DNA from: Streptomyces sp. NBC_01803
Lineage (GTDB): Bacteria; Actinomycetota; Actinomycetes; Streptomycetales; Streptomycetaceae
Reading direction: 5' to 3'
NCBI RefSeq assembly: GCF_035917415.1
Contig: NZ_CP109073.1
Coordinates: 124,001-188,000, forward strand
Length of the DNA: 64,000 nt
Each line of letters begins with the position of its first letter. The first letter of the stretch is position 1. A model generated the notes under the pieces. It saw nothing but the letters and a program-made list of their open reading frames with translations. It did not search any database and was not told the DNA's origin. The position numbers and the translations under genes are program-made. This document shows, one piece after another, positions 1 to 64,000 of this stretch.

Positions 1-2
1 CG

Positions 3-1400
3 ACGGCGGCCGGCCGCCGCTGGCGCGCGCTGCCCCGCGACCACCGGGGTCCGGTGCTGCTGCTCGTGCTGGCGGCCGGGCTGCTGGTGGCGCTGCTGCC
101 GTACGGGCCGTGGCTGGCGGCCGGTGCGGTGCTGGCGGCGGCGGGCGGGGCGGGCTGGCACGGGGAGCGGCGGGCGCGCGGGCGGTCGGCGGTCCAGTCG
201 GCGGCCGGGGAGCGGCTCGGGCTGCTCTACGAGGCGCTGGTGCCGTACTTCTCGGCGGCCGGGGACACGTCGCCGGAGCCGCTGTACGAGCGGGGTGGGG
301 ACTGGCGGCGGAGTTTCCCGTCGGTGGCGTTCGGGGCGGACGGGCGGATCGAACGGCTGGTGCTGACGTATCCGGCGTTCTTCCCGGACGGGGACCCGGA
401 GTGCCGGGCGCGGGTGGAGCGGCTGCTGGCGGCCAAGGCGGGGCGGGGGCGGGAGTTCGGCTTCCGCTGGGACGAGGAGCGCAACGAGCTGGCGATGGCG
501 GCGCTGGAGCCGTTGCCGGCGGAGATCCGCGCGCAGCGGTTCGTCACCTCGCCCGGCGAGACGGTCCTGGGGTTCACGGACGCGGGGGCGGTGGACCGTA
601 CGGTGCCCGTGCTCGGGGGGCCGGAGTACGGGGAGCTGCTGGACGCCTGTCCGGTGATGTGGCGGACGGGCCCGCGGTCGGCGGAGCCGCATCTGCTGGT
701 GGTGGGGGTGCCGGGGGCCGGGGCGACGTCGCTGCTGCGGTCGGTGGCGTTGCAGGCGCTGGAGCACGGGGATGTGCTGGTGGTGGAGGGCGGCGGGGCG
801 GCCGAGTTCGGGTGCTTCGCGGGGCGGGCGGGGGTGGTGGCGGTGGAGTCGGCGCCGGGCGCGGCGGTGGCGGCCCTGGAGTGGGCGGCGCGGGAGACCG
901 AGCGGCGGCTGCTGGCGGGCGGTGAGGGGCGGACGGTGCCGCGGCCGTTGTGGATCGTGGTGGACCGGCCGGCGCTGCTGGGTCATCTGGCGCGGATCGA
1001 GGGGCTGCGGGATCCGGTGCGGCTGCTGGAGGTGCCGCTGCGGTTCGGGCGGGCGGTGCGGGTGACGGTGGCGCTGGCGGAGCATTTCGAGGGGCTGGCG
1101 GGACTGGGCGGGGCGGTACTGGCGTGCGCGCGGGCGCGCGTGGTGCTGGGCGCGGTGACGGCGGGTCAGGTGGAGACGGTGCTGGGGGCGGCGCCGGGCG
1201 GTTCGGTGACGGTGGCGACACCGCCGGGGCGCGGGTTCGCGCGGCTGGGGGCGGGGCCGGTGTACCGGTTGCAGGTGCCGGCGACGCCCGATCCGGGTGA
1301 CGAGGCGACGGACGAGACGTTGCGGCGGGCGGTGCTGGCGCTGCTGCCGGCCCGGGTGGCGGGTCGGGGGGAGCCGGCCGCGGCGGGCGGCGGGGGCTGA
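3..1400 (+). CDS. Membrane-anchored FtsK/SpoIIIE-like protein with degenerate P-loop (5' end outside window)
   Basis: The reading frame is open from the first bases, so the true start is probably upstream of the window. An N-terminal hydrophobic segment (around bases 54-150, LLLVLAAGLLVALLPYG) looks like one or two membrane helices, followed by a soluble region and then a P-loop-like stretch GVPGAGATS near base 710, followed by a hydrophobic strand LVVEGG. The Walker A lysine is replaced by alanine, so ATP hydrolysis by a normal mechanism is doubtful. Overall this resembles the streptomycete FtsK/SpoIIIE-type membrane proteins of unknown role. It ends 9 bp from the convergent ROK gene. Function is not assigned beyond this resemblance. 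Confidence 0.55.
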   Translation, partial: TAAGRRWRALPRDHRGPVLLLVLAAGLLVALLPYGPWLAAGAVLAAAGGAGWHGERRARGRSAVQSAAGERLGLLYEALVPYFSAAGDTSPEPLYERGGDWRRSFPSVAFGADGRIERLVLTYPAFFPDGDPECRARVERLLAAKAGRGREFGFRWDEERNELAMAALEPLPAEIRAQRFVTSPGETVLGFTDAGAVDRTVPVLGGPEYGELLDACPVMWRTGPRSAEPHLLVVGVPGAGATSLLRSVALQALEHGDVLVVEGGGAAEFGCFAGRAGVVAVESAPGAAVAALEWAARETERRLLAGGEGRTVPRPLWIVVDRPALLGHLARIEGLRDPVRLLEVPLRFGRAVRVTVALAEHFEGLAGLGGAVLACARARVVLGAVTAGQVETVLGAAPGGSVTVATPPGRGFARLGAGPVYRLQVPATPDPGDEATDETLRRAVLALLPARVAGRGEPAAAGGGG

Positions 1401-1409
1401 GGTGCCGGG

Positions 1410-2633
1410 TCAGCCGGCGAGGGCGGCGAGCGGGTCGTCCAGGACGGGCTGCCAGGCGAGCTCGGCCGCGCCGACGAGGCTGTTGTGGTCCAGGGAGCAG
1501 GCCAGGATGGGCACGCTGCCGCTCCTCCCCCACAGGCTGCGTTCCTCGACGACGGCGCTCAGCCGTGCCGGGTCGGCTTCGAGGAGGCGGCGGTGCAGGC
1601 CGCCGAGGATGATGCGGTCGGGGTTGAAGATGTTGACCAGGCCGGCGAGGCCGAGGCCGAGGCGGTCGATGACGGTGGCGACGGCGGTGCGCGCGGCGGC
1701 GTCCCGGGAGGCGGCGTCGGGCGTGTAGGCGGCGCGGACGACGTCGGCGGCCTGGGCCAGCAGGGAGCCGTCGGGGTCGGGGACGCGGTCGGCCGCGTCG
1801 AGGAGGGCGAGGGGGTCGGCCTCGACGTCGAGGCAGCCGCGTCCGCCGCAGTGGCAGGGGCGGCCCTGAGGGTCGACGGTGAGGTGGCCGACTTCGAGGG
1901 CCAGGCCGGCGCTGCCGGTGTGGAGCCTGCCGTCGAGGACGAGGGCGCCGCCGACGCCGCGGTGCCCGGTGGCGACGCACAGGAGGTGCTGGGCGCCGCG
2001 ACCAGCGCCGTGGCGGTGTTCGGCGAGGGCGGCGAGGTTGACGTCGTTGCCGCAGAAGCCGGTCACCTCGACGCCGGCGTCGGCGAGGCAGCGGGTGAAG
2101 ATGTCGCGGACGGGGGCGCCGGCCGGCCAGGCGAGGTGGAGCGGGTTGAGGGCGGTGCCCTCGGGCTCGGCGACGGAGGAGGGGACGGCCAGGCCGGCGC
2201 CGACGCAACGCCGTCCGCTGTCGCGCAGCAGACCGACACCGGCGGCGACGACCTCGCCGAGGACCTGCGCGGGGTCGGCGTCGACGGTCACGCGGCCGGC
2301 GGCGGTGGCGACGATCCGGCCGCCGAGCCCGACCAGGGCGGCGCGGAAGCCGTCGGCGTGCACCTGGGCGGCGAGGACGACCGGCCCGTCGTCGGCGACG
2401 GCCAGGCGGTGGGACGGGCGGCCCTGGCTGCCGGAGGCGGCGCTGGGGCGGGAGTCCACGGTGATGAGGCCGAGGGTCTGGAGCTCGGTGGCGACGGCCC
2501 CCGCGGTGGCCCGGGTGACGCCCAGCTCGGTGGTGAGCACGGAGCGGGTCGGGGCGCGGCCCGTGTGGACGAGTTCCAGCGCGGGGCCGAGGGCGTTCCG
2601 GCCGCGCTCCAGCCTGGTGTGTGTGTGGGTCAC
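1410..2633 (-). CDS. ROK-family transcriptional regulator
   Basis: A 407-residue protein with an N-terminal winged-helix region (about residues 10-75, TRATAGAVATELQTLGLI) and a C-terminal ROK sugar-kinase-like domain. The ROK zinc signature is present as GHLTVDPQGRPCHCGGRGC (about residues 245-265), and the phosphate-binding-type GGAL motif precedes it. Such proteins (NagC/XylR type) bind operators and respond to sugars or sugar phosphates; the ligand here cannot be read. The start is a GTG with a weak AGGG just upstream. It is convergent with the upstream membrane protein and divergent from the MDMPI-family gene. Regulator rather than sugar kinase is inferred from the intact HTH. Confidence 0.85.
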   Translation of the reverse strand: MTHTHTRLERGRNALGPALELVHTGRAPTRSVLTTELGVTRATAGAVATELQTLGLITVDSRPSAASGSQGRPSHRLAVADDGPVVLAAQVHADGFRAALVGLGGRIVATAAGRVTVDADPAQVLGEVVAAGVGLLRDSGRRCVGAGLAVPSSVAEPEGTALNPLHLAWPAGAPVRDIFTRCLADAGVEVTGFCGNDVNLAALAEHRHGAGRGAQHLLCVATGHRGVGGALVLDGRLHTGSAGLALEVGHLTVDPQGRPCHCGGRGCLDVEADPLALLDAADRVPDPDGSLLAQAADVVRAAYTPDAASRDAAARTAVATVIDRLGLGLAGLVNIFNPDRIILGGLHRRLLEADPARLSAVVEERSLWGRSGSVPILACSLDHNSLVGAAELAWQPVLDDPLAALAG

Positions 2634-2779
2634 GTCCCTATTCTTGCTTTGTGTCAGCAGGGAACAAATGCAGGGCGGTTCTTGTCCGCGCCGCGCGGCC
2701 CGCCGCCGGACCTCCGGGGCGGTGGAGGGCGGCCCGCGCGGGGTGCGGCGCGGTCCTCATCGGCTGACACAATCCGCCG

Positions 2780-3532
2780 GTGAGGACCACAGATCTGCTG
2801 GCCGCGCTGGAGCGCGAAGGGGACCTGCTGACAGCCGCGGCGGAGCGGGCGGGCTGGGACGCTCCCGTGCCGAGCTGTCCCGGCTGGGCCGTCCGGGACC
2901 TGCTCACGCATCAGGGGCACGTGCACCGCTGGGCGGCCCGGAACGTGGCCGAGCGGCTGTCCGCGCGTACGCCGCGCGGCACGGAGGCGGTGCCGGACGG
3001 CGAGCTCGCCGCGTGGTTCCGGGCGGGGCACCGGGAGCTGCTGGACGTGCTGGAGCGGGCTCCGGAGGACATGGAGTGCTGGACGTTCCTGAACGGCTCG
3101 CCGACGCCCCGGCACTTCTGGGCGCGACGGCAGGCGCATGAGACGGCCATCCACCGCGTCGACGCCGAACTCGCCGCCGGGGAGCCGCTGTCGCCGTTCG
3201 CGCCGGGGGTGGCGGTGGACGGCGTGGACGAGCTGCTGGCCGGCTTCCACACCAGGTTCCGCAGCCGGGTGCGGAGCGAGCGCCCGCGCACGCTGGCGGT
3301 CCGGGCGACGGACGAGCCGGGCGCGGTGTGGACGGTGCTGATCTCCACCGAGCCGCCCCGGGTGAGCCGGCCGGAGGTGGCGGGGGCGGCCGGGGTGGCG
3401 GAGTGCGAGATCAGCGGGCGGGCCGCCGAGCTGTATCCGGCGCTGTGGAACCGGCTGCCGTACGAGGGCGTACTGGCCGTCACGGGGGACGCGGCGGTGG
3501 CCGGACTGTGGCGGGAGACCTCCGGCATCTGA
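2780..3532 (+). CDS. Maleylpyruvate isomerase-family (mycothiol-dependent) protein
   Basis: A 250-residue protein of the DinB/MDMPI fold. The N-terminal four-helix metal-binding domain carries the expected ligands: the histidine in the LLTHQGHVHRW region and Glu and His in AHETAIHRVDAE (about residue 115-128). The C-terminal part (about 175-250) fits the MDMPI C domain, with the AELYPALWNRLP segment typical of it. Family members are mycothiol-dependent isomerases or S-transferases, usually of unknown substrate. The start is the GTG at 2780. It is divergent from the ROK regulator, with 146 bp between start codons. Substrate unknown. Confidence 0.8.
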   Translation: MRTTDLLAALEREGDLLTAAAERAGWDAPVPSCPGWAVRDLLTHQGHVHRWAARNVAERLSARTPRGTEAVPDGELAAWFRAGHRELLDVLERAPEDMECWTFLNGSPTPRHFWARRQAHETAIHRVDAELAAGEPLSPFAPGVAVDGVDELLAGFHTRFRSRVRSERPRTLAVRATDEPGAVWTVLISTEPPRVSRPEVAGAAGVAECEISGRAAELYPALWNRLPYEGVLAVTGDAAVAGLWRETSGI

Positions 3533-3915
3533 ATGTTACCCGCGAGTAACTGGCGGCGAGGTCGGCGCTCGGTGATAGGCGGGGCCGGGTGCCCTCGGTG
3601 GCGGTGGTCACCCGCAGGCCGGCGTCGGCGGCCTGTTCGGCGGGCGAAGACGTCGAAGGAGACCCCGGCCGGACTGGTTGTGCCCGGCGAGCTGGGAGCC
3701 GACGAGCTGGATGAACAGGACCGCGCCGGTGGAGCGCCACGGGAGCCGGGCCGCCGGGGGCTGGACGGCGAGCCACCGTCGCCGGCGGGGATCCTGCGGG
3801 ACGGTGCCCGGTCCCGTGGGAAGTGCGGTCATGCCGGCAACGCTCGTGCCCGGCCGGCGGCCGGGCGTCAGCCGACGGCGGTCATCCGTCTGCTCCCGCG
3901 GGAGTACGCCGGAGG
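3533..3915. other. 383-bp intergenic region with no intact gene
   Basis: No intact gene is seen between the MDMPI-family gene and the flavoprotein gene. The minus-strand frame from about 3832 to 3608 encodes a hydrophobic stretch (AVLFIQLVGSQLAGHNQSG) that resembles the first membrane segment of streptomycete sensor histidine kinases of the DUF7134 type, but nothing downstream continues it. It could be a decayed gene fragment; this is a weak resemblance only. Confidence 0.3.
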
Positions 3916-5169
3916 TCAGGACCCCGCCCGGTCGGGGGAGCCGGGGGCGGCGCCCTGGTCCCGGGCGAGGGTGCGGTCCAGGGCGGCGAGGGTGCGGCGG
4001 GCCACCGGGTGGGTACGCACGATCCCGGCGAGCGTGGTCGAGCCGCGGGTGATCCGCGCGAAGAGCGCCCAGGCGGGGCGGACGCCGACGAGGGTGGCGT
4101 GCAGGAGCCCGGGGCGGTGGGAGAACGCGGCCAGCAGGCGACGGCCGACGCCCATCTCCACGCCCAGGCCCGACTTGACGGCGAAGGTGTAGTTCAGGGC
4201 CTGGCGGCGGGCGTCGACGGCGTCGGCCGCCTCCGCGATGCGGACCGCCCACTGCCCGGCGAGCCGGCCGGAGCGCAGGGCGAAGGAGATGCCCTCGCGG
4301 GTCCACGGCTCCAGCAGGCCGGCCGCGTCGCCGCAGACCAGGACCCGGCCCCGGGAGAGCGGCGAGTCGTCGGTGCGGCAGCGGGTGAGATGGCCGGAGG
4401 AGATGGCGGGCTCGAACCCGGACAGGCCCAGGCGGGAGACGAGCTCCTCCAGGTACCGCTTGGTCGCGGCGCCGTCCCCGCGCGCGGAGATCACGCCGAC
4501 GGTGAGGGTGTCGCCCTTGGGGAAGACCCAGCCGTAGGAGCCGGGCAGCGGTCCCCAGTCGATCAGGGCGCGACCCTTCCACTCGGCGGCGACCCCGGGC
4601 GGTACCGGGATCTCCGCCTCCAGGCCGAGATCCACCTGCCCGAGGCGGACGCCGACGTGGGCCCCTATGCGGCTGGCGCTGCCGTCGGCGCCGACCACGG
4701 CGCGGGCCAGCAGCGTCTCGCCGCCGGCCAGCACGACCGCCACCGTGCGCCGGTCGGGAACGGCCGGGCCGTGCTGCTCGACGCGCGAGACCGTGGTGCC
4801 GGTGCGCAGCTCGGCGCCGGCCTTCACCGCGGCCTCGACCAGGCGCTGGTCGAACTCGGGGCGGTTGACCAGCCCGAACAGCATCCGCTTGGAGCGCCGG
4901 GTGCGCGCCAGCCTGCCGTTGAGCGAGAACGTCACGGCGTGCACGCGGTCCCGCAGCGGCAGTTCGAAGCCGGGGGGCAGCGCGTCGCGCGAGGGGCCTA
5001 TGATGCCGCCGCCGCAGGTCTTGTAGCGCGGCAGCTCCGCCTTCTCCAGCAGCAGCACCCGCCGGCCGGCCTCGGCGGCGGCGCGGGCGGCCGACGCTCC
5101 GCCGGGGCCGGCCCCCACCACGACGACATCCCACACCATTCCGGACCCGGCTCCGTTCTCGCTGCTCAC
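3916..5169 (-). CDS. Geranylgeranyl reductase-family FAD oxidoreductase
   Basis: A 417-residue flavoprotein. The N-terminal Rossmann motif VVVVGAGPGGASAA (about residues 14-27) is followed by the LLLEKAELPRYKTCGGG segment characteristic of the geranylgeranyl reductase (ChlP-like) family, where the PxxKxCGG loop lies beside FAD. A second FAD contact, GDAAGLLEPWTREGI (about residue 290), also matches the family. Members reduce isoprenoid chains of menaquinones, archaeal-type lipids or other polyprenyls, but many actinobacterial members are uncharacterised. The start is GTG. It stands alone in a minus orientation, divergent from the M20 peptidase gene. Confidence 0.82.
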   Translation of the reverse strand: MSSENGAGSGMVWDVVVVGAGPGGASAARAAAEAGRRVLLLEKAELPRYKTCGGGIIGPSRDALPPGFELPLRDRVHAVTFSLNGRLARTRRSKRMLFGLVNRPEFDQRLVEAAVKAGAELRTGTTVSRVEQHGPAVPDRRTVAVVLAGGETLLARAVVGADGSASRIGAHVGVRLGQVDLGLEAEIPVPPGVAAEWKGRALIDWGPLPGSYGWVFPKGDTLTVGVISARGDGAATKRYLEELVSRLGLSGFEPAISSGHLTRCRTDDSPLSRGRVLVCGDAAGLLEPWTREGISFALRSGRLAGQWAVRIAEAADAVDARRQALNYTFAVKSGLGVEMGVGRRLLAAFSHRPGLLHATLVGVRPAWALFARITRGSTTLAGIVRTHPVARRTLAALDRTLARDQGAAPGSPDRAGS

Positions 5170-5345
5170 GATGTGTCGTCGCTCCCCGTCGCGTCCCGTG
5201 GTCTTCGTCCACCGCCCGGCATCCTACGGCGCCCCAGGCGCATCACCCGGCTATACGATGATCGTCACACCACTGCCCTTCGCACACACGTCATCCACCA
5301 CGTCGTCCACGCGCGGGGGAGCGCGCGGGCGTTGAGGAGCGTTCC

Positions 5346-6722
5346 ATGGGACACAGCACCGAGCACGCCGCGATCGCCGCCGCCGTCGGGGCGCTCATGC
5401 CCCGGGCGCGGACCGAGCTGGCCGAGCTGGTGGCCTTCCGTTCCGTCGCGGACCCCGCGCAGTTCCCACCCGAGGAGTGCCGGGCCGCGGCGGAGTGGGT
5501 CGCCGCCGCGCTGCGCGCCGAGGGCTTCGCGGATGTCGCCCCGCTGGACACCCCGGACGGGACCGCGTCCGTCTACGGCCACCTGCCCGGGCCCGAGGGC
5601 GCGCCCACCGTCCTGCTGTACGCGCACTACGACGTGCAGCCGCCGCTGGACGAAGCGGCCTGGACCTCCCCGCCGTTCGAGCTGACCGCACGGGACGGGC
5701 GCTGGTACGGACGCGGCGCGGCCGACTGCAAGGGCGGTGTGCTGATGCACTTGCTGGCGCTGCGCGCCCTGCGGGAGACCGGTGGTGTGCCGGTGGGCGT
5801 GAAGGTGATCGTGGAGGGCTCCGAGGAGCAGGGCACCGGCGGGCTGGAGCGCTACGCCGAGGCGCACCCCGGTCTGCTGGCGGCCGACGCCGTGGTGATC
5901 GGCGACGCCGGGAACGCCCGGGCCGGGCAGCCCACGGTGACCGCGATGCTGCGCGGCATGGTGCTGGTCCGCGTCCAGGTGGACACCCTGGCGGGCAACC
6001 TGCACTCCGGGGCGTTCGGCGGGGTCGCGCCCGACGCCTTGGCGGCGCTGGTGCGCGTGCTGGGCTCGCTGCACGCGGAGGACGGCTCCACGACGGTCGA
6101 CGGGCTGGCCGCGGACGGCGTCTGGGAGGGCGCCGCCTACCCCGACGAGGTGTTCCGCGAGGACGCCGGGGTGCTGGACGGGGTGCGGCTAATCGGCTCC
6201 GGCACCGTCGCGGACCGGGTGTGGGCGCGGCCGTCCGCGACGGTGCTCGGCATCGACTGCCCGCCCGTCGTCGGGGCCACGCCGTCGGTGCAGGCGAGCG
6301 CGCGGGCCCTGGTGAGCCTGCGGGTGCCGCCCGGCGTCGAGGCGGGGGCGGCGGGCCGGCTGCTGGCGGACCACCTGCGGTCCCGGGCGCCGTGGGGGGC
6401 GCGGGTCACGGCCGAAGTGGCGGGCGAGGGCCAGCCGTTCCGCGCCGACACCGCCAGCCCCGCCTACACCGCGATGGCCGGGGCGATGCGCGAGGCGTAC
6501 GACGGCGCGGAGATGGCCGTGGTGGGCCAGGGCGGCTCGATACCGCTGACGAACACGCTCGCCGGGCTCTACCCGGACGCCGAGATCCTGCTGATCGGGC
6601 TGAGCGAGCCCGCGGCCCGCATCCACGCGGTGGACGAGAGTGTCTCGCCCGAGGAGCTGGAACGGATGTCGGTCACCGAGGCGCTGTTCCTGCGGCGCTA
6701 CGCGGCGGCCCGGCAGGGCTGA
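5346..6722 (+). CDS. M20-family metallopeptidase (dipeptidase)
   Basis: A 458-residue cytosolic M20/PepV-CNDP-like dipeptidase. Zinc-ligand motifs are all visible: HYDVQP (about 97-102), GRGAADCKGG (about 122), EGSEEQGTGG (about 158, with the general-base Glu and a ligand Glu), a ligand Asp in IGDAGN, and a C-terminal HAVDESV. The central lid/dimerisation domain (about 200-360) is present, so the length matches the family. A strong Shine-Dalgarno GAGGAG lies 6 nt before the ATG. It probably hydrolyses dipeptides or a related amide; the substrate is not predictable. A convergent terminator-like hairpin follows the gene. Confidence 0.9.
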   Translation: MGHSTEHAAIAAAVGALMPRARTELAELVAFRSVADPAQFPPEECRAAAEWVAAALRAEGFADVAPLDTPDGTASVYGHLPGPEGAPTVLLYAHYDVQPPLDEAAWTSPPFELTARDGRWYGRGAADCKGGVLMHLLALRALRETGGVPVGVKVIVEGSEEQGTGGLERYAEAHPGLLAADAVVIGDAGNARAGQPTVTAMLRGMVLVRVQVDTLAGNLHSGAFGGVAPDALAALVRVLGSLHAEDGSTTVDGLAADGVWEGAAYPDEVFREDAGVLDGVRLIGSGTVADRVWARPSATVLGIDCPPVVGATPSVQASARALVSLRVPPGVEAGAAGRLLADHLRSRAPWGARVTAEVAGEGQPFRADTASPAYTAMAGAMREAYDGAEMAVVGQGGSIPLTNTLAGLYPDAEILLIGLSEPAARIHAVDESVSPEELERMSVTEALFLRRYAAARQG

Positions 6723-6776
6723 CCGGCGACGCCCCCTCCCCCGGACCCCGGGCGGTGTGTGGTGGGGCGCCGCCGG
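6723..6776. terminator. Hairpin between convergent genes
   Basis: An inverted repeat, CCGGCGACGCCCC (6723-6735) with GGGGCGCCGCCGG (6764-6776), has 13-bp arms with one mismatch and a 28-nt loop. It lies between the stops of two convergent genes and probably acts as a bidirectional terminator. There is no T tract, as is usual in this group. Confidence 0.5.
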
Positions 6777-6782
6777 GTCGGG

Positions 6783-7403
6783 TCAGCGGTGGCGGCCCGC
6801 GCGGCGGCGGGCGAGGATCAGGCCGGCCGCGACGGCGACCGCGGTGAGTCCGCCGCCCGCCAGCAGCATGGTGTCGCCCTCCGGCTGGGTGCCGCCGACG
6901 CCGGCTTGGGCGCCGCGCGTGGGCAGCACCGTGGATGTCGCGGTGGATGTCGCGGTGGACGTCGCGGTGGAACTCGCCGTCGGCTGCGTGGTCCCGGTGG
7001 CCGTCGGGCTGGGCGTGGTGGTGGCGGAGGCGATGGTGAGGGCGGCGGTACCGGTCTGGGAGCCGCAGGTGAACGTCACGTCGTAACGGGCGCCGACGCG
7101 GGCGTCGGCGTCGACGGTGGTCCTGGCGCTCTGCAACGCGCCCGGCATGCCGAGGGTGATCTTGTCGAAGACCGACGACTCGGCGGTCGCCTCGGATCCG
7201 GTGCAGTTGGTGACGGTCAGGTCGACCGAGCCGCCGGGCCGGACGGACGCCGGCGAGACGCTGAAGCCGAAGGAGGGATTCGTCGCCTGGCCGGGCGGCC
7301 GGGCCGGCCCCTGTCCGCCCGCGGCGAGCGCGGCCGGTGCGCTCGCCCCGAGGACCATCGCACCCAGCCCCGTGGCGGCCAGTGCGGTACGCAGTGTGCT
7401 CAT
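6783..7403 (-). CDS. Secreted, C-terminally membrane-anchored protein
   Basis: A 206-residue exported protein. The signal peptide (about 1-27, ending APAALAAG) is followed by an Ig-like beta-rich domain (about 40-125) with two cysteines (VTNCTG and VTFTCGSQ) that could form a disulfide. A Thr/Ser/Pro-rich spacer with repeated STAT units follows (about 130-162), then a C-terminal hydrophobic helix and an RRRAGRHR tail. This layout looks like a surface protein, but only LPTRG, not a canonical LPXTG or LAXTG motif, is seen. The class F sortase gene lies directly upstream on the same strand. The start ATG has GAGGAG 7 nt upstream. Confidence 0.75.
   Translation of the reverse strand: MSTLRTALAATGLGAMVLGASAPAALAAGGQGPARPPGQATNPSFGFSVSPASVRPGGSVDLTVTNCTGSEATAESSVFDKITLGMPGALQSARTTVDADARVGARYDVTFTCGSQTGTAALTIASATTTPSPTATGTTQPTASSTATSTATSTATSTVLPTRGAQAGVGGTQPEGDTMLLAGGGLTAVAVAAGLILARRRAGRHR
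6931..6978 (+). repeat. 12-bp tandem repeat inside secreted-protein gene
   Basis: Three copies of GTGGATGTCGCG (one with a C substitution) and a diverged fourth copy lie in tandem. On the coding (minus) strand they encode the repeated Thr-Ala-Thr-Ser spacer of the secreted protein, so the copy number would vary stalk length without breaking the frame. Confidence 0.85.
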
Positions 7404-7516
7404 GAGAAGGCTCCTCTGTCGCAGTCGCGCGTCACCCCGCACAGCGACTCAACCAGAAGGGAGGTCGCATAACCCGCCGAACGGGTCAAATGGGTTAATG
7501 AGGGGGGCCGTTCCCG

Positions 7517-8206
7517 TCAGCTCGCGCTCGTCATCCGCGCGAAGACCACCACGTTGTCCGTGTAGCCGGAGCCCTGTTCGAAGCTGCCACCGCAGGTGAT
7601 GATCCGCAGCTCGGCCTGGCCGGTGTCGTGGTAGACGGACTCCGGCAGGTTGCCCTTGGCGTAGACGGCGATGTCGTAGATCTCGAACCGGACGGCGACC
7701 CCGTCCTCGCGGATGACCTCCACGGAGTCGCCCAGCCGCACCGCGCCCAGGCCGTAGAAGACCGCGGGGCCCGCCGCGTTGTCCACGTGGCCGACGATGA
7801 CCGCGGTGCCCGGGGTGCCGGGCGCGGCGGCCCCCTCGTACCAGCCCGCCAGGTTCTGGATCTCCTGCGGTGGCGCCTCCATCCAGCCCTCGGGGTCGAG
7901 CCCGACGTTGGTCAGCGGGGCCTCGACGGCGATGGACGGGATCGACACCCAGGTCGGTACGGCGGGGGGCAGCGGCTGGGCCTGCGATCCGGGCGACGGC
8001 TGGTCGGCCTCGGCCGGCTCCTGCCGGGCGCTCTCCGGCTGGGGCGGCGCCGATGGCCCGTCGTCGTCCGCGGCCATGACGGTGACGCCGAGGGCCATGA
8101 CTCCCGCGATCGCCGCGTAGGCGGCCCGGGCGCCCCAGCCCGGGGCCTCGTCGGCGTCATCGTCGTCGTAGGGGTGGTAGTCCGGTATGTACTCGGGCTC
8201 GCGCAT
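7517..8206 (-). CDS. Class F sortase
   Basis: A 229-residue protein with an acidic cytoplasmic N terminus, one transmembrane helix (about 28-46, AYAAIAGVMALGVTVMAA), a Pro-rich linker, and a C-terminal sortase domain. Catalytic residues are seen: the His in VIVGHVDN, the Cys205 in IITCGG and the conserved Arg in FARM near the C terminus. Class F sortases are membrane-bound transpeptidases whose natural substrates are largely unknown. The downstream gene on the same strand encodes a secreted protein with a C-terminal anchor, a possible substrate. The ATG at 8206 is chosen; a GTG three codons upstream is possible. Confidence 0.85.
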   Translation of the reverse strand: MREPEYIPDYHPYDDDDADEAPGWGARAAYAAIAGVMALGVTVMAADDDGPSAPPQPESARQEPAEADQPSPGSQAQPLPPAVPTWVSIPSIAVEAPLTNVGLDPEGWMEAPPQEIQNLAGWYEGAAAPGTPGTAVIVGHVDNAAGPAVFYGLGAVRLGDSVEVIREDGVAVRFEIYDIAVYAKGNLPESVYHDTGQAELRIITCGGSFEQGSGYTDNVVVFARMTSAS

Positions 8207-8301
8207 CGCGGTCACCGCTTCGGGGAGATCCTCCCCCTGTCCGGGGCCATCACCGGACACGCTAGATCGGGGCCGGGCGCCGCGCGATTCGGCGGCGGCC
8301 G

Positions 8302-9324
8302 TCAGGCGCCGACCGGGACCCCCGCCTCCAGATTGAGCGGCCGGCCCTGGGCGCGGGCCCGCAGCGCCCAGCGCAGCCGGGCGAACCGGCCGGGCGACAG
8401 CAGCCGTTCCGCCTCGTCCTCGGCGGCGAAGCGCCAGCCGCGCAGTTCGGCGCCGGGCAGCAGGATGTCGGCGAGCCGGTCGTCGCCCAGACGACCGCCG
8501 TCGAAGAGGAGCCGCAGGCCGCCGAAAAGGGGCGGGCGGGGCGGCTCCCAGTCCACGACGAGCAGCGCGGGATCGCGCTCCAGCCGCAGGCCGAGCTCCT
8601 CGGCCACCTCCCGGACGGCCGCGCGGGCGGGCGCCTCCCCCGGCTCGACGACGCCGCCGGGGAACTCCCAGCCCGGCTTGTAGGTGGGGTCGACGAGCAA
8701 CACGCGGTCCCGGTCGTCGAAGAAGAGCACCCCGGCGGCGAGGGTTTCGGCGGCGGGCGGCGGGGTCTGCACGATGCGGCAGGTGCCGTCGCCGCGCCGG
8801 ACGCGCTCGGCGAGCAGTTCGGCGGTCTGCCGGGGCGTCAGGCGGGAGGCGTCGACGGCGTGGGCGTCGGTGGTGAGCCACGGCAGGGCCGCGCGGTAGC
8901 GGGGCAGCCGGCTCAGGCAGCGACGGCGCACGGCGTCGCCCTCCACCGCGGCGCGGCGTTCGACACGGAGGCGGAGGAACGTTTCGTCAACATGCAGCAG
9001 GAGGTGCTGCACGGGAATCCGGCGCGCCGCCAGGCCGCCGAAGATCTCGTCGCGGTGCTCCTGGCGGACCAGGGTCATCGGGGCGATCAGCGGGCCGCGC
9101 ACCTCGGACAGCAGCGCGGCGGCGGTGTCCACGACCAGTCGGCGCCAGGAGGGCAGCTCCCGCATGTCCTCCACGCCGGCCAGCCGCTCGCCGGGGAGCA
9201 TGGCCCGCAGCCCGGCGCCGACCAGCTCCGGATCGAAGAGCGCGCTGCCGGGCAGCAGGTGGAGCAACTCGCGGGCGGCGGTGGTCTTGCCCGCGCCGGG
9301 CGCCCCGTTCAGCCAGATGATCAC
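8302..9324 (-). CDS. Fusion of P-loop kinase-like domain and Nudix hydrolase
   Basis: A 340-residue two-domain protein. The N-terminal half (about 1-185) is a P-loop NTPase of the zeta-toxin/chloramphenicol-phosphotransferase kind, with Walker A LNGAPGAGKTT at residues 5-15. The C-terminal half (about 195-320) is a Nudix domain with the full box: GGVVEPGEAPARAAVREV followed by AEELGL. The pairing suggests a combined kinase and pyrophosphohydrolase acting on nucleotides or small metabolites, but no substrate can be read. The GTG start is favoured by AGGAGGGG four bases upstream. A much longer open frame continues upstream on this strand but is a shadow of the aldolase gene. Confidence 0.8.
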   Translation of the reverse strand: MIIWLNGAPGAGKTTAARELLHLLPGSALFDPELVGAGLRAMLPGERLAGVEDMRELPSWRRLVVDTAAALLSEVRGPLIAPMTLVRQEHRDEIFGGLAARRIPVQHLLLHVDETFLRLRVERRAAVEGDAVRRRCLSRLPRYRAALPWLTTDAHAVDASRLTPRQTAELLAERVRRGDGTCRIVQTPPPAAETLAAGVLFFDDRDRVLLVDPTYKPGWEFPGGVVEPGEAPARAAVREVAEELGLRLERDPALLVVDWEPPRPPLFGGLRLLFDGGRLGDDRLADILLPGAELRGWRFAAEDEAERLLSPGRFARLRWALRARAQGRPLNLEAGVPVGA

Positions 9325-9419
9325 GGTCCCCCTCCTTGTTCGCCCGTGAGTCAGTTGCCCGCTGGACCCCCGGCCAAAAACGTGCGGGCGCCGGGGGGCG
9401 GGCCGGCCGGGGGCACGGG

Positions 9420-10718
9420 TCAGGCGCCGGCGTCCGGGGCGGGGCGGCCGGCCAGGGCTTCGAGCCGGGAGCGGTCCAGGGCGGTCGCGCCGGTCACCTC
9501 GGCGACATCGAGGGCGCCGCAGTCGATGCCGCGCAGCAGAAAGCCGCTGAGCGCGCGGGCGGTGGCGGGCTCGTCGAGCACCGCGCCGCCGGTGGCGTCG
9601 GCGCCGCCCGCGTAGGCGGCGAGCCGGGCCGCCGCGTGGTCCAGACCCTCGCGGTAGAAGGCGTAGACGGCCGCGTACCGGGTGGGGAGGTGGCCGGGGT
9701 GCATGTCCCAGCCCTGGTAGTAGGCGCGGGCCAGGGAGCGGCGCACCAGGCCGTGGTGGAGGCGCCAGGCGTCGTGGACACGGGCGGTGGGGCCGACGGG
9801 CAGGACGTTGGTGGAGCCGTCGGAGAGCAGGACGCCGGTGCCCGCCGCCGCGACCTGCATGACCGCCTTGGCGTGGTCGGCGGCCGGGTGGTCCGGGGCC
9901 TGGTGGGCGGCGCTGACCTCGCAGGCGGCGCTGTAGTCGAAGGTGCCGTAGTGGAGGGCGGTGGCCCGGCCGCCGGCGGCGTCGATCATGCGGGCGACGG
10001 TGGCCCGGCCGTCGGGGCCGAGGATGGCCTGGGTGGTCTCGATCTGGATCTCGAAGCCGAGCCGGCCCGGGGGCAGGCCCGCCGCCTTCTCGAACTCCTC
10101 GCACAGCCGGGCCATCGCGGCGACCTGCTCGGCGTAGCTGACCTTGGGCAGGGTGATCCGCAGGCCGGCGGGCAAGGGGCCGGCCGCCAGCAGAGTGGTG
10201 AGGAAGATGTCGAGGGTGCGGATGCCGCGGTCGCGGACGGCGGCCTCCATGCACTTGACGCGCAGGCCCGTGAACGGCGGGGCGGTGCCCTCGGCGTGGG
10301 CGCGGGCGATCAGGCGGGCGGCGCGGGCGGCGGCGGCGTCCTCCTCGGCGTCCGGGCGCGGGCCATAGCCGTCCTCGAAGTCGACACGGAGGTCCTCGAC
10401 GGGCTCGCGCTCCAGCTTGGCCAGGACGCGGGCGCGGACGGGACCGGCGAGGGCCTCGGGCATGCCGAGGACGGTGCCGAACGAGGCGGCGTCGGGGGCG
10501 TGTTCGCTGAGGAGGGCCAGGGCCTCGGTGCCCCAGGAGCGGACGGTGTCCGCGGTGAGGCGGTCGGCCGGCACATAGACGGTGTGGACCGGTCGGCGGG
10601 TGTGGGGGGCACCGGGATAGCGGCGGGCGAGGTCGGCGTCGACGGCGGCGAGCGAGGCGCCGATGCCGGTGGTCACGGCCGCCGCCAGCGTGGTCGTCAC
10701 TCGTTCGCCCGGCGTCAT
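9420..10718 (-). CDS. HpcH/HpaI aldolase-like protein (DUF6986)
   Basis: A 432-residue TIM-barrel protein of the HpcH/HpaI aldolase/citrate lyase beta superfamily. Characteristic strands include VDFEDGYG (about 112-119), the catalytic Arg in RVKCMEAA, and EIQIETTQAI (about 232) with the metal-ligand Glu; HYGTFDYS also fits. Its length exceeds CitE and matches the DUF6986 group seen in actinobacteria. Malyl-CoA-type or related lyase chemistry is plausible, but the substrate is not known. A perfect palindrome sits just upstream of the ATG, suggesting a dedicated repressor. Confidence 0.75.
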   Translation of the reverse strand: MTPGERVTTTLAAAVTTGIGASLAAVDADLARRYPGAPHTRRPVHTVYVPADRLTADTVRSWGTEALALLSEHAPDAASFGTVLGMPEALAGPVRARVLAKLEREPVEDLRVDFEDGYGPRPDAEEDAAAARAARLIARAHAEGTAPPFTGLRVKCMEAAVRDRGIRTLDIFLTTLLAAGPLPAGLRITLPKVSYAEQVAAMARLCEEFEKAAGLPPGRLGFEIQIETTQAILGPDGRATVARMIDAAGGRATALHYGTFDYSAACEVSAAHQAPDHPAADHAKAVMQVAAAGTGVLLSDGSTNVLPVGPTARVHDAWRLHHGLVRRSLARAYYQGWDMHPGHLPTRYAAVYAFYREGLDHAAARLAAYAGGADATGGAVLDEPATARALSGFLLRGIDCGALDVAEVTGATALDRSRLEALAGRPAPDAGA

Positions 10719-10741
10719 GCGGCTTCCTCCGCCTCACTCGA

Positions 10742-10760
10742 CTTCAACAGATCGTTGAAG
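10742..10760. promoter_or_regulatory. Perfect palindrome, likely operator of the aldolase gene
   Basis: CTTCAAC-AGATC-GTTGAAG has perfect 7-bp arms and a 5-bp spacer, 24 bp upstream of the aldolase start codon. Position and symmetry suit a repressor site of the IclR or GntR kind. No cognate regulator is adjacent. Confidence 0.6.
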
Positions 10761-10806
10761 ATATCTGTCGCACGAAGGTATCCGGCGTCCCGGCGGAACA
10801 CAACAC

Positions 10807-10850
10807 GGCACCGGCCGCGCCCGCTGCTGAGCGCGGGCGCGGCCGGTGCC
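10807..10850 (-). terminator. Strong rho-independent-type hairpin after etfA
   Basis: A perfect 18-bp stem (10807-10824 with 10833-10850) and an 8-nt loop lie 26 bp beyond the etfA stop codon. It separates the etf operon from the aldolase promoter. Confidence 0.85.
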
Positions 10851-10875
10851 GTGCTTGGGCGGTCCCGTGCCGGGA

Positions 10876-11841
10876 TCAGCCCTTGCGGGCCTTGACCTCG
10901 TCGGTGAGGGCGGGGACGACGTCGAACAGGTCGCCGACGATGCCGTAGTCGACCAGCTCGAAGATCGGGGCCTCTTCGTCCTTGTTGATGGCCACGATGG
11001 TCTTCGAGGTCTGCATGCCGGCCCGGTGCTGGATGGCGCCGGAGATGCCCGCCGCGACGTAGAGCTGCGGCGAGACGGTCTTGCCGGTCTGGCCGACCTG
11101 GTTGCTGTGCGGGTACCAGCCGGCGTCCACGGCGGCGCGGGAGGCGCCGACGGCCGCGCCGAGCGAGTCGGCGAGGGCCTCGATGATCGCGAAGTTCTCC
11201 GCGCCGTTCACGCCACGGCCGCCGGAGACCACGATGGCGGCCTCGGTCAGGTCCGGGCGGCCGGTGGACTCGCGCTCGCTGCGGGAGACGACCCTGGTGC
11301 CGGTGGCCAGCTCGCCGAACGTCACCGGCAGCTGCTCGACCGTGCCGGCGGCCGGGGCGGCCTCCGGGGCGGTGGAGTTGGGCTTGACGGTGATCACCGG
11401 GGTGCCGGTGGTGACCGAGGAAGTGGTGGTGAACGCGGCGGCGAACACGGACTGGGTGGCGACGGGCGCGCCGTCGTCACCGGCGGTCAGGTCGATCGCG
11501 TCGGTGATCAGGCCGGAGCCCAGCCGCACCGCGAGGCGGGCGGCGATCTCCTTGCCCTCGGCGGAGGAGGGCACCAGGACGACGGCCGGAGAGACCGCCT
11601 CGACGGCGGCCCCCAGGGCGTCCACCTTGGGGACGACCAGGTAGTCCCCGAACTCCGGGGCGTCGGCCGCCAGCACCTTCACGGCGCCGTACTCGGCCAG
11701 CGCCGCCGCGGCGCCCTCGACGCCCGCGCCCAGGTACACCGCGACCGGGTCGCCGAGGCGGCGGGCGAGGGTCAGCAGCTCCAGCGTGGGCTTGCGGACG
11801 GCACCGTCCGCGTGGTCGACGTAAACAAGAATTTCAGCCAT
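10876..11841 (-). CDS. etfA: Electron transfer flavoprotein alpha subunit
   Basis: A 321-residue ETF alpha chain. The N-terminal nucleotide-fold domain starts [10 protein letters not shown], and the C-terminal FAD-binding domain carries VVSGGRGV (about 200), [23 protein letters not shown], and [12 protein letters not shown] with [13 protein letters not shown], all family signatures. With EtfB it forms the heterodimer that passes electrons from acyl-CoA and other dehydrogenases to ETF-quinone oxidoreductase. It lies 70 bp downstream of etfB in the same operon and is followed by a strong terminator. Confidence 0.97.
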
Positions 11842-11911
11842 GGGAATCGTGCTCTCCAGCGAGACGAACTGACGGTGGGGACATGAGGGACCGGGCCCGG
11901 CGGGCGGGCGG

Positions 11912-12697
11912 TCAGATGAACTTGCGCTCCGCGAGGAAGGCGGCCAGCAGCTTGGCGCCCTCGCCCTCGTCGGTGACGATCTCGCCCGCCGTGCGCGCCG
12001 GGCGCTCGGTGGCCGACAGCACCTTGGTGAAGGCACCCTCCAGGCCGACCTGCTCGGCCTCCAGCTCCAGGTCCTCCAGATCCAGCGTCTCCACCGGCTT
12101 CTTCTTGGCGGCCATGATCCCCTTGAAGGAGGGGTAACGGGCCTCGCCCGAGCGGTCGGTGACCGAGACCACGGCCGGCAGCGCGGCCTCGACCTGCTCG
12201 GTGGCGGCGTCGCCCTCGCGGCGGCCGGAGACCGTGCCGTCGGCGACCGACACCTCCGTCAGGAAGGTCACCTGCGGCACGCCCAGCCGCTCGGCCAGGA
12301 TCGCCGGCAGCACGCCCATGCCGCCGTCGGTCGAGGCCATGCCGCAGACCACCAGGTCGTAGCCGGTCTTCTCGATGGCCTTGGCCAGCACCAGCGAGGT
12401 GCCGATGACGTCGGTGCCGTGCAAGTCGTCGTCCTCGACGTGCACACCCTTGTCGGCGCCCATCGACAGGGCCTTGCGCAGCGCGTCGGTGGCGTCCTCC
12501 GGGCCGACGGTCACGACGGTGACCTCCGCGTCGTCCGCGTCCTCGGCGATCCGGAGCGCCTGCTCCACGGCATATTCGTCCAGCTCCGACAGCAGCCCGT
12601 CCACGGCCTCCCGGTCCGTGGTCAGGTCCTCCGCGAAGTGCCGGTCACCCGTGGCGTCAGGCACGTACTTCACACAGACAACGATCCTCAGACTCAC
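11912..12697 (-). CDS. etfB: Electron transfer flavoprotein beta subunit
   Basis: A 261-residue ETF beta chain. It starts MSLRIVVCVKYVPD and contains LDEYAVEQALRI, the AMP-binding-type region VVCGMASTDGGMGVLP (about 120-135), and PSFKGIMAAKKKP (about 200), which is the ETF beta signature. The GTG start has AGGAGA 6 nt upstream. It is the first gene of the etfBA operon. Upstream, 165 bp separate it from the thioredoxin gene and probably hold the promoter, including an imperfect dyad GTTACTTGCCAGTACAC (12754-12770) that could bind a fatty-acid-responsive TetR-type repressor. Confidence 0.96.
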   Translation of the reverse strand: MSLRIVVCVKYVPDATGDRHFAEDLTTDREAVDGLLSELDEYAVEQALRIAEDADDAEVTVVTVGPEDATDALRKALSMGADKGVHVEDDDLHGTDVIGTSLVLAKAIEKTGYDLVVCGMASTDGGMGVLPAILAERLGVPQVTFLTEVSVADGTVSGRREGDAATEQVEAALPAVVSVTDRSGEARYPSFKGIMAAKKKPVETLDLEDLELEAEQVGLEGAFTKVLSATERPARTAGEIVTDEGEGAKLLAAFLAERKFI

Positions 12698-12862
12698 GCC
12701 GGCTCTCCTACTGCTATCGGTCCGCACACTGGGTACTCGGAAGATCACCCGGATAGTTACTTGCCAGTACACCCAGGGTAGCCCTCGCAAGCAAGCATGT
12801 CCCACTGTGACGTTGCCTACGTACACATTGTCGGACCGATTCTTGCGCGAACACACAGAAAC

Positions 12863-13318
12863 TCACCCGGGGACGGCAGCTCCCAGGGCCGCGAAGACGT
12901 CCGCCCGGCGTGGCTGTCCCGAAGCCCTGCGTACGACCGTACCGGCGGCGTCCAGGACCAGGACGGTCGGGGTGCGGACGATGCCCAGCTCACGCACGAG
13001 GTCGAGGCGGGCCTCGGCGTCGATCTCGACGTGGACCACGCCCTCCACCATCTCCGCCACCTCGGACAGGGTCCGGCGGGTTGCCCGGCAGGGCTGGCAG
13101 AACGCGGTGGAGAACTGCACCAGGGTGGCCCGCCGTCCCAGCCGCTCGGCGCCGATCACCGCGGCGTCCAGCCGCCGGCCGCCGTCCCGGTCCCTCATCC
13201 CCAGCCTCCCGTCACGCCTCCGGCGCCACAGCCCGAAGGCGCCCGCCACCGCGAGCACCGCCACACACACCACGAGTCCGGTCATCGGGTGCGACAGCGC
13301 GCCGGGCGCGCGGTTCAT
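12863..13318 (-). CDS. Thioredoxin-family membrane-anchored protein
   Basis: A 151-residue protein with one N-terminal transmembrane helix (about 13-30, TGLVVCVAVLAVAGAFGLW), a basic stop-transfer segment, and a thioredoxin fold (about 60-150). The active site is CQPC in STAFCQPCRATRR, and the cis-Pro is in IVRTPTVLVLD. It probably acts as a disulfide oxidoreductase at the membrane, although the topology (positive residues after the helix) places the domain in the cytoplasm. An alternative start at 13285 would keep the helix. It is divergent from the DUF4395 gene, a pairing often seen in streptomycetes. Confidence 0.8.
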   Translation of the reverse strand: MNRAPGALSHPMTGLVVCVAVLAVAGAFGLWRRRRDGRLGMRDRDGGRRLDAAVIGAERLGRRATLVQFSTAFCQPCRATRRTLSEVAEMVEGVVHVEIDAEARLDLVRELGIVRTPTVLVLDAAGTVVRRASGQPRRADVFAALGAAVPG

Positions 13319-13358
13319 TCCCGGCCCCCCCGGCGGCGGGGTGCGCGATGCTGGGGGC

Positions 13359-13766
13359 ATGCGCATAGATGTCAGGGGGCCGCGGTTCGGCGCGGCCGTC
13401 ACCACGGTGGTGCTCGCGGCGGTGCTGATCACGGGAAGCGCGTGGCTGCTGGCGGCCCAGACGGTGGTGTTCGGCCTGGGCGCGGCGCTCGGGACGCGGT
13501 ACGCGCCGTACGGGGTGCTCTTCCGGGTGGTCGTGCTGCCGCGGCTGGGGCCGGTCCGGGAGACCGAGGACGCGGGCCCGCCGCGCTTCGCGCAGGCCGT
13601 GGGGCTCGGCTTCGCGCTGGCGGGCCTGATCGGCTACGTGGCGGGGCCGCAGGCGCTGGGCATGGCGGCGACGGCGTGCGCGCTGGCCGCCGCCTTCCTC
13701 AACGCCGCCTTCGGCTACTGCCTGGGATGTGAGGCGTATCTGCTCCTCCGCCGGGCGCTCAACTAG
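13359..13766 (+). CDS. DUF4395 membrane protein
   Basis: A 135-residue integral membrane protein of the DUF4395 family. It begins with a short cytoplasmic segment (RIDVRGPRFGAAVTT) and has about four hydrophobic helices, with the family-typical ending FLNAAFGYCLGCEAYLLL, where two cysteines three residues apart may take part in redox chemistry. The adjacent divergent thioredoxin supports a thiol-related job. The function of the family is not established. Confidence 0.85.
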   Translation: MRIDVRGPRFGAAVTTVVLAAVLITGSAWLLAAQTVVFGLGAALGTRYAPYGVLFRVVVLPRLGPVRETEDAGPPRFAQAVGLGFALAGLIGYVAGPQALGMAATACALAAAFLNAAFGYCLGCEAYLLLRRALN

Positions 13767-13851
13767 CGCTCGCGGCGGCTTTCGGGCACGATCAGGCGGC
13801 ACCGAAAGTTACGGAGGCGTAGGTTCGCCGCACGGAAGAGGGGCCTCTCGC

Positions 13852-14571
13852 ATGGCAGAGCTTGTCTACCCGCCGGTCATCGGCGTCGCCCGGACGATGT
13901 TCAAGGCGCTCGATCTGCGCTTCGACATCGCCGGCAGCGAACACGTGCCGCGCCGGGGCGGCGCCGTGCTGGTCAGCAACCACATCGGCTATCTCGACTT
14001 CGTCTTCGCCGGGTTCGCCTGTCGGCCCGCCAAGCGGCTGGTGCGGTTCATGGCCAAGGAGTCGGTCTTCCGGCACCGGGTGTCCGGACCGCTCATGCGG
14101 GCGATGAAGCACATCCCGGTGGACCGCGCCGCGGGCATGCAGGCGTTCGAGCCGGCGGTGCGGGCGCTGCGCTCGGGGGAGATCGTGGGCGTCTTCCCGG
14201 AGGGGACGATCTCGGAGTCCTTCACGCTGGACAAGTTCAAGACGGGCGCGGTGCGGATGGCGCAGCAGGCCGGGGTGCCGGTGCTGCCGGTGGCCCTGTG
14301 GGGCACCCAGCGGCTGTGGACCAAGGGCCACGAGCGGGACATGGGGCGCCATCACCTCCCGATCACCATCCGGGTGGGCGAGCCGATCGCGGCCGATCCG
14401 TCCGAGCCCGCGCTGGCCCTGACCCGCCGGGTGCGCGGGCGGGTGCAGGAGCTCCTGGAGTCGGCGCAGCAGGCCTACCCGGTCAAGCCGCAGGACCAGG
14501 AGGACGCCTGGTGGCTGCCGGCCCACCTCGGTGGCACGGCCCCGCCGCCCTCCAGGACGTCGACGAGCTGA
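13852..14571 (+). CDS. 1-acyl-sn-glycerol-3-phosphate acyltransferase-like (PlsC family)
   Basis: A 239-residue acyltransferase. The catalytic HX4D motif is NHIGYLD (His44, Asp49), and the glycerol-phosphate-binding motif FPEGT is near residue 123, followed by FKTGAVRMAQQAGVPVLPVAL. These define the LPLAT/PlsC family, which acylates lysophosphatidic acid or related lysolipids at the membrane face. The length is normal. It stands as a single gene between DUF4395 and the convergent threonine aldolase gene. The precise acyl acceptor is inferred from the family. Confidence 0.88.
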   Translation: MAELVYPPVIGVARTMFKALDLRFDIAGSEHVPRRGGAVLVSNHIGYLDFVFAGFACRPAKRLVRFMAKESVFRHRVSGPLMRAMKHIPVDRAAGMQAFEPAVRALRSGEIVGVFPEGTISESFTLDKFKTGAVRMAQQAGVPVLPVALWGTQRLWTKGHERDMGRHHLPITIRVGEPIAADPSEPALALTRRVRGRVQELLESAQQAYPVKPQDQEDAWWLPAHLGGTAPPPSRTSTS

Positions 14572-14595
14572 ACGGGCGCGCGCCGGAGGGCGGGG

Positions 14596-15657
14596 TCAGC
14601 GGGCCGTCTCGGCGCGGAGCACGGCGAGAAAGCCGTCGACGTCCTCCTCGGTGGTGTCGAAGGAACACATCCAGCGGACGTCCCCGGCGGCCTCGTCCCA
14701 GTAGTAGAAGCGGTACCGCTTGCGCAGCCGCTCGCTGACGTCGCGCGGGAGGCGGGCGAAGACCGCGTTGGCCTGGACGGGGTGGAGGACGGTGACGCCG
14801 GGCACCTCGCGGACGCCGTCGGCCAGGCGCCGGGCCATGGCGTTGGCGTGCCGGGCGCCGCGCAGCCACAGCTCGCCGGCGAGCAGTGCCTCGAACTGCA
14901 CGGAGACGAAGCGCATCTTGCTGGCGAGCTGCATGGAGAACTTGCGGATGTGGCGCATGGCGCGGACCGCGCCGGGGGTGAGGACGACGACGGCCTCGCC
15001 GAAGAGCAGGCCGTTCTTCGTCCCGCCGAACGACACCACGTCGACGCCTGCGTCGGTGGTGAAGGCGCGCAGCGGCAGGCCGAGGGCGGCGGCGGCGTTG
15101 GCGATCCGGGCTCCGTCGAGGTGGACCGTCATGCCGCGCTCATGGGCGAAGTCGGTGACGGCGCGGATCTCCTCGGGGGTGTAGAGGGTGCCGAGCTCGG
15201 TGCTCTGGGTGAGGGAGACGACCTGGGGCGTGGCGCGGTGCTCGTCGTCCCGGCCGAACGCCTCGCGGGCGACCAGCTCGGGGGTGAGCTTGCCGTGCGC
15301 GGTGGGCACGGTCAGCAGCTTGAGGGCGCCGACCCGCTCCGGAGCGCCGCCCTCGTCGGTGTGGATGTGGGCGGTGGTCGTGGTGATCACGGCGCCCCAC
15401 CGGTCGGTGAGGGCCTGGAGGGAGACGACGTTGGCGCCGGTGCCGTTGAAGACCGGGTAGACCTCGGCGGTGGGCCCGAAGTGGGCGCGGAAGACGTCCC
15501 GCAGGTGCGCGGTGTAGTCGTCGTCGCCGTAGGAGGTCTGGTGGCCGCCGTTCGCCAGCGCGAGGGCGGCCAGGATCTCCGGGTACGCCCCGGCGTAGTT
15601 GTCGCTGGCGAAGCCGCGCACGGCCGGGTCGTGGCGGCGGCGGGCGTCGGTGGTCAC
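14596..15657 (-). CDS. Low-specificity L-threonine aldolase-like PLP enzyme
   Basis: A 353-residue PLP-dependent fold-type I enzyme. It starts with the family segment RGFASDNYAGAYPEIL, has YGDDDYTAHLRDVF and FNGTGANV (cofactor-binding loop), VHLDGARIANAAAALG (Asp that contacts the pyridine nitrogen), and the Schiff-base lysine in SFGGTKNGLL (about residue 205). The reaction expected is retro-aldol cleavage of L-threonine/allo-threonine to glycine and acetaldehyde. The GTG start overlaps the stop of the SDR gene by 4 bp, indicating translational coupling in a DUF6421-SDR-aldolase operon. Confidence 0.9.
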   Translation of the reverse strand: MTTDARRRHDPAVRGFASDNYAGAYPEILAALALANGGHQTSYGDDDYTAHLRDVFRAHFGPTAEVYPVFNGTGANVVSLQALTDRWGAVITTTTAHIHTDEGGAPERVGALKLLTVPTAHGKLTPELVAREAFGRDDEHRATPQVVSLTQSTELGTLYTPEEIRAVTDFAHERGMTVHLDGARIANAAAALGLPLRAFTTDAGVDVVSFGGTKNGLLFGEAVVVLTPGAVRAMRHIRKFSMQLASKMRFVSVQFEALLAGELWLRGARHANAMARRLADGVREVPGVTVLHPVQANAVFARLPRDVSERLRKRYRFYYWDEAAGDVRWMCSFDTTEEDVDGFLAVLRAETAR

Positions 15658-16439
15658 GGCTGGGGGGTGAGCCACAGGCGGGTTCCGTTCACTTCGGCGG
15701 TGGGCCTGTGCCAGAGCCGGCGGATCTCGTCGGCCAGGTCGTGGACGTCGGTGAAGCCGGGGAACGTGGCCTCCGGGCGCTCCCGCCGCATCGCGTCGCC
15801 GACCAGGGCCTTGACGACGAGGACGGTGGCGGCGGCGGGCGGGCGGTCGGCCGGTCCCGACTTGCTGAAGGCGTCGGCGAGGGCGAGCGTCCACGCCTCG
15901 GCGGCGGCCTTGGCGGCTGCGTAGGCGGCGTTCCCGGCGGTGGGGCGGGTCGCGCCGGCGGCGCTGATCAGCACGTACCGGCCGTTGCCGGAGCGGGCCA
16001 GTGGCCCCTCGAAGGCGAGGGAGGTGTGCTGGACGGTGCGGATCAGCAGGTCGTGCAGGAGGTCCCAGTCGGCGAGGTCGGTGGCCGCGAAGGACGTGGC
16101 GCCGCGCCAGCCGCCGACGAGGTGGACCAGGCCGTCGACGCGGCCGAGGTCCTGCTCGGTCTTGGCCGCCCACTCGCGGGTGGCGCCCGGGTCGAGGAGG
16201 TCGACGGTGTCCCCCATGACGGTCGCGCCGCCGTGGGCGAAGCGGGCGGCGTCGACGCCCTCGGCCAGCCGCTGGGCGTCGGCGTCGGAGGCCACCACGG
16301 TGGCGCCGGCCTGGGCGAGCCGCAGCAGCGTCGCGTGGCCGGCCGGGCCGCCGGCGCCGGCCACGGCGACGACCGCGCCCTCCAGCGGGCCCCCGCCGTC
16401 GGCGTCCTCGGGCATGGATGGGATGGTGCTCATCGTCAT
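15654..16439 (-). CDS. Short-chain dehydrogenase/reductase
   Basis: A 261-residue SDR. The N-terminal nucleotide motif is VAVAGAGGPAGHATLLRLA (a variant of TGxxxGxG, with alanine replacing the Thr), an acidic D in VVASDAD suggests NAD preference, and the catalytic residues are Ser in LISAAGA and Tyr-Lys in AAYAAAKAAAE. The substrate is unknown. A strong GGAGGAGG lies just before the first of two close ATG codons. It is the middle gene of a three-gene operon. Confidence 0.88.
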   Translation of the reverse strand: MTMSTIPSMPEDADGGGPLEGAVVAVAGAGGPAGHATLLRLAQAGATVVASDADAQRLAEGVDAARFAHGGATVMGDTVDLLDPGATREWAAKTEQDLGRVDGLVHLVGGWRGATSFAATDLADWDLLHDLLIRTVQHTSLAFEGPLARSGNGRYVLISAAGATRPTAGNAAYAAAKAAAEAWTLALADAFSKSGPADRPPAAATVLVVKALVGDAMRRERPEATFPGFTDVHDLADEIRRLWHRPTAEVNGTRLWLTPQP

Positions 16440-16459
16440 CGCCTCCTCCTGGGGTCCAT

Positions 16460-16475
16460 CATGCCGCGCGGCATG
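16460..16475. repeat. 16-bp perfect palindrome between operon genes
   Basis: CATGCCGCGCGGCATG is a perfect palindrome in the 43-bp gap between the DUF6421 and SDR genes. It may form a small RNA hairpin attenuating or stabilising the transcript, or be an operator. Confidence 0.4.
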
Positions 16476-16482
16476 ACGGAGA

Positions 16483-17880
16483 TCACGCCACCCTGGTGAC
16501 GGGGCCGGCCGCGGTGATGCCGCGGGTGGACTCGACGACGCCGCGGAGCTTCTTGGCCAGGGCCTCGTAGAACAGACTCAGCGGGAACTCGTCGGGCAGC
16601 ACCTCGTCGACGAGCTTGCGGGGCGGCAGGCTCAGGTCGAGGGCGTCGGGACCCTGGGCCCAGCGGGAGCCGGGGTGCGGGGCGAGGTAGGCGGAGACGA
16701 GGTCGTACGCCTTGAGCCAGTGGACGAGCTTGGGCCGGTCGATGCCCTTGCGGTAGAGGGTCTCGATCTCCTCGCGCAGCCGGACGGTGACCTCGCGGGC
16801 GTGGTCCCAGTCGACGCCGAGCCGGTTGTCGGTCCAGCGCAGGGCGTCGTGCTGGTGGAGGTAGGCGAACAGGAGCTGGCCGCCGAGACCGTCGTAGTTG
16901 CGGACGCGCGCGCCGGTCACGGGGAAGCGGAACAGCCGGTCCAGCAGCACGGCGTACTGGACGTCGCGGCCCTGGGGGTGGCCGTCGGCCTCCAGGCGGA
17001 CCGCCTCGTGGAAGGCGGTCAGGTCGCAGCGCAGCTCCTCCAGGCCGTACATCCAGAACGGCTGGCGCTGCTTGATCATGAACGGGTCGAACGGCAGGTC
17101 GCCGTGGCTGTGGGTACGGTCGTGGATCATGTCCCAGAGCACGAACGTCTGCTGGCAGCGCTCCTGGTCGCCGAGCAGGTCCGCCGCGTCGTCGGGCAGG
17201 CGCAGGCTGGTGACCTCGCGGGCGGCGTCGACGACGCGGCGGAAGCGGGCGGCCTCGCGGTCGCAGAAGATGCCGCCCCAGGTGAAGCGCTCGGGGGCCT
17301 GGCGGACGGCGATGGTCTCGGGGAACAGGACGGCGGAGTTGGTGTCGTACCCGGCCGTGAAGTCCTCGAAGGTGATGCCGAGGAACATCGGGTTGTCGTA
17401 GCGGGTGCGCTCCAGCTCGGCCAGCCAGTCGGGCCACACCACGCGCAGCACGACGGCCTCCAGGTTCCGGTCCGGGTTGCCGTTCTGCGTGTACATGGGG
17501 AAGACGACGAGGTGCTGGCGGCCGTCGGTGCGGTCGGCGGCGGGCCGGAAGGCGAGCAGCGAGTCGAGGAAGTCGGGGACGCCGAAGCCGTCGTCGGCCC
17601 AGCGGCGCAGGTCGGCGACGAGCGCCTCGTGGTAGGCGGCGTCGTGCGGGAGCAGAGGGGCCAGCTCGCGCACGGCGGACACGACGCGGTCGAGCTGCCG
17701 GGCGATCCGGTCGCGGGTGGGCGCCCCGTCGGCGGTGAAGTCGATGGAGCCGTCCTTCGACTGGGCGGGGCGGATGCTCTCCACGGCGCGCTTGAGCGTC
17801 GTCCAGGCCCGGTGGGCGATGACGCGCCCGGTGGGAGATTCGCCGCCAACCGGGGTGATGGACGCCAATCTTTCCGTCAC
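16483..17880 (-). CDS. DUF6421 family protein
   Basis: A 465-residue cytosolic protein of the DUF6421 family, recognised by its conserved blocks: FPMYTQNGNPDRN (about 128-140), the WDMIHDRTHSHGDLPFDPFMIKQRQPFWMYGLEELRCDL region (about 250-290), in which the clustered His/Asp/Glu residues look like a metal site, and LVHWLKAYDLVSAYLAPHPGS near the C terminus. The function is not established. The GTG start has GAGGAGG 4 nt upstream. It leads an operon with an SDR and a threonine-aldolase-like enzyme, which suggests a role in amino-acid or small-molecule metabolism. Confidence 0.8.
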   Translation of the reverse strand: MTERLASITPVGGESPTGRVIAHRAWTTLKRAVESIRPAQSKDGSIDFTADGAPTRDRIARQLDRVVSAVRELAPLLPHDAAYHEALVADLRRWADDGFGVPDFLDSLLAFRPAADRTDGRQHLVVFPMYTQNGNPDRNLEAVVLRVVWPDWLAELERTRYDNPMFLGITFEDFTAGYDTNSAVLFPETIAVRQAPERFTWGGIFCDREAARFRRVVDAAREVTSLRLPDDAADLLGDQERCQQTFVLWDMIHDRTHSHGDLPFDPFMIKQRQPFWMYGLEELRCDLTAFHEAVRLEADGHPQGRDVQYAVLLDRLFRFPVTGARVRNYDGLGGQLLFAYLHQHDALRWTDNRLGVDWDHAREVTVRLREEIETLYRKGIDRPKLVHWLKAYDLVSAYLAPHPGSRWAQGPDALDLSLPPRKLVDEVLPDEFPLSLFYEALAKKLRGVVESTRGITAAGPVTRVA

Positions 17881-17998
17881 TGCCCCTCCTCAACAGTAGA
17901 ACTTCTCGTATGAGCACGGTATCCGGCGCGGATCCTCCGATCAACTCCGGACAGGACGGGTTCAGCTCCCGGCCACCGGGCGTGGCTAGGGTGGCGCC

Positions 17999-18682
17999 AT
18001 GCCGCTGCTGACCGTGGGACACCGCGGACTGATGGGCGTGGAGCCGGAGAACACCCTCCGGTCCTTCCGCCGGGCCGAGCGCGCGGGTGTGGACGCCGTC
18101 GAGCTGGACCTGCGTCTGAGCAAGGACGGCGAGCTGGTGGTGATCCACGACGCCGAGGTCGAGCGCACCACCGACGGCTCCGGGCGGGTCGCCGACCTCA
18201 CCCTGGCCGAGCTGCGCGGCCTCGACGCGGGCCGGGGCGAGCGCGTCCCGCTGTTCACCGAGGTCGTGGCCGCGGTGGCGGCCCCGTTGCAGGCCGAGAT
18301 CAAGGACCCGGCCGCCGCCCGGAGTCTCGCCCTGGCCGTCGGGCACGGCCGGCTGCACGGCCGCGTGCGGGCGATCTCCTTTCACGAGGAGGCCCTGCGG
18401 GAGATCCGCGAACGGCTGCCCGGCCTGCCCGTGGCGCTGGTCACCGGCCGCTCCACCGCGACCGCGCCGGAGCGGGCGGCGGCGCTGGGCGCGGACATGG
18501 TCTCCTGCGAGCTGGCGCACCTGGACCCGGACGTGGTCGGGCGGTGCCGCGCGGCGGGCGTGCGGGTCATCGCCTGGACGGTGAACGACGCGGCGGAGCT
18601 GGCCCGCGCCCGCGCGCTCGGGCTGGACGGGGTGGTGACCGACGTGCCGCGGATCGTGCGCGCGGTCAGGACAGCGGCTTGA
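17999..18682 (+). CDS. Glycerophosphodiester phosphodiesterase
   Basis: A 227-residue GDPD TIM-barrel. Signature residues are seen: VGHRG (His8), EPENTLRSF (metal Glu), VELDLRLSKDGELVVIHDAEVERTTDGSG (metal Glu/Asp and catalytic His), EIKD, and WTVND near residue 190. It hydrolyses glycerophosphodiesters to sn-glycerol-3-phosphate and an alcohol. No signal peptide is present, so it is a cytosolic form. Its 3' end overlaps that of the convergent GNAT gene by 17 bp. Confidence 0.93.
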   Translation: MPLLTVGHRGLMGVEPENTLRSFRRAERAGVDAVELDLRLSKDGELVVIHDAEVERTTDGSGRVADLTLAELRGLDAGRGERVPLFTEVVAAVAAPLQAEIKDPAAARSLALAVGHGRLHGRVRAISFHEEALREIRERLPGLPVALVTGRSTATAPERAAALGADMVSCELAHLDPDVVGRCRAAGVRVIAWTVNDAAELARARALGLDGVVTDVPRIVRAVRTAA

Positions 18683-19220
18683 CCAGCAGCTCGAACTCCA
18701 GATCCGGTCGGCGCGGGATACCGAAGCGCTCGTCGCCGTACGGGAAGGGACTGGTCCGGCCGGTGCGGGTGTAACCGCGGCGCCCGTACCAGGCGATCAG
18801 GTCCGCCCGCGCGGAGATCACCAGCATCCGCATCTCGCGGGCGTCCCACTCCGCGCGCGCCAGCCGCTCGGCCTCGGCCAGCACCCGCCGGCCGAGGCCG
18901 GCGCCCTGCAGGACCGGACGGACGGCGAACATCCCGAAGTACGCGGCGGACTCCCCCGGCCGCGGCCCGTCGCGACGCGCCACGTGGCAGCAGGCGACCA
19001 GGTCCCCGTTCAGCTCGGCCACGATCAGCCGACCACCGGGGTCGCCAAGGACCTCGCGGACACCGGCGGCGTCGGTGCGCCGGCCGTCCAGCAGGTCGGC
19101 CTCGGTGGTCCAGCCGGTCCGGCTGGCCTCGCCCCGGTACGCCGACTCCACCAGCGCCACCAGGGCCGGGATGTCGGCCTCGGCGGCCGTGCGGAAGGTC
19201 GGGTCCGTGGTCGTCGTCAC
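18666..19220 (-). CDS. GNAT-family N-acetyltransferase
   Basis: A 184-residue GNAT protein. The acetyl-CoA-binding motif A is GMFAVRPVLQGAGLGRRVLAEAE (about 95-117), with R/QxxGxG/A as QGAGLG, and the C-terminal AWYGRRGYTRTGR matches motif B. The acceptor is unknown. The GTG at 19220 is chosen because conservation begins there (FRTAAEADIPALVALVESAY); the Shine-Dalgarno is weak. Its 3' end overlaps the GDPD gene in convergent orientation. Confidence 0.88.
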   Translation of the reverse strand: MTTTTDPTFRTAAEADIPALVALVESAYRGEASRTGWTTEADLLDGRRTDAAGVREVLGDPGGRLIVAELNGDLVACCHVARRDGPRPGESAAYFGMFAVRPVLQGAGLGRRVLAEAERLARAEWDAREMRMLVISARADLIAWYGRRGYTRTGRTSPFPYGDERFGIPRRPDLEFELLVKPLS

Positions 19221-19330
19221 CCGGGCATCGTAACGGCGCCCGCCCGCGCTTCCGCGCGCCCTCGTGCGCCTCCCCTGCCTGCCCACGGGGACGGGCATCC
19301 TCACGCGGCGGGACGAACGGGAGGTGGGCG

Positions 19331-19900
19331 GTGCACGGACCGGAGCTGGTGGGCTGGCTGGTGGTGGCGCTGTGCGGCGGCACGGGCGCCTTCAGTCTGG
19401 CGCGGATGCGCGCGGGCCCGGCGGGGGCGCGGCACGCGGCGGGGATCGAGGCGGCGATGGGCTTCGGCATGGCGCTGATGGCCGTACCCCCGGCCGCGCT
19501 GCCCGCGACGCCGCCGCCGGCCGGGTTCGCGGTGCTGTTCGCGGCGACGGCGCTGTGGTCGGCCGCGCTGCTGCGGGCGGGCGCGGCGCATCAGGCGCAC
19601 CACGTGGTGGAGAGCCTGGCCATGGTGTACATGGCGGTGGCGATGGCCGCCGCCCCGGGCGGGCACGCCGGGCACGCGCCGGGCGGGGTGCCGTTGGTGA
19701 CCGGGGTGCTGCTGGCCTACTTCGCCCTCTACACGCTGCGGACCGGGCCGCGCCTGCTGCCGACCGCGGCCGGCGGGACGCCCGGCCCGGTCCCGGTCCG
19801 GGGTCCGGCCGCGGGGTCGCACTGCGCGGCGCCGGAGCTGGCGGCGGCCTGCCGACTCGCGCTGTCGGTCGGGATGTTCGCGACGCTGCTGGCCCTGTGA
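19331..19900 (+). CDS. DUF5134 membrane protein
   Basis: A 189-residue multi-helix membrane protein matching the actinobacterial DUF5134 family. The hydrophobic segments lie at about residues 5-20, 42-60, 64-82, 95-110 and 122-140. Conserved His residues (HQAHHVVESLAMVYMA, around 90) and a His-rich loop HAGHAPG may bind metal. The GTG start follows GAGGTGGGCG. It precedes the M56 peptidase-like gene on the same strand, a pairing common in streptomycetes. No function is established. Confidence 0.8.
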   Translation: MHGPELVGWLVVALCGGTGAFSLARMRAGPAGARHAAGIEAAMGFGMALMAVPPAALPATPPPAGFAVLFAATALWSAALLRAGAAHQAHHVVESLAMVYMAVAMAAAPGGHAGHAPGGVPLVTGVLLAYFALYTLRTGPRLLPTAAGGTPGPVPVRGPAAGSHCAAPELAAACRLALSVGMFATLLAL

Positions 19901-19963
19901 GGCGTGCGTCACGTGTGTTCGTGCGCGGTTCCGGGTGGGAGGGCTGGGTTCTAGGCTGACGGC

Positions 19964-20905
19964 ATGGTGATCGCCATCACGCTGCTCGTGCTCGGCGGGC
20001 TGACCGCGGCCGCGGCGCCGCGCGTGCTGGCCCGGGTCTCCTGGCCGGACCGGGAGCCGGTGCTGGCCCTGTGGGTGTGGCAGTGCGTCGTCGTGGCGGT
20101 GCTGCTGTGCTGCGTGCTGGCCATGGCGCTGACCGGTGCCGCGGCCTGGCACGAGGTGCGCGGCCAGGTCTTCGGGCCGGCGCCGAGTCAGGTGACCGAG
20201 GCGTACGGGCTGCAGCTCGGCGAGCGGCGCTGGGCCGCCGCCGTGGCGGTGCTGCTGGCCTGCGGCGGCGTCTGGACGGCCGTGATGCTCACCCGCGAGG
20301 TGCGGGCGGCGCGGGCGGCCCGCCGCCGCAAGCACGCCGGGCTGCTGTCGCGCTCACCGCGGCTGCCCTGGGAGGCGGCCGACGCGGGCGACCGGCTGAT
20401 CGTGCTGGAGGACGAACGTCCGGACGCCTGGCTGCTGGGCGGACCCGCGCCGCGTCTGGTGATCACCACGGCGGCGCTCCGCCGGCTGAACGGGCGCCAG
20501 CTCGACGCCGTCATCGCCCACGAGCAGGGCCATGTCCGGGCCCGGCACCACTGGCTGCTGCACTGTTCCGGCGCGCTGGCCAACGGCTTCCCCCGGGTGC
20601 CGGTCTTCGCCGCGTTCCGGCACCAGGTGCACCGCCTGGTCGAGCTGGCCGCCGACGACGTGGCCTCCCGGAGCTTCGGCCGGCTCACCACCGCGCTGGC
20701 CCTGGTCGGGCTCAACGAGGACCGCGGCGTCTTCGCCTGCCACGCCCACCACGCCCACGTGCCGCACCGGGTGCACCGGCTGCTGACTCCCGCGCCGCGG
20801 CTGTCCGTCCCGCGCCGCCTGCGGCTGACCGCCGCCGCGACGCTGGTGCCCGCCGTGCCGCTGCTGGTCACTTTCGCGCCGGGACTGACCGCGCTCGGCC
20901 GCTGA
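19964..20905 (+). CDS. M56-family membrane metalloprotease-like protein
   Basis: A 313-residue protein with about three N-terminal membrane helices, a cytoplasmic zinc-metalloprotease domain with HEQGH (His186, His190) and the downstream Glu in LVELAADDVASRSF as third ligand, and a C-terminal hydrophobic helix. This is the BlaR1/MecR1-type M56 fold without a penicillin-sensor domain. M56 proteins cleave repressors of the BlaI kind, but no BlaI homologue is adjacent. It follows DUF5134 by 63 bp and probably shares transcription with it. Confidence 0.87.
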   Translation: MVIAITLLVLGGLTAAAAPRVLARVSWPDREPVLALWVWQCVVVAVLLCCVLAMALTGAAAWHEVRGQVFGPAPSQVTEAYGLQLGERRWAAAVAVLLACGGVWTAVMLTREVRAARAARRRKHAGLLSRSPRLPWEAADAGDRLIVLEDERPDAWLLGGPAPRLVITTAALRRLNGRQLDAVIAHEQGHVRARHHWLLHCSGALANGFPRVPVFAAFRHQVHRLVELAADDVASRSFGRLTTALALVGLNEDRGVFACHAHHAHVPHRVHRLLTPAPRLSVPRRLRLTAAATLVPAVPLLVTFAPGLTALGR

Positions 20906-21106
20906 CCGGCGCCTGCCGGGCCCGTCCGGTTCTTAGGCCCGTCCGGCTTCTTCCCCGTTCTTCCCGTTCTTCCCGTTCGCCCGCGACACGCCCGGGCACG
21001 GCGCCCGCGACGGTATCGGGCGGTCCCCCGCGCCGCCCGATACCGTCGCCGACGCCGGACAGGACTCCGCCGACCGGGGCGGCTGTCCGGGGTCCCGCTG
21101 AGTATA

Positions 21107-21125
21107 TTGACTGAGAGCCAGTCAA
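21107..21125. promoter_or_regulatory. Palindromic operator upstream of tetR-like gene
   Basis: TTGACT-GAGAGCC-AGTCAA, perfect 6-bp arms with a 7-bp spacer, ends 12 bp before the ATG and overlaps the region just upstream of the GGGAG ribosome site. The layout suggests autorepression by the TetR-family protein it precedes. Confidence 0.65.
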
Positions 21126-21137
21126 CGGGAGTCCAGC

Positions 21138-21788
21138 ATGTCCCCTCGCAGCGCTTCGGTCAATGAAGAAATGCGCCGACGCTCTCGGCAAAGGTTGCTC
21201 GAGGCTACCGTCGAGCTCGTCGCCGAGCGGGGCTTCGACGCGACGACGCTGGGGGACATCGCCGACCGGGCGGGCTCGGCCCGCGGCCTGATCTCCTATT
21301 ACTTCCCCGGCAAGCGCCAGCTCCTGCAGTCCGCCGTGCACCGGCTGATGCATCTGACGCTCGCGGAGGCGCTGGACCGGTCGCCGCGGCCGACGGGCGC
21401 GCGGGCCGGGGAGGAGCTGCTGGCCCGTGCCATCGACGCGATCCTCGGGCTCGCCCGGGACCGTCCGACGCTGATGCGCGCGCACATGGCGGGGCTGCTG
21501 CAACAGGAGGGCTTCATCCAGTGCGTCGAGCAGCAGCGGCTGGCGGCCGTGCTGCGGGAGACGATGGCGCGGTACGGCTCGCCCGATCCGGACACGGACT
21601 ACACGCTGCTGCGGGCACTGCTGATGGGCGCGGTGGTGGCCCAGCTCCTGCCCGGGGCGCCGATGCCGCCGGGGCGGCTGCGCCAGGAGCTCTTCAGCCG
21701 CTACGGACTCGCGTGGGAGCTCGGTGTCCCACCGGGCGACGAGCCGTCCGGCGGGACACCGCGTCAGTTCGCGACTCCTCAGCGGTAG
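21138..21788 (+). CDS. TetR-family transcriptional regulator
   Basis: A 216-residue regulator. The N-terminal helix-turn-helix is residues about 15-60 (RQRLLEATVELVAERGFDATTLGDIADRAG, then GLISYYFPGKRQLL). The C-terminal ligand/dimer domain is all-helical, with no close match recognised. A palindrome upstream supports autoregulation. Its 3' end overlaps the convergent LVIVD-repeat gene by 10 bp, so it may also influence that gene, but no shared promoter exists. Confidence 0.92.
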   Translation: MSPRSASVNEEMRRRSRQRLLEATVELVAERGFDATTLGDIADRAGSARGLISYYFPGKRQLLQSAVHRLMHLTLAEALDRSPRPTGARAGEELLARAIDAILGLARDRPTLMRAHMAGLLQQEGFIQCVEQQRLAAVLRETMARYGSPDPDTDYTLLRALLMGAVVAQLLPGAPMPPGRLRQELFSRYGLAWELGVPPGDEPSGGTPRQFATPQR

Positions 21789-23254
21789 ACGGGCTGGGTC
21801 TGGACGTTCAGCTCGTCCAGGGTCACCGCGCGGGCGCTGTTGGTCCGGCGGTCGTCGATCCGCAGCACGTCGAAGCCGGCCTGGTCGTTGGAGTAGATGT
21901 AGCCGTTGTAGTAGTAGGCCGACCAGGAGCCGCCGAAGGTGAGGACATCCGCCGAGACCGGCCCGCGCTCGAAGTAGCCGATCTCGCGCGGGTGCGCCGA
22001 GTCGGTGAAGTCCCAGATCGAGACGCCGCCCTGGTACCACGCCTGGACCATGATGTCGCGGCCGGCGGCGGGGATCAGCGAGCCGTTGTGGGCGACGCAG
22101 TTCTCGGTGTCCGCCTGGTGCCGGGGGATCTTGTAGTAGCTCCGGAACGTGAGCCGCCGGTCATCGCCGTGGCCGGTGATGTGGTAGATCCCGTTGGCGC
22201 CGAACTCGTCGCCGGTCGCCTCGTCGCACATCGCGCCCACGCCGCCGCCGAGTTCGTCGGTGAAGACGACCTTCTCGCCATCCTGGCTGAAGGTGGCCGA
22301 GTGCCAGAAGGCGAAGTTGTCGGCGTCCCGCACCTGGTCGATGACGGCCGGGCGGGCCGGGTCGGAGATGTCGAAGAGGACACCGTCGCCCATGCAGGCG
22401 CCCGCGGCCAGGTCCAGCTCGGGATAGGCCGTGATGTCGTGGCAGCCGGTGGTGGCGGAGCTGTCCGCGTCGCCCGGGAAGCCGCCTTCGGGGAAGACGA
22501 TGTCGAAGGAGGAGAGCGCGGCCCGCTCGGGGTCGGCGCGCGGCACCTCGACGACGGAGATGCCGTCGTGCGGGGGCTGGCAGTCCGGGTAGGTCGCCCT
22601 CGGGGAGTACGAGGAGACGTAGACGTAGACGCTGCGGCGCTCGGGCACCAGGGTGTGGGTGTGCGAACCGCAGGGCGTCTCCACGGCGGCCACGTACTCG
22701 GGGTGGCGCACGTCGCTGATGTCGAAGACGCGGATGCCCTCCCATGCCTCCTTCTCGGTCGCCGGCAGGGAGCTGCTCCGGCAGGAGTCGTCGCTGCGCG
22801 AGGAGTCGACGGACAGGATGAGCAGGTCCCCGGAGACGGCGACATCGCCCTGGCCGCCCGGGCAGAGGACCTGGGTGACGATCTCGGGCGAGGAGGGGCG
22901 GCTGATGTCGTAGACGACGAAACCGTCGTAGTTCCCCGCGAAGGCGTAGTCGCCCTGGAAGGCGAGGTCGGAGTTGAGCCCGGCGAGCGCGGCCGAGTGC
23001 GGGACGCCGGCAACGGGGGTGACGTTGGCGCTGTGGGCTATCTCGTTCACCCCGGGGATGGCGCCGCTCTCGATGGCGGCCAGGGTGTCGGCGCGTTCGG
23101 CCCGCGAGACGTCCCCGGCGCCCGGCTCGCCGTCGCCCGGGTCGGGCGCGGCCAGCGCCGGGCCGGTCAGGCAGGCGGTGGCCAGCAGAGCGGCTGCGAA
23201 CGTGAACGCGCCGAGCCGCCTGCGCCGTGTGGGTGGGCTGTGCAACGATGTCAC
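21779..23254 (-). CDS. Secreted LVIVD-repeat beta-propeller protein
   Basis: A 491-residue exported protein. The signal peptide (about 1-36, RRRRLGAFTFAAALLATAC... ALAAP) precedes a large propeller made of LVIVD-type repeats, seen as GFVVYDISRPSSPEIV, GIRVFDISDVRHPEYV, GVLFDISDPARPAVI and GVSIWDFTDSAHPREI. Four conserved His-containing loops (GSHTHTLV, GCHDITAY, WHSATFS, CVAHNGSL) suggest a metal site. LVIVD proteins are often found next to DUF305 proteins, as here in divergent orientation. Enzymatic role unknown; extracellular copper or redox function is an inference from that context. Confidence 0.88.
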   Translation of the reverse strand: MTSLHSPPTRRRRLGAFTFAAALLATACLTGPALAAPDPGDGEPGAGDVSRAERADTLAAIESGAIPGVNEIAHSANVTPVAGVPHSAALAGLNSDLAFQGDYAFAGNYDGFVVYDISRPSSPEIVTQVLCPGGQGDVAVSGDLLILSVDSSRSDDSCRSSSLPATEKEAWEGIRVFDISDVRHPEYVAAVETPCGSHTHTLVPERRSVYVYVSSYSPRATYPDCQPPHDGISVVEVPRADPERAALSSFDIVFPEGGFPGDADSSATTGCHDITAYPELDLAAGACMGDGVLFDISDPARPAVIDQVRDADNFAFWHSATFSQDGEKVVFTDELGGGVGAMCDEATGDEFGANGIYHITGHGDDRRLTFRSYYKIPRHQADTENCVAHNGSLIPAAGRDIMVQAWYQGGVSIWDFTDSAHPREIGYFERGPVSADVLTFGGSWSAYYYNGYIYSNDQAGFDVLRIDDRRTNSARAVTLDELNVQTQPVYR

Positions 23255-23397
23255 CGCGTCCTCCGTCGAATTCGCTTACGCCCGTGCGACGTTGCCCGTT
23301 GCAAGGCCCCCTCAGTATCGACCCTCACATGTGCATATCAAAGTAAGTAATATCGCTGACATCTCGGCAGAGCACCGCGGACCACCGAGGAGAAACG

Positions 23398-24081
23398 TTG
23401 ACGGACCGCCGCCGCCTCAGGACCGGCACCGCCCTCGCCGCCCTGGCGGCCCTGGCTCTGGTCGGCGGCTGCACGGGCGCGTCCGGCTCGGACGACGGCG
23501 CGGGCGCCGACCGCACACCCCCCGTCATCGCCCCGGGCGCCCCCGGCGAGGCGGCCGAGACGCTCTCCCCCGAGGAGGCCGCCGAGAGGGGGGCCCGCGA
23601 GGGCGAGCCGACCGCCGAGGATTTCGCGTTCATGCGGATGATGGCCGAGCACCACGGACAGGCGCTCGTCATGACGGAGCTGGCCGGGCGGCACGCCGAG
23701 GACGAGGCGGTGCTGCGCCTGTCGGAGCGCGTCACGGCCGAGCAGGGCCCGGAGATCGACGCGATGAACGCCTGGCTGACCCGCAACGCGGGCGCGGCGG
23801 CGGACGACGGCGGGCACGGGACGCACGACGGCGGCGAGATGCCGGGGATGGCGACCGAGGAGCAGCTGGCGGAGCTGTCCGCCGCCAGGGGCGAGGAGTT
23901 CGACGCGCTGTTCCTGGACCTGATGATCGCCCACCACGAGGGGGCGGTGACGATGGCGGCGGAGGTGCTGACGGGCGCGGGGGACGTGACGGTGCAGCAG
24001 ATGGCCAACGACATGATCGCGGCCCAGTCGGTCGAGATCGGCCGGATGGAGGAGCTGCGCCAGGCCGGGCGGTCCCGCTAG
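23398..24081 (+). CDS. DUF305 lipoprotein
   Basis: A 227-residue lipoprotein of the DUF305 ferritin-like family. A lipobox LVGGC places the lipidated Cys at residue 25. Two HH motifs, MAEHHGQALVM (about 79) and MIAHHEGAVTM (about 181), mark the duplicated helical half-domains thought to bind metal, and the internal His/Met-rich GGHGTHDGGEMPGM loop supports copper binding. The start is TTG, preceded by GAGGAG five bases upstream; no ATG or GTG in frame fits the signal peptide. It is divergent from the LVIVD-repeat gene. Confidence 0.88.
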   Translation: MTDRRRLRTGTALAALAALALVGGCTGASGSDDGAGADRTPPVIAPGAPGEAAETLSPEEAAERGAREGEPTAEDFAFMRMMAEHHGQALVMTELAGRHAEDEAVLRLSERVTAEQGPEIDAMNAWLTRNAGAAADDGGHGTHDGGEMPGMATEEQLAELSAARGEEFDALFLDLMIAHHEGAVTMAAEVLTGAGDVTVQQMANDMIAAQSVEIGRMEELRQAGRSR

Positions 24082-24716
24082 CGGCGGACGTGGCGGGGCG
24101 TCAGGTAGCCCTTGTCGCGGGCGGCGGCGATCAGTTTGAGGGACCGGCGGCGGCTGCGGCCCGTGGCGCACATGACGGCGAGCACCGGGTCGGTGCCCTC
24201 GCGCTGGGCGGCCAGATACGCCTCGGCGGCGGTGCGGCGGCCGTCCCGGCCGCCGGAGCGCCGGCGCCCGGCGCGGTGCCGGGGCGGCTGGGCGGCCGGC
24301 GTGGACTCGCCCTGGTCATCCGCCCGTTCGGGTTGCTCGGCGCGCTCGGCGGGGGTCGGGGACGGCTCGGCGGCCGGAGAGGCCGCCGCTCCCCCGTACT
24401 GGCCGGTGACGACCTTGCAGGCCCCGCGCAGCGGCTCCGCGAGCCAGTCGGGCAGGGTGCCGAACCCGTCCACCGGCAGCGGCGGGTCGGCGCGCATGTC
24501 CTCGATGAGCACCCGCCCTTCCCGTACCTGCGCGAGCAGCTCGATGCGGGTGCCGTCGGCGAAGACGAGGCCGACGCTGAACCACGGCGGCAGACCGTCA
24601 CCGGCCGTGGGAGGGGCGGCGGATCCGTGGCCCCGGAGCTCCCACACGGGCCACACCGGACTGGGGCCGTTCGACTGATGGCCGCCCGGAAAGCCGGAAA
24701 AGCTACTCTTCACCAC
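24078..24716 (-). CDS. DUF6214 family protein
   Basis: A 212-residue streptomycete protein matching DUF6214. The N-terminal globular part (about 20-110) has PVWELRGHGS, FSVGLVFADGTRIELLAQVREGRVLIEDMRADPPL and LADWLAEPLRGAC-like blocks. A Pro/Ala/Glu and basic linker follows (about 115-165), and a C-terminal helical segment (AEAYLAAQREGTDPVLAVMCATGRSRRRSLKLIAAARD) looks like a small helix-turn-helix. Function unknown. The start is one of two adjacent GTG codons. It overlaps the convergent DUF305 stop by 4 bp. Confidence 0.7.
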   Translation of the reverse strand: MVKSSFSGFPGGHQSNGPSPVWPVWELRGHGSAAPPTAGDGLPPWFSVGLVFADGTRIELLAQVREGRVLIEDMRADPPLPVDGFGTLPDWLAEPLRGACKVVTGQYGGAAASPAAEPSPTPAERAEQPERADDQGESTPAAQPPRHRAGRRRSGGRDGRRTAAEAYLAAQREGTDPVLAVMCATGRSRRRSLKLIAAARDKGYLTPRHVRR

Positions 24717-24863
24717 GGAGGCAACCTAGACCGCCCGGCCCCCGGCGGCGCCGGGCGGCGCGCACGGCCGGCGCGGACAGCACCCCGACAGCGCACTCCC
24801 GCGCCGCGTCGTTCGGTGCGATGCTGAGAGTCCGTCCCTCCTCGGCGGCCCTAGGAGTCTCAC

Positions 24864-26219
24864 GTGCTTCGCATCGCGGTTGTCGGATCCGGGCCGAGCG
24901 GGGTGTACACCGCTCAGTCCCTGCTCGACCAGCGGGCCGCTTGGCCGGTCCCCCTGGCGGTGGACGTGCTCGACCGGCTGCCCTGCCCTTACGGGCTGGT
25001 GCGCTACGGCGTGGCGCCCGACCACGAGAAGATCAAGTCCCTGCAGAACAACCTGCGTCAGGTGCTGGAACGGCCGGACGTCCGGTTCCTGGGCAACGTG
25101 CCGGTGGGCGAGGGCGGGATCTCCGCCCGGGAGCTGCGCGGCCTCTACCACGCGGTGATCTACTGCGTGGGCGCCGCCCGCGACCGGCGGCTCGGCATTC
25201 CCGGCGAGGATCTCGCGGGCAGCTGCTCGGCCACCGACTTCGTGTCCTGGTACAGCGCCCATCCGGACGCGATCGGCCAGGGCTTCCCGCTGGGCGGGCG
25301 CGGCGCCGTGGTCATCGGCGCGGGCAATGTCGCGGTGGACGTGGCCCGGGTGCTGGCGCGGGGCGTGGAGGAGCTGCGCGCCACCGACATCCCGCAGGGC
25401 CCGCTGGACGCGCTCGCCGCCAGCGCCGTCACCGACGTCCACATGGTGGCCCGGCGCGGGCCGTCCCAGGCGAAGTGCACCACCAAGGAGCTGCGGGAGC
25501 TGGGTACGCTGCCCGGCGCGGACGTCGTGGTGCGCGCGGAGGAGTTGGCCGCCGACCCCGGGTACGCCGATCCGGCCGGCCTGTCGGCGACCGCGCGGCG
25601 GAACGTCGCGGCGCTGCGGGGCTGGGCCGAAGCGCCCGCCGGGACCGCCGCGCGCCGCATCCATCTGCGTTTCTTCCTGCGCCCGGTGGAGATCCTGGAC
25701 GACGGCCGGGGCGCGGTGCGGGGCGTGCGGTTCGAGCGGACGGCGCCGGACGCCTCGGGCGGCGTGACGGGCACGGGCGAGCTGATGGACATCGACGCGG
25801 GCCTGGTGCTGCGTTCGGTGGGCTACCGGGGCGTTCCGCTGCCGGGGCTGCCGTTCGATCCGGTGGGCGGCACGGTGCCGCACGCCGGGGGGCGGGTGCT
25901 GCGGGACGGTGCGGCGTCGCTCGGCGAGTATGTCGCGGGCTGGATCAAGCGCGGACCGACGGGGGTCATCGGCACCAACCGGCCGTGCGCCAAGGAGACG
26001 GCCGGCTCGGTGCTGGCCGACGTGCCCGAGTTGGCGCGGCGTCAGGTGGCAGCGGAAGACCCGCTGTCGGGGCTGGCGGCGGCCGGGCTCACGCCCGTCG
26101 CGTGGCGAGGCTGGCTGGGCATCGAGGCCGCCGAGACGGCGCTGGGCCGGACGCTGTCGCGCGGCACGGTGAAGATCCCCGACTGGGCCGGACTGCTGAC
26201 CGCCGCGCGCGGGGCGTGA
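24864..26219 (+). CDS. fprA: Ferredoxin/adrenodoxin-NADP+ reductase (FprA type)
   Basis: A 451-residue FAD/NADP flavoprotein of the adrenodoxin reductase family. FAD motif VVGSGPSGVYTAQSLL (about 6-21), CPYGLVRYGVAPDHEKIK (about 42-60, the family signature), NADP motif VVIGAGNVAVDVARVL (about 149-164), and a C-terminal GWIKRGPTGVIGTNRPCAKET segment are all present. It shuttles electrons from NADPH to ferredoxins, which then feed P450s and other enzymes. The GTG start has AGGAG 6 nt upstream. It is a housekeeping-type gene, not obviously linked to the P450 of the distant cluster. Confidence 0.95.
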   Translation: MLRIAVVGSGPSGVYTAQSLLDQRAAWPVPLAVDVLDRLPCPYGLVRYGVAPDHEKIKSLQNNLRQVLERPDVRFLGNVPVGEGGISARELRGLYHAVIYCVGAARDRRLGIPGEDLAGSCSATDFVSWYSAHPDAIGQGFPLGGRGAVVIGAGNVAVDVARVLARGVEELRATDIPQGPLDALAASAVTDVHMVARRGPSQAKCTTKELRELGTLPGADVVVRAEELAADPGYADPAGLSATARRNVAALRGWAEAPAGTAARRIHLRFFLRPVEILDDGRGAVRGVRFERTAPDASGGVTGTGELMDIDAGLVLRSVGYRGVPLPGLPFDPVGGTVPHAGGRVLRDGAASLGEYVAGWIKRGPTGVIGTNRPCAKETAGSVLADVPELARRQVAAEDPLSGLAAAGLTPVAWRGWLGIEAAETALGRTLSRGTVKIPDWAGLLTAARGA

Positions 26220-26449
26220 GGGCGTGACCGGGCCTGACGGCCGGACCGGGGACCCCGCGCGGCCGGGCGACGCCCCGGGCGGCGCGGGGCGCGCGGGGCG
26301 GTGACCCGGCCCGGCGGATCGCCGGGCGGGACCGGATGCCGCCGGGGCCGATGACGCCGCCGGACGCGGCTCACGGCGCCGGACCGGACGGCGCCCGGCG
26401 GACGGGGCCCGTGCCCCCCACCGGCGCCGCCGCGCGCCGACGGCAGGGC

Positions 26450-26812
26450 TCAATCGGTGGTGAGGCGCTCGGCCTCCACGGCCGCGGCGGCCAGGACGCC
26501 GTCGAGCAGGCCGGGGAAGATCGCGTCGAGGTCGGCGCGGCGCAGGGCGTTCATCTTCGCCGTGCCGCGGTAGACCTGCGCGATGACGCCGCTCTCACGC
26601 AGCACGCGGAAGTGGTGGGTGGAGGTCGACTTGCTGACCGGCAGCTCGAACACCGAGCAGGACAGCTCGTCCGGTGACGCCGCCAGGGTGCGCACCACCG
26701 CGAGCCGCAGCGGGTCGGCGAGGGCGTGCAGCACCTGCTCCAGCCGGATCTCCTCCCGTGCGGGATGGGCGAGGTCGCGGCCTGCCACGGTGGTGGTGGA
26801 GGGGGGTGCCAT
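26450..26812 (-). CDS. ArsR-family (winged-helix) repressor
   Basis: A 120-residue winged-helix regulator. The HTH spans about residues 25-90 (ALADPLRLAVVRTLAAS, SKSTSTHHFRVLRESGVIAQVYRGTAKMNALR). No metal-binding CxC motif of classical ArsR is seen, so it probably senses another ligand or redox state. It is divergent from an NADH:flavin oxidoreductase gene that is now broken, and the intergenic region holds two clean palindromes. ArsR/old yellow enzyme pairs are widespread in actinobacteria. Confidence 0.88.
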   Translation of the reverse strand: MAPPSTTTVAGRDLAHPAREEIRLEQVLHALADPLRLAVVRTLAASPDELSCSVFELPVSKSTSTHHFRVLRESGVIAQVYRGTAKMNALRRADLDAIFPGLLDGVLAAAAVEAERLTTD

Positions 26813-26833
26813 GGGACCGATTCTACGAGAGCC

Positions 26834-26846
26834 GTCGTGGCACGAC
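26834..26846. promoter_or_regulatory. Palindrome in arsR promoter
   Basis: GTCGTG-G-CACGAC has perfect 6-bp arms. It lies 22 bp upstream of the arsR-like start codon and is the nearer of two dyads there. Confidence 0.45.
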
Positions 26847-26853
26847 CCCACCA

Positions 26854-26875
26854 TAGTACGATGCCTCTCGTACTA
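26854..26875. promoter_or_regulatory. Likely ArsR-type operator between divergent genes
   Basis: TAGTACGA and TCGTACTA form perfect 8-bp arms around a 6-bp spacer, 42 bp upstream of the arsR-like start and 40 bp upstream of the broken oxidoreductase. This is the typical form and position of an operator for the divergent repressor. Confidence 0.7.
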
Positions 26876-26914
26876 ATCTTTCCGTCATGGCCCGTGCCGG
26901 ATGAGGAGCCCCGC

Positions 26915-27203
26915 GTGAGCGCGCTGTTCGAACCCAGCACCCTGCGGTCGCCGACCGTCCCCAACCGCGTCTGGATGGCGCCCATGTGCCAGTATTCGGC
27001 GCCGGCCTCGGGGCCGGACACCGGGGTGGCCACCGACTGGCACTTCGCGCACTACGCGGCCAAGATCGTGGAGAACGGCGAGGCCGGACGCGGTGCTGCT
27101 CGGCCGCCAGCTGCTGCGCGAGCCCTCGTGGGCGCGGCGGGCGGCCCGGGAGCTGGGGGTGGCGCCGACCGGCGTCCCCGACCAGTATCTGCGGGCCTTC
27201 TGA
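26915..27203 (+). pseudogene. Old-yellow-enzyme (NADH:flavin oxidoreductase) remnant with internal deletion and frameshift
   Basis: The first 47 codons from the GTG (ALFEPSTLRSPTVPNRVWMAPMCQYSA ... DWHFAHYAA) are the N terminus of a YqjM-like old yellow enzyme. They run straight into KIVENGEA, which together with DAVLLGRQLLREPSWARRAARELG and VPDQYLRAF in the next frame is the C terminus of the same family. About 240 residues of the TIM barrel are therefore missing, and one extra base near 27094 shifts the frame. The GTG has GAGGAG upstream and the divergent promoter and operator look intact. A functional enzyme is not possible. Confidence 0.85.
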
Positions 27204-27273
27204 CGACCGGTCGGGGCGCCGGATCGCCGGATCGGTACGCCGGAGGGCGGCGCGGCCAGTAGGGTGACGGACC

Positions 27274-27951
27274 GTGTCAGCACGACCATTGAACGAGATC
27301 GTCGAACCGGGCTGGGCCACGGCTCTGGCCCCCGTCGCCGGCCGGATCACCGCGATGGGCGCCTTCCTGCGCTCGGAGATCGCCGCCGGGCGCACCTACC
27401 TCCCGGCCGGACCCCACGTCCTGCGGGCCTTCCAGCAGCCGTTCGACGAGGTCAGAGTCCTGATCGTGGGTCAGGACCCATACCCGACGCCCGGCCACGC
27501 CGTCGGCCTGAGCTTCTCGGTCGCGCCCGAGGTGAGCCCGCTGCCCGGCAGCCTGGAGAACATCTTCCGTGAGCTCGCCGCCGACCTGGGGCCGCCCCGC
27601 CCGTCCACCGGCGACCTGACGCCCTGGACCGAGCAGGGGGTACTGCTGCTCAACCGCGCCCTGACCACGGCCCCGCGTCGGCCCGCCGCGCACCGGGGGA
27701 AGGGCTGGGAGGAGGTCACCGAACAGGCGATCCGGGCGCTGGCCGCCCGGGGCAAGCCGCTGGTGGCGATCCTGTGGGGCCGCGACGCGCGCGGGCTGCG
27801 GCCGATGCTCGGCCGGGTGCCGAGCGTCGAGTCCGCGCACCCGTCGCCGATGTCGGCCGACCGCGGCTTCTTCGGCTCCCGGCCCTTCAGCCGGGCCAAC
27901 GCGCTCCTGCTGGAGCAGGGTGCCGCGCCCGTGGACTGGAAGCTGCCGTGA
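27274..27951 (+). CDS. ung: Uracil-DNA glycosylase (family 1)
   Basis: A 225-residue family-1 UDG. The water-activating loop [17 protein letters not shown] carries catalytic Asp68, the uracil-pocket VLLLNRALT with Asn is near 124, and the minor-groove loop [14 protein letters not shown] has catalytic His189. Length and order match Ung. It removes uracil from DNA as the first step of base-excision repair. The stop overlaps the start of the BadF-type kinase gene (GTGA), indicating translational coupling. Confidence 0.95.
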
Positions 27952-28988
27952 CGGTCGCGTCCGCGGCGTCGCGCCTCTGGGTGCTCGGCGTGGACTCCGG
28001 CGGCTCGGGGCTGCGGGTCGCGCTCGGCCGCGCGGGCGCGGGCGGCGTACCCGTGCCGCACGGGAGGGTGTCGGCGAGGGAGCCGGTGCGCACCGGGAGT
28101 TCCGGCATCGACGCCGGGCACTTGCTGGACATGCTGCTGCCCGCCGCCCGGACGCTGCTGACGGCCGCCGGGGCGGCGGATCAGCCGGTCGTGGCGGTGT
28201 GCGTGGGCGCGGCGGGCATGGCCACGCTCGGCGACCGGGTGCGGGCCGAGCTGCCGGGTGCCCTGGCGGCGGAGCTGGGGACGCGCGGGGTGGCGCTGGC
28301 CGCCGACGCCGTGACCGGGTACGCCGGGGCGCTGGGGGAACGGCCGGGTGTCGTGGTGGCCGCGGGCACCGGGGTGATCGCGCTGGGCACCGATCTGCGC
28401 GCCTGGCGGCGGGCGGACGGCTGGGGCCATCTGCTGGGCGACTGCGGCGGCGGCGCCTGGATCGGCCGGGCCGGTCTGGAGGCGGCGTTGCGCGCCCACG
28501 ACGGGCGCGAGGGCGGCTCGCTGCCGCTGCTGACCCGGGCCGTGGAGTCGTTCGGCCCGGTGGCGGGGCTGCCGGGGCGGCTGTACCCGCGCGCCGACCG
28601 TTCCGCCGTGCTGGCCTCGTTCGCGCCCGAGGTGGCCCGGTGTGCCGCCGGGGAGGCGGCCGATCCGGTCGCCGCGGGCATCCTGCGGGCCGCGGCCGGC
28701 GAGATCGCCGTCACGGCCGCCGCCGTCTGCCCGCCGGGGGCGGGCGGCGAAGTGGCCCTCACCGGCGGGCTGTTCAGGATCGGCGAGCCACTCATCGGGC
28801 CGCTGCGGGCGGAGCTGGAGCGGCGGCTGCCACACGCCGTCGTGGTGTCCGCGGCCGGCGATCCGCTCGACGGCGCGCTGCGTATCGCCGCCGCGCTGCC
28901 CCACGGGGGACCGCGGCTGCCGTCCGATCCATACCTTCTGCGGGTTGCCGCCCGGATTGATCCGCGTTCCGGTGGACAGGTCGGGTAA
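27948..28988 (+). CDS. BadF/BadG/BcrA-type ATPase (N-acetylglucosamine kinase-like)
   Basis: A 346-residue ASKHA-fold protein. The phosphate-1 motif is [15 protein letters not shown] (about 10-24), phosphate-2/adenosine loops are [13 protein letters not shown] and the GGLFR region, and [24 protein letters not shown] (about 160-183) is characteristic of GlcNAc kinases of this family. It probably phosphorylates an amino sugar in the cytosol. The GTG start overlaps the ung stop codon by 4 bp. The coupling with ung is common but functionally unexplained. Confidence 0.85.
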
Positions 28989-29097
28989 AGACGTCAACCG
29001 GCGTTTAACACGAGCGCGCGGGATATTTCGGGACAGATTCGGACTGGATTCCCCCGGACGAACAGCCAAGCACATCAAGGCATTAACATGCGGCGAC

Positions 29098-29994
29098 ATG
29101 AGCTCCCCCACTGGGCCAGGATCGGGTCTGCCCGTACGAATGCCACGTCCCCGCCAGTCCGGAAGGCACCGCCGTCCGGAGCCCGTGAGCGCCCCCGAGG
29201 GCGCGCCCACGCTGGTGCTCGCCGTGCCGGGTGACCCGTCGTCGGAGAGCCGTGGCCTGGCCGAGGAAGTGCTGAGCATCGCGCGGTCGGAGCTGCCCGG
29301 TCTCGACGCGCGGGTCGGTTATGTCGAGGGCGTGGACCAGGAGTTCCCCGCGCTCCACGAGGTGCTGGCGCGGGCCGCCGCGAAGGGCGCGAAGCGCGGC
29401 GCGGGCGAGGTGCCGGTGCCGGTGCCGGTCGTGGTGCCGCTGCTGGCCGGCCCGGACAGCGTCCATCTGCGGACCATACGGCAGGCCGTGCTGGGCAGCG
29501 GCACGGGAGCCGGGCTGACGGACGTGCTCGGGCCGCACCCGCTGCTCGCCGAGGCCGTCCACGTGCGGCTGTCGGAGGCCGGCCTGGCACGGGCCGACCG
29601 GGCCCGGCTGTTCACCGTGGCCACGGCGGCCGACGGCATCGTGCTCGCCACCGTGGGTGGCGAGGAGGCCGTGCAGGCGGCCGGGATCACCGGCATGCTG
29701 CTCTCCGCCCGGCTAGCCGTGCCGGTGCTGGCCGCCGCGCTGGACAGGGAGGGCTCGGTGGCGGAGACGGCCGGGCGGCTGACGAACGCGGGCTCGCGGC
29801 AACTCGCGCTGGCGCCCTGCCTGATCGGTCCCGAGATCCCGGCGGGGCTGCTGGCCGCGGGGTCCAAGGAGGCGGGCTGTCCGGCGGCCGAGCCGCTGGG
29901 CGCGTACCCGGCCGTGGGCAAGCTGGTCCTCTCCGCCTACATGAACGCGGTCGGCATCTCCCCCGAGCGCCCGCACGGCACGATGATCCGCTGA
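29098..29994 (+). CDS. Sirohydrochlorin chelatase-like protein (CbiX family)
   Basis: A 298-residue protein of the CbiX/SirB superfamily with two half-domains. LVLAVPGDPSSESRGLAEEVLSIAR (about 41-65) aligns with the first half, where family members have a metal-binding His; here it reads PGDP, lacking that His. VPVVVPLLAGPDSVHLRTIRQAV and LGPHPLLAEAVHVRLSEAGL follow, and the second half ends with GCPAAEPLGAYPAVGKLVLSAYMNAV. It may insert iron or cobalt into a tetrapyrrole or be a relative with altered chemistry. The first 30 residues are Pro/Arg-rich, so a later start is possible. Confidence 0.75.
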   Translation: MSSPTGPGSGLPVRMPRPRQSGRHRRPEPVSAPEGAPTLVLAVPGDPSSESRGLAEEVLSIARSELPGLDARVGYVEGVDQEFPALHEVLARAAAKGAKRGAGEVPVPVPVVVPLLAGPDSVHLRTIRQAVLGSGTGAGLTDVLGPHPLLAEAVHVRLSEAGLARADRARLFTVATAADGIVLATVGGEEAVQAAGITGMLLSARLAVPVLAAALDREGSVAETAGRLTNAGSRQLALAPCLIGPEIPAGLLAAGSKEAGCPAAEPLGAYPAVGKLVLSAYMNAVGISPERPHGTMIR

Positions 29995-30170
29995 TCCCCC
30001 GATCCCCCGATCGGGCCGGGTCCCATACCCCCGGGTGTCCGGCCGGCCGGGCGGGCTCGTGGCGCCCGTACCACGCGGTCGCGCGGTTTCCCCACGCCCG
30101 CCGTCCGACCGGCTGCCGTCGGCGCGCTCCGGACCGTACAGTGCGAAGCGTTCCCGCCGCACCGCAGGAC

Positions 30171-30206
30171 GGAGACAGCATGGTCACCGGAGACAGCATG
30201 GTCACC
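30171..30206 (+). repeat. Tandem 18-bp duplication of ribosome site and start codon
   Basis: GGAGACAGCATGGTCACC occurs twice in direct tandem (30171-30188 and 30189-30206). Each copy carries a GGAG Shine-Dalgarno, a 5-nt spacer and an in-frame ATG, so the methyltransferase gene has two equivalent start sites six codons apart. Confidence 0.95.
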
Positions 30207-30917
30207 GCCAACTCCACCGACTCCCGGCCGCCCTTCGACCAACTCGCCGTGCTCTACGACCGGTTCATCGGGGCGATGGACCGGGAGGGCAACCCGGCAC
30301 GGGACTGGCTGCTGACGCATCTGGTCGGCGGGGGGCGGGCGCTGGACGTGGGATGCGGGAACGGCCGCAACTGCCGCCTGGTCGCCGACCGTTACCGGGA
30401 GGTCGTCGGGGTGGACATCTCCGCGGACATGCTCCGGGTGGCCAGGAGCAAGGACAACCCGCCGAACGTCCGCTACGAGCGGCGCGACGTACGCGAGCTG
30501 TCCCCCGAACGCGACGGGGTCTTCGACGCCGTGTTCGCCATGAACAGCCTCTTCGCGATGGGCCCGGCCGAGGCCGTGCTGCCCCTCCTGCGGCCCCTGG
30601 TGGCGCCCGGCGGCCGGCTCGTCGTCCTGGACGTGACGCGGCCCGACGACGCGCCCGTGCCGGACGACGAGACACGGCAGACGTTCCACCCGTTCGAGGT
30701 GGCGCACACCGTCTACCGGCTGTCGGGCGACACCGAGGACGCGGTCGCCGCGCTGCGGTACATGCTCCACCCGGCGTGGCGGGAGATGAGCGCGGGACTC
30801 GTCCCGCCCACGCTCGGCGCGTTCCGCCGAGCCTACGAGGGTGTCGTCCCCGGTGTGGAGTTCGCCCCGGAGGTGGTGCCGACCCTGACCGGGGCGGTGT
30901 GGCGGGCACCGGTCTAG
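30180..30917 (+). CDS. SAM-dependent methyltransferase of the bisindole cluster (first of three)
   Basis: A 245-residue class I methyltransferase. The SAM-binding motif I is ALDVGCGNGRNC (about 50-61), motif II VVGVDISADML follows, and FDAVFAMNSLF and LVAPGGRLVVLDV are later Rossmann motifs. It is similar in length and layout to the two methyltransferases at 32447 and 33228, so the three are paralogues. In indolotryptoline clusters, such enzymes methylate the indole N, imide N or diol oxygens; which atom this one modifies is unknown. It is the left-most gene of the cluster and alone in orientation. Its 3' end shows homology to the downstream 57-bp repeats. Confidence 0.85.
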   Translation: MVTGDSMVTANSTDSRPPFDQLAVLYDRFIGAMDREGNPARDWLLTHLVGGGRALDVGCGNGRNCRLVADRYREVVGVDISADMLRVARSKDNPPNVRYERRDVRELSPERDGVFDAVFAMNSLFAMGPAEAVLPLLRPLVAPGGRLVVLDVTRPDDAPVPDDETRQTFHPFEVAHTVYRLSGDTEDAVAALRYMLHPAWREMSAGLVPPTLGAFRRAYEGVVPGVEFAPEVVPTLTGAVWRAPV

Positions 30918-31145
30918 CCGCCCCCGGAAGTGATGCCGACCCCGACCGGGGCGATGCGGCAAGCACCGGTCAAGCCGCCCCCGGAAGTGGTGCCAACCCC
31001 GACCGGGGCGATGCGGCAAGCACCGGTCAAGCCGCCCCCGGAAGTGGTGCCAACCCCGACCGGGACGGTGCGGCCGGCACCGGTCAAGCCGCCCCCGGAA
31101 GTGGTGCCAACCCCGACCGGGACGGTGCGGCCGGCACCGGTCTAG
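30911..31145 (+). repeat. Four 57-bp tandem repeats derived from the methyltransferase 3' end
   Basis: Units at 30911-30967, 30968-31024, 31025-31081 and 31082-31138 are nearly identical, followed by a partial copy ending in TAG. Each is 19 codons long and keeps the methyltransferase frame. They resemble the last 18 codons of that gene (PEVVPTLTGAVWRAPV). The gene's TAG stop at 30915 corresponds to AAG (Lys) in the inner units, and TAG returns only at 31143. Readthrough of the first stop would add a tail of PEVVPTPTG-type repeats. Confidence 0.95.
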
Positions 31146-32401
31146 CCGCCGTCCCGCTCCCCCGCGTCCGGGGTGCGGACGTGCTCGGGCCGCAGGCCGA
31201 CGCCCGTCATCCGGCTCAGCAGCCGCAGCAGGAACGGCCACCGCTCGAACGTGGAGCTGAGCCGGCCGGCGCCACCCATCACGCGGTCGCCCCGCAGCGC
31301 CCGGTCGACGGCGACGCGGTGGAAGAGCCGCTGGAACTCCTGGGTCAGCACGGTCGGCACCTGACGCCTGCGCTGCACCCGGGCCAGTGCCCGGTCGTCC
31401 GGCGGGCGGCCGGTGCGCCGGGCTTCGAGCAGCGGGCCGGCCAGCAGGTTCGCGGCGGCGGTCGCGTCCTGGACGGCGAGGTTGACGCCGTAGCCGCCGG
31501 CCGGTGACATGGCGTGCGCGGCGTCGCCGATGAACAGCAGCCCCGGGGCGTACCAGCGACGCAGCCGGTCGACCCGGACCTGGAGCAGCGGCAGCTCCTC
31601 CAGGCCGGTGACCTCGGTCGTCCGGTCGGCCAGGAAGGGCACCAGCTCGGCCAGGTCCCGCCGGAGCCGGCCGACGCCCTCGCGGCGCAGCCGGTCGTAC
31701 CCGCCCGCGCTCATCTCGTAGGAGACCTGCCAGTAGGTGCCGCGGTCGACGATGACGAAGACGCGGCCGTTCCCGATCCGCACCGTGAGCCGTTCGTCGG
31801 GGTCGTCGTCCCGCCGGGAGACGCGGAACATCAGCACGTCCATCCGCACGCCGCGGTCCCGGGGCCGCAGTCCGGCGGCGGCACGCAGCACCGACTTCCT
31901 GCCGTCGGCGGCGACGACGAGCGCGGCACGCACCGTGCGCTCGCCGTCCGGGGTGCGGCAGCGCACGCCGACGGCGCGGCCGTCCGCGCGCAGCAGTCCG
32001 GTGACCTCGGCACGCGTCCACAGCCGGAAGCCGGGGTAGCGGGCCGCCTCGGCCGTGATGAGGTTGAGGAAGTCCCACTGCGGCACGAAGACGACGTAGG
32101 GGAAGCGAAGGCCGAGGGCGCGGAAGTCGGCGATCAGCATGGGCCGGCCGTCCTGGACGAGGCCCATGGTCTCCAGCTTCCGGTGCGGCAGCTCGTGGAA
32201 GCGTCCGGCGAGCCCGAGTTCGTCAAGGATTTCGAGGGTGGAGGGGTGCACGGTGTCGCCGCGGAAGTCGCGGAGGAAGTCGGCGTGCTTCTCCAGCAGC
32301 ACGACGTCGACGCCGGAGCGGGCCAGCAGCAGCGCCAGCATCGCGCCGGCCGGTCCGGCGCCCACCACGCAGACGGTCGCGGTCGTGTCCTGCGGTTCCA
32401 T
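31142..32401 (-). CDS. FAD-dependent monooxygenase of the bisindole cluster
   Basis: A 419-residue group A flavoprotein monooxygenase. FAD motif VVGAGPAGAMLALLL (about 11-25), the DG motif VVAADGRKSVLR (about 160) and the GD motif FIGDAAHAMSPAGGYGVN (about 290-307) are all present; the C-terminal thioredoxin-like domain of larger members is absent. With the cluster's other flavin monooxygenase at 34193, it fits the X1/X2 pair of indolotryptoline pathways (BE-54017, cladoniamide), which oxidise and rearrange the indolocarbazole core. Which step it performs cannot be read. It is third in a minus-strand operon after two methyltransferases; its stop shares CTAG with the end of the repeat array. 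Confidence 0.85.
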   Translation of the reverse strand: MEPQDTTATVCVVGAGPAGAMLALLLARSGVDVVLLEKHADFLRDFRGDTVHPSTLEILDELGLAGRFHELPHRKLETMGLVQDGRPMLIADFRALGLRFPYVVFVPQWDFLNLITAEAARYPGFRLWTRAEVTGLLRADGRAVGVRCRTPDGERTVRAALVVAADGRKSVLRAAAGLRPRDRGVRMDVLMFRVSRRDDDPDERLTVRIGNGRVFVIVDRGTYWQVSYEMSAGGYDRLRREGVGRLRRDLAELVPFLADRTTEVTGLEELPLLQVRVDRLRRWYAPGLLFIGDAAHAMSPAGGYGVNLAVQDATAAANLLAGPLLEARRTGRPPDDRALARVQRRRQVPTVLTQEFQRLFHRVAVDRALRGDRVMGGAGRLSSTFERWPFLLRLLSRMTGVGLRPEHVRTPDAGERDGG

Positions 32402-32446
32402 GGCTCTCCAGGGGCGCGTGCGGGCCGGGGCTCTCGGGCGGCGGCG

Positions 32447-33196
32447 TCAACCCGCGGCGGGGGCCCGCCAGGCGACGGTGAAGACGCCGAACTCGCCGCC
32501 GCTGCGCTCGACGACGGCGCCGGGCAGGGCCGCGGTGTACTCCTCGGCGAACCGGTCGGCCGTCATCGGCACGCTGATCTCGCTGATCCGCAGCCAGGAG
32601 GGGCTGAGGATCGCCGCCAGGGCGGCGGTGGCGTCGGTCACGTCGCCGGTCCGGTCGTAGAGGGCGCGGGCCTGGCCGAACGCGAAGTCGGCCTGCCAGC
32701 CCTCGCTGCCCCAGGTGGGCGGACGCTGGGGCTCGATGATGAGGAGGACGCCGCCGGGCGCCACGACACGCCGCAGCAGCTCCAGCAGCGGGGCCGGCTC
32801 CCCGACGTGGACGAGGCAGCTGAAGACCACGACGGCGTCGAAGAGCCCGTCGTCCTCCGGGGTCAGGCTCCGGATGTCGCGGACCTGATAGCGGATGGTG
32901 GGGCCCGACCGTTCGCGCTCGGCGATCTCGATCATCGCGGGCGCCGCGTCGATGGCCAGCACCTCGTCGTACCGTTCGGCCAGGGCGACGCTCCACCGGC
33001 CGGTGCCGCAGCCGGCGTCCAGCGCCCGGCCGCCGCCGGGGAGGTACGCCTCCAGCCAACGGGCGAGCCGGCCGCCGGGCTCGTCCAGGACCCGGGTGAA
33101 GCGTTCGTAGGGCCCGGCGAGCTCGCTGAACAGCGGCGCGGTGTCCCGTTGCGGGCGGGTGGTGTCGTCGGCCGGTCCGTGGTGGTTCGTCAACAC
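32447..33196 (-). CDS. SAM-dependent methyltransferase of the bisindole cluster (second of three)
   Basis: A 249-residue class I methyltransferase with motif I ALDAGCGTGRWSVAL (about 55-69), VLAIDAAPAMIEIAERERS, FDAVVVFSCLVHV and VAPGGVLLIIEP. It is closely related to the neighbour at 33228 (shared MIxIAxRxRS and TAALPG segments), so the pair probably arose by duplication. The GTG start has GGGAG 6 nt upstream. It lies between the other methyltransferase and the FAD monooxygenase in one operon. Expected role: N- or O-methylation of the bisindole core. Confidence 0.85.
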   Translation of the reverse strand: MLTNHHGPADDTTRPQRDTAPLFSELAGPYERFTRVLDEPGGRLARWLEAYLPGGGRALDAGCGTGRWSVALAERYDEVLAIDAAPAMIEIAERERSGPTIRYQVRDIRSLTPEDDGLFDAVVVFSCLVHVGEPAPLLELLRRVVAPGGVLLIIEPQRPPTWGSEGWQADFAFGQARALYDRTGDVTDATAALAAILSPSWLRISEISVPMTADRFAEEYTAALPGAVVERSGGEFGVFTVAWRAPAAG

Positions 33197-33227
33197 GTGT
33201 GTCTCCCTACCTGGTCGGGGGCTTCGG

Positions 33228-33947
33228 TCAGCGGGCCGGCCGCTGCCAGTAGGCGGTGAGCAGCCCGGGGAAGACGTGCTCCATGAACGTGCTCCCGGGC
33301 AGGGCCGCGGTGTATTCCCGCCGGAATTCCCGGCCGTTCATCGGGGCGGTCCGTTCGCTGATCTCGGTCCAGTTACGGTGACTGAAGAGGCGGAGCACGT
33401 TGATGGAGCTCTCCAGCCGCCCGGTCACCTCGTACGCGGTCCTGGCGACCGTGAAGGCGAAATTGATCCGCCAGTTCTCCTGGCCATAGTCGGCGGGGCG
33501 TTCGGGCTCGAAGACGACGAACGCCCCGCCGGGCGCGACGAGGGCGGCGAGGTGGGGCAGGATCACCCGCGGCTCGCCCATGAGGAAGACGCTGCTGAAA
33601 CCGAACACCACGTCGAAGAGGCCGTCCTTGGCGGGCGTCAAGTCGAAGGCGTCGCGGACCTGGTAGTCCACGTTGGACCGGGACCGGTCGCGCCGGGCGA
33701 TGTCGATCATGGCGGGGGCGGCGTCGGCGCCGACGACCTCGTCGTAGAGGGCGGCGAGCATGACGGTGTAGCGGCCGGCGCCGCAGCCGATGTCCAGCGC
33801 GCGCCGGCCCTTCGGGAGATGGGCCGCCATCCATTCACTGAGCGGGTTTTCGGCGGAATCCAGAGTGCCGCTGAATTCCTCGTACAATTCGGCGATCTCG
33901 TCGAACAAATCGGTGATGGTGGGCGCACCCGATCGCGCTGCGGCCAT
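33228..33947 (-). CDS. SAM-dependent methyltransferase of the bisindole cluster (third of three)
   Basis: A 239-residue class I methyltransferase with motif I ALDIGCGAGRYTVML (about 49-63), VVGADAAPAMIDIARRDRS, FDVVFGFSSVFLMGEP and VAPGGAFVVFEP. It is the first gene of the operon leading to the next methyltransferase (31 bp gap) and the FAD monooxygenase (45 bp gap). A GGGGAG ribosome site precedes the ATG. Position-specific role unknown; it is one of three candidate tailoring methyltransferases. Confidence 0.86.
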   Translation of the reverse strand: MAAARSGAPTITDLFDEIAELYEEFSGTLDSAENPLSEWMAAHLPKGRRALDIGCGAGRYTVMLAALYDEVVGADAAPAMIDIARRDRSRSNVDYQVRDAFDLTPAKDGLFDVVFGFSSVFLMGEPRVILPHLAALVAPGGAFVVFEPERPADYGQENWRINFAFTVARTAYEVTGRLESSINVLRLFSHRNWTEISERTAPMNGREFRREYTAALPGSTFMEHVFPGLLTAYWQRPAR

Positions 33948-34034
33948 GCTTCACTCCCCTTCCGTTCGCACGAAAGCGTTCTCACGCTAACGCCACCGCG
34001 CATTCGGCGACAGAGCGCTCCGGGGCGGGGCCGG

Positions 34035-34059
34035 AAAACCTACGCGCCCGCAGGGGATG
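34035..34059 (-). promoter_or_regulatory. Shared cluster motif, copy in the methyltransferase/monooxygenase promoter
   Basis: On the minus strand this reads CATCCCCTG followed by CGGGCGCGTAGGTTTT. It matches the copies at 39381 and 47898 (consensus CAKCCC-N3-CGGGCGCGYRGGTTYT). It lies 133 bp upstream of the monooxygenase start at 34193, reading away from that gene. A site for the cluster's LuxR regulator is a reasonable inference. Confidence 0.6.
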
Positions 34060-34192
34060 GCGTCCCGGGCGCGTCCGCGTGGCGCGGGCCGCGGCGCGTC
34101 CGCCGGCCGCCCGCCCGCCGTGCGGCCGCGTGATGTGGGGGGTGGGTCGCCGGCCGGAGGATGGAGGCGCGGGAGACGCGGTGGGAGGTGTC

Positions 34193-35878
34193 GTGGAGAC
34201 AGGAGCGGCCGGGGCGCGGTCGGAGGCGGGGGTGCTGGTCGTCGGCGCCGGCCCGAGCGGGCTGGTGACGGCTCTGGAGCTGGCGCGGCACGGCGTGCGG
34301 GCGCGGGTGGTCGACCGCAGGGCGGGTCCGGCCCCGGCCGAGCAGTCGCGGGCGACGATCGTGCACGCGCGGACCCTGGAGGTGCTCGACCGGTTCGGGC
34401 TGGCCGACGAGGCGCTGGCGAGCGGGGTGCCGATCACGCGGGTCGAGGTGCGCGAGCGGCGCCGCCCGACGGCGCATCTGCCGCTGGCCGGCGGTGGCGT
34501 GGAGGGGCGGACGCGGTTTCCGTGCGCGCTGTCCGTGGCGCAGTCGGAGACCGAGCGGATCCTGACGGCGGCGCTGGCCGCGCGGGGCGTACCGGTCGAG
34601 TGGGGGCGGCCGGTGGAGAACGTGGCCCCGGCCGGGGACGGCGTCGAGGTGCGCCTGGGCGGTGGCGAGACGCTGCGGGTCCGCTGGGTGGTGGCCGCCG
34701 ACGGCGCCGGGAGCACCACGCGGCGGTGCCTGGGGATCGGGTTCATCGGCGGCACCTATCCGCAGCGCGGCCTGCTGGCCGACGTGACGTTCGCGGCGGA
34801 CCCGCCGCCGCCCCGGCTGCGGCTCACCCTCACGCGCGGCGGCTTCGTCGGGGTGCTGCCGATCTCCCCCGGCCGCTACCGGCTCTTCGGGGCCGTGCCG
34901 CCCGGCCTGGCGCCCGGCGGCGCCGGGGGCCAGGTCTCGCACGACCCCTATCAGCGGCTCGACGCCCAGGAGCTGCGGCGGTGGTTCGACGGCTACTTCG
35001 AGGCGACCGGAACGCTGGACGAGGTGATCTGGGCCTCGCTGTTCCGGTTCCACAGCCGGATCGCCGACCGGTTCGCCGCCGGGGGGGTGTTCCTCGTCGG
35101 CGACGCCGCGCACGTGCACAACCCGGCGGGCGGCCAGGGGCTGAACCTGGGGGTCGGCGACGCGGCGAACCTGGGCTGGAAGCTGGCGCTGGTCGAACGC
35201 GGTGAGGCGCCGCCCGGGCTGCTCGACAGCTACGAGGCCGAACGCCGTCCGGTGGCCCGCGCGATCACCCGGAACACGGACCGGGGCTTCCGGGTGGAAA
35301 CCACCGCCAACCCGGTGGCGATGTGGCTGCGCGGCCATGTCGCGATGCGGCTGATCTCCGTGGCGTCCCGGTGGTCGGCGGTGCGCCGGACCGTTTTCCG
35401 GACACTGTCGCAGACCTGGATCGGGTACCGGGGCAGCCCCGCCGTGGCGGCCGGCCGGGGCCGGGGCCCGCTGCGGCCGGGCGACCGGGCGCCGCACGCG
35501 CCGCTGGCCGCGCCCGGCGGCGGCCTGCTGGACCTGCTGCGGCCGGGCGGTTTCCTGCTGCTGGCGTTCGAGGGCACGCGGCCGGCACCGGCCGGGCGGC
35601 GTCCGGACGCCGCCGCGCTCGGCGCGGCCCTGGCGGGCCGGTACACCGCCGGAGTGCCGGTGCGGGTGATTCCCCGGGCCGAGGCCGCCGCGCACGCGGC
35701 GTACGGGGCGCGCCGGGCCCGGCTGGTGCTGCTCCGGCCGGACGGCCACGTCGCCTGGGCCGGCGCCTGGCCGGCGGCCGGGCCGCCGCGCCGGCTGACG
35801 GCGTGTCTGGACCGCCTGCTGACGGCCCGCGCCGGGGCGCCCGGCAAGTTCCGCAAGTCCGGCAAGTCCGGGACCTGA
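34193..35878 (+). CDS. Three-domain FAD monooxygenase of the bisindole cluster
   Basis: A 561-residue aromatic-hydroxylase-type flavoprotein. FAD motif VVGAGPSGLVTALELA (about 16-31), ARTLEVLDRFGL, the DG motif VVAADGAGSTTRR (about 165) and GD motif LVGDAAHVHNPAGGQGLNLG (about 300) are present, followed by a thioredoxin-like C-terminal domain (LVLLRPDGHVAWAG). It is related to RebC but diverged from it, since a better RebC match lies at 37606. It probably corresponds to one of the X1/X2 oxygenases that epoxidise or open the indolocarbazole. The GTG at 34193 is chosen because GGAGG lies 4 nt upstream; GTG 34181 is also possible. The C terminus ends in a basic FRKSGKSGT tail. Confidence 0.85.
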   Translation: METGAAGARSEAGVLVVGAGPSGLVTALELARHGVRARVVDRRAGPAPAEQSRATIVHARTLEVLDRFGLADEALASGVPITRVEVRERRRPTAHLPLAGGGVEGRTRFPCALSVAQSETERILTAALAARGVPVEWGRPVENVAPAGDGVEVRLGGGETLRVRWVVAADGAGSTTRRCLGIGFIGGTYPQRGLLADVTFAADPPPPRLRLTLTRGGFVGVLPISPGRYRLFGAVPPGLAPGGAGGQVSHDPYQRLDAQELRRWFDGYFEATGTLDEVIWASLFRFHSRIADRFAAGGVFLVGDAAHVHNPAGGQGLNLGVGDAANLGWKLALVERGEAPPGLLDSYEAERRPVARAITRNTDRGFRVETTANPVAMWLRGHVAMRLISVASRWSAVRRTVFRTLSQTWIGYRGSPAVAAGRGRGPLRPGDRAPHAPLAAPGGGLLDLLRPGGFLLLAFEGTRPAPAGRRPDAAALGAALAGRYTAGVPVRVIPRAEAAAHAAYGARRARLVLLRPDGHVAWAGAWPAAGPPRRLTACLDRLLTARAGAPGKFRKSGKSGT

Positions 35879-36029
35879 AGGCTGTCCCGCGATCCGCCGG
35901 CCCCGTTCCTCGGCCCGCTTGAGCGACCGACGCGACCGATTCGCGCGAGTTCGCCGGTTGAAGGCGGAAGCCGCACCCGGGGCAAGACGGGCGTCGGCAG
36001 GACGGGGCCGGGATGACGGGACAGCCTTC
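35877..36029. repeat. 153-bp element with nested inverted repeats between convergent cluster genes
   Basis: Outer arms GAAGGCTGTCCCG (35877-35889) and its complement (36017-36029) are 13-bp perfect. Inner arms CCGGCCCCGT (35897-35906) and ACGGGGCCGG (36002-36011) pair as well. The loop is about 95 nt. It fills the gap between the convergent monooxygenase and halogenase genes. It may be a bidirectional terminator or a miniature mobile-element relic; no clear target duplication is seen. Confidence 0.7.
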
Positions 36030-36045
36030 GGGGCGGCCCGGCCGG

Positions 36046-41197
<5,152 letters not shown>

Positions 41198-41222
41198 CCG
41201 CCCGCCGAAGGGAGATCACCCA

Positions 41223-41775
41223 GTGATGGAACCGCGGGACGAGTGCGGGACGGCGGGCGGACCGGTGACGGCGGACCGGTTCCGGGAGCTGATGAGCAGA
41301 TTCCCGACCGGGGTGTCGGTGGTGACGGCGCGCGATCCGGAGGGCCGCCCGTGGGGGGCGACCTGCTCGTCGCTGTCCAGCGTCACGCTGACGCCCCCGA
41401 CGCTGCTGTGCTGTCTGCGCGCCGACGGCCGCACGTTGAGGGCGGTCCTGGCCGGCGGCCGGTTCGCGGTCAACCTGCTGCGGGCGGACGCGCGGCACGC
41501 CGCCACGGTGTTCGCCACACCGTCCGGCGACCGGTTCACGGAGGTGCCGTGGCGGCCCCGGCCGCCGTCCGGTCTTCCCCTTCCGCACCGGGACGCGTTC
41601 GCGTTCGCCGAGTGCCGGGTCAGCCGCCGGTTCGCCGTGGGCGACCATGTGGTCGTCGTGCGCGGTGACCGGGGTGGATCTCGCCACCGGACTGCCGCTG
41701 GTGTACGGCCTGCGGGAGTTCCGGTCGTGGTCGCCGCCGGCCGGCGCGGCGGCACGGCCGGACGCGGCGGGCTGA
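41223..41775 (+). pseudogene. rebF: Flavin reductase (RebF type) gene with a frameshift
   Basis: From the GTG, the frame encodes a typical two-component flavin reductase: FRELMSRFPTGVSVVTARDPEGRPWGATCSS, FAVNLLRADARHAATVFA and RFAVGDHVVVV. At about 41661 the homology moves to the next frame, AVTGVDLATGLPLVYGLREFRSW, and stops at 41773. One extra base (or two missing) explains this; the restored protein is about 183 residues, the normal length. The uninterrupted frame instead runs on with an unrelated Arg/Gly-rich tail to 42077. The protein would supply FADH2 to both halogenases. A sequencing error, programmed slippage or real inactivation are all possible. Confidence 0.85.
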
Positions 41776-41802
41776 GCCAGCGGCCGACCGCGCCCCGCCG
41801 AG

Positions 41803-43050
41803 TCACTCCCGCCGAGTCGTGGCCAGCCGGCGCGGTCCGTGAAACACCAGGTCCTGGCGGTACGGCACGGCGTCGTCGGCCAGCCGCAGTCCGGGGAGCA
41901 TCGTCAGCAGCCCCTCGACGCCGGCCTCGACCTCGATCCGTCCGAGGGCCGAGCCGAGGCAGTAGTGGGCCCCCATGCCGAATCCGCAGTGCCGGTGGCC
42001 GTCCCGGTCGAACCGTACGGTGTCGGGCTGCTCGAACCGGTCCGGGTCGCGGTTGGCGGCTCCCAGCACGACGGTGACCTTGTCGCCGCGCCGGATGCGG
42101 TGGCCGCCGACGGTCTCGTCCTGGTAGGCCCACCGGGTCACCATCTGCGCGGGCGAGTCGTAGCGGATGAACTCGTCGACCGCCGCCGGGACCAGCTCCG
42201 GGCGCGAGCGCAGCGTGGCCAGCACGCCGGGCTGCCGCAGGAGCAGCAGCGCGGACTTGGACAGCGCGGTCGTCGTCGCCTCGTGGCCGCCGAGGAGCAG
42301 GTGCACACAGGTGCCGATGAGAACGTCCTCGGCGGCCAGGTCGTCGTCCCAGAGCTCGGCGAGCAGCGCGGAGAGCAGATCGTTCCCCGGTGTGGCGCGG
42401 CGCTCGGCCAGGGCTGCGCGGAAGTACTCCGCCAGGGCGCGCGCGGCCTCCTCGGCGGCCACCAGGCGCGGTTCGCGCGGTCCGGGCCGGAAGGTGGTGG
42501 CCCGCTGGAACACGGCCGCCCGCTCGCGCAGCCAGTCCTGGTCCCCGGACGGCACGCCGAGCAGCTCCAGCATCGTCAGCACGGGGATGAGCGCCGCGTA
42601 CCGCTCGACCAGGTCGACGGTGGGCTCGGCCGCGAGCCGGTCCACCAGCCGCCGGACGATTTCCCGCACGCGCGCGCGCGTGCCCGAGCGCATCCGGGCG
42701 GCCAGGCACTCGGCCACGACGGCGCGCAGCCTGGTGTGGCGCGGCGGGTCCATGAAGACCAGCCAGTTGTCCACGAGCGCGCTGAGCACCCGGTACCGGG
42801 GCGGCACGATCCCCACCGACGTCTCGGGACCGACGCCGGCGACCGACGCCCGGCGGCCGAAGCCGCGCCCGGCCAGCACGGCGGCGGCCTCCTCGTAGCG
42901 CAGGACCAGCCACTCGGGCTCGCGTCCGCTGCCGGGACGCAGCACGCGGTGCAGGGCGCCGGCGTCGCGGTAGCGGCGGTAGACGGGGTAGGGGTCCTCG
43001 ATGCTGGCGGTGAGGGCCCGGTGGAAGTCCTCGGGATCCGGCTTCGGCAT
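41803..43050 (-). CDS. rebP: Cytochrome P450 (RebP/StaP type)
   Basis: A 415-residue P450. The heme-ligand loop is FGMGAHYCLGSALGRIE with Cys364, the I-helix is LLLGGHEATTTALS (about 247), and the K-helix ExxR is in DEFIRYDSP. In known bisindole pathways the P450 couples the two indole rings of chromopyrrolic acid by aryl-aryl coupling to build the indolocarbazole. Its place directly after the chromopyrrolate synthase gene (3-bp gap) supports this. It needs ferredoxin partners, none of which are encoded in the cluster. Confidence 0.92.
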   Translation of the reverse strand: MPKPDPEDFHRALTASIEDPYPVYRRYRDAGALHRVLRPGSGREPEWLVLRYEEAAAVLAGRGFGRRASVAGVGPETSVGIVPPRYRVLSALVDNWLVFMDPPRHTRLRAVVAECLAARMRSGTRARVREIVRRLVDRLAAEPTVDLVERYAALIPVLTMLELLGVPSGDQDWLRERAAVFQRATTFRPGPREPRLVAAEEAARALAEYFRAALAERRATPGNDLLSALLAELWDDDLAAEDVLIGTCVHLLLGGHEATTTALSKSALLLLRQPGVLATLRSRPELVPAAVDEFIRYDSPAQMVTRWAYQDETVGGHRIRRGDKVTVVLGAANRDPDRFEQPDTVRFDRDGHRHCGFGMGAHYCLGSALGRIEVEAGVEGLLTMLPGLRLADDAVPYRQDLVFHGPRRLATTRRE

Positions 43051-43053
43051 CGG

Positions 43054-46000
43054 TCACAGCTCCCGGGGGTCCATGGTCGTGAACTGGTCGGCGAACAGGC
43101 GCAGCATTCCCGGCACCGACTCGGCGAGCCGGGGGATCTTCTCGGCACTGTCCGCGAGTTCGGCGCAGCGGGCGGCGATCCACCGCGCGGCGACGTCGGC
43201 GCGGGGGATGGGGACGGGATCGCCGCCCATCTCGAAGGACGGTCCCGCGGTCCTGCCGGGGCGTCCGGAGGGCAGTGTGACGATGTGTTCGCCGAGCGGG
43301 CGCAGCACGCCCGTCATGAGGTCCAGGGCGGCGTTCATCAGCCGGGAGCGGCGCAGGCTCTTGTCGGGGCTGAGGCCGAAGTGCTGGACCATCAGCCGCA
43401 TGGTCAGCGCGTACGAGCGGTTGAACAGGTCGATCGCGGCGCGCGCCTCCGGGTCGGTGACCAGCTCGGCACCCGGGTGGCCGGGGCGCAGCGTGGGGTT
43501 GCGGGGGACGGGATAAGCGGGCTCCCAGGGAACGCGCCGTCCGCCCGGCCCGACGGCGTGCTCGGCGGCGAGCGCCTCGGCCACCCGCAGGAACGTGTCG
43601 TAGTGCGAGTCGGAGGGCAGCGGCGCGTCGATGACGTTGCCCTCGCCGTGTTCGGTGACGAAGTCGATGGCGAAGACGGCGCTGGACACGTCGTCGACCT
43701 CCAGTTGGTAGTCGGGATGGGTGACGTTGAGCGTTTCGCGCATGAAGAGGTGGTGTTCGCCGCCGCCGCGGCCCCGGTCGACCAGGAAGACGCCGTCGAC
43801 GGTCTGGACGGCGGCGCGGATCGCCGCGTACAGCTCGCTGAGGGAGCCGTAGGCGAACGGCGGCGCGCCGGGGCCGGCCGGGCCGGGCGCGTGGCCGGTC
43901 AGGTGGTGGGGCCGTTCCAGGGCGATGAACCGCTGGAGGCTGCCCCGGCCGAAGCCCTCCAGGCACAGGTCGAGGGGGACGGGCAGCAGGTGCCCGGCGG
44001 TGGTGAAGTCGATGTCGGGCAGGTGGAAGGGCTCGCCGGTGGCCATGAGGATGTTGTTGATGACCAGGAAGTGGGTCATCTCCTCGCGGGCGACGCCGAG
44101 CAGGCTGCCGCGCAGTCCCCCGTCGAGGGCGTGCGGGCCGTCGCCGCACAGCAGGCGGGCCTGCTCCGGGGTCCACGTGCCGCGTTCGACGTACTGGCGG
44201 GCGGCGGAGTGGGTGGGGATCGACCAGACGGCGTAGAGGTACTGGAGCATGACGGCGAGCTCGATGGTGGCCGCCTGGCGCAGCGCCGCGCACAGGGCGT
44301 CGCGGGTGGTGAGGGGCGCGGGCCGGGGCGGCGCGGCCGGCGGCGGGGGCGGTGTCTGGCGGGCTCCTTCCACGCGGCGCGCGTACGTCAGCAGCAGGTC
44401 GGCCTGCGGCGCGGTCAGGTCGCGGGTGGAGGGCATGTAGAAGGTCTTGTCCTTGTGCCGCGGGTCGCACATGAGCCAGATGATCCGGGCGTGGGTAGCG
44501 ACCTTGGCGGGATCCGCCAGGCTCATGACCTCGGCCTTCATGAACGGGTACATCAGCTCGAAGTAGGCGAGGACCTCCTGGTGGACGAGGTCGAAGGTGA
44601 CCTGCTCCGGGGGGACGTCGGCCAGGTACCAGTGGTCGGGCAGGACGCGCGCGGACAGCAAGCCGGCCGCGGACCAGTAGCCGAGCCGGTCGTCGTTGTC
44701 ATAGCCCGCGGCGGCCGAGCCGGGCGCGTCGGGATCGCACGGCAGCGGGGTGCCGGGCGGCAGCAGCAGGATGTGCGCGGCACCGGCCCGCACTCCCCCG
44801 ACGGTCAGCCGACCGTGCCCCGACACGTCGGTGGCCAGGACGGCGGTGGCGCTCAGCTCCTCCGGCGGGCCGCCTGGGCGCGCGGCGCGGCCGAAGCCGA
44901 CGACGCGGATGGCGGCGGCCCGCGCGCCGGGCGCGGTGGCCCGGGGGTCCAGCGGCAGGGCGCGCGGATTGCAGAACTGGTGGACCTCGATGCCGTCGAC
45001 GGCGGCGGGCCGGCCGCGGACGAAGGAGCGAACGGTGATGTCGACGGCGTGGTCGTCACCCGTTCGGGGGTTGGGGTGTTCGAGGAAGAGGCTCGCCCGG
45101 TCGGTCAGGACGGTGATCTCCTCCTCGGCCAGCAGCACCGTGCCGTCGCGGGCCGCCAGTCTCAGCGCCTCGTCCGGGTCGTCGGCGCGGCCGTCGGCGC
45201 GGGGCGCGGTGAGGACGCCGCCGGTCCGTTCGTAGGCGGCGCCGAGGTAGGCGTCGCGGGGGAAGACGGCGAGGAGGCGCCCGGAGGCGGTGCGCAGCTC
45301 CAGGTCGCCGAGATCGAGGCGGGGGCCGAGCAGGTGGAGCGCGCCGCCGGGGGTGCGCGGGTCGGGAACGGGGGCGCGGCTGACGACGGGCAGCGCGGTG
45401 ACCATGTCGGCCGTCGCGCGTCCGTCCGCGAGGCGCACGGTGAGGTTGTGCAGCGGCGAACGGCGGCCGGCCCGGCGCCCCTCGCGGGCGGTGAGAAGGC
45501 GGCCGGTGGGGCAGGTGCGCGGTTCGGGGGGCCGCCAGGGCGCGACGGTGCCGCGCAGCTGCCACCGGTCGGGAGCGCTGTCGCGGGCCGGCGTGGCCAT
45601 GTTGAACAGGGCGAAGCGCACGAGTACTCCGCCGTATCCGCCGCCCTCGACCGCGTCGCGCAGCGCGGACACCGCCGGGGAGCCCGCGGCGGCGGCCGTC
45701 CAGCGGAGCCGGTCGTCCGCGTCCACGACGAACTGGTGGACGACCGAGCGCGTCAGCTCCCGGCTCAGCGGATGGTCGCCGGTCTCCAGGACGTACCGCG
45801 GGTTCTGCCACCGGGGTGGCGACACGTCGCGCACGTCGCCGATGGCGAGGTAGCCGACGTCGTGCGAGCGGCCCAGGCGACCCAGGGCGAGCTGGCCGAC
45901 CATCACGGTGGTGGTCCAGTTGGACGCCGGGTCGACGTCGAAGACGCGGGCGCGGTTGGCGGTGGTGGCGAGGTACTCGTTGTAGTGGCCCCACAGGTCC

Positions 46001-46293
46001 ACGGCCCTGCCGACGACGGGGTCGGTGGTGTCGGCACGCCCGGGCTCGGTCTCGGTGGCGACGACGGTGGCGTCCACCCAGAAGTGGCCGTTGCCGCCGA
46101 AGTTCCAGCCCTTGACGCCCCGCCGGTCGAGGTAGGCGTGGTACTCCTCGGCGGGCCGGTGCACCGGGAACGGCGCCGGGCCGGCGATGGGCCGGTTGGT
46201 GGCCAGATCGAGCAGCCCGGAGCGGGGGCCGGTGGGCAGGCGCGTGACGGCGGTGCCCGCGAAGTGGAGGCGCGGCAGGTCGAAGACGCTCAT
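43054..46293 (-). CDS. rebD: Chromopyrrolate synthase (RebD/StaD/VioB family)
   Basis: A 1079-residue protein that begins MSVFDLPRLHFAGTA and contains VKGWNFGGNGHFWVDATV and LVHQEVLAYFELMYPFMKAEVMSLAD, hallmarks of the RebD/VioB family. A ferritin-like domain (about 670-900) holds ATIELAVMLQYLYAVWS and GVAREEMTHFLVINNILMATG with Glu and His iron ligands. The enzyme dimerises two indole-3-pyruvate imine units into chromopyrrolic acid. This defines the pathway type. Its ATG overlaps the stop of the oxidase gene (ATGA), and the P450 follows 3 bp later, so O-D-P form a coupled operon. Confidence 0.96.
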   Translation of the reverse strand: MSVFDLPRLHFAGTAVTRLPTGPRSGLLDLATNRPIAGPAPFPVHRPAEEYHAYLDRRGVKGWNFGGNGHFWVDATVVATETEPGRADTTDPVVGRAVDLWGHYNEYLATTANRARVFDVDPASNWTTTVMVGQLALGRLGRSHDVGYLAIGDVRDVSPPRWQNPRYVLETGDHPLSRELTRSVVHQFVVDADDRLRWTAAAAGSPAVSALRDAVEGGGYGGVLVRFALFNMATPARDSAPDRWQLRGTVAPWRPPEPRTCPTGRLLTAREGRRAGRRSPLHNLTVRLADGRATADMVTALPVVSRAPVPDPRTPGGALHLLGPRLDLGDLELRTASGRLLAVFPRDAYLGAAYERTGGVLTAPRADGRADDPDEALRLAARDGTVLLAEEEITVLTDRASLFLEHPNPRTGDDHAVDITVRSFVRGRPAAVDGIEVHQFCNPRALPLDPRATAPGARAAAIRVVGFGRAARPGGPPEELSATAVLATDVSGHGRLTVGGVRAGAAHILLLPPGTPLPCDPDAPGSAAAGYDNDDRLGYWSAAGLLSARVLPDHWYLADVPPEQVTFDLVHQEVLAYFELMYPFMKAEVMSLADPAKVATHARIIWLMCDPRHKDKTFYMPSTRDLTAPQADLLLTYARRVEGARQTPPPPPAAPPRPAPLTTRDALCAALRQAATIELAVMLQYLYAVWSIPTHSAARQYVERGTWTPEQARLLCGDGPHALDGGLRGSLLGVAREEMTHFLVINNILMATGEPFHLPDIDFTTAGHLLPVPLDLCLEGFGRGSLQRFIALERPHHLTGHAPGPAGPGAPPFAYGSLSELYAAIRAAVQTVDGVFLVDRGRGGGEHHLFMRETLNVTHPDYQLEVDDVSSAVFAIDFVTEHGEGNVIDAPLPSDSHYDTFLRVAEALAAEHAVGPGGRRVPWEPAYPVPRNPTLRPGHPGAELVTDPEARAAIDLFNRSYALTMRLMVQHFGLSPDKSLRRSRLMNAALDLMTGVLRPLGEHIVTLPSGRPGRTAGPSFEMGGDPVPIPRADVAARWIAARCAELADSAEKIPRLAESVPGMLRLFADQFTTMDPREL

Positions 46294-47756
46294 GCGGGCA
46301 CTCCCGCGTCGCCCGGCACGCCGCCGCGCCGGGTGAAGGTGTCGATCCGGGTCACCGCGTCGAGGGCCGTCTCGATTCCGGCGTCGATCCAGGCCGGGGT
46401 CGCGGAGCAGTGCTCGCCCGCGAAGAAGAGCCGGCCCTCGGGGCGCGCCGTCCGTTCCGCCTCGCGGGCGCGGCCCGCCTCGGTGAGCCCCCAGCGGCGG
46501 GCCGCGCACCCCCGGTACCAGGGCCGTTCCCCCCAGGCCACGCTGACGATCTCCCGGACGGCGGGCGGCGGCCCGAGCTGGGGATGGAGATCCCGCAGCT
46601 CACCGAGGACGGTCGCGTGCCGCCGGGCGCTGGGCATGCGGCCGAGGACGTCGGCGTCCTCGGCGATCGTGTAGCTCCCGAGCAGCGCGGCCCCGGCGGC
46701 GGGGTCGCCGTCGGCCGGGGGGTAGTACGTCTGCCGGACGCGACCGCCGGGAGCCGATCCGCCGCCCGTGATGCCCTCGTCGGTCCAGAACGCCGTCCGG
46801 CAGTGCAGGGCCACCTTGGTGGCCGAGCCGTAGTCCAGTGTCCGTATGACCTCCAGCTTGTCGTCGGTGACGCCGGTCAGGGGCAGCCGACGCAGCACGG
46901 AGAACGGGATGGTGCACAGCACGACGGGGTAGGTGACGGCGGCCGGGGCCAGCCGGCCGCCGAGCCTCACCCGCACTCCGTCCGGGCGCACGTCGATCCC
47001 GGTGACCTCGTGCCCGGTGCGCACCGGGCGGCGCAGCCGGGCGGCGATGCCGTCGGTCAGCTGGGACATGCCGCCGGCCAGCCGCACCATGCCGCGCCCC
47101 GACTCCCGCAGCAGGTCGTCCAGGAAGCCTTCCAGACGCGGGTCGCAGGCCGCCCGCAGCTCCGGATGGGCGCTCAGCGCGGCGCCGACGTCGGCCCGGC
47201 CCCCCTCGACGAACGGCACGAGGTCGAACCGGCCAGCCACCGCGAGGAGCTTCCCGAGGTCACGCCGCACCACGACGCGCAGTTCGGCGGGGCCCAGCGC
47301 GCGCACCATGGCGTGCAGCCAGCCCGTGAACAGCAGCGCGTCGGGTCGGTGCGGCCCGCCCCCGGCGCGTACCTCGGTCTCCCGGGCCAGCGGTCCGGCC
47401 GCGTCCCGCACCCGCAGCAGGCGGCGCCCGAGGCGCAGTTGATTGTTCGGGTCGCTGAGGATGTTCGCGAAGGGCCGCAGCCGGGAGCGCAGGCCCAGCC
47501 GCTCGATGTACCGCAGGGTCATGGCGTGATCCGGGGAGATACGCATGGCCCCCAGCTCCGCCCGCGGCCCGCCGGAGCCGGCGAAGCGGTGGGTGAACAC
47601 CCGTCCGCCGATCCGCGTGTCGGCCTCCAGCACCACCACGTCGTGGCCGAGCCGTTCCAGCTCCCAGGCCGCGACCAGTCCGCTGATGCCCGCGCCCAGC
47701 ACCGCGACGGCGCTCCCACCGCCGCCGGGCGACGGCCTCACTCCCGATCCGTTCAC
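46290..47756 (-). CDS. rebO: L-amino acid oxidase (RebO/StaO type)
   Basis: A 488-residue FAD-dependent L-tryptophan oxidase of the monoamine-oxidase fold. FAD motif VLGAGISGLVAAWELERLG (19-37) and VLEADTRIGGRV follow, and the C-terminal RLFFAGEHCSATPAWIDAGIETALDAV region is the second FAD contact. It oxidises (chloro)tryptophan to the indole-pyruvate imine used by the next enzyme. The GTG start is chosen because AAAGGGGGG precedes it; a far longer open frame upstream is a shadow of the membrane-protein gene. It leads the O-D-P operon. Confidence 0.94.
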   Translation of the reverse strand: MNGSGVRPSPGGGGSAVAVLGAGISGLVAAWELERLGHDVVVLEADTRIGGRVFTHRFAGSGGPRAELGAMRISPDHAMTLRYIERLGLRSRLRPFANILSDPNNQLRLGRRLLRVRDAAGPLARETEVRAGGGPHRPDALLFTGWLHAMVRALGPAELRVVVRRDLGKLLAVAGRFDLVPFVEGGRADVGAALSAHPELRAACDPRLEGFLDDLLRESGRGMVRLAGGMSQLTDGIAARLRRPVRTGHEVTGIDVRPDGVRVRLGGRLAPAAVTYPVVLCTIPFSVLRRLPLTGVTDDKLEVIRTLDYGSATKVALHCRTAFWTDEGITGGGSAPGGRVRQTYYPPADGDPAAGAALLGSYTIAEDADVLGRMPSARRHATVLGELRDLHPQLGPPPAVREIVSVAWGERPWYRGCAARRWGLTEAGRAREAERTARPEGRLFFAGEHCSATPAWIDAGIETALDAVTRIDTFTRRGGVPGDAGVPA

Positions 47757-47897
47757 GCGGCGTCCCCCCTTTCCGGCACGGTGCTCACCGTTCTTCGATT
47801 CTTGGGGCCGGGGCCCGGGCGCACATCGCGTGCGGGCGGTGCCGGAACAGGGGTTCGGCGGGGCGGCGGCGACTTCCCGGGCCGCGCGGCGGGCACG

Positions 47898-47922
47898 CAT
47901 CCCGCACGGGCGCGCAGGTTCT
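47898..47922 (+). promoter_or_regulatory. Shared cluster motif, copy upstream of the O-D-P operon
   Basis: Reads CATCCCGCA then CGGGCGCGCAGGTTCT. It lies 141 bp upstream of the oxidase start codon and reads away from it, like the copies at 34035 and 39381. It also lies 49 bp ahead of the membrane-protein start. Confidence 0.6.
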
Positions 47923-47970
47923 CGCGCGCGCCTCCCGACGTCCGTGCCGGGGACGCTGGGATACCTCGTC

Positions 47971-49395
47971 ATGGGCCTCGCGTCACTGTCACGGCCGGCC
48001 GGCGGGACGCTGTCCGCGCTGGTCCGGCTCACGCCGCCGATCGGCACCGTCTGGCTGGCGCGCGTCCTGCTGGACGGGCGCGGGCCCGGCTCCGGCGCGG
48101 CGTGGTGGGTGGCGGGCGCGGCGGCGGCCGTCCTGGCCGTCCGGCTGCTGCCGCTCGGCGCCGGTACGGGGTCCGGTGCCGGGGCCCGCCGTGCGGCGGG
48201 CAGTGCCGGGCGGGCCGCGGCGGCGGTCACGGGCGGGGCGGCGCTGGGGTGTCTGCTGTGGACGGACCAGGCGCTCGCGGTGGTCACGGCGGCGCCGGTG
48301 GCGGTCGGCGCGTGGGCCGAACGGCGCGCCGCGGGCCTGCGCGCGGCCGGGACACGGGCGGCCGGGCGGGAGCTGGCGGCGGTCGCCGCCGGCCTCGGGC
48401 GGCTGGCCGACGCGGTGACGGCCGCCGGGCCGCCCGACCGGGCGGAGGCGGCCACGGCCGCGCACCTGGCGGCCGTGGACCGCTTCCACGAGGTATTCGA
48501 GGCCAGGACCCGCCGGGTGGTCACGGTCGGGTGGCTGGCCGAGACCGCCCTCTCGCCGGTGACGCTGATCGCCGTGGTCCTCGCCTCGGGTGCCGTGCTG
48601 GGGACGCCGGGCGCGGAGCTGCCGGTCTTCCTGGTGCTCGCCCCGGTCGTCGGCGGCTGCGCGTCGGCGTGGGCCGGCCCGGGCCGCGAGCCGGGGCCGG
48701 GGCCGCCACCGCGCGTGGCGCGGCGCCGGGTGGGCGGTGCGCTCCGCCTGCTGCGCGGACCGGGCACCGGCCGGGCGGTGACCGCCGCGGCCGGCTGCGC
48801 GGTGCTGCACGCCGCCGCGCCCATCGTGGCGACCGCGGCGCTGACACGGCTGCTGACGGCGGACGGCGCGGGGGCGCGGCCGTGGCTGTGCGCGCTGCTC
48901 GCGGTCGCCGCGGGCCACGCCGCCGCGTCGCGGTACGCCGCCGGTCGGGCGCGGGCGACGGGAGTGGAGCTGGCGCGCCGGCTGGCGTACCGGGTCGCGG
49001 CCCGCACACTGACGATGCCGGCCGACCGGCTGGACGGCGACGCGACGCGGGGGCCGGCGCGGCTGGCGACGGCGGACGTGGTCGCCGTCTCGGGTCTGCT
49101 GGTGCACCATCTGCGGCCCCTGGCGGCGGCGCTGGTGGTGCCGGGAACGGCGGCGGCCGGGTGCCTGTGGCTCGCGCTGGCGGGCGGGCGGGAGCCGGCG
49201 GTGCTGGTCGCGTCGCTGGTGCTCGGGATGTGGTGCGCGGACGCGACGCACGCGGCGCTGGCGACGCGCGGCGCTCTCCGGCTCCCGCTGGCGGCGGCGT
49301 GGCGGCTGCGGGACGTCCTTTTCCCACCTCACCATACGATAGGGATATCTCAAGGAAAACAGAGGCGGCGGAAAAGGAAAAGGCGCCGACCATAA
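47971..49395 (+). CDS. ABC-exporter-like membrane protein without ATPase domain
   Basis: A 474-residue, strongly hydrophobic protein. Two ABC type-1 exporter transmembrane units can be traced: a first, shortened one (residues about 1-230, with the cytoplasmic-loop pattern AAVDRFHEVFEARTRRVVTVGW) and the beginning of a second (about 240-450, with ELARRLAYRVAARTLTMPADRLDGDATRGPARLATADV). No Walker A, signature or Walker B motif is present. After about residue 450 the frame enters A-rich promoter DNA and encodes a basic QRRRKRKRRRP tail unlike any family, suggesting 3' truncation. It may be a decayed exporter of the pathway product or a novel TMD-only protein. Start uncertain (GTG 47944 possible). 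Confidence 0.6.
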   Translation: MGLASLSRPAGGTLSALVRLTPPIGTVWLARVLLDGRGPGSGAAWWVAGAAAAVLAVRLLPLGAGTGSGAGARRAAGSAGRAAAAVTGGAALGCLLWTDQALAVVTAAPVAVGAWAERRAAGLRAAGTRAAGRELAAVAAGLGRLADAVTAAGPPDRAEAATAAHLAAVDRFHEVFEARTRRVVTVGWLAETALSPVTLIAVVLASGAVLGTPGAELPVFLVLAPVVGGCASAWAGPGREPGPGPPPRVARRRVGGALRLLRGPGTGRAVTAAAGCAVLHAAAPIVATAALTRLLTADGAGARPWLCALLAVAAGHAAASRYAAGRARATGVELARRLAYRVAARTLTMPADRLDGDATRGPARLATADVVAVSGLLVHHLRPLAAALVVPGTAAAGCLWLALAGGREPAVLVASLVLGMWCADATHAALATRGALRLPLAAAWRLRDVLFPPHHTIGISQGKQRRRKRKRRRP

Positions 49396-49523
49396 AGCGG
49401 CAGGAATTCCCCGACCCATCGGAGCGCTCCCCGCACTCAGGCCATATTGCCCGGCCCCTGAGGCGTTGGATAAACTCACCATTCACCGAGTCCGCGAGTC
49501 CCACAAAGCGTGAAGGGGCCTGG

Positions 49524-52394
49524 GTGAACGGTTCGAAAACATATGATCGGGGCAATTCCAAGGTAGGCGGAATACAGCGACGGGCGCCGTTGCGTCCGCT
49601 GCGCGGCCGGGAGGCCCACGTGGGCCGGATCACCGCGGGCCTGCACACCGTGACCCGGACCGGACAGAGCAGGGTCCTCACGCTGGAGACCCCGGCCGGG
49701 GCGGGCAAGACCCGGCTGCTCATCGAATCGATCGGTATCGCCGTCCGGTACGGCTTCGCCGTCGTCAGCGGCGTCGTCACCACCTCCGACGCGCTTCTCG
49801 GAGCCGTTCCCACCGCGCTCGACGCACTGGTCCACCGGCTCGGCGCGTTCGACAACGAGAAGGAGCTGCGCTCCCGGCTGCGCGCCGCCCTGGAGCGGGG
49901 GCAGGCCCTGGTGGTGCTCGACGACCTCCATCTGGCCGAGCCGCCGGTCCTGGCGGCGCTGGGCGATCTGATCGCGCAGTCGCAGGGGCACCCCGTGCTG
50001 TGGATCCTCGCCTCCGGCACCGACCCGGGCGCCGCGCGGCGGGGCGTGCGCGAGATCAGCCTCGGCGGGCTGCCGCTGGAGCGCCTGCCGGATCCGGGTC
50101 CGCTGACCGGCCAGGCGGTGGCCGACGTGGTCGCCGACCACCTGGGCGCCGTGCCCGATCCGTCGATCGTCACCCTGGCGGAGAGCGTCGGCCCCACGCC
50201 GCGCGCCGTGATCGACCTGGTCCGGGGCCTGATCGAGGGCGGCGAGGTGCGCGTCGCGGACGGCGTCGCCCGGCTGCGGTCCCCCGCCGCCCCGCTCACC
50301 GCCCCGGCGGACGGCGTGCGCGCGCCCGCGCCGGTGCCCGCGTGCTTCGCCGTGCTGGTGCGCGAGCGGCTGCGGACGCTGTCCCCGTTCACCGTCAAGG
50401 CGCTGAAGCTGGCGGCGGTCCTGGGCTCGTCGTTCACCCCGACCGACCTGGCGACGCTGCTCGGGGAGTCCCCGCCGGATCTGCTGGCCGCCTTGGACGA
50501 GGCGATCGCCTGCGGGCTGGTGAGCTGCGGCGCGACGGACTTCGCCTTCCGCAGCGAGGCGCTGTGGCGGGCGGTCCTGGACTCGGTGCCACCGCCGATG
50601 TGCGCGCTGCTGCACCGCCAGGCGGCGGCCATGCTGCTGGCCCGCCCGGACGGCGTCGAGGCCGCCGCGCTGCATGTCGCGCACATCGCCCAGCCCGGGG
50701 ACATGGAGGCGGTGCGGATCATCGCGCACGCGGCCGACCGCCTGCTCGTCGCGGAGCCGGCCACCGCCGCGTCGCTCGCATCGCGCGGCATGGGGCTCCT
50801 CGCGCCGGATCAGGATGGGTGGCTCGGCTTCGCCGCCACCGCCGTGGAGGGGCTGGTACGGGCGGGAGCCGCCGACCGGGCGCTGCTCACCGCGCGGGAG
50901 GCCGAGGCCCGGCTCGCCGCGTCCGCCCGGGGGCCGGCGGCGGAGGGCGGCGACGGACCCGCCGCGTTCCGTTCATGGCTGTCGGTCGCGCTGCTGCTGG
51001 CGGGCCGGCCGCACGAGGCGGGCCGGGCCGCGTGGGAGGCCCTGGCCGTCGCCCCGGACGGCTCCGGGCACGGGGAGCGCGCGGAGATCTGCCTGCTGAC
51101 CGCCCGGTGCCTGACCGGGGAGGACGGACCTGCCGGGGGCGCCGGGCCCGCCGGGGAGGACGGGCCTGCCGGGGACACCGGTCCGAAGGGTGGTCGGCCG
51201 GCCGTCGTGCGGGCCGCCGCGCTGACCGTGGACGCCCTCCGCCTCTGGGGCGACGGCGAGCCCGGCCGGGCGATCGCGTTGCTGCGGGAGGCCGGTGAGC
51301 TGGACCCGGCCACCGGAGCCGTCCGGGTTCTCGACCCGCGGTGGTTCCTCGCCTCGTTCCTCACCGGCACCGGCGAGCTCGACGAGGCGCTCGCCGTCGC
51401 CCAGGCCGCCGCGCGGACCTCCGCCGAGGCGGGCGCGCCGGCCGTCGCCGCCATCCTGCGGGCCCCGGTGCACCTGGCGCGCGGGCGCCTCGACGAGGCC
51501 GACGAGGACGCGCGGGCCGGGCTCGCCGGGGGCCGTGGCGTCTGCCTGCCCCTGCTCGCGCCGCACGCCTGGCGCGTCCGCGCCCTGGTGGCACTGCGGC
51601 GCGGCCGGCTGAGTGAGGCCGGGGAGCATCTCGACGTCCTCGCCCAGGACTTCCCGCCCGACGCCGCCCACCCCTGGCGGGCCATGCGCGCCCTGCTCAC
51701 CGCCGAGATAGCCGGTGCCAGGGGCGGTCCCGCGGCGGCCCTGGAGAGCCTGGCGGAGGTGTGGGCGTGCCCCCGGGCACGGCGGGCGCTGCTGCTGGAG
51801 GACCCGTCGGCCACCGCCCGCTGCGTCCGCTGGGCGCTGGACGCGGGCCGCCCGGACGTCGCCCGCACCGCCGTGGCGACCGCGGAGTCGCTGCGGGAAC
51901 GCGGCCGGGAGCTGCCCGCGCTGCGGACCGCGGCGGCCCACGCCCGTGCCGTGCTCGACGGGGACGCCGCCGCTCTGGCGCGGTTCGGCCCGCTGCACGC
52001 GGACCCGTGGGCCCAGGCCGGCGCGGCGGAGGACCGGGCACGGCTGCTGCTCGCCCGCGGCGACCGCGAGGGAGCGGTGGCCGAGTTGGAGCGGTCACTG
52101 CACGTCTACGGCACCCTCGGCGGCGAGCGGGACGGCGCCCGGGTCCGCCGGGAGCTGCGCCACCTCGGGGTCAGGCGCCGGCACTGGACGCACACGCCGC
52201 GCCCGGTCTCCGGCTGGGACAGCCTGACCAAGGCGGAACGGCAGGTGGCCGAGCTGGTCGCGGGCGGACTGACGAACCGCCAGGTGGCCGGCCAGCTCTT
52301 CGTCTCGCCGCACACGGTCGGCTTCCATCTCCGGCAGGTCTACCGGAAGCTGGGGCTGCGGTCCCGCATCGACCTGATCCGTCTGAGGTCCTGA
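49524..52394 (+). CDS. LAL-type LuxR transcriptional regulator of the cluster
   Basis: A 956-residue large ATP-binding LuxR regulator. Walker A ETPAGAGKT (Lys62) and Walker B LVVLDDLH (Asp133-134) mark the N-terminal AAA-like domain, a helical repeat region follows, and residues 901-956 form the LuxR HTH (LTKAERQVAELVAGGLTNRQVAGQLFVSPHTVGFHL). The size and position match the RebR/StaR-type activators of bisindole clusters. Residues about 532-558 form a Gly-X-Y collagen-like linker. The GTG start has GAAGGGG 5 nt upstream; open frame extending far upstream is a shadow. It probably activates the promoters carrying the shared motif. Confidence 0.93.
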   Translation: MNGSKTYDRGNSKVGGIQRRAPLRPLRGREAHVGRITAGLHTVTRTGQSRVLTLETPAGAGKTRLLIESIGIAVRYGFAVVSGVVTTSDALLGAVPTALDALVHRLGAFDNEKELRSRLRAALERGQALVVLDDLHLAEPPVLAALGDLIAQSQGHPVLWILASGTDPGAARRGVREISLGGLPLERLPDPGPLTGQAVADVVADHLGAVPDPSIVTLAESVGPTPRAVIDLVRGLIEGGEVRVADGVARLRSPAAPLTAPADGVRAPAPVPACFAVLVRERLRTLSPFTVKALKLAAVLGSSFTPTDLATLLGESPPDLLAALDEAIACGLVSCGATDFAFRSEALWRAVLDSVPPPMCALLHRQAAAMLLARPDGVEAAALHVAHIAQPGDMEAVRIIAHAADRLLVAEPATAASLASRGMGLLAPDQDGWLGFAATAVEGLVRAGAADRALLTAREAEARLAASARGPAAEGGDGPAAFRSWLSVALLLAGRPHEAGRAAWEALAVAPDGSGHGERAEICLLTARCLTGEDGPAGGAGPAGEDGPAGDTGPKGGRPAVVRAAALTVDALRLWGDGEPGRAIALLREAGELDPATGAVRVLDPRWFLASFLTGTGELDEALAVAQAAARTSAEAGAPAVAAILRAPVHLARGRLDEADEDARAGLAGGRGVCLPLLAPHAWRVRALVALRRGRLSEAGEHLDVLAQDFPPDAAHPWRAMRALLTAEIAGARGGPAAALESLAEVWACPRARRALLLEDPSATARCVRWALDAGRPDVARTAVATAESLRERGRELPALRTAAAHARAVLDGDAAALARFGPLHADPWAQAGAAEDRARLLLARGDREGAVAELERSLHVYGTLGGERDGARVRRELRHLGVRRRHWTHTPRPVSGWDSLTKAERQVAELVAGGLTNRQVAGQLFVSPHTVGFHLRQVYRKLGLRSRIDLIRLRS
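51117..51197 (+). repeat. Imperfect 36-bp tandem duplication in the regulator gene
   Basis: Two 36-bp copies beginning GGGGAGGACGG encode GEDGPAGGAGPA and GEDGPAGDTGPK. Together they make eight perfect Gly-X-Y triplets, a collagen-like linker inside the LAL regulator. Confidence 0.85.
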
Positions 52395-52469
52395 GGGCCG
52401 ACGGCGCCGGACGGCGCGGCTTTGTGAAGCGATGTTCCGGTGCTTCGGCGCCGGGGGAAGGGACCGGTG

Positions 52470-53162
52470 GTGGAGCACGCGCACCCTTCGGATCTGCCGG
52501 CCGGGCAGCGGCGTCTGATTCTGTCGTCGGACCCGGTCACCGGGCGCCTGGACGGGCCGGAGCGGGATCGCGGAAGGCTGGTGGCCAGGGGCCTCGCGGT
52601 GGTTCACGGGCAGTTGGGCGGGACCTATCTGACCGAGGCCGGACGTGTGGCGCGTGACCGGCTCGCGGACGCGGGCCGGGAGACCGGGACCGCTGCACCG
52701 CCCGGCGAGGCGGGAGTCTTCACGGCGGCGCCCGGCGATCAGCCGGGGTGGCCCTGGGGAGATCCCGGCGCGCGGGCGGCCGTCGTCGCCCGGGCGTGGG
52801 CCGGCGCCGTGGACATCCGCCGTGTCTTCGGGACCGCCGGCGGCGGGGACGATCCGGGAAGGCCCGCTCCGTGGGAGCGGGAGCGGATGGTGTGGGCGGT
52901 GTCCCTGGCGTTGGAGGTCGCCGGTCTCCCTCCGTGTGCGGTGGACCGGACGGGCCGTCTCATGTCGGAGGGGTACCGGGTCACCGAGTCGGATGAGAAG
53001 GACCGGGTGCGGGTGGAGTGGCGTGCCGTGGGGGCGGCGCGGGCGGGTGTCGAGGACCGGCTCGCCCGCTGCGCGGCCGGATTGGCGGAGCGGGGCTGGG
53101 AGGCGCTGGCTTACCGGGCCAGCCGCGGCAAGCGATTCCTGCTGGTCTCGCCGCTTCCCTAG
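52470..53162 (+). CDS. Conserved streptomycete hypothetical protein with winged-helix-like N terminus
   Basis: A 230-residue protein. The N-terminal 65 residues (QRRLILSSDPVTGRLDGPERDRGRLVARGLAVVHGQLGGTYLTEAGRVARDRL) have the pattern of a small winged helix. A central acidic/Gly-Pro stretch is followed by a C-terminal domain with APWERERMVWAVSLALEVAG and LAERGWEALAYRASRGKRFLLVSP. Similar proteins occur across Streptomyces without known function. The GTG at 52470 is chosen because AAGGGA lies 6 nt upstream. It follows the LAL regulator by 75 bp, and there is no evidence that it belongs to the cluster. Confidence 0.65.
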   Translation: MEHAHPSDLPAGQRRLILSSDPVTGRLDGPERDRGRLVARGLAVVHGQLGGTYLTEAGRVARDRLADAGRETGTAAPPGEAGVFTAAPGDQPGWPWGDPGARAAVVARAWAGAVDIRRVFGTAGGGDDPGRPAPWERERMVWAVSLALEVAGLPPCAVDRTGRLMSEGYRVTESDEKDRVRVEWRAVGAARAGVEDRLARCAAGLAERGWEALAYRASRGKRFLLVSPLP

Positions 53163-53791
53163 GAACGTGAGGCGGCCCCTGGCGCTCAACTCCTCGCCGG
53201 GGACCGCCGCCGGGCGGAACGCCGCCGGGCGGAACGCCGCCGGGCGGAACGCCGCCGCCGGTTGACGTTCCCCCATGCGGCCCAGGCGCGGAATGAGGGG
53301 CCGTGCCCGTCTTGATCAGGCGGATTCGACGGCCGGTGAGCCGTCGTCGTGGTCATCGCGGAAAGGGTACTCGTCGACGTGGCCGACGGCGCCCGTCCGC
53401 CGGATCGCTGGTCGTCGACCTTGCTGTCCTGGCGCGAACACCGGGGAGCGAGCAGCCGGCCGGTGGGTCCCCCAGGGGCTCGCGACTGCGGGTTCCCGGC
53501 GGTGGGACGCCTCACCGGGTTGCTCGGGTGGACGCCCGAGAACCCGATGACAAGGGGCGGGTGTGCGACGGGAGGGGCGTACGACGCCTCGTCGGGCACC
53601 CGGCTGCCGGACGCACTGCCGGACGCACTGCCGAACGGACCGTACCGGCGCGTCGGCACCGCCCGGCCCCGCCAGCCCGCGAGCCCCGGCGGCCGGCGCT
53701 GGACGAGCCGGTCTCCGCGCGCGACACCCCGGTACGGGCGGGGATCCCGCGCGACCAACGGGACGCGGCGCCTGACGGGGCCTGGTGGGCG
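53163..53791. other. 629-bp region without a recognisable gene
   Basis: This gap between convergent genes contains a 15-bp tandem repeat near its left end and a 12-bp duplication (GGACGCACTGCC, 53615-53638). Several open frames exist on both strands but none shows family resemblance or a ribosome site, so no gene is called. Confidence 0.6.
53206..53250 (+). repeat. Three perfect 15-bp tandem repeats
   Basis: GCCGCCGGGCGGAAC is repeated three times exactly and followed by a partial copy. It begins 44 bp after the stop of the hypothetical gene. The unit contains the palindrome CCGCCGGGCGG, so the transcript could form hairpins. Confidence 0.9.
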
Positions 53792-54628
53792 TCAGCTCCG
53801 GGGAACCGAGGTGACCACGCCGCGGACGACCCAGCGCTGGAAGAGGAGGAACACCAGCAGGACCGGCAGGATCAGCAGCACGCCGAACGCGAGGATCTGG
53901 CCCCAGTCCGGGGGCTGCTGGGCCTGGAAGACGGTCATCTCCAGCGGCAGCGGCCGGAGCGAGGGATCCGAGATCATCAGCACCGGCCAGAGGAAGGAGC
54001 CCCAGGAGACCAGGAAGGTCAGGATCGCCACCGACGCGAACACGGGCTTGCTCATCGGGTAGACGATTCCGAACAGCGTCCGCCAGGGGCCCGCGCCGTC
54101 GATCACGGCCGACTCCTCGACGCTGCGCGGAATCGCGCGGAAGTAGGTGTGGAACTGGTAGATGGAGAAGGCGTTCGCGATGAAGGGCAGGACGAGGATG
54201 TAGAGGGTGTCCCGGTGGTCACTGAACAGATAGAGCAAGGGCACGGCCACCGATTCGAACGGCACCAGCATCAGCAGCAGGACGGCCGCCAGCGCGGCGC
54301 GCCTGCCCGGCCAGCGCAGCCGGGACAGGGCGTACGCGGCCATGGAGTTCACCAGCAGCCCGCCGGCCACGACCATCGCCGACACGGTCAGCGACACCGC
54401 CGCGAATTGCCAGAAGTAGCCAGTGCTCGACGTGGAAAGGCTGTCGAACACCGCCCGGTAGTTGTCGAACGTCAGGCTGGTGGGCACGAAGCCGGAGAGT
54501 CCGTGCAGCACCTCGTCCGGGGGTTTGAGGCTGCCGATCAACAGATAGATCAGGGGGATGCTGTACAGCAGGCACAGCGGGATCAGCAGCAGCCGGGCGG
54601 CCCGGCGGCGCCGCGGCGGCCGGCTCAT
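53792..54628 (-). CDS. Sugar ABC transporter permease (MalG type)
   Basis: A 278-residue binding-protein-dependent permease with six predicted helices. The EAA loop is EESAVIDGAGPWRTLFGIVYPMSKPV (about 178-203), matching carbohydrate-uptake family 1 permeases of the MalG/AraQ type. Its ATG overlaps the stop of the upstream permease (ATGA). No ATPase gene is nearby; in streptomycetes such importers share the MsiK ATPase. The substrate is inferred from the neighbouring GH32-like gene to be a fructo-oligosaccharide or similar glycoside. Confidence 0.93.
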   Translation of the reverse strand: MSRPPRRRRAARLLLIPLCLLYSIPLIYLLIGSLKPPDEVLHGLSGFVPTSLTFDNYRAVFDSLSTSSTGYFWQFAAVSLTVSAMVVAGGLLVNSMAAYALSRLRWPGRRAALAAVLLLMLVPFESVAVPLLYLFSDHRDTLYILVLPFIANAFSIYQFHTYFRAIPRSVEESAVIDGAGPWRTLFGIVYPMSKPVFASVAILTFLVSWGSFLWPVLMISDPSLRPLPLEMTVFQAQQPPDWGQILAFGVLLILPVLLVFLLFQRWVVRGVVTSVPRS

Positions 54629-55536
54629 GACTTCTCCTCGCGTGTCCTGACGAGGCCGCGTTGCAGCAGCGTCAGCGCGAGCACGATGAGGAAGAAGACG
54701 ACGGTGATCGCCGAGGCCATGCCGGTGTTGTTCTGGTCGAAGGCCGTGGTGACCGCCTGATACATCACGGTGTGGGTGGCTTCCTCGTTGAGCCCGCCGC
54801 CCCGGATCAGGATGTAGACCTGGTCGAAGACCCGGAAGGCGAGCACCGATGTCAGCAGCGCGACGAAGACGACGGTGGTGCGCAGGCCGGGCAGTGTCAC
54901 ATGACGGAACCGCTGCCAGGGGCCGGCCCGGTCGACCATCGCGGCCTCGTACCGCTCGTCGGGGATCTGGTGGAGCCCGGCGAGGAAGATCAGCATCTGG
55001 AAGCCGACGCCCTGCCACACGGACAGCACGATGACCGACGCCATGGCGGTGGTCGCCGAGCCCAGCCAGTCGTGTGCCTCCCAGCTTCCGGGAGTCAGGT
55101 GCGACAGCGCGGCGTTGATGATGCCGTCCTCGCCACGGGAGAGGAACGGTCTCCAGAGAACGGCGACGAGCGCCATGGGGAGGACGACCGGGAGGAAGAA
55201 CAGGGCGCGGAGAACGCCCATGCCCCGCAGCCTCCGGTTGAGCAGAACGGCGAGGGCGAGGGCGAGGCCCGTCTGCAGGGGGACGACGACGACCGCGAAG
55301 GTGAGGTTGTTCAGGAGCGCGCGCCGGAAGGGCGGCGAGATGTCCGGATGGGAGAACAGCCGCCGGTAATGTTCGAGCCCGGTGAACGAGGGAGCCTCGG
55401 GGGAGCCGAGGCGCACCTCGTAGAAGGACAGCGCGATGGAGTAGAGGAACGGTACGCCCACGAAGACCAACAGGCCCGCCAGGGCCGGCAGGGCCATGAG
55501 CGGTCCCTGCGCGCGGATACGGCCCGGCCTGCTCAT
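54625..55536 (-). CDS. Sugar ABC transporter permease (MalF type)
   Basis: A 303-residue permease with six helices and the EAA loop YEAAMVDRAGPWQRFRHVTLPGLRTTV (about 215-240). It is the MalF/UgpA-type partner of the next permease. Start and stop codons overlap those of both neighbours by 4 bp, so the three importer genes are translationally coupled. Confidence 0.93.
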   Translation of the reverse strand: MSRPGRIRAQGPLMALPALAGLLVFVGVPFLYSIALSFYEVRLGSPEAPSFTGLEHYRRLFSHPDISPPFRRALLNNLTFAVVVVPLQTGLALALAVLLNRRLRGMGVLRALFFLPVVLPMALVAVLWRPFLSRGEDGIINAALSHLTPGSWEAHDWLGSATTAMASVIVLSVWQGVGFQMLIFLAGLHQIPDERYEAAMVDRAGPWQRFRHVTLPGLRTTVVFVALLTSVLAFRVFDQVYILIRGGGLNEEATHTVMYQAVTTAFDQNNTGMASAITVVFFLIVLALTLLQRGLVRTREEKS

Positions 55537-56870
55537 GGCAGCTCGTAACCGTCGTTGTCGGCGTAGGACCGGTCGATGGCGCGGGCCGCGCCGGACAACC
55601 GGTCCCGTGGATCGTCCCCTCCGTAGATCTTGGTCAGTGCCTGGCTGAACTCCGAGGTGATCACCGGGTAGCCCGGCGTCACCGGCCGGGTGACGGCCAC
55701 GCAGGACGGGGTGATGTCCCTGTCCCCGCAGGGCCTGTCGAGCTGCTCGGCGAACAGCCGTAGTGGCCCGCCGTCCCCGTACAGCGGGCTCGCGGCGAGG
55801 GCCGACCGCGTTCCGGGGGGTGCCGTGTTGGCTTCCGTCATCCTGGCGACGCGCTCGTCGCCGAGCAGGTAGTCGAGGAAGGCGCCGGCCGCCGTGCCGT
55901 TCTTGGTGTTGGCGCCGATGCCCCACGCCCAGGAGCCCTGACCGGTCTTGACCCCGTTGCCGAAGTCCGGGAGCGGCATGACCACGAGGTCGGAGCCGAG
56001 GGATGCCGCGTAGTCGCCGTACACCCAGTGGCCGGCCCAGCTCAGGGCGACCTCTCGCTCCTGCAGGGCGGTGCCGTCGGGATTGGGATGGACGTAACGC
56101 TTCCACTCCTGGAACCTCTCGAACGCGGCCGCCGTCTCGCGCGTGTCCAGGACGCCTGCCGCGTGGTCCCCGGCGAGCAGACCGCCGCCGGCGGACCAGA
56201 GGACGGGCGAGAATCCGAAGGTGCCCCATTCGGTGCCCAGACCGTCGTTCTCCCGGATGTCCAGGACCTGGCCGTCGTCGTCCCTGGCCGCCAGCGTCCC
56301 CAGCGCGTCGGTGAACTCCTCCGCGCTCCAGGCGTCGTCGAGCCCCCGCGGGTAGTCGACGCCCGCCGCGTCCAACTGGCTCTTGTCGCCGTAGACGCCC
56401 AGGCCCGAGTCGTACATGCCGAGCCCGTACAGCTCGCCGCCCGCCATGCCCTGGGCCCGGATGGTGTCGGTGGCGTTGTCGACCGTCCCGGACGAGACGT
56501 AGGGGGTGATGGCGGTGAGCTTTCCGTTGGCGACGAGGCTCGCCATCGTCGGGCCGTCGAATTCCAGCACGTCGGGCAGATCTGCGGGCTCCGTGATCAG
56601 GACGGTCCCGGTGTAGTCGGCCGGCGGGGTGAGCCGCAGGCGCGCGCGCACCTTGTCCTGTGAGCGGTTGAAGTCCGCCACGATGCCGATCAGCGCCTCG
56701 TTCTCGGGAACCGTTCCCTGGTGGGCCCAGACGGAGATGTCGCCGGTACCGCTCCCGGCCGCGCTGCGCGGGACCTCGCCCGCTCCGGCCCAGCACGCCG
56801 TGACAGCCACCCAGGACACCATGAGCGCTGAGCCGGCGAGCGCGGCTCGAAGCCGCGGCCCCCCTGTCAT
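55533..56870 (-). CDS. Sugar ABC transporter substrate-binding lipoprotein
   Basis: A 445-residue family-1 solute-binding protein. The signal peptide ends in the lipobox VTAC with Cys26 as the lipidated residue. The mature part has the typical lobes, with SVWAHQGTVPENEALIGIVADFNRSQ near the N terminus, SWAGHWVYGDYAAS in the middle and the C-terminal AFLDYLLGDERVARMTEAN region. It captures the imported sugar outside the membrane. It is the first gene of the importer operon and is divergent from the GH32-like gene, with a 113-bp shared promoter region. Confidence 0.92.
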   Translation of the reverse strand: MTGGPRLRAALAGSALMVSWVAVTACWAGAGEVPRSAAGSGTGDISVWAHQGTVPENEALIGIVADFNRSQDKVRARLRLTPPADYTGTVLITEPADLPDVLEFDGPTMASLVANGKLTAITPYVSSGTVDNATDTIRAQGMAGGELYGLGMYDSGLGVYGDKSQLDAAGVDYPRGLDDAWSAEEFTDALGTLAARDDDGQVLDIRENDGLGTEWGTFGFSPVLWSAGGGLLAGDHAAGVLDTRETAAAFERFQEWKRYVHPNPDGTALQEREVALSWAGHWVYGDYAASLGSDLVVMPLPDFGNGVKTGQGSWAWGIGANTKNGTAAGAFLDYLLGDERVARMTEANTAPPGTRSALAASPLYGDGGPLRLFAEQLDRPCGDRDITPSCVAVTRPVTPGYPVITSEFSQALTKIYGGDDPRDRLSGAARAIDRSYADNDGYELP

Positions 56871-56983
56871 CCGCCGCCGTCCGATGTCCTACCTCCTGAT
56901 GGTGTGCCGCGAGCGTCATAGTAGACACAGATATGTTCATGTTCGCGGCTTTCGCGGACAGTGTTGTCATCAGGAGGTGGCCT

Positions 56984-58321
56984 GTGCGCTACGCACCGCC
57001 CGGTCTGTGCCTGAACGACTTCGCCCTGCTCTCCGGCCCCGGGAGCCGCTACACGGTGCTGCACCTGCAGGGCCCGTGGACCGAACAGTTCGATCCCGTG
57101 CGCATGGAGACGTCCTATGGCAGGGCGACCTCCAGCGACCTCGTCGGATGGGAACCGAGGGGCGCGGTGTTCGGCGTCGGGCCGCCGGGCCGCTTCGACG
57201 GGTCGGCCGTCTGGACCATGCACCCCTTCGAGTACGGGGCCGGCCTGGCGATGCTGTATACGGGCGTCGCGGGCGTCACCGCGGGCGGCTGGCCCGAACA
57301 GGCCATCGGACTGGCGCACTCGGAGCTGCGGGACGGGACCAGCTGGCGGCGGCACGGCGGTGAGCCGGTGTCACGGGCCGATCCGCGCTGGTACCGGACG
57401 GGTGACGGCATGGGCTGGCGCGATCCGTTCGTCGTCCCCGACGACGACGGCGGAGGCCACTGGGCCATGGTCGTCTGCGCGAGTGACGCCTCCCGGCCCG
57501 TGGAACGCGCGGGCTGCGTCGCCCTCGCCACCTCCCGCGACCTGGCGCACTGGGACACCCACCCGCCGCCGCTCTCGCCGGGGCGGGCCGCCCAGTTGGA
57601 GTGCCCGGTGCTGGAACGGCTCGGCGACGGCTGGCTGCTGCTCGGGAGCGTCGGCGGCATCGGCGGCGGCTCCATCGAGACCTGGACGGCTCCCCGGCTG
57701 CGCGGCCCCTGGGAGCCACTGGGCCCCCTGTCACCGCCAGGTGTCTACGCCCCCCGGATCGTCACCGCTCCCGGCGGGGAACGCGTGGTGCTGCACACGA
57801 CGCCCCGGCGGGCGGGCCTGCGGGACACCGGTGCGCCGGGCCGGGGAATGCTGGCCCAGCCGAAGGTGCTGGCGGCCGGTGGCGCCGCGCCCCGGATGGA
57901 GTGGTGGAGCGGCCTGGACCGCTGGCTGGAAGAGCCGTTGGAGGGCCGCCCGGTCGCGCACGGCGTCGCCGACATCGAGGTCACCGGGCGGCTCGGTGTC
58001 GTCCTGCGCGCCGAGGGAGACGATCCGGCGGTGACGGTGGGATGCGACGGCGCCCGCGTCTGGGTGACCGGACCGAGGGGGCCCTCCCTGGCCGGTGCCC
58101 TCCTCCCACGACCGCCCCGGCGGCTGCGCGTCCTGACCGTCGGCGAGTACGTGGAGGTCTACGCGGACGGGGTGTTCGTCCTGACCGCCCTGTGCTACTC
58201 GGGCCGTCCGGTGGCCTGGAGCGCGACGACGGACGGGATCACCCGCCCGCTGCCGGTGCGTCCGCTGCGACTGCCGGAACCCGGCCGCGACGATGCCTCG
58301 GCCGTCTGGCCGGGTCCCTGA
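56984..58321 (+). CDS. GH32-like glycoside hydrolase
   Basis: A 445-residue five-bladed-propeller hydrolase of clan GH-J. The nucleophile motif is CLNDF (Asp12) in place of NDPNG, the RDP motif is WRDPFVV (Arg146-Asp147), and the acid/base motif is LECPVL (Glu206-Cys207). A C-terminal beta-sandwich (about 320-440) follows. No signal peptide is present, so it probably cleaves an imported fructoside such as sucrose or a fructo-oligosaccharide in the cytosol. The altered first motif may change specificity. The GTG start has a strong AGGAGG 6 nt upstream. It shares a divergent promoter with the sugar importer. Confidence 0.83.
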   Translation: MRYAPPGLCLNDFALLSGPGSRYTVLHLQGPWTEQFDPVRMETSYGRATSSDLVGWEPRGAVFGVGPPGRFDGSAVWTMHPFEYGAGLAMLYTGVAGVTAGGWPEQAIGLAHSELRDGTSWRRHGGEPVSRADPRWYRTGDGMGWRDPFVVPDDDGGGHWAMVVCASDASRPVERAGCVALATSRDLAHWDTHPPPLSPGRAAQLECPVLERLGDGWLLLGSVGGIGGGSIETWTAPRLRGPWEPLGPLSPPGVYAPRIVTAPGGERVVLHTTPRRAGLRDTGAPGRGMLAQPKVLAAGGAAPRMEWWSGLDRWLEEPLEGRPVAHGVADIEVTGRLGVVLRAEGDDPAVTVGCDGARVWVTGPRGPSLAGALLPRPPRRLRVLTVGEYVEVYADGVFVLTALCYSGRPVAWSATTDGITRPLPVRPLRLPEPGRDDASAVWPGP

Positions 58322-58359
58322 GCCCCCCGCCCGCGTCACCCTGGGGAGCAGACCTGAGG

Positions 58360-60822
58360 TCAGCCCCCCAGCCAGGCCCCGGTCGCGTCGGCGGCGAGGT
58401 CCTGCTCGGCCCAGATGATCTTGCCCGACGCGGTCTGCCGAGAGCCCCACCGCTGGGTGAGCTGGGCGACCAGCAGCAGGCCGCGGCCCCCCTCGTCGAG
58501 GGTTCGCGCGCGCCGCATATGGGGTGCGGTGCTGCTGGTGTCCGACACCTCGCAGATGATCGAGGTCTCCCCGCGGATCAGCCGGAGCTGGATGGGTGGG
58601 CTCCCGTGCCGGATCGCGTTGGTCACCAGCTCGCTCACGACCAGCTCGGTGATGAAGGCGGCCTCCCCCAGCTCCCACGACTCCAGTTTGCCCGTCGCCG
58701 CCTCGCGGGCGTAGGCGACCTGGGACGGATCGGGCTCCAGGTCCAGGGTGGCGACGTGCTCGGTGTCCAGCACGCGAGTCCGCGCGATCAGCAGGGCGGC
58801 GTCGTCCTGCGGGCGGTCGGGCAGCATCGACCTGATGACGTGATCACAGGTCTCCTCCAGCGTTCCCGTGGACCCGGCCAGCACGCCGGCCAGCAGCCGG
58901 AGGCCCTCGTCGAAGCCGCGTTCGTGGGACTCCACGAGGCCGTCGGTGTACAGGGCGATCAGGCCGCCCTCGGGCAGCGCTACTTCGGCGGCTTCGAAGG
59001 GCAGGCCGCCCACGCCCAGCGGTGGTCCCGGGGACACCTCGACGAACCGGACATCGCCGCCCGGGGCTATGACCACGGGCAGCGGGTGCCCCGCACTGGC
59101 GAGAACGCAGTGCCCCGAGACCGGGTCGTAGACCGCGTACAGACAGGTCGCGCCGAAGCCCCCGGTGGTGCTGCCCATCGGGTCGACGGCGTCGTTTTCG
59201 TCGAGGCGGGCGACCAGATCGTCGAGGTGGGTGAGCAGCTCGTCGGGGCGCAGATCGACATCGGCGAGGGTGCGCACGGCGGTGCGCAGCCGCCCCATGG
59301 TGGCGGACGCGTGGATGCCATGGCCGACCACGTCGCCGACGACGAAGGCCACGCGCGTGCCGGAGAGCGGGATGACGTCGAACCAGTCGCCGCCGATGCC
59401 CGCCTGGGTGGCCGTGGGCAGATAGCGGGAGGCGACCTCGACGGCCGCCGGGCGGGGCAGCCGCCGGGGCAGGAGGCTGCGCTGCAGCGTCAGCGCGGTG
59501 GTGTGCTCCCGGGTGTAGCGCCGGGCGTTGTCCACGCTGACCGCCGCACGGGCAGAGAGCTCCTCGGCCAGCAGCAGATCATCCCGCTCGAACGCCTCCG
59601 GACGGCTGCGGACGAGTACGGCCACCCCGAGGGTGGTGCCGCGGGCGCGCAGCGGCACAGCGATCAGCGAGTGGAACCCGTGGGTGCGCACGCGCTCGCC
59701 GCGCGGGGGGAACTCCCTCACCCACCGGACGAAGCCGGGATCGTCCAGCCCGCTGAGCACCGGCTCGTCGGAGGCCAGGCACCGAGCGGGCGGCGAATAC
59801 TCCGGATAGGTGTCCACCTCGCCCAGCGGCACGACCACCTCGGGGATGCCTTCGAGGACAGACTGGTGGGCCACCCGGCGCAGGGTCAGGGGGCCGACTG
59901 GGCGACTGTGTGGCGCCCCGGGCGCTTCGCCGCCGTTCTCCTTCACTTCGATCAGGTCGACGCTCACGAAATCGGCGAGCCGGGGAATCATGACATCCGC
60001 CAGTTCCTGAGCCGTCCGCATGACATCGAGCGTGGTTCCGATACGGGTGCTCGCCTCGTTCAGCAGCGCCAGCCGCTCACGGGCGAGAAACTGCTCCGTG
60101 ATGTCGGACCCCGCGGTGAACACGCCCCGCACCCGCCCGGCCGCGTCCCGCACCGGGGACATGTTGACCGCCCAGGTGGTCCTCCGGGGGTCGCCGGGGG
60201 TCGGGGCGGACACCTCGTAACGGAGCGTTTCGCCGGTCCGGCCCACCCGCAGCACTTCCGCCACCACCGAATCGGAGAAGGCGGAGGCCGACGGCTCCCG
60301 GCCGGCCAAAGCCCGCTCGTACACCTCGCCCACCGGCTGACCGAGCACCTCTTCGCCCGCCACGCCCAGCAGCCGCCGGGTCGCGGCGTTCATCCGCAGG
60401 ATTCGCGCGTCGAGGTCATAGATCGCCAGCGTGAGCGGCGAGTCGGCAATGGCCCACTCCACCATCGCGGAGTCCTCCGGGGCCGCCACCAGAAACCACT
60501 GGAGGTCACCCGCGCGGTCGAGGAAGGGGAACGCCCGCACGCTGGTCCGCAGAACAGCGCCGCCGTCCCGGTGCCGCAGAGCCAGATCGCCGCTCCATCC
60601 CCACGGCCCGGCGAGGCATCTGCGCGCCGGGGCCGAGACATCGTCGGCGAGCATTCCGGCGGCAGGGCGCCCGACGACCTCCTCCGCCCGGTAGCCCAGC
60701 AGTTCCTCGGCGCCCTGGCTCCACGCCGTGACGACGCCCCGCGCGTCCACCGCCGCCGACGCGGCGGCTCCCGGAGGGAGAAAGGCGCTGTCCGCCTCCC
60801 GTGGGCCGGCGGGTCGATTCAT
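58360..60822 (-). CDS. PAS-PAS-GAF-PP2C-HATPase regulatory phosphatase/kinase
   Basis: An 820-residue soluble signalling protein. Two PAS domains (about 15-120 and 125-245), a GAF domain (about 260-430), a SpoIIE-type PP2C phosphatase (about 455-690, with GGDWFDVI and VGDVVGHG metal-ligand motifs) and a C-terminal RsbW-like HATPase (about 700-810, with N box ELVTNAIRHG) occur in that order. Such proteins control anti-sigma/anti-anti-sigma switches in response to signals sensed by PAS and GAF. The partner proteins are not encoded nearby. This combined architecture is common in Streptomyces. Confidence 0.93.
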   Translation of the reverse strand: MNRPAGPREADSAFLPPGAAASAAVDARGVVTAWSQGAEELLGYRAEEVVGRPAAGMLADDVSAPARRCLAGPWGWSGDLALRHRDGGAVLRTSVRAFPFLDRAGDLQWFLVAAPEDSAMVEWAIADSPLTLAIYDLDARILRMNAATRRLLGVAGEEVLGQPVGEVYERALAGREPSASAFSDSVVAEVLRVGRTGETLRYEVSAPTPGDPRRTTWAVNMSPVRDAAGRVRGVFTAGSDITEQFLARERLALLNEASTRIGTTLDVMRTAQELADVMIPRLADFVSVDLIEVKENGGEAPGAPHSRPVGPLTLRRVAHQSVLEGIPEVVVPLGEVDTYPEYSPPARCLASDEPVLSGLDDPGFVRWVREFPPRGERVRTHGFHSLIAVPLRARGTTLGVAVLVRSRPEAFERDDLLLAEELSARAAVSVDNARRYTREHTTALTLQRSLLPRRLPRPAAVEVASRYLPTATQAGIGGDWFDVIPLSGTRVAFVVGDVVGHGIHASATMGRLRTAVRTLADVDLRPDELLTHLDDLVARLDENDAVDPMGSTTGGFGATCLYAVYDPVSGHCVLASAGHPLPVVIAPGGDVRFVEVSPGPPLGVGGLPFEAAEVALPEGGLIALYTDGLVESHERGFDEGLRLLAGVLAGSTGTLEETCDHVIRSMLPDRPQDDAALLIARTRVLDTEHVATLDLEPDPSQVAYAREAATGKLESWELGEAAFITELVVSELVTNAIRHGSPPIQLRLIRGETSIICEVSDTSSTAPHMRRARTLDEGGRGLLLVAQLTQRWGSRQTASGKIIWAEQDLAADATGAWLGG

Positions 60823-61210
60823 CGGCGCTCATCCTCACTGCCGCGCACGCCGTCGCCCGCGCCCACGCGGAGGGCGGCTTCCCGCACGCACCTGGAACGA
60901 CGGTCCGTGCCCTCATTCGAGCAGGCCGTGGCGACCGGCGCCATCCGGTCACCGCCAGGGGAGTGAGCACGCGGCGCGGGCTCGCCCGGACCCGGCGCCG
61001 GGGTGATGGCCGTGTGTCAGGACACCCGCGCGCTCGTGCCGTCCAGGACGAGATCGGCCATAGCCGAGGATTGTCGGTGAGGGGGAGATGGCCGCGCCCG
61101 TCCCGCCCGGGACCGCACGGGTGAAGGGCGCTGTCTGGGAGATGAGCCGCGCCACCCGCCGCCGAGCGGGTTTCGGCCGCGTGCGAGCGGGGGAGAGAGA
61201 TGCGGCGGCT
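60823..61210. other. 388-bp region without a recognisable gene
   Basis: This lies between the start of the PP2C-type regulator and the 3' end of the YjbQ-family gene and should hold the regulator's promoter. No protein-family match, tRNA or clear hairpin is seen. The repeated GAGCGGG and CGCGCG words look like ordinary GC-rich background. Confidence 0.6.
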
Positions 61211-61633
61211 TCAGCCGAGGAAGCTCAGGCGCACCTGGCGGTTGACGTTGGAAATGTTGGTGTCCACCAGGCAGACGGACTGCCAGGTGCCGAGCTGGAG
61301 CCCGCCGCCGACGACCGGCAGGGTGGCGTGCGGCGGGACGAACGCGGGCAGCACGTGGTCGCGGCCGTGCCCCGGGCTGCCGTGCCGGTGCCGCCAGCGG
61401 TCGTCGGCGGGAAGCAGGTCACGCAGCGCCGTGAGGAGGTCATCGTCGCTGCCGGCGCCCGTTTCGAGGAGAGCGATCCCGGCGGTCGCATGCGGGACAA
61501 ACACACTCAGCAGCCCGTCCCGGCCGGGCGCGACGTCCTGGAGAAACCGCGCGCACTCCCCGGTCAGGTTGTACACCCGCTCCTCGGCCCCGGTCGCGAT
61601 GTCGATCACTCGTGTGGTGAAGGTGTCAGACAT
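61211..61633 (-). CDS. YjbQ/UPF0047 family protein
   Basis: A 140-residue protein of the YjbQ (secondary thiamine-phosphate synthase) family. Signature segments are LLSVFVPHATAGIALLE (about 42-58), RHRHGSPGHGRDHVLPAFV (with the His cluster that binds metal, near 82-100), and GTWQSVCLVDTN near residue 113. The normal length is kept. The physiological role is uncertain, though members can complement thiamine-phosphate synthase. The ATG lies 70 bp from a gene remnant on the opposite strand. Confidence 0.92.
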   Translation of the reverse strand: MSDTFTTRVIDIATGAEERVYNLTGECARFLQDVAPGRDGLLSVFVPHATAGIALLETGAGSDDDLLTALRDLLPADDRWRHRHGSPGHGRDHVLPAFVPPHATLPVVGGGLQLGTWQSVCLVDTNISNVNRQVRLSFLG

Positions 61634-61703
61634 GACTCCATGATCCACCCCGTCCCCCCGGCCGGCTGCTCGGCCCGCTTCACAGCAGCAGTACTCGACG
61701 GCA

Positions 61704-61985
61704 GTGCCCCCCGGGGTCGCCGCACTCGATCCGATCGCCCCGTTCGGCACGGGCGCCCAGATCGGCGCCGCGTGGATCACGCTCCACAGGAAGGGCCGAC
61801 CGATCGCCTGGTGCAACGGCGACACCGGCGGCTTCCGGTCCTGGCTCGGACTCGACCGCGGCACCAGCACCAGCGTCGTCATCCTCTCCGCCACCGCCAC
61901 ACCGGTCGACCGGCAGGGATTCGCACTCCTGGCCGAACACAGCAGCGACAACAACCGATCACAGCGAACGGACAAGTACACCCGA
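61704..61985 (+). pseudogene. C-terminal remnant of a beta-lactamase-type serine hydrolase
   Basis: The frame from about 61710 to 61950 encodes GTGAQIGAAWITLHRKGRP, NGDTGGFRSWLGLDRGTSTSVVILSATATPVD and GFALLAE, which are the final strands of class C beta-lactamase/D-Ala-D-Ala carboxypeptidase-type hydrolases, including the HTGG-like NGDTGG motif. The catalytic SxxK and YxN motifs and everything upstream are missing; the opposite-strand yjbQ-like gene now occupies the region. It is a fossil and encodes no functional enzyme. Confidence 0.75.
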
Positions 61986-62131
61986 CAACAGCGGACACTC
62001 GCGGGACGGCCGTTGAAAGCGGCCGGGGCCGTCGGTCGGCGGCCGGCGCCGCCCTCGCGTCGTTCCGGCCGCTGCGGCACCATGAGCCCCCGGGGGCGGC
62101 ACCGCCCCGCCCACGGCGAAAGGACTCATGG

Positions 62132-62884
62132 ATGCGGGTCGCGCTGTTCATCACCTGCGTCAACGACGCGCTCTATCCGCGCACCGGCCGGGCGGTCGTC
62201 GCGCTGCTGGAGCGGCTGGGCGTGCGGGTGGAGTTCCCCATGGACCAGTCGTGCTGCGGGCAGCCGCAGTACAACACCGGCTACCGGCACGAGACCGAAC
62301 CGCTGGTGCGCCGGTTCGCGCGGGCTTTCGCGGGCTACGACCACGTGGTGACGCCGTCCGGCTCGTGCGCGGCGATGGTGCGGGACAACTACCCGCGGAT
62401 CGGCGCGCGGGCGGCGGCGGAGGGACGCGGCGGCGGACTGGCCGGGGCCGTGGCAGCGGTGGCGCCCCGGACGCTGGAGCTGACGGAATTCCTGGTGGAC
62501 GTGCTGGGGGTGACGGACGTCGGCGCCTCCTACCCGCACACCGTCACGTACCACCCGACGTGCCACGGGCTGCGCGCGCTCGGGCTGGGCGACCGGCCGC
62601 GCCGTCTGCTGCGGGCGGTGCGGGGGCTGGAGCTGGTCGATCTGCCGGGCGCGGAGGAGTGTTGCGGCTTCGGGGGAACGTTCGCCGTGAAGAACGCGGC
62701 GGTGTCGGCGGCCATGGGCGCGGACAAGGCGCGGCACATCATCGGTACGGGCGCGGCGGCGGTCTGCACGGTGGACAACTCCTGCCAGACGCACATCGGC
62801 GGCACGCTCTCCCGCCTCGGCTCGACGGTCCGCCCGGTCCACCTCGCGGAGATCCTGGCGAGCACGGAGAAGGAGCCCTGGTGA
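62132..62884 (+). CDS. lutA: Lactate utilisation protein A (LutA/YkgE)
   Basis: A 250-residue protein with two CCG cysteine-rich domains: DQSCCGQPQYNTG (about 42-54) and EECCGFGGTFAVKN (about 187-200), with further Cys in TPSGSCAAM and TVDNSCQTHIGG. These domains bind iron-sulfur clusters in the LutABC L-lactate dehydrogenase complex. An ATG 62128 in another frame overlaps, but this ATG matches the family start MRVALFITC. AAAGGA precedes it. Its stop overlaps the lutB start (GTGA). Confidence 0.92.
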   Translation: MRVALFITCVNDALYPRTGRAVVALLERLGVRVEFPMDQSCCGQPQYNTGYRHETEPLVRRFARAFAGYDHVVTPSGSCAAMVRDNYPRIGARAAAEGRGGGLAGAVAAVAPRTLELTEFLVDVLGVTDVGASYPHTVTYHPTCHGLRALGLGDRPRRLLRAVRGLELVDLPGAEECCGFGGTFAVKNAAVSAAMGADKARHIIGTGAAAVCTVDNSCQTHIGGTLSRLGSTVRPVHLAEILASTEKEPW

Positions 62885-64000
62885 GCGACGGGACCTATCT
62901 GGGGATGCCCGCCTTTCCCGTGGCCGCGGCGGAGGCCGTCGGGGACGCGCGGTTGCGGGGGAATCTGCGGCATGCCACGCACACGATCCGCGACAAGCGC
63001 GCCCGCGCGGTGGCCGAGCTGCCGGACTGGCCGGAGCTGCGCGCGGCGGGGGCGGCCGTCAAGGACCGGACGTTGCGTCACCTCGACCACTATCTGGAGC
63101 GGCTGGAGCGCGCCGTCACCGCGGCGGGCGGGCACGTCCACTGGGCGGCCGACGCGGCGGAGGCCAACCGGATCGTGACCGCGCTGGTCCTGGCGACCGG
63201 CGAGCGGGAGGTCGTCAAGGTCAAGTCCATGGTGACGCAGGAAATCGGGCTGAACGCGGCGCTGGCCGAGGCCGGGATCCGGGCCGACGAGACCGATCTG
63301 GCCGAGCTCATCGTGCAGTTGGGCGACGACCTGCCGTCCCACATCCTGGTCCCCGCCATCCACCGCAACCGGGGCGAGATCCGGGACATCTTCCGCGACC
63401 GGATGGCCGACCGGGGGCGACCCGCGCCCGAGGGGCTGACGGACGACCCGGCCGACCTCGCCGAGGCGGCCAGGCTGCATCTGCGCCGCAAGTTCCTCGA
63501 CGCGAAGGTCGGCGTCTCGGGGGCCAACTTCATGGTGGCCGAGACCGGCACCATGGTCGTGGTCGAGTCCGAGGGGAACGGACGGATGTGCCTGACCCTG
63601 CCCGAGACGCTGATCTCCGTGGTCGGCATCGAGAAGGTGGTGCCGACCTGGCGGGACCTGGAGATCTTCCTCCAGCTCCTGCCGCGCTCCTCCACCGCCG
63701 AGCGGATGAACCCCTACACCTCGATGTGGACGGGCACCACGGACGAGGACGGCCCGCGCGCGTTCCACCTGGTGCTGCTGGACAACGGCCGCAGCGACGC
63801 GCTCGCCGACACGGTGGGCCGTCAGGCGCTGCGCTGCATCCGCTGCTCGGCCTGTCTGAACGTCTGCCCGGTGTACGAGCGGGCCGGCGGGCACGCCTAC
63901 GGGTCGGCGTACCCCGGGCCGATCGGGGCCATCCTCACCCCGCAGTTGCGCGGCGTGACCAGCGAGCTGGACGCCTCGCTGCCGTACGCCTCCTCGTTGT
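62881..64000 (+). CDS. lutB: Lactate utilisation protein B (LutB), truncated by the window end
   Basis: The frame starts at GTG 62881, overlapping the lutA stop, and is open to the end of the window, giving the first 373 codons. It has VKVKSMVTQEIGLNAAL, VGVSGANFMVAETGTMVVVESEGNGRM (conserved LutB block), and the first ferredoxin-type motif CIRCSACLNVCPVY near residue 320. LutB is the iron-sulfur subunit of the L-lactate oxidation complex that feeds electrons to the respiratory chain. A lutC gene would be expected next but is outside the window. Confidence 0.92.
   Translation, partial: MSDGTYLGMPAFPVAAAEAVGDARLRGNLRHATHTIRDKRARAVAELPDWPELRAAGAAVKDRTLRHLDHYLERLERAVTAAGGHVHWAADAAEANRIVTALVLATGEREVVKVKSMVTQEIGLNAALAEAGIRADETDLAELIVQLGDDLPSHILVPAIHRNRGEIRDIFRDRMADRGRPAPEGLTDDPADLAEAARLHLRRKFLDAKVGVSGANFMVAETGTMVVVESEGNGRMCLTLPETLISVVGIEKVVPTWRDLEIFLQLLPRSSTAERMNPYTSMWTGTTDEDGPRAFHLVLLDNGRSDALADTVGRQALRCIRCSACLNVCPVYERAGGHAYGSAYPGPIGAILTPQLRGVTSELDASLPYASSL

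Follow-up and report, generated by a model that had tools for sequence, protein, structure and literature searches.

What kind of compound is assembled by a tryptophan-dimer locus that carries two different tryptophan halogenases, and is such a pair peculiar to it? The question is raised by a bisindole (tryptophan-dimer) gene cluster at positions 30180-52394 of a 64,000-nt stretch of Streptomyces sp. NBC_01803 (NZ_CP109073.1, 124,001-188,000), called the window below, to which all coordinates refer. A preliminary description had proposed an indolotryptoline-type cluster on the basis of its gene content, and each gene class that it named is present. It overlooked a flavin reductase with a frameshift, the transporter-like gene at 47944-49395, and the synteny with Streptomyces sp. 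MP131-18. Among open-licence titles and abstracts on bisindole clusters, none concerns this Streptomyces cluster. The gene content, the orthology of X2 and D, the residue types seen in C and in the halogenases, the conformity of the P450 to its family, and the MP131-18 synteny were observed directly. From these genes we infer the catalytic steps, chlorine positions and product, and we judge it probable that this two-halogenase locus is a tryptophan-dimer cluster of the indolotryptoline type.

The expected O-D-P-C core was confirmed by family profiles and by comparison with RebC and StaP. O is a tryptophan oxidase (46290-47702, minus strand, start probably upstream; PF01593) that is 70% identical to its MP131-18 counterpart. 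D is a chromopyrrolic acid synthase of the VioB/StaD type (43054-46293, minus strand; TIGR04492 and PF12902). It scores 726 bits against TIGR04492, below the model cut-off of 1250, and in its tree it groups with the MP131-18 protein and next with cladoniamide D (ClaD), with support of 99 at each node.

The StaP/RebP-type cytochrome P450, P (41803-43050, minus strand), matches StaP at 335 bits, with the next match at 214. Against a first set of 19 references, in which MP131-18 was the sole other member of its clade, the window protein departed at 10 of 74 invariant columns (MP131-18, 11 of 74; ClaP, 9 of 83). With a better set of 64 references that includes the window's own clade, the departures fall to 2 of 64 conserved columns (leave-one-out mean for the references 1.2, maximum 7), and the notion of a degenerate P450 was rejected. 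P carries alanine at an I-helix position that is threonine in all 19 StaP-type proteins of the first reference set. This alanine, which also occurs in other members of the window P450 clade, was counted against our leading explanation. In the MP131-18 P450, leucine replaces phenylalanine in the FHGP motif.

C (37606-39222, minus strand) is a RebC-type flavin monooxygenase, with 601 bits for RebC and 156 for the next family. Its residues are of the RebC type at 7 of 10 compared positions, including Q117, A231, R239 and T241, while V216, A37 and S48 match the other residue set. ClaC is RebC-like at 6 of these 10 positions, and the C proteins of two other loci, L018 (whose P450 is 78% identical to StaP) and L033, have the other residue set. 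In the window C, 9 of 140 conserved columns deviate, slightly more than the 90% point of the references (8; maximum 17), which was also held against the leading explanation.

The two further flavin monooxygenases claimed for the locus are likewise there. X2 (31142-32401, minus strand; PF01494) is an AbeX2/ClaX2 ortholog by its tree, where the window protein, MP131-18 and ClaX2 form one clade (support 100/99, 21 rows). Removal of abeX2 is reported to cause accumulation of a diol. The rearrangement is the role postulated for ClaX2 in PMC3158105, and the grouping of the window X2 with this protein speaks against the idea that the pathway stops earlier, at an indolocarbazole imide, chlorinated and N-methylated, or at the corresponding diol, with no rearrangement by X2. 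So does the end branch of X2, which is shorter in the window than in MP131-18 (0.19 versus 0.45). By the known pathway P and C are enough for an indolocarbazole imide, and the MP131-18 cluster has an X2 ortholog while no indolotryptoline is reported from it in the available excerpt of PMC5301196. We nevertheless regard this early stop as improbable.

X1 (34232-35878, plus strand, start probably somewhat upstream; PF01494 and PF21274) is probably an AbeX1-type flavin monooxygenase. It is 87% identical to a protein of URMC 129, 85% to one of S. specialis, 57% to an uncultured-bacterium 'AbeX1-like monooxygenase' and 53% to ClaX1, and it departs at 2 of 141 conserved columns, which equals the reference median. 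It lies within a 41-row clade (support 100) together with the 'AbeX1-like' environmental protein. ClaX1 falls outside this clade, and X1 homologs occur also in genera such as Mycobacteroides and Nocardia; both observations were entered against the leading explanation. When clusters are matched by the length of their longest contig, homologs of X1, C and P all come together at 42692 (URMC 129) and at 30640, and two of the three do so at ten further lengths. This recurrence suggests that the three genes travel together.

Three paralogous methyltransferases, 40-46% identical to one another, were found as described. MTa (30180-30917, plus strand; Methyltransf_25) is nearest to the imide N-methyltransferase ClaM1 of S. 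uncialis (50%). MTb (32447-33196, minus strand) and MTc (33228-33947, minus strand), both SAM methyltransferases by Pfam, are 46% identical to each other and 41% and 44% identical, respectively, to ClaM1; MTc homologs lie near D in L012, L027 and L028. The LAL-family LuxR regulator, R (49620-52394, plus strand, start probably upstream; PF00196), is 65% identical to its MP131-18 homolog and 40% to ClaR. U (47944-49395, plus strand) is a transporter-like protein with no Pfam match and 39% identity over 319 aa to an MP131-18 protein; the homolog matched by gene order is described as a putative transporter (PMC5301196). In agreement with the preliminary description, a Pfam scan of 40 window proteins detected no glycosyltransferase domain. 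The O-methyltransferase ClaM3 has no match in the window (tblastn, threshold 1e-3), and neither have ClaY and a partial ClaT sequence. These absences were counted against the leading explanation. The indolotryptoline-type reading of the preliminary description is supported by X2 (with ClaX2), D (with ClaD), the RebC-type C, the probable AbeX1-type X1 and the lack of a glycosyltransferase in that scan. M3 and the flavin reductase count as accessory in indolotryptoline clusters, and M3 is not treated as a defining gene.

Two different tryptophan halogenases are encoded, as stated earlier. H5 (36046-37596, minus strand; PF04820, E 1.1e-136) has PyrH as its best PDB match (792 bits, 67% identity), and its Trp1-Trp4 motifs (24 protein letters) are identical to those of SpmH in four of four. 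In the motif classes of PMC8269204 (Table 1), group B1 comprises Trp-5 and group A1 Trp-7 halogenases, and H5 is predicted by its motifs to be a Trp-5 halogenase of group B1. H6 (39608-41197, plus strand; PF04820, E 5e-160) has BorH as its best PDB match (900 bits; RebH, 820 bits), with 71% identity to BorH and 65% to Thal. Its motifs are ATVPNL at Trp1, which is of the 6-type, and HLFGL and NNSNYY, which are of the 7-type. Compared with the group A1 motifs (ATIP, HLF, (G/S)NYY), two of three match, with ATVPNL instead at Trp1. Thus the label 'RebH-like' holds for two of the three substrate-site motifs and not for the protein as a whole, whose nearest PDB relative is BorH. The one Trp-6-type motif was counted against our explanation.

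The Trp-6 halogenase BorH has HPFGL and TNGSYY at these sites. The single-halogenase relatives L012, L013, L027 and L028 have HPFG and (T/N)NGSYY, and L069, L070, L071 and L074 have HPFG and TNGSYY. After this comparison with 6-type relatives, a plain BorH-type Trp-6 enzyme appeared less likely for H6. Of five Thal positions compared, T360 does not discriminate, being present in BorH and several 6-type relatives. Exchange of Trp2 and Trp4 in a 6-halogenase gave a 6:7 product ratio of 1:4 (PMC8269204). With two of three motifs of the Trp-7 type, H6 is predicted to give mainly 7-chlorotryptophan, with some chlorination at C6 possible.

Behind H6 lies the flavin reductase (41265-41775, ends approximate, plus strand), with a PF01613 match of 108.6 bits at 41292-41660 and identities of 64% to the MP131-18 reductase and 47% to ClaF. 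Its frame is broken near 41660, the C-terminal end continuing in the next frame, and this break was weighed against the leading explanation. It could be the first sign of a cluster that is decaying or silent, which we consider very unlikely: the other core frames are open, and a sequencing error is possible at this site. Halogenases are also able to use other flavin reductases, and six further PF01613 matches elsewhere in the genome could substitute for the broken one.

The nearest locus to the window cluster is the spiroindimicin/lynamicin (lyn) cluster of Streptomyces sp. MP131-18, which occupies the same chromosomal place, with nine matching flanking genes. It is assigned to SBA_07018-07026, the only candidate cluster named for a strain that produces lynamicins and spiroindimicins, and includes two halogenases, SBA_07024/07025 (PMC5301196). 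The two loci share gene order, both halogenases, O, D, P, X2, U and R, and a flavin reductase behind H6, with identities of 79% for H5, 68% for H6, 70% for O, 66% for D, 64% for P, 66% for X2 and 65% for R. In the trees of D, P, X2 and H6 the MP131-18 protein is sister to that of the window. By contrast, none of the genes predicted in the 36 kb examined around the lyn cluster matches C, X1 or a methyltransferase of the window.

A shared place and a shared O-D-P-H6-H5-X2-U-R set in a lynamicin/spiroindimicin producer, together with the sister positions in four trees, raise the prospect that the window cluster makes bisindole pyrroles of the same type, with P, C, X1 and X2 as leftovers. In the spm cluster of SCSIO 03032, spmP and spmX2 are reportedly not needed. 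Against this prospect, which we rate as unlikely, C, X1 and P in the window are open and near the family range at conserved columns, and the open C and X1 set the window apart from MP131-18, the sole spiroindimicin/lynamicin member compared. Relative rates point the same way (15 comparisons, p values uncorrected for multiple testing). H6 is faster in MP131-18 with three of three outgroups (ratio 2.0-2.6), and so is P with two near outgroups (1.9-2.1), while the ratio with ClaP is 1.19 (p 0.47, not significant). X2 leans in this direction (1.5, p 0.066), H5 runs in the opposite one (the MP131-18 protein being the slower, at p 0.02 for one outgroup and 0.14 for the other), and these relative-rate tests gave no significant difference between the two genomes for D, O and R. 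The MP131-18 H6 has HVFAP at Trp2 and an aberrant Trp4 region.

The roughly twofold faster H6 and P of MP131-18, beside D, O and R with no significant difference, suggest an origin of spiroindimicin clusters by gene loss from a cluster of the indolotryptoline type. The window cluster appears related to the spiroindimicin/lynamicin cluster, sharing its place on the chromosome but with a fuller gene set. More tentatively, spiroindimicin/lynamicin clusters might be reduced indolotryptoline-type descendants, with the window locus and, probably, the corresponding ones of URMC 129 and S. specialis as fuller versions making 5-/7-chlorinated (up to tetrachlorinated) N-methyl indolotryptolines. The locus thus connects the spiroindimicin and indolotryptoline families at a single chromosomal place and offers a testable account of how the one could have come from the other through loss of genes.

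For the indolotryptoline-type pathway that we favor, H5 would place chlorine on C5 of tryptophan and H6 mostly on C7, with some C6 possible, using FADH2 from the cluster's own reductase, if still working, or from another. O and D would then form a chlorinated chromopyrrolic acid, and P and the RebC-type C would close the ring to give the imide. X1 may dihydroxylate the indolocarbazole, which X2 would open and rearrange. MTa would methylate the imide nitrogen, and MTb and MTc would supply additional methyls, for which nitrogen is a likelier site than the tertiary alcohol. The product is likely a chlorinated, methylated tryptophan-dimer compound. The predicted 5/7 chlorination differs from the sites described for the indolotryptoline class, which are position 5 in the cladoniamides and BE-54017 and position 6 in borregomycin A (PMC3158105, PMC11840605). 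Inhibition of the V-ATPase has been reported for a cladoniamide (PMC13252584), and analogues would therefore be of interest.

Among known systems, the cladoniamide cluster of Streptomyces uncialis has homologs of O, D, P, C, X1, X2, M1, the flavin reductase and the LAL regulator in the window (40-60% identical). It differs in gene order, in its single, Trp-5 halogenase (PMC3158105), and in having ClaM3, ClaY and ClaT. The borregomycin (bor) cluster shares a halogenase 71% identical to H6 and is described with one halogenase only, the Trp-6 enzyme BorH (PMC11840605). The earlier statement that known indolotryptoline clusters carry one halogenase agrees with these sources, in which cla and abe are so tabulated (PMC3158105). 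Rebeccamycin-type indolocarbazole clusters resemble the window in the O-D-P-C core, the RebC-type C and the RebH-like NNSNYY motif, found here in H6; the window differs from them in its X1 and X2 and in having no glycosyltransferase among the scanned proteins.

The novelty claimed for a two-halogenase bisindole set did not survive, since the MP131-18 pair at the same locus is already in print (PMC5301196). A pair of Trp-5-type and Trp-7-type motifs is also found in a bisindole cluster of another member of this order, genome G423 (L080, L081), alongside O, D, C and P; the motif pair is therefore not unique to the window. Halogenase motifs from this genome include HVFGL and NNSNYY (L072), and L073 has SNANYY. 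Unlike the window, G423 has glycosyltransferase-like and sugar-nucleotide-like genes (assigned by eye from first residues) and no match to X1 or X2 in the 40 kb examined. What the window adds to the MP131-18-type set is a RebC-type and a probable AbeX1-type monooxygenase together with the methyltransferases.

Gene calls from a codon-usage script, annotated with Pfam, NCBIfam, and sequence comparison against solved structures, bore out the genes listed in the preliminary description of this window (positions 124001-188000 in a genome of 5847022 bases assembled as one contig). The gene content stands, and the accompanying interpretation was partly supported; two halogenases as such are no novelty. 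Beyond that list, the cluster carries a transporter-like gene (U) and, behind the halogenase H6, a flavin reductase gene (41265-41775) whose frame breaks near 41660; relatives have intact copies. By-eye comparison with homologs indicates that the true starts of O (tryptophan oxidase), X1 (AbeX1/ClaX1-type monooxygenase), and R (LAL regulator) are probably upstream of the called starts.

When the chromopyrrolic acid synthase D was used as a query against genome contigs, 71 matching stretches resolved into 28 loci, of which only that of Streptomyces sp. MP131-18 has both halogenase types within the 18-23 kb examined per locus. Genes further out are missed; for example, claH of Streptomyces uncialis apparently falls outside its locus. 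Four other Streptomyces loci (L012, L013, L027, and L028) each hold one Trp-6-type halogenase with O and D, and no match to the RebC-type monooxygenase C or the cytochrome P450 P within the 23 kb examined. A homolog of the methyltransferase MTc occurs in all of these except L013.

Across the 36 kb examined, the MP131-18 gene order is R, U, O, D, P, flavin reductase, H6, H5, and X2 (AbeX2/ClaX2-type monooxygenase), followed by the counterpart of the window's left flank. Nine flanking genes (19964-29994) are collinear at 67-92% identity, with one match extending over 62 residues only, and one or two genes per genome lack a partner. In contrast to MP131-18, the window has C, X1, and three methyltransferases as additional genes between the shared anchors. 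To the right of the cluster (53792-58321) are ABC transporter genes (two permeases and a solute-binding protein) and a glycoside hydrolase family 32 gene, with no match in the MP131-18 stretch examined. The available portion of PMC5301196 describes the MP131-18 cluster as the sole candidate found there for lynamicins and spiroindimicins, and contains no gene removal supporting the assignment. It presumes that the two halogenases act at 6'/6'' and 7'/7'', which we read from the proton numbering as indole C5 and C6. Likewise, we read its 'flavin reductase' SBA_07026, matched by gene order, as the AbeX2/ClaX2 ortholog.

In the D tree (30 rows), the window and MP131-18 group at 99 and are then joined by the cladoniamide D at 99, and in the X2 tree (21 rows) the window sits in a single clade with MP131-18 and ClaX2 (100/99). 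Among the matches listed, X1 is closest to proteins of Streptomyces sp. URMC 129 (87%) and S. specialis (85%). A quick X1 tree (72 rows, including 67 of 120 listed homologs) places it with an environmental 'AbeX1-like monooxygenase' in a 41-row clade that excludes ClaX1. X1 homologs also turn up in other genera, including Mycobacteroides and Nocardia, which makes X1 on its own weak evidence. Of 246 genomes of the genus, only the one containing the window gave an X1 match at E 1e-150 or better, so X1 is uncommon in that sample. X1, C, and P have homologs in sources whose longest contigs are equal in length, all three at 42692 and 30640 and two of the three at 17513, 38105, 76293, 74763, 65226, 74624, 45668, 7874, 15220, and 74493, which suggests shared clusters.

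RebC-type and StaC-type residues bear on whether an imide or a lactam is formed. Ten positions distinguish RebC from the 4eip chain as printed. Of these, C has the RebC residue at seven (including Q117, A231, R239, and T241), and ClaC has it at six. Loci L018 and L033 carry the other residue set, which we take to be StaC-type, except for A231 in L018; the L018 P450 is 78% identical to StaP. MTa is nearest to ClaM1 (50%), whose counterpart AbeM1 methylates the imide nitrogen according to the available text of PMC3158105. ClaM3, ClaY, and the available part of ClaT have no match in the window.

Halogenase motifs were compared with the accessible Table 1 of PMC8269204. The four motifs of H5 are all identical to those of SpmH and show a Trp-5 pattern. 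H6 combines a Trp1 motif of Trp-6 type, which that table shows to be absent from one known 6-halogenase, with Trp2 and Trp4 motifs of Trp-7 type. It also carries the exchanged residue at four of the five Thal positions whose exchange yields a 7-halogenase (PMC7644825, as far as available), one of them shared by BorH. Because of these features, and because exchanging Trp2 and Trp4 in a 6-halogenase gave a 6:7 ratio of 1:4 (PMC8269204, accessible part), H6 is predicted to chlorinate mainly at C7. Elsewhere, at 459017-460549, the genome encodes a third tryptophan halogenase, which has Trp-5-type motifs and is 72% identical to PyrH; it adjoins two open frames, on opposite strands and each about 2900 residues long.

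Departures from 64 conserved P450 columns number two in the window, six in MP131-18, five in P0245, and nine in S. marincola (64 references; leave-one-out mean 1.2, maximum 7), and the last three do not keep the consensus F403 (StaP numbering). Conserved-column departures are 2/141 for X1 and 9/140 for C. The window pairs with MP131-18 in the P and H6 trees. In relative-rate tests between these two, D, O, and R do not differ significantly (ratios 0.97-1.39). H6 is faster in MP131-18 (2.0-2.6, p 5.3e-4 or less, three outgroups), as is P with two near outgroups (1.9-2.1, p 0.0015 and 0.0049), though not significantly with ClaP as outgroup (1.19). A faster X2 is suggestive (1.5, p 0.066), and H5 is slower. 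This pattern of sequence change is consistent with constraint having relaxed along the spiroindimicin lineage. A 2017 paper reportedly found spmP and spmX2 dispensable for spiroindimicins.

Two halogenases in a bisindole cluster are not novel: MP131-18 was already published (PMC5301196, in the portion available), and G423, a genome from another family of the same order, also has two. There, Trp-5-type and Trp-7-type halogenases lie ~17 kb apart around O, D, C, and P, together with a LAL regulator and a glycosyltransferase-like gene. For such a pair together with a RebC-type C, X1, and X2, no description was found in the portions of published work available. The chief interest of the cluster lies in connecting indolotryptoline clusters with those for spiroindimicins.
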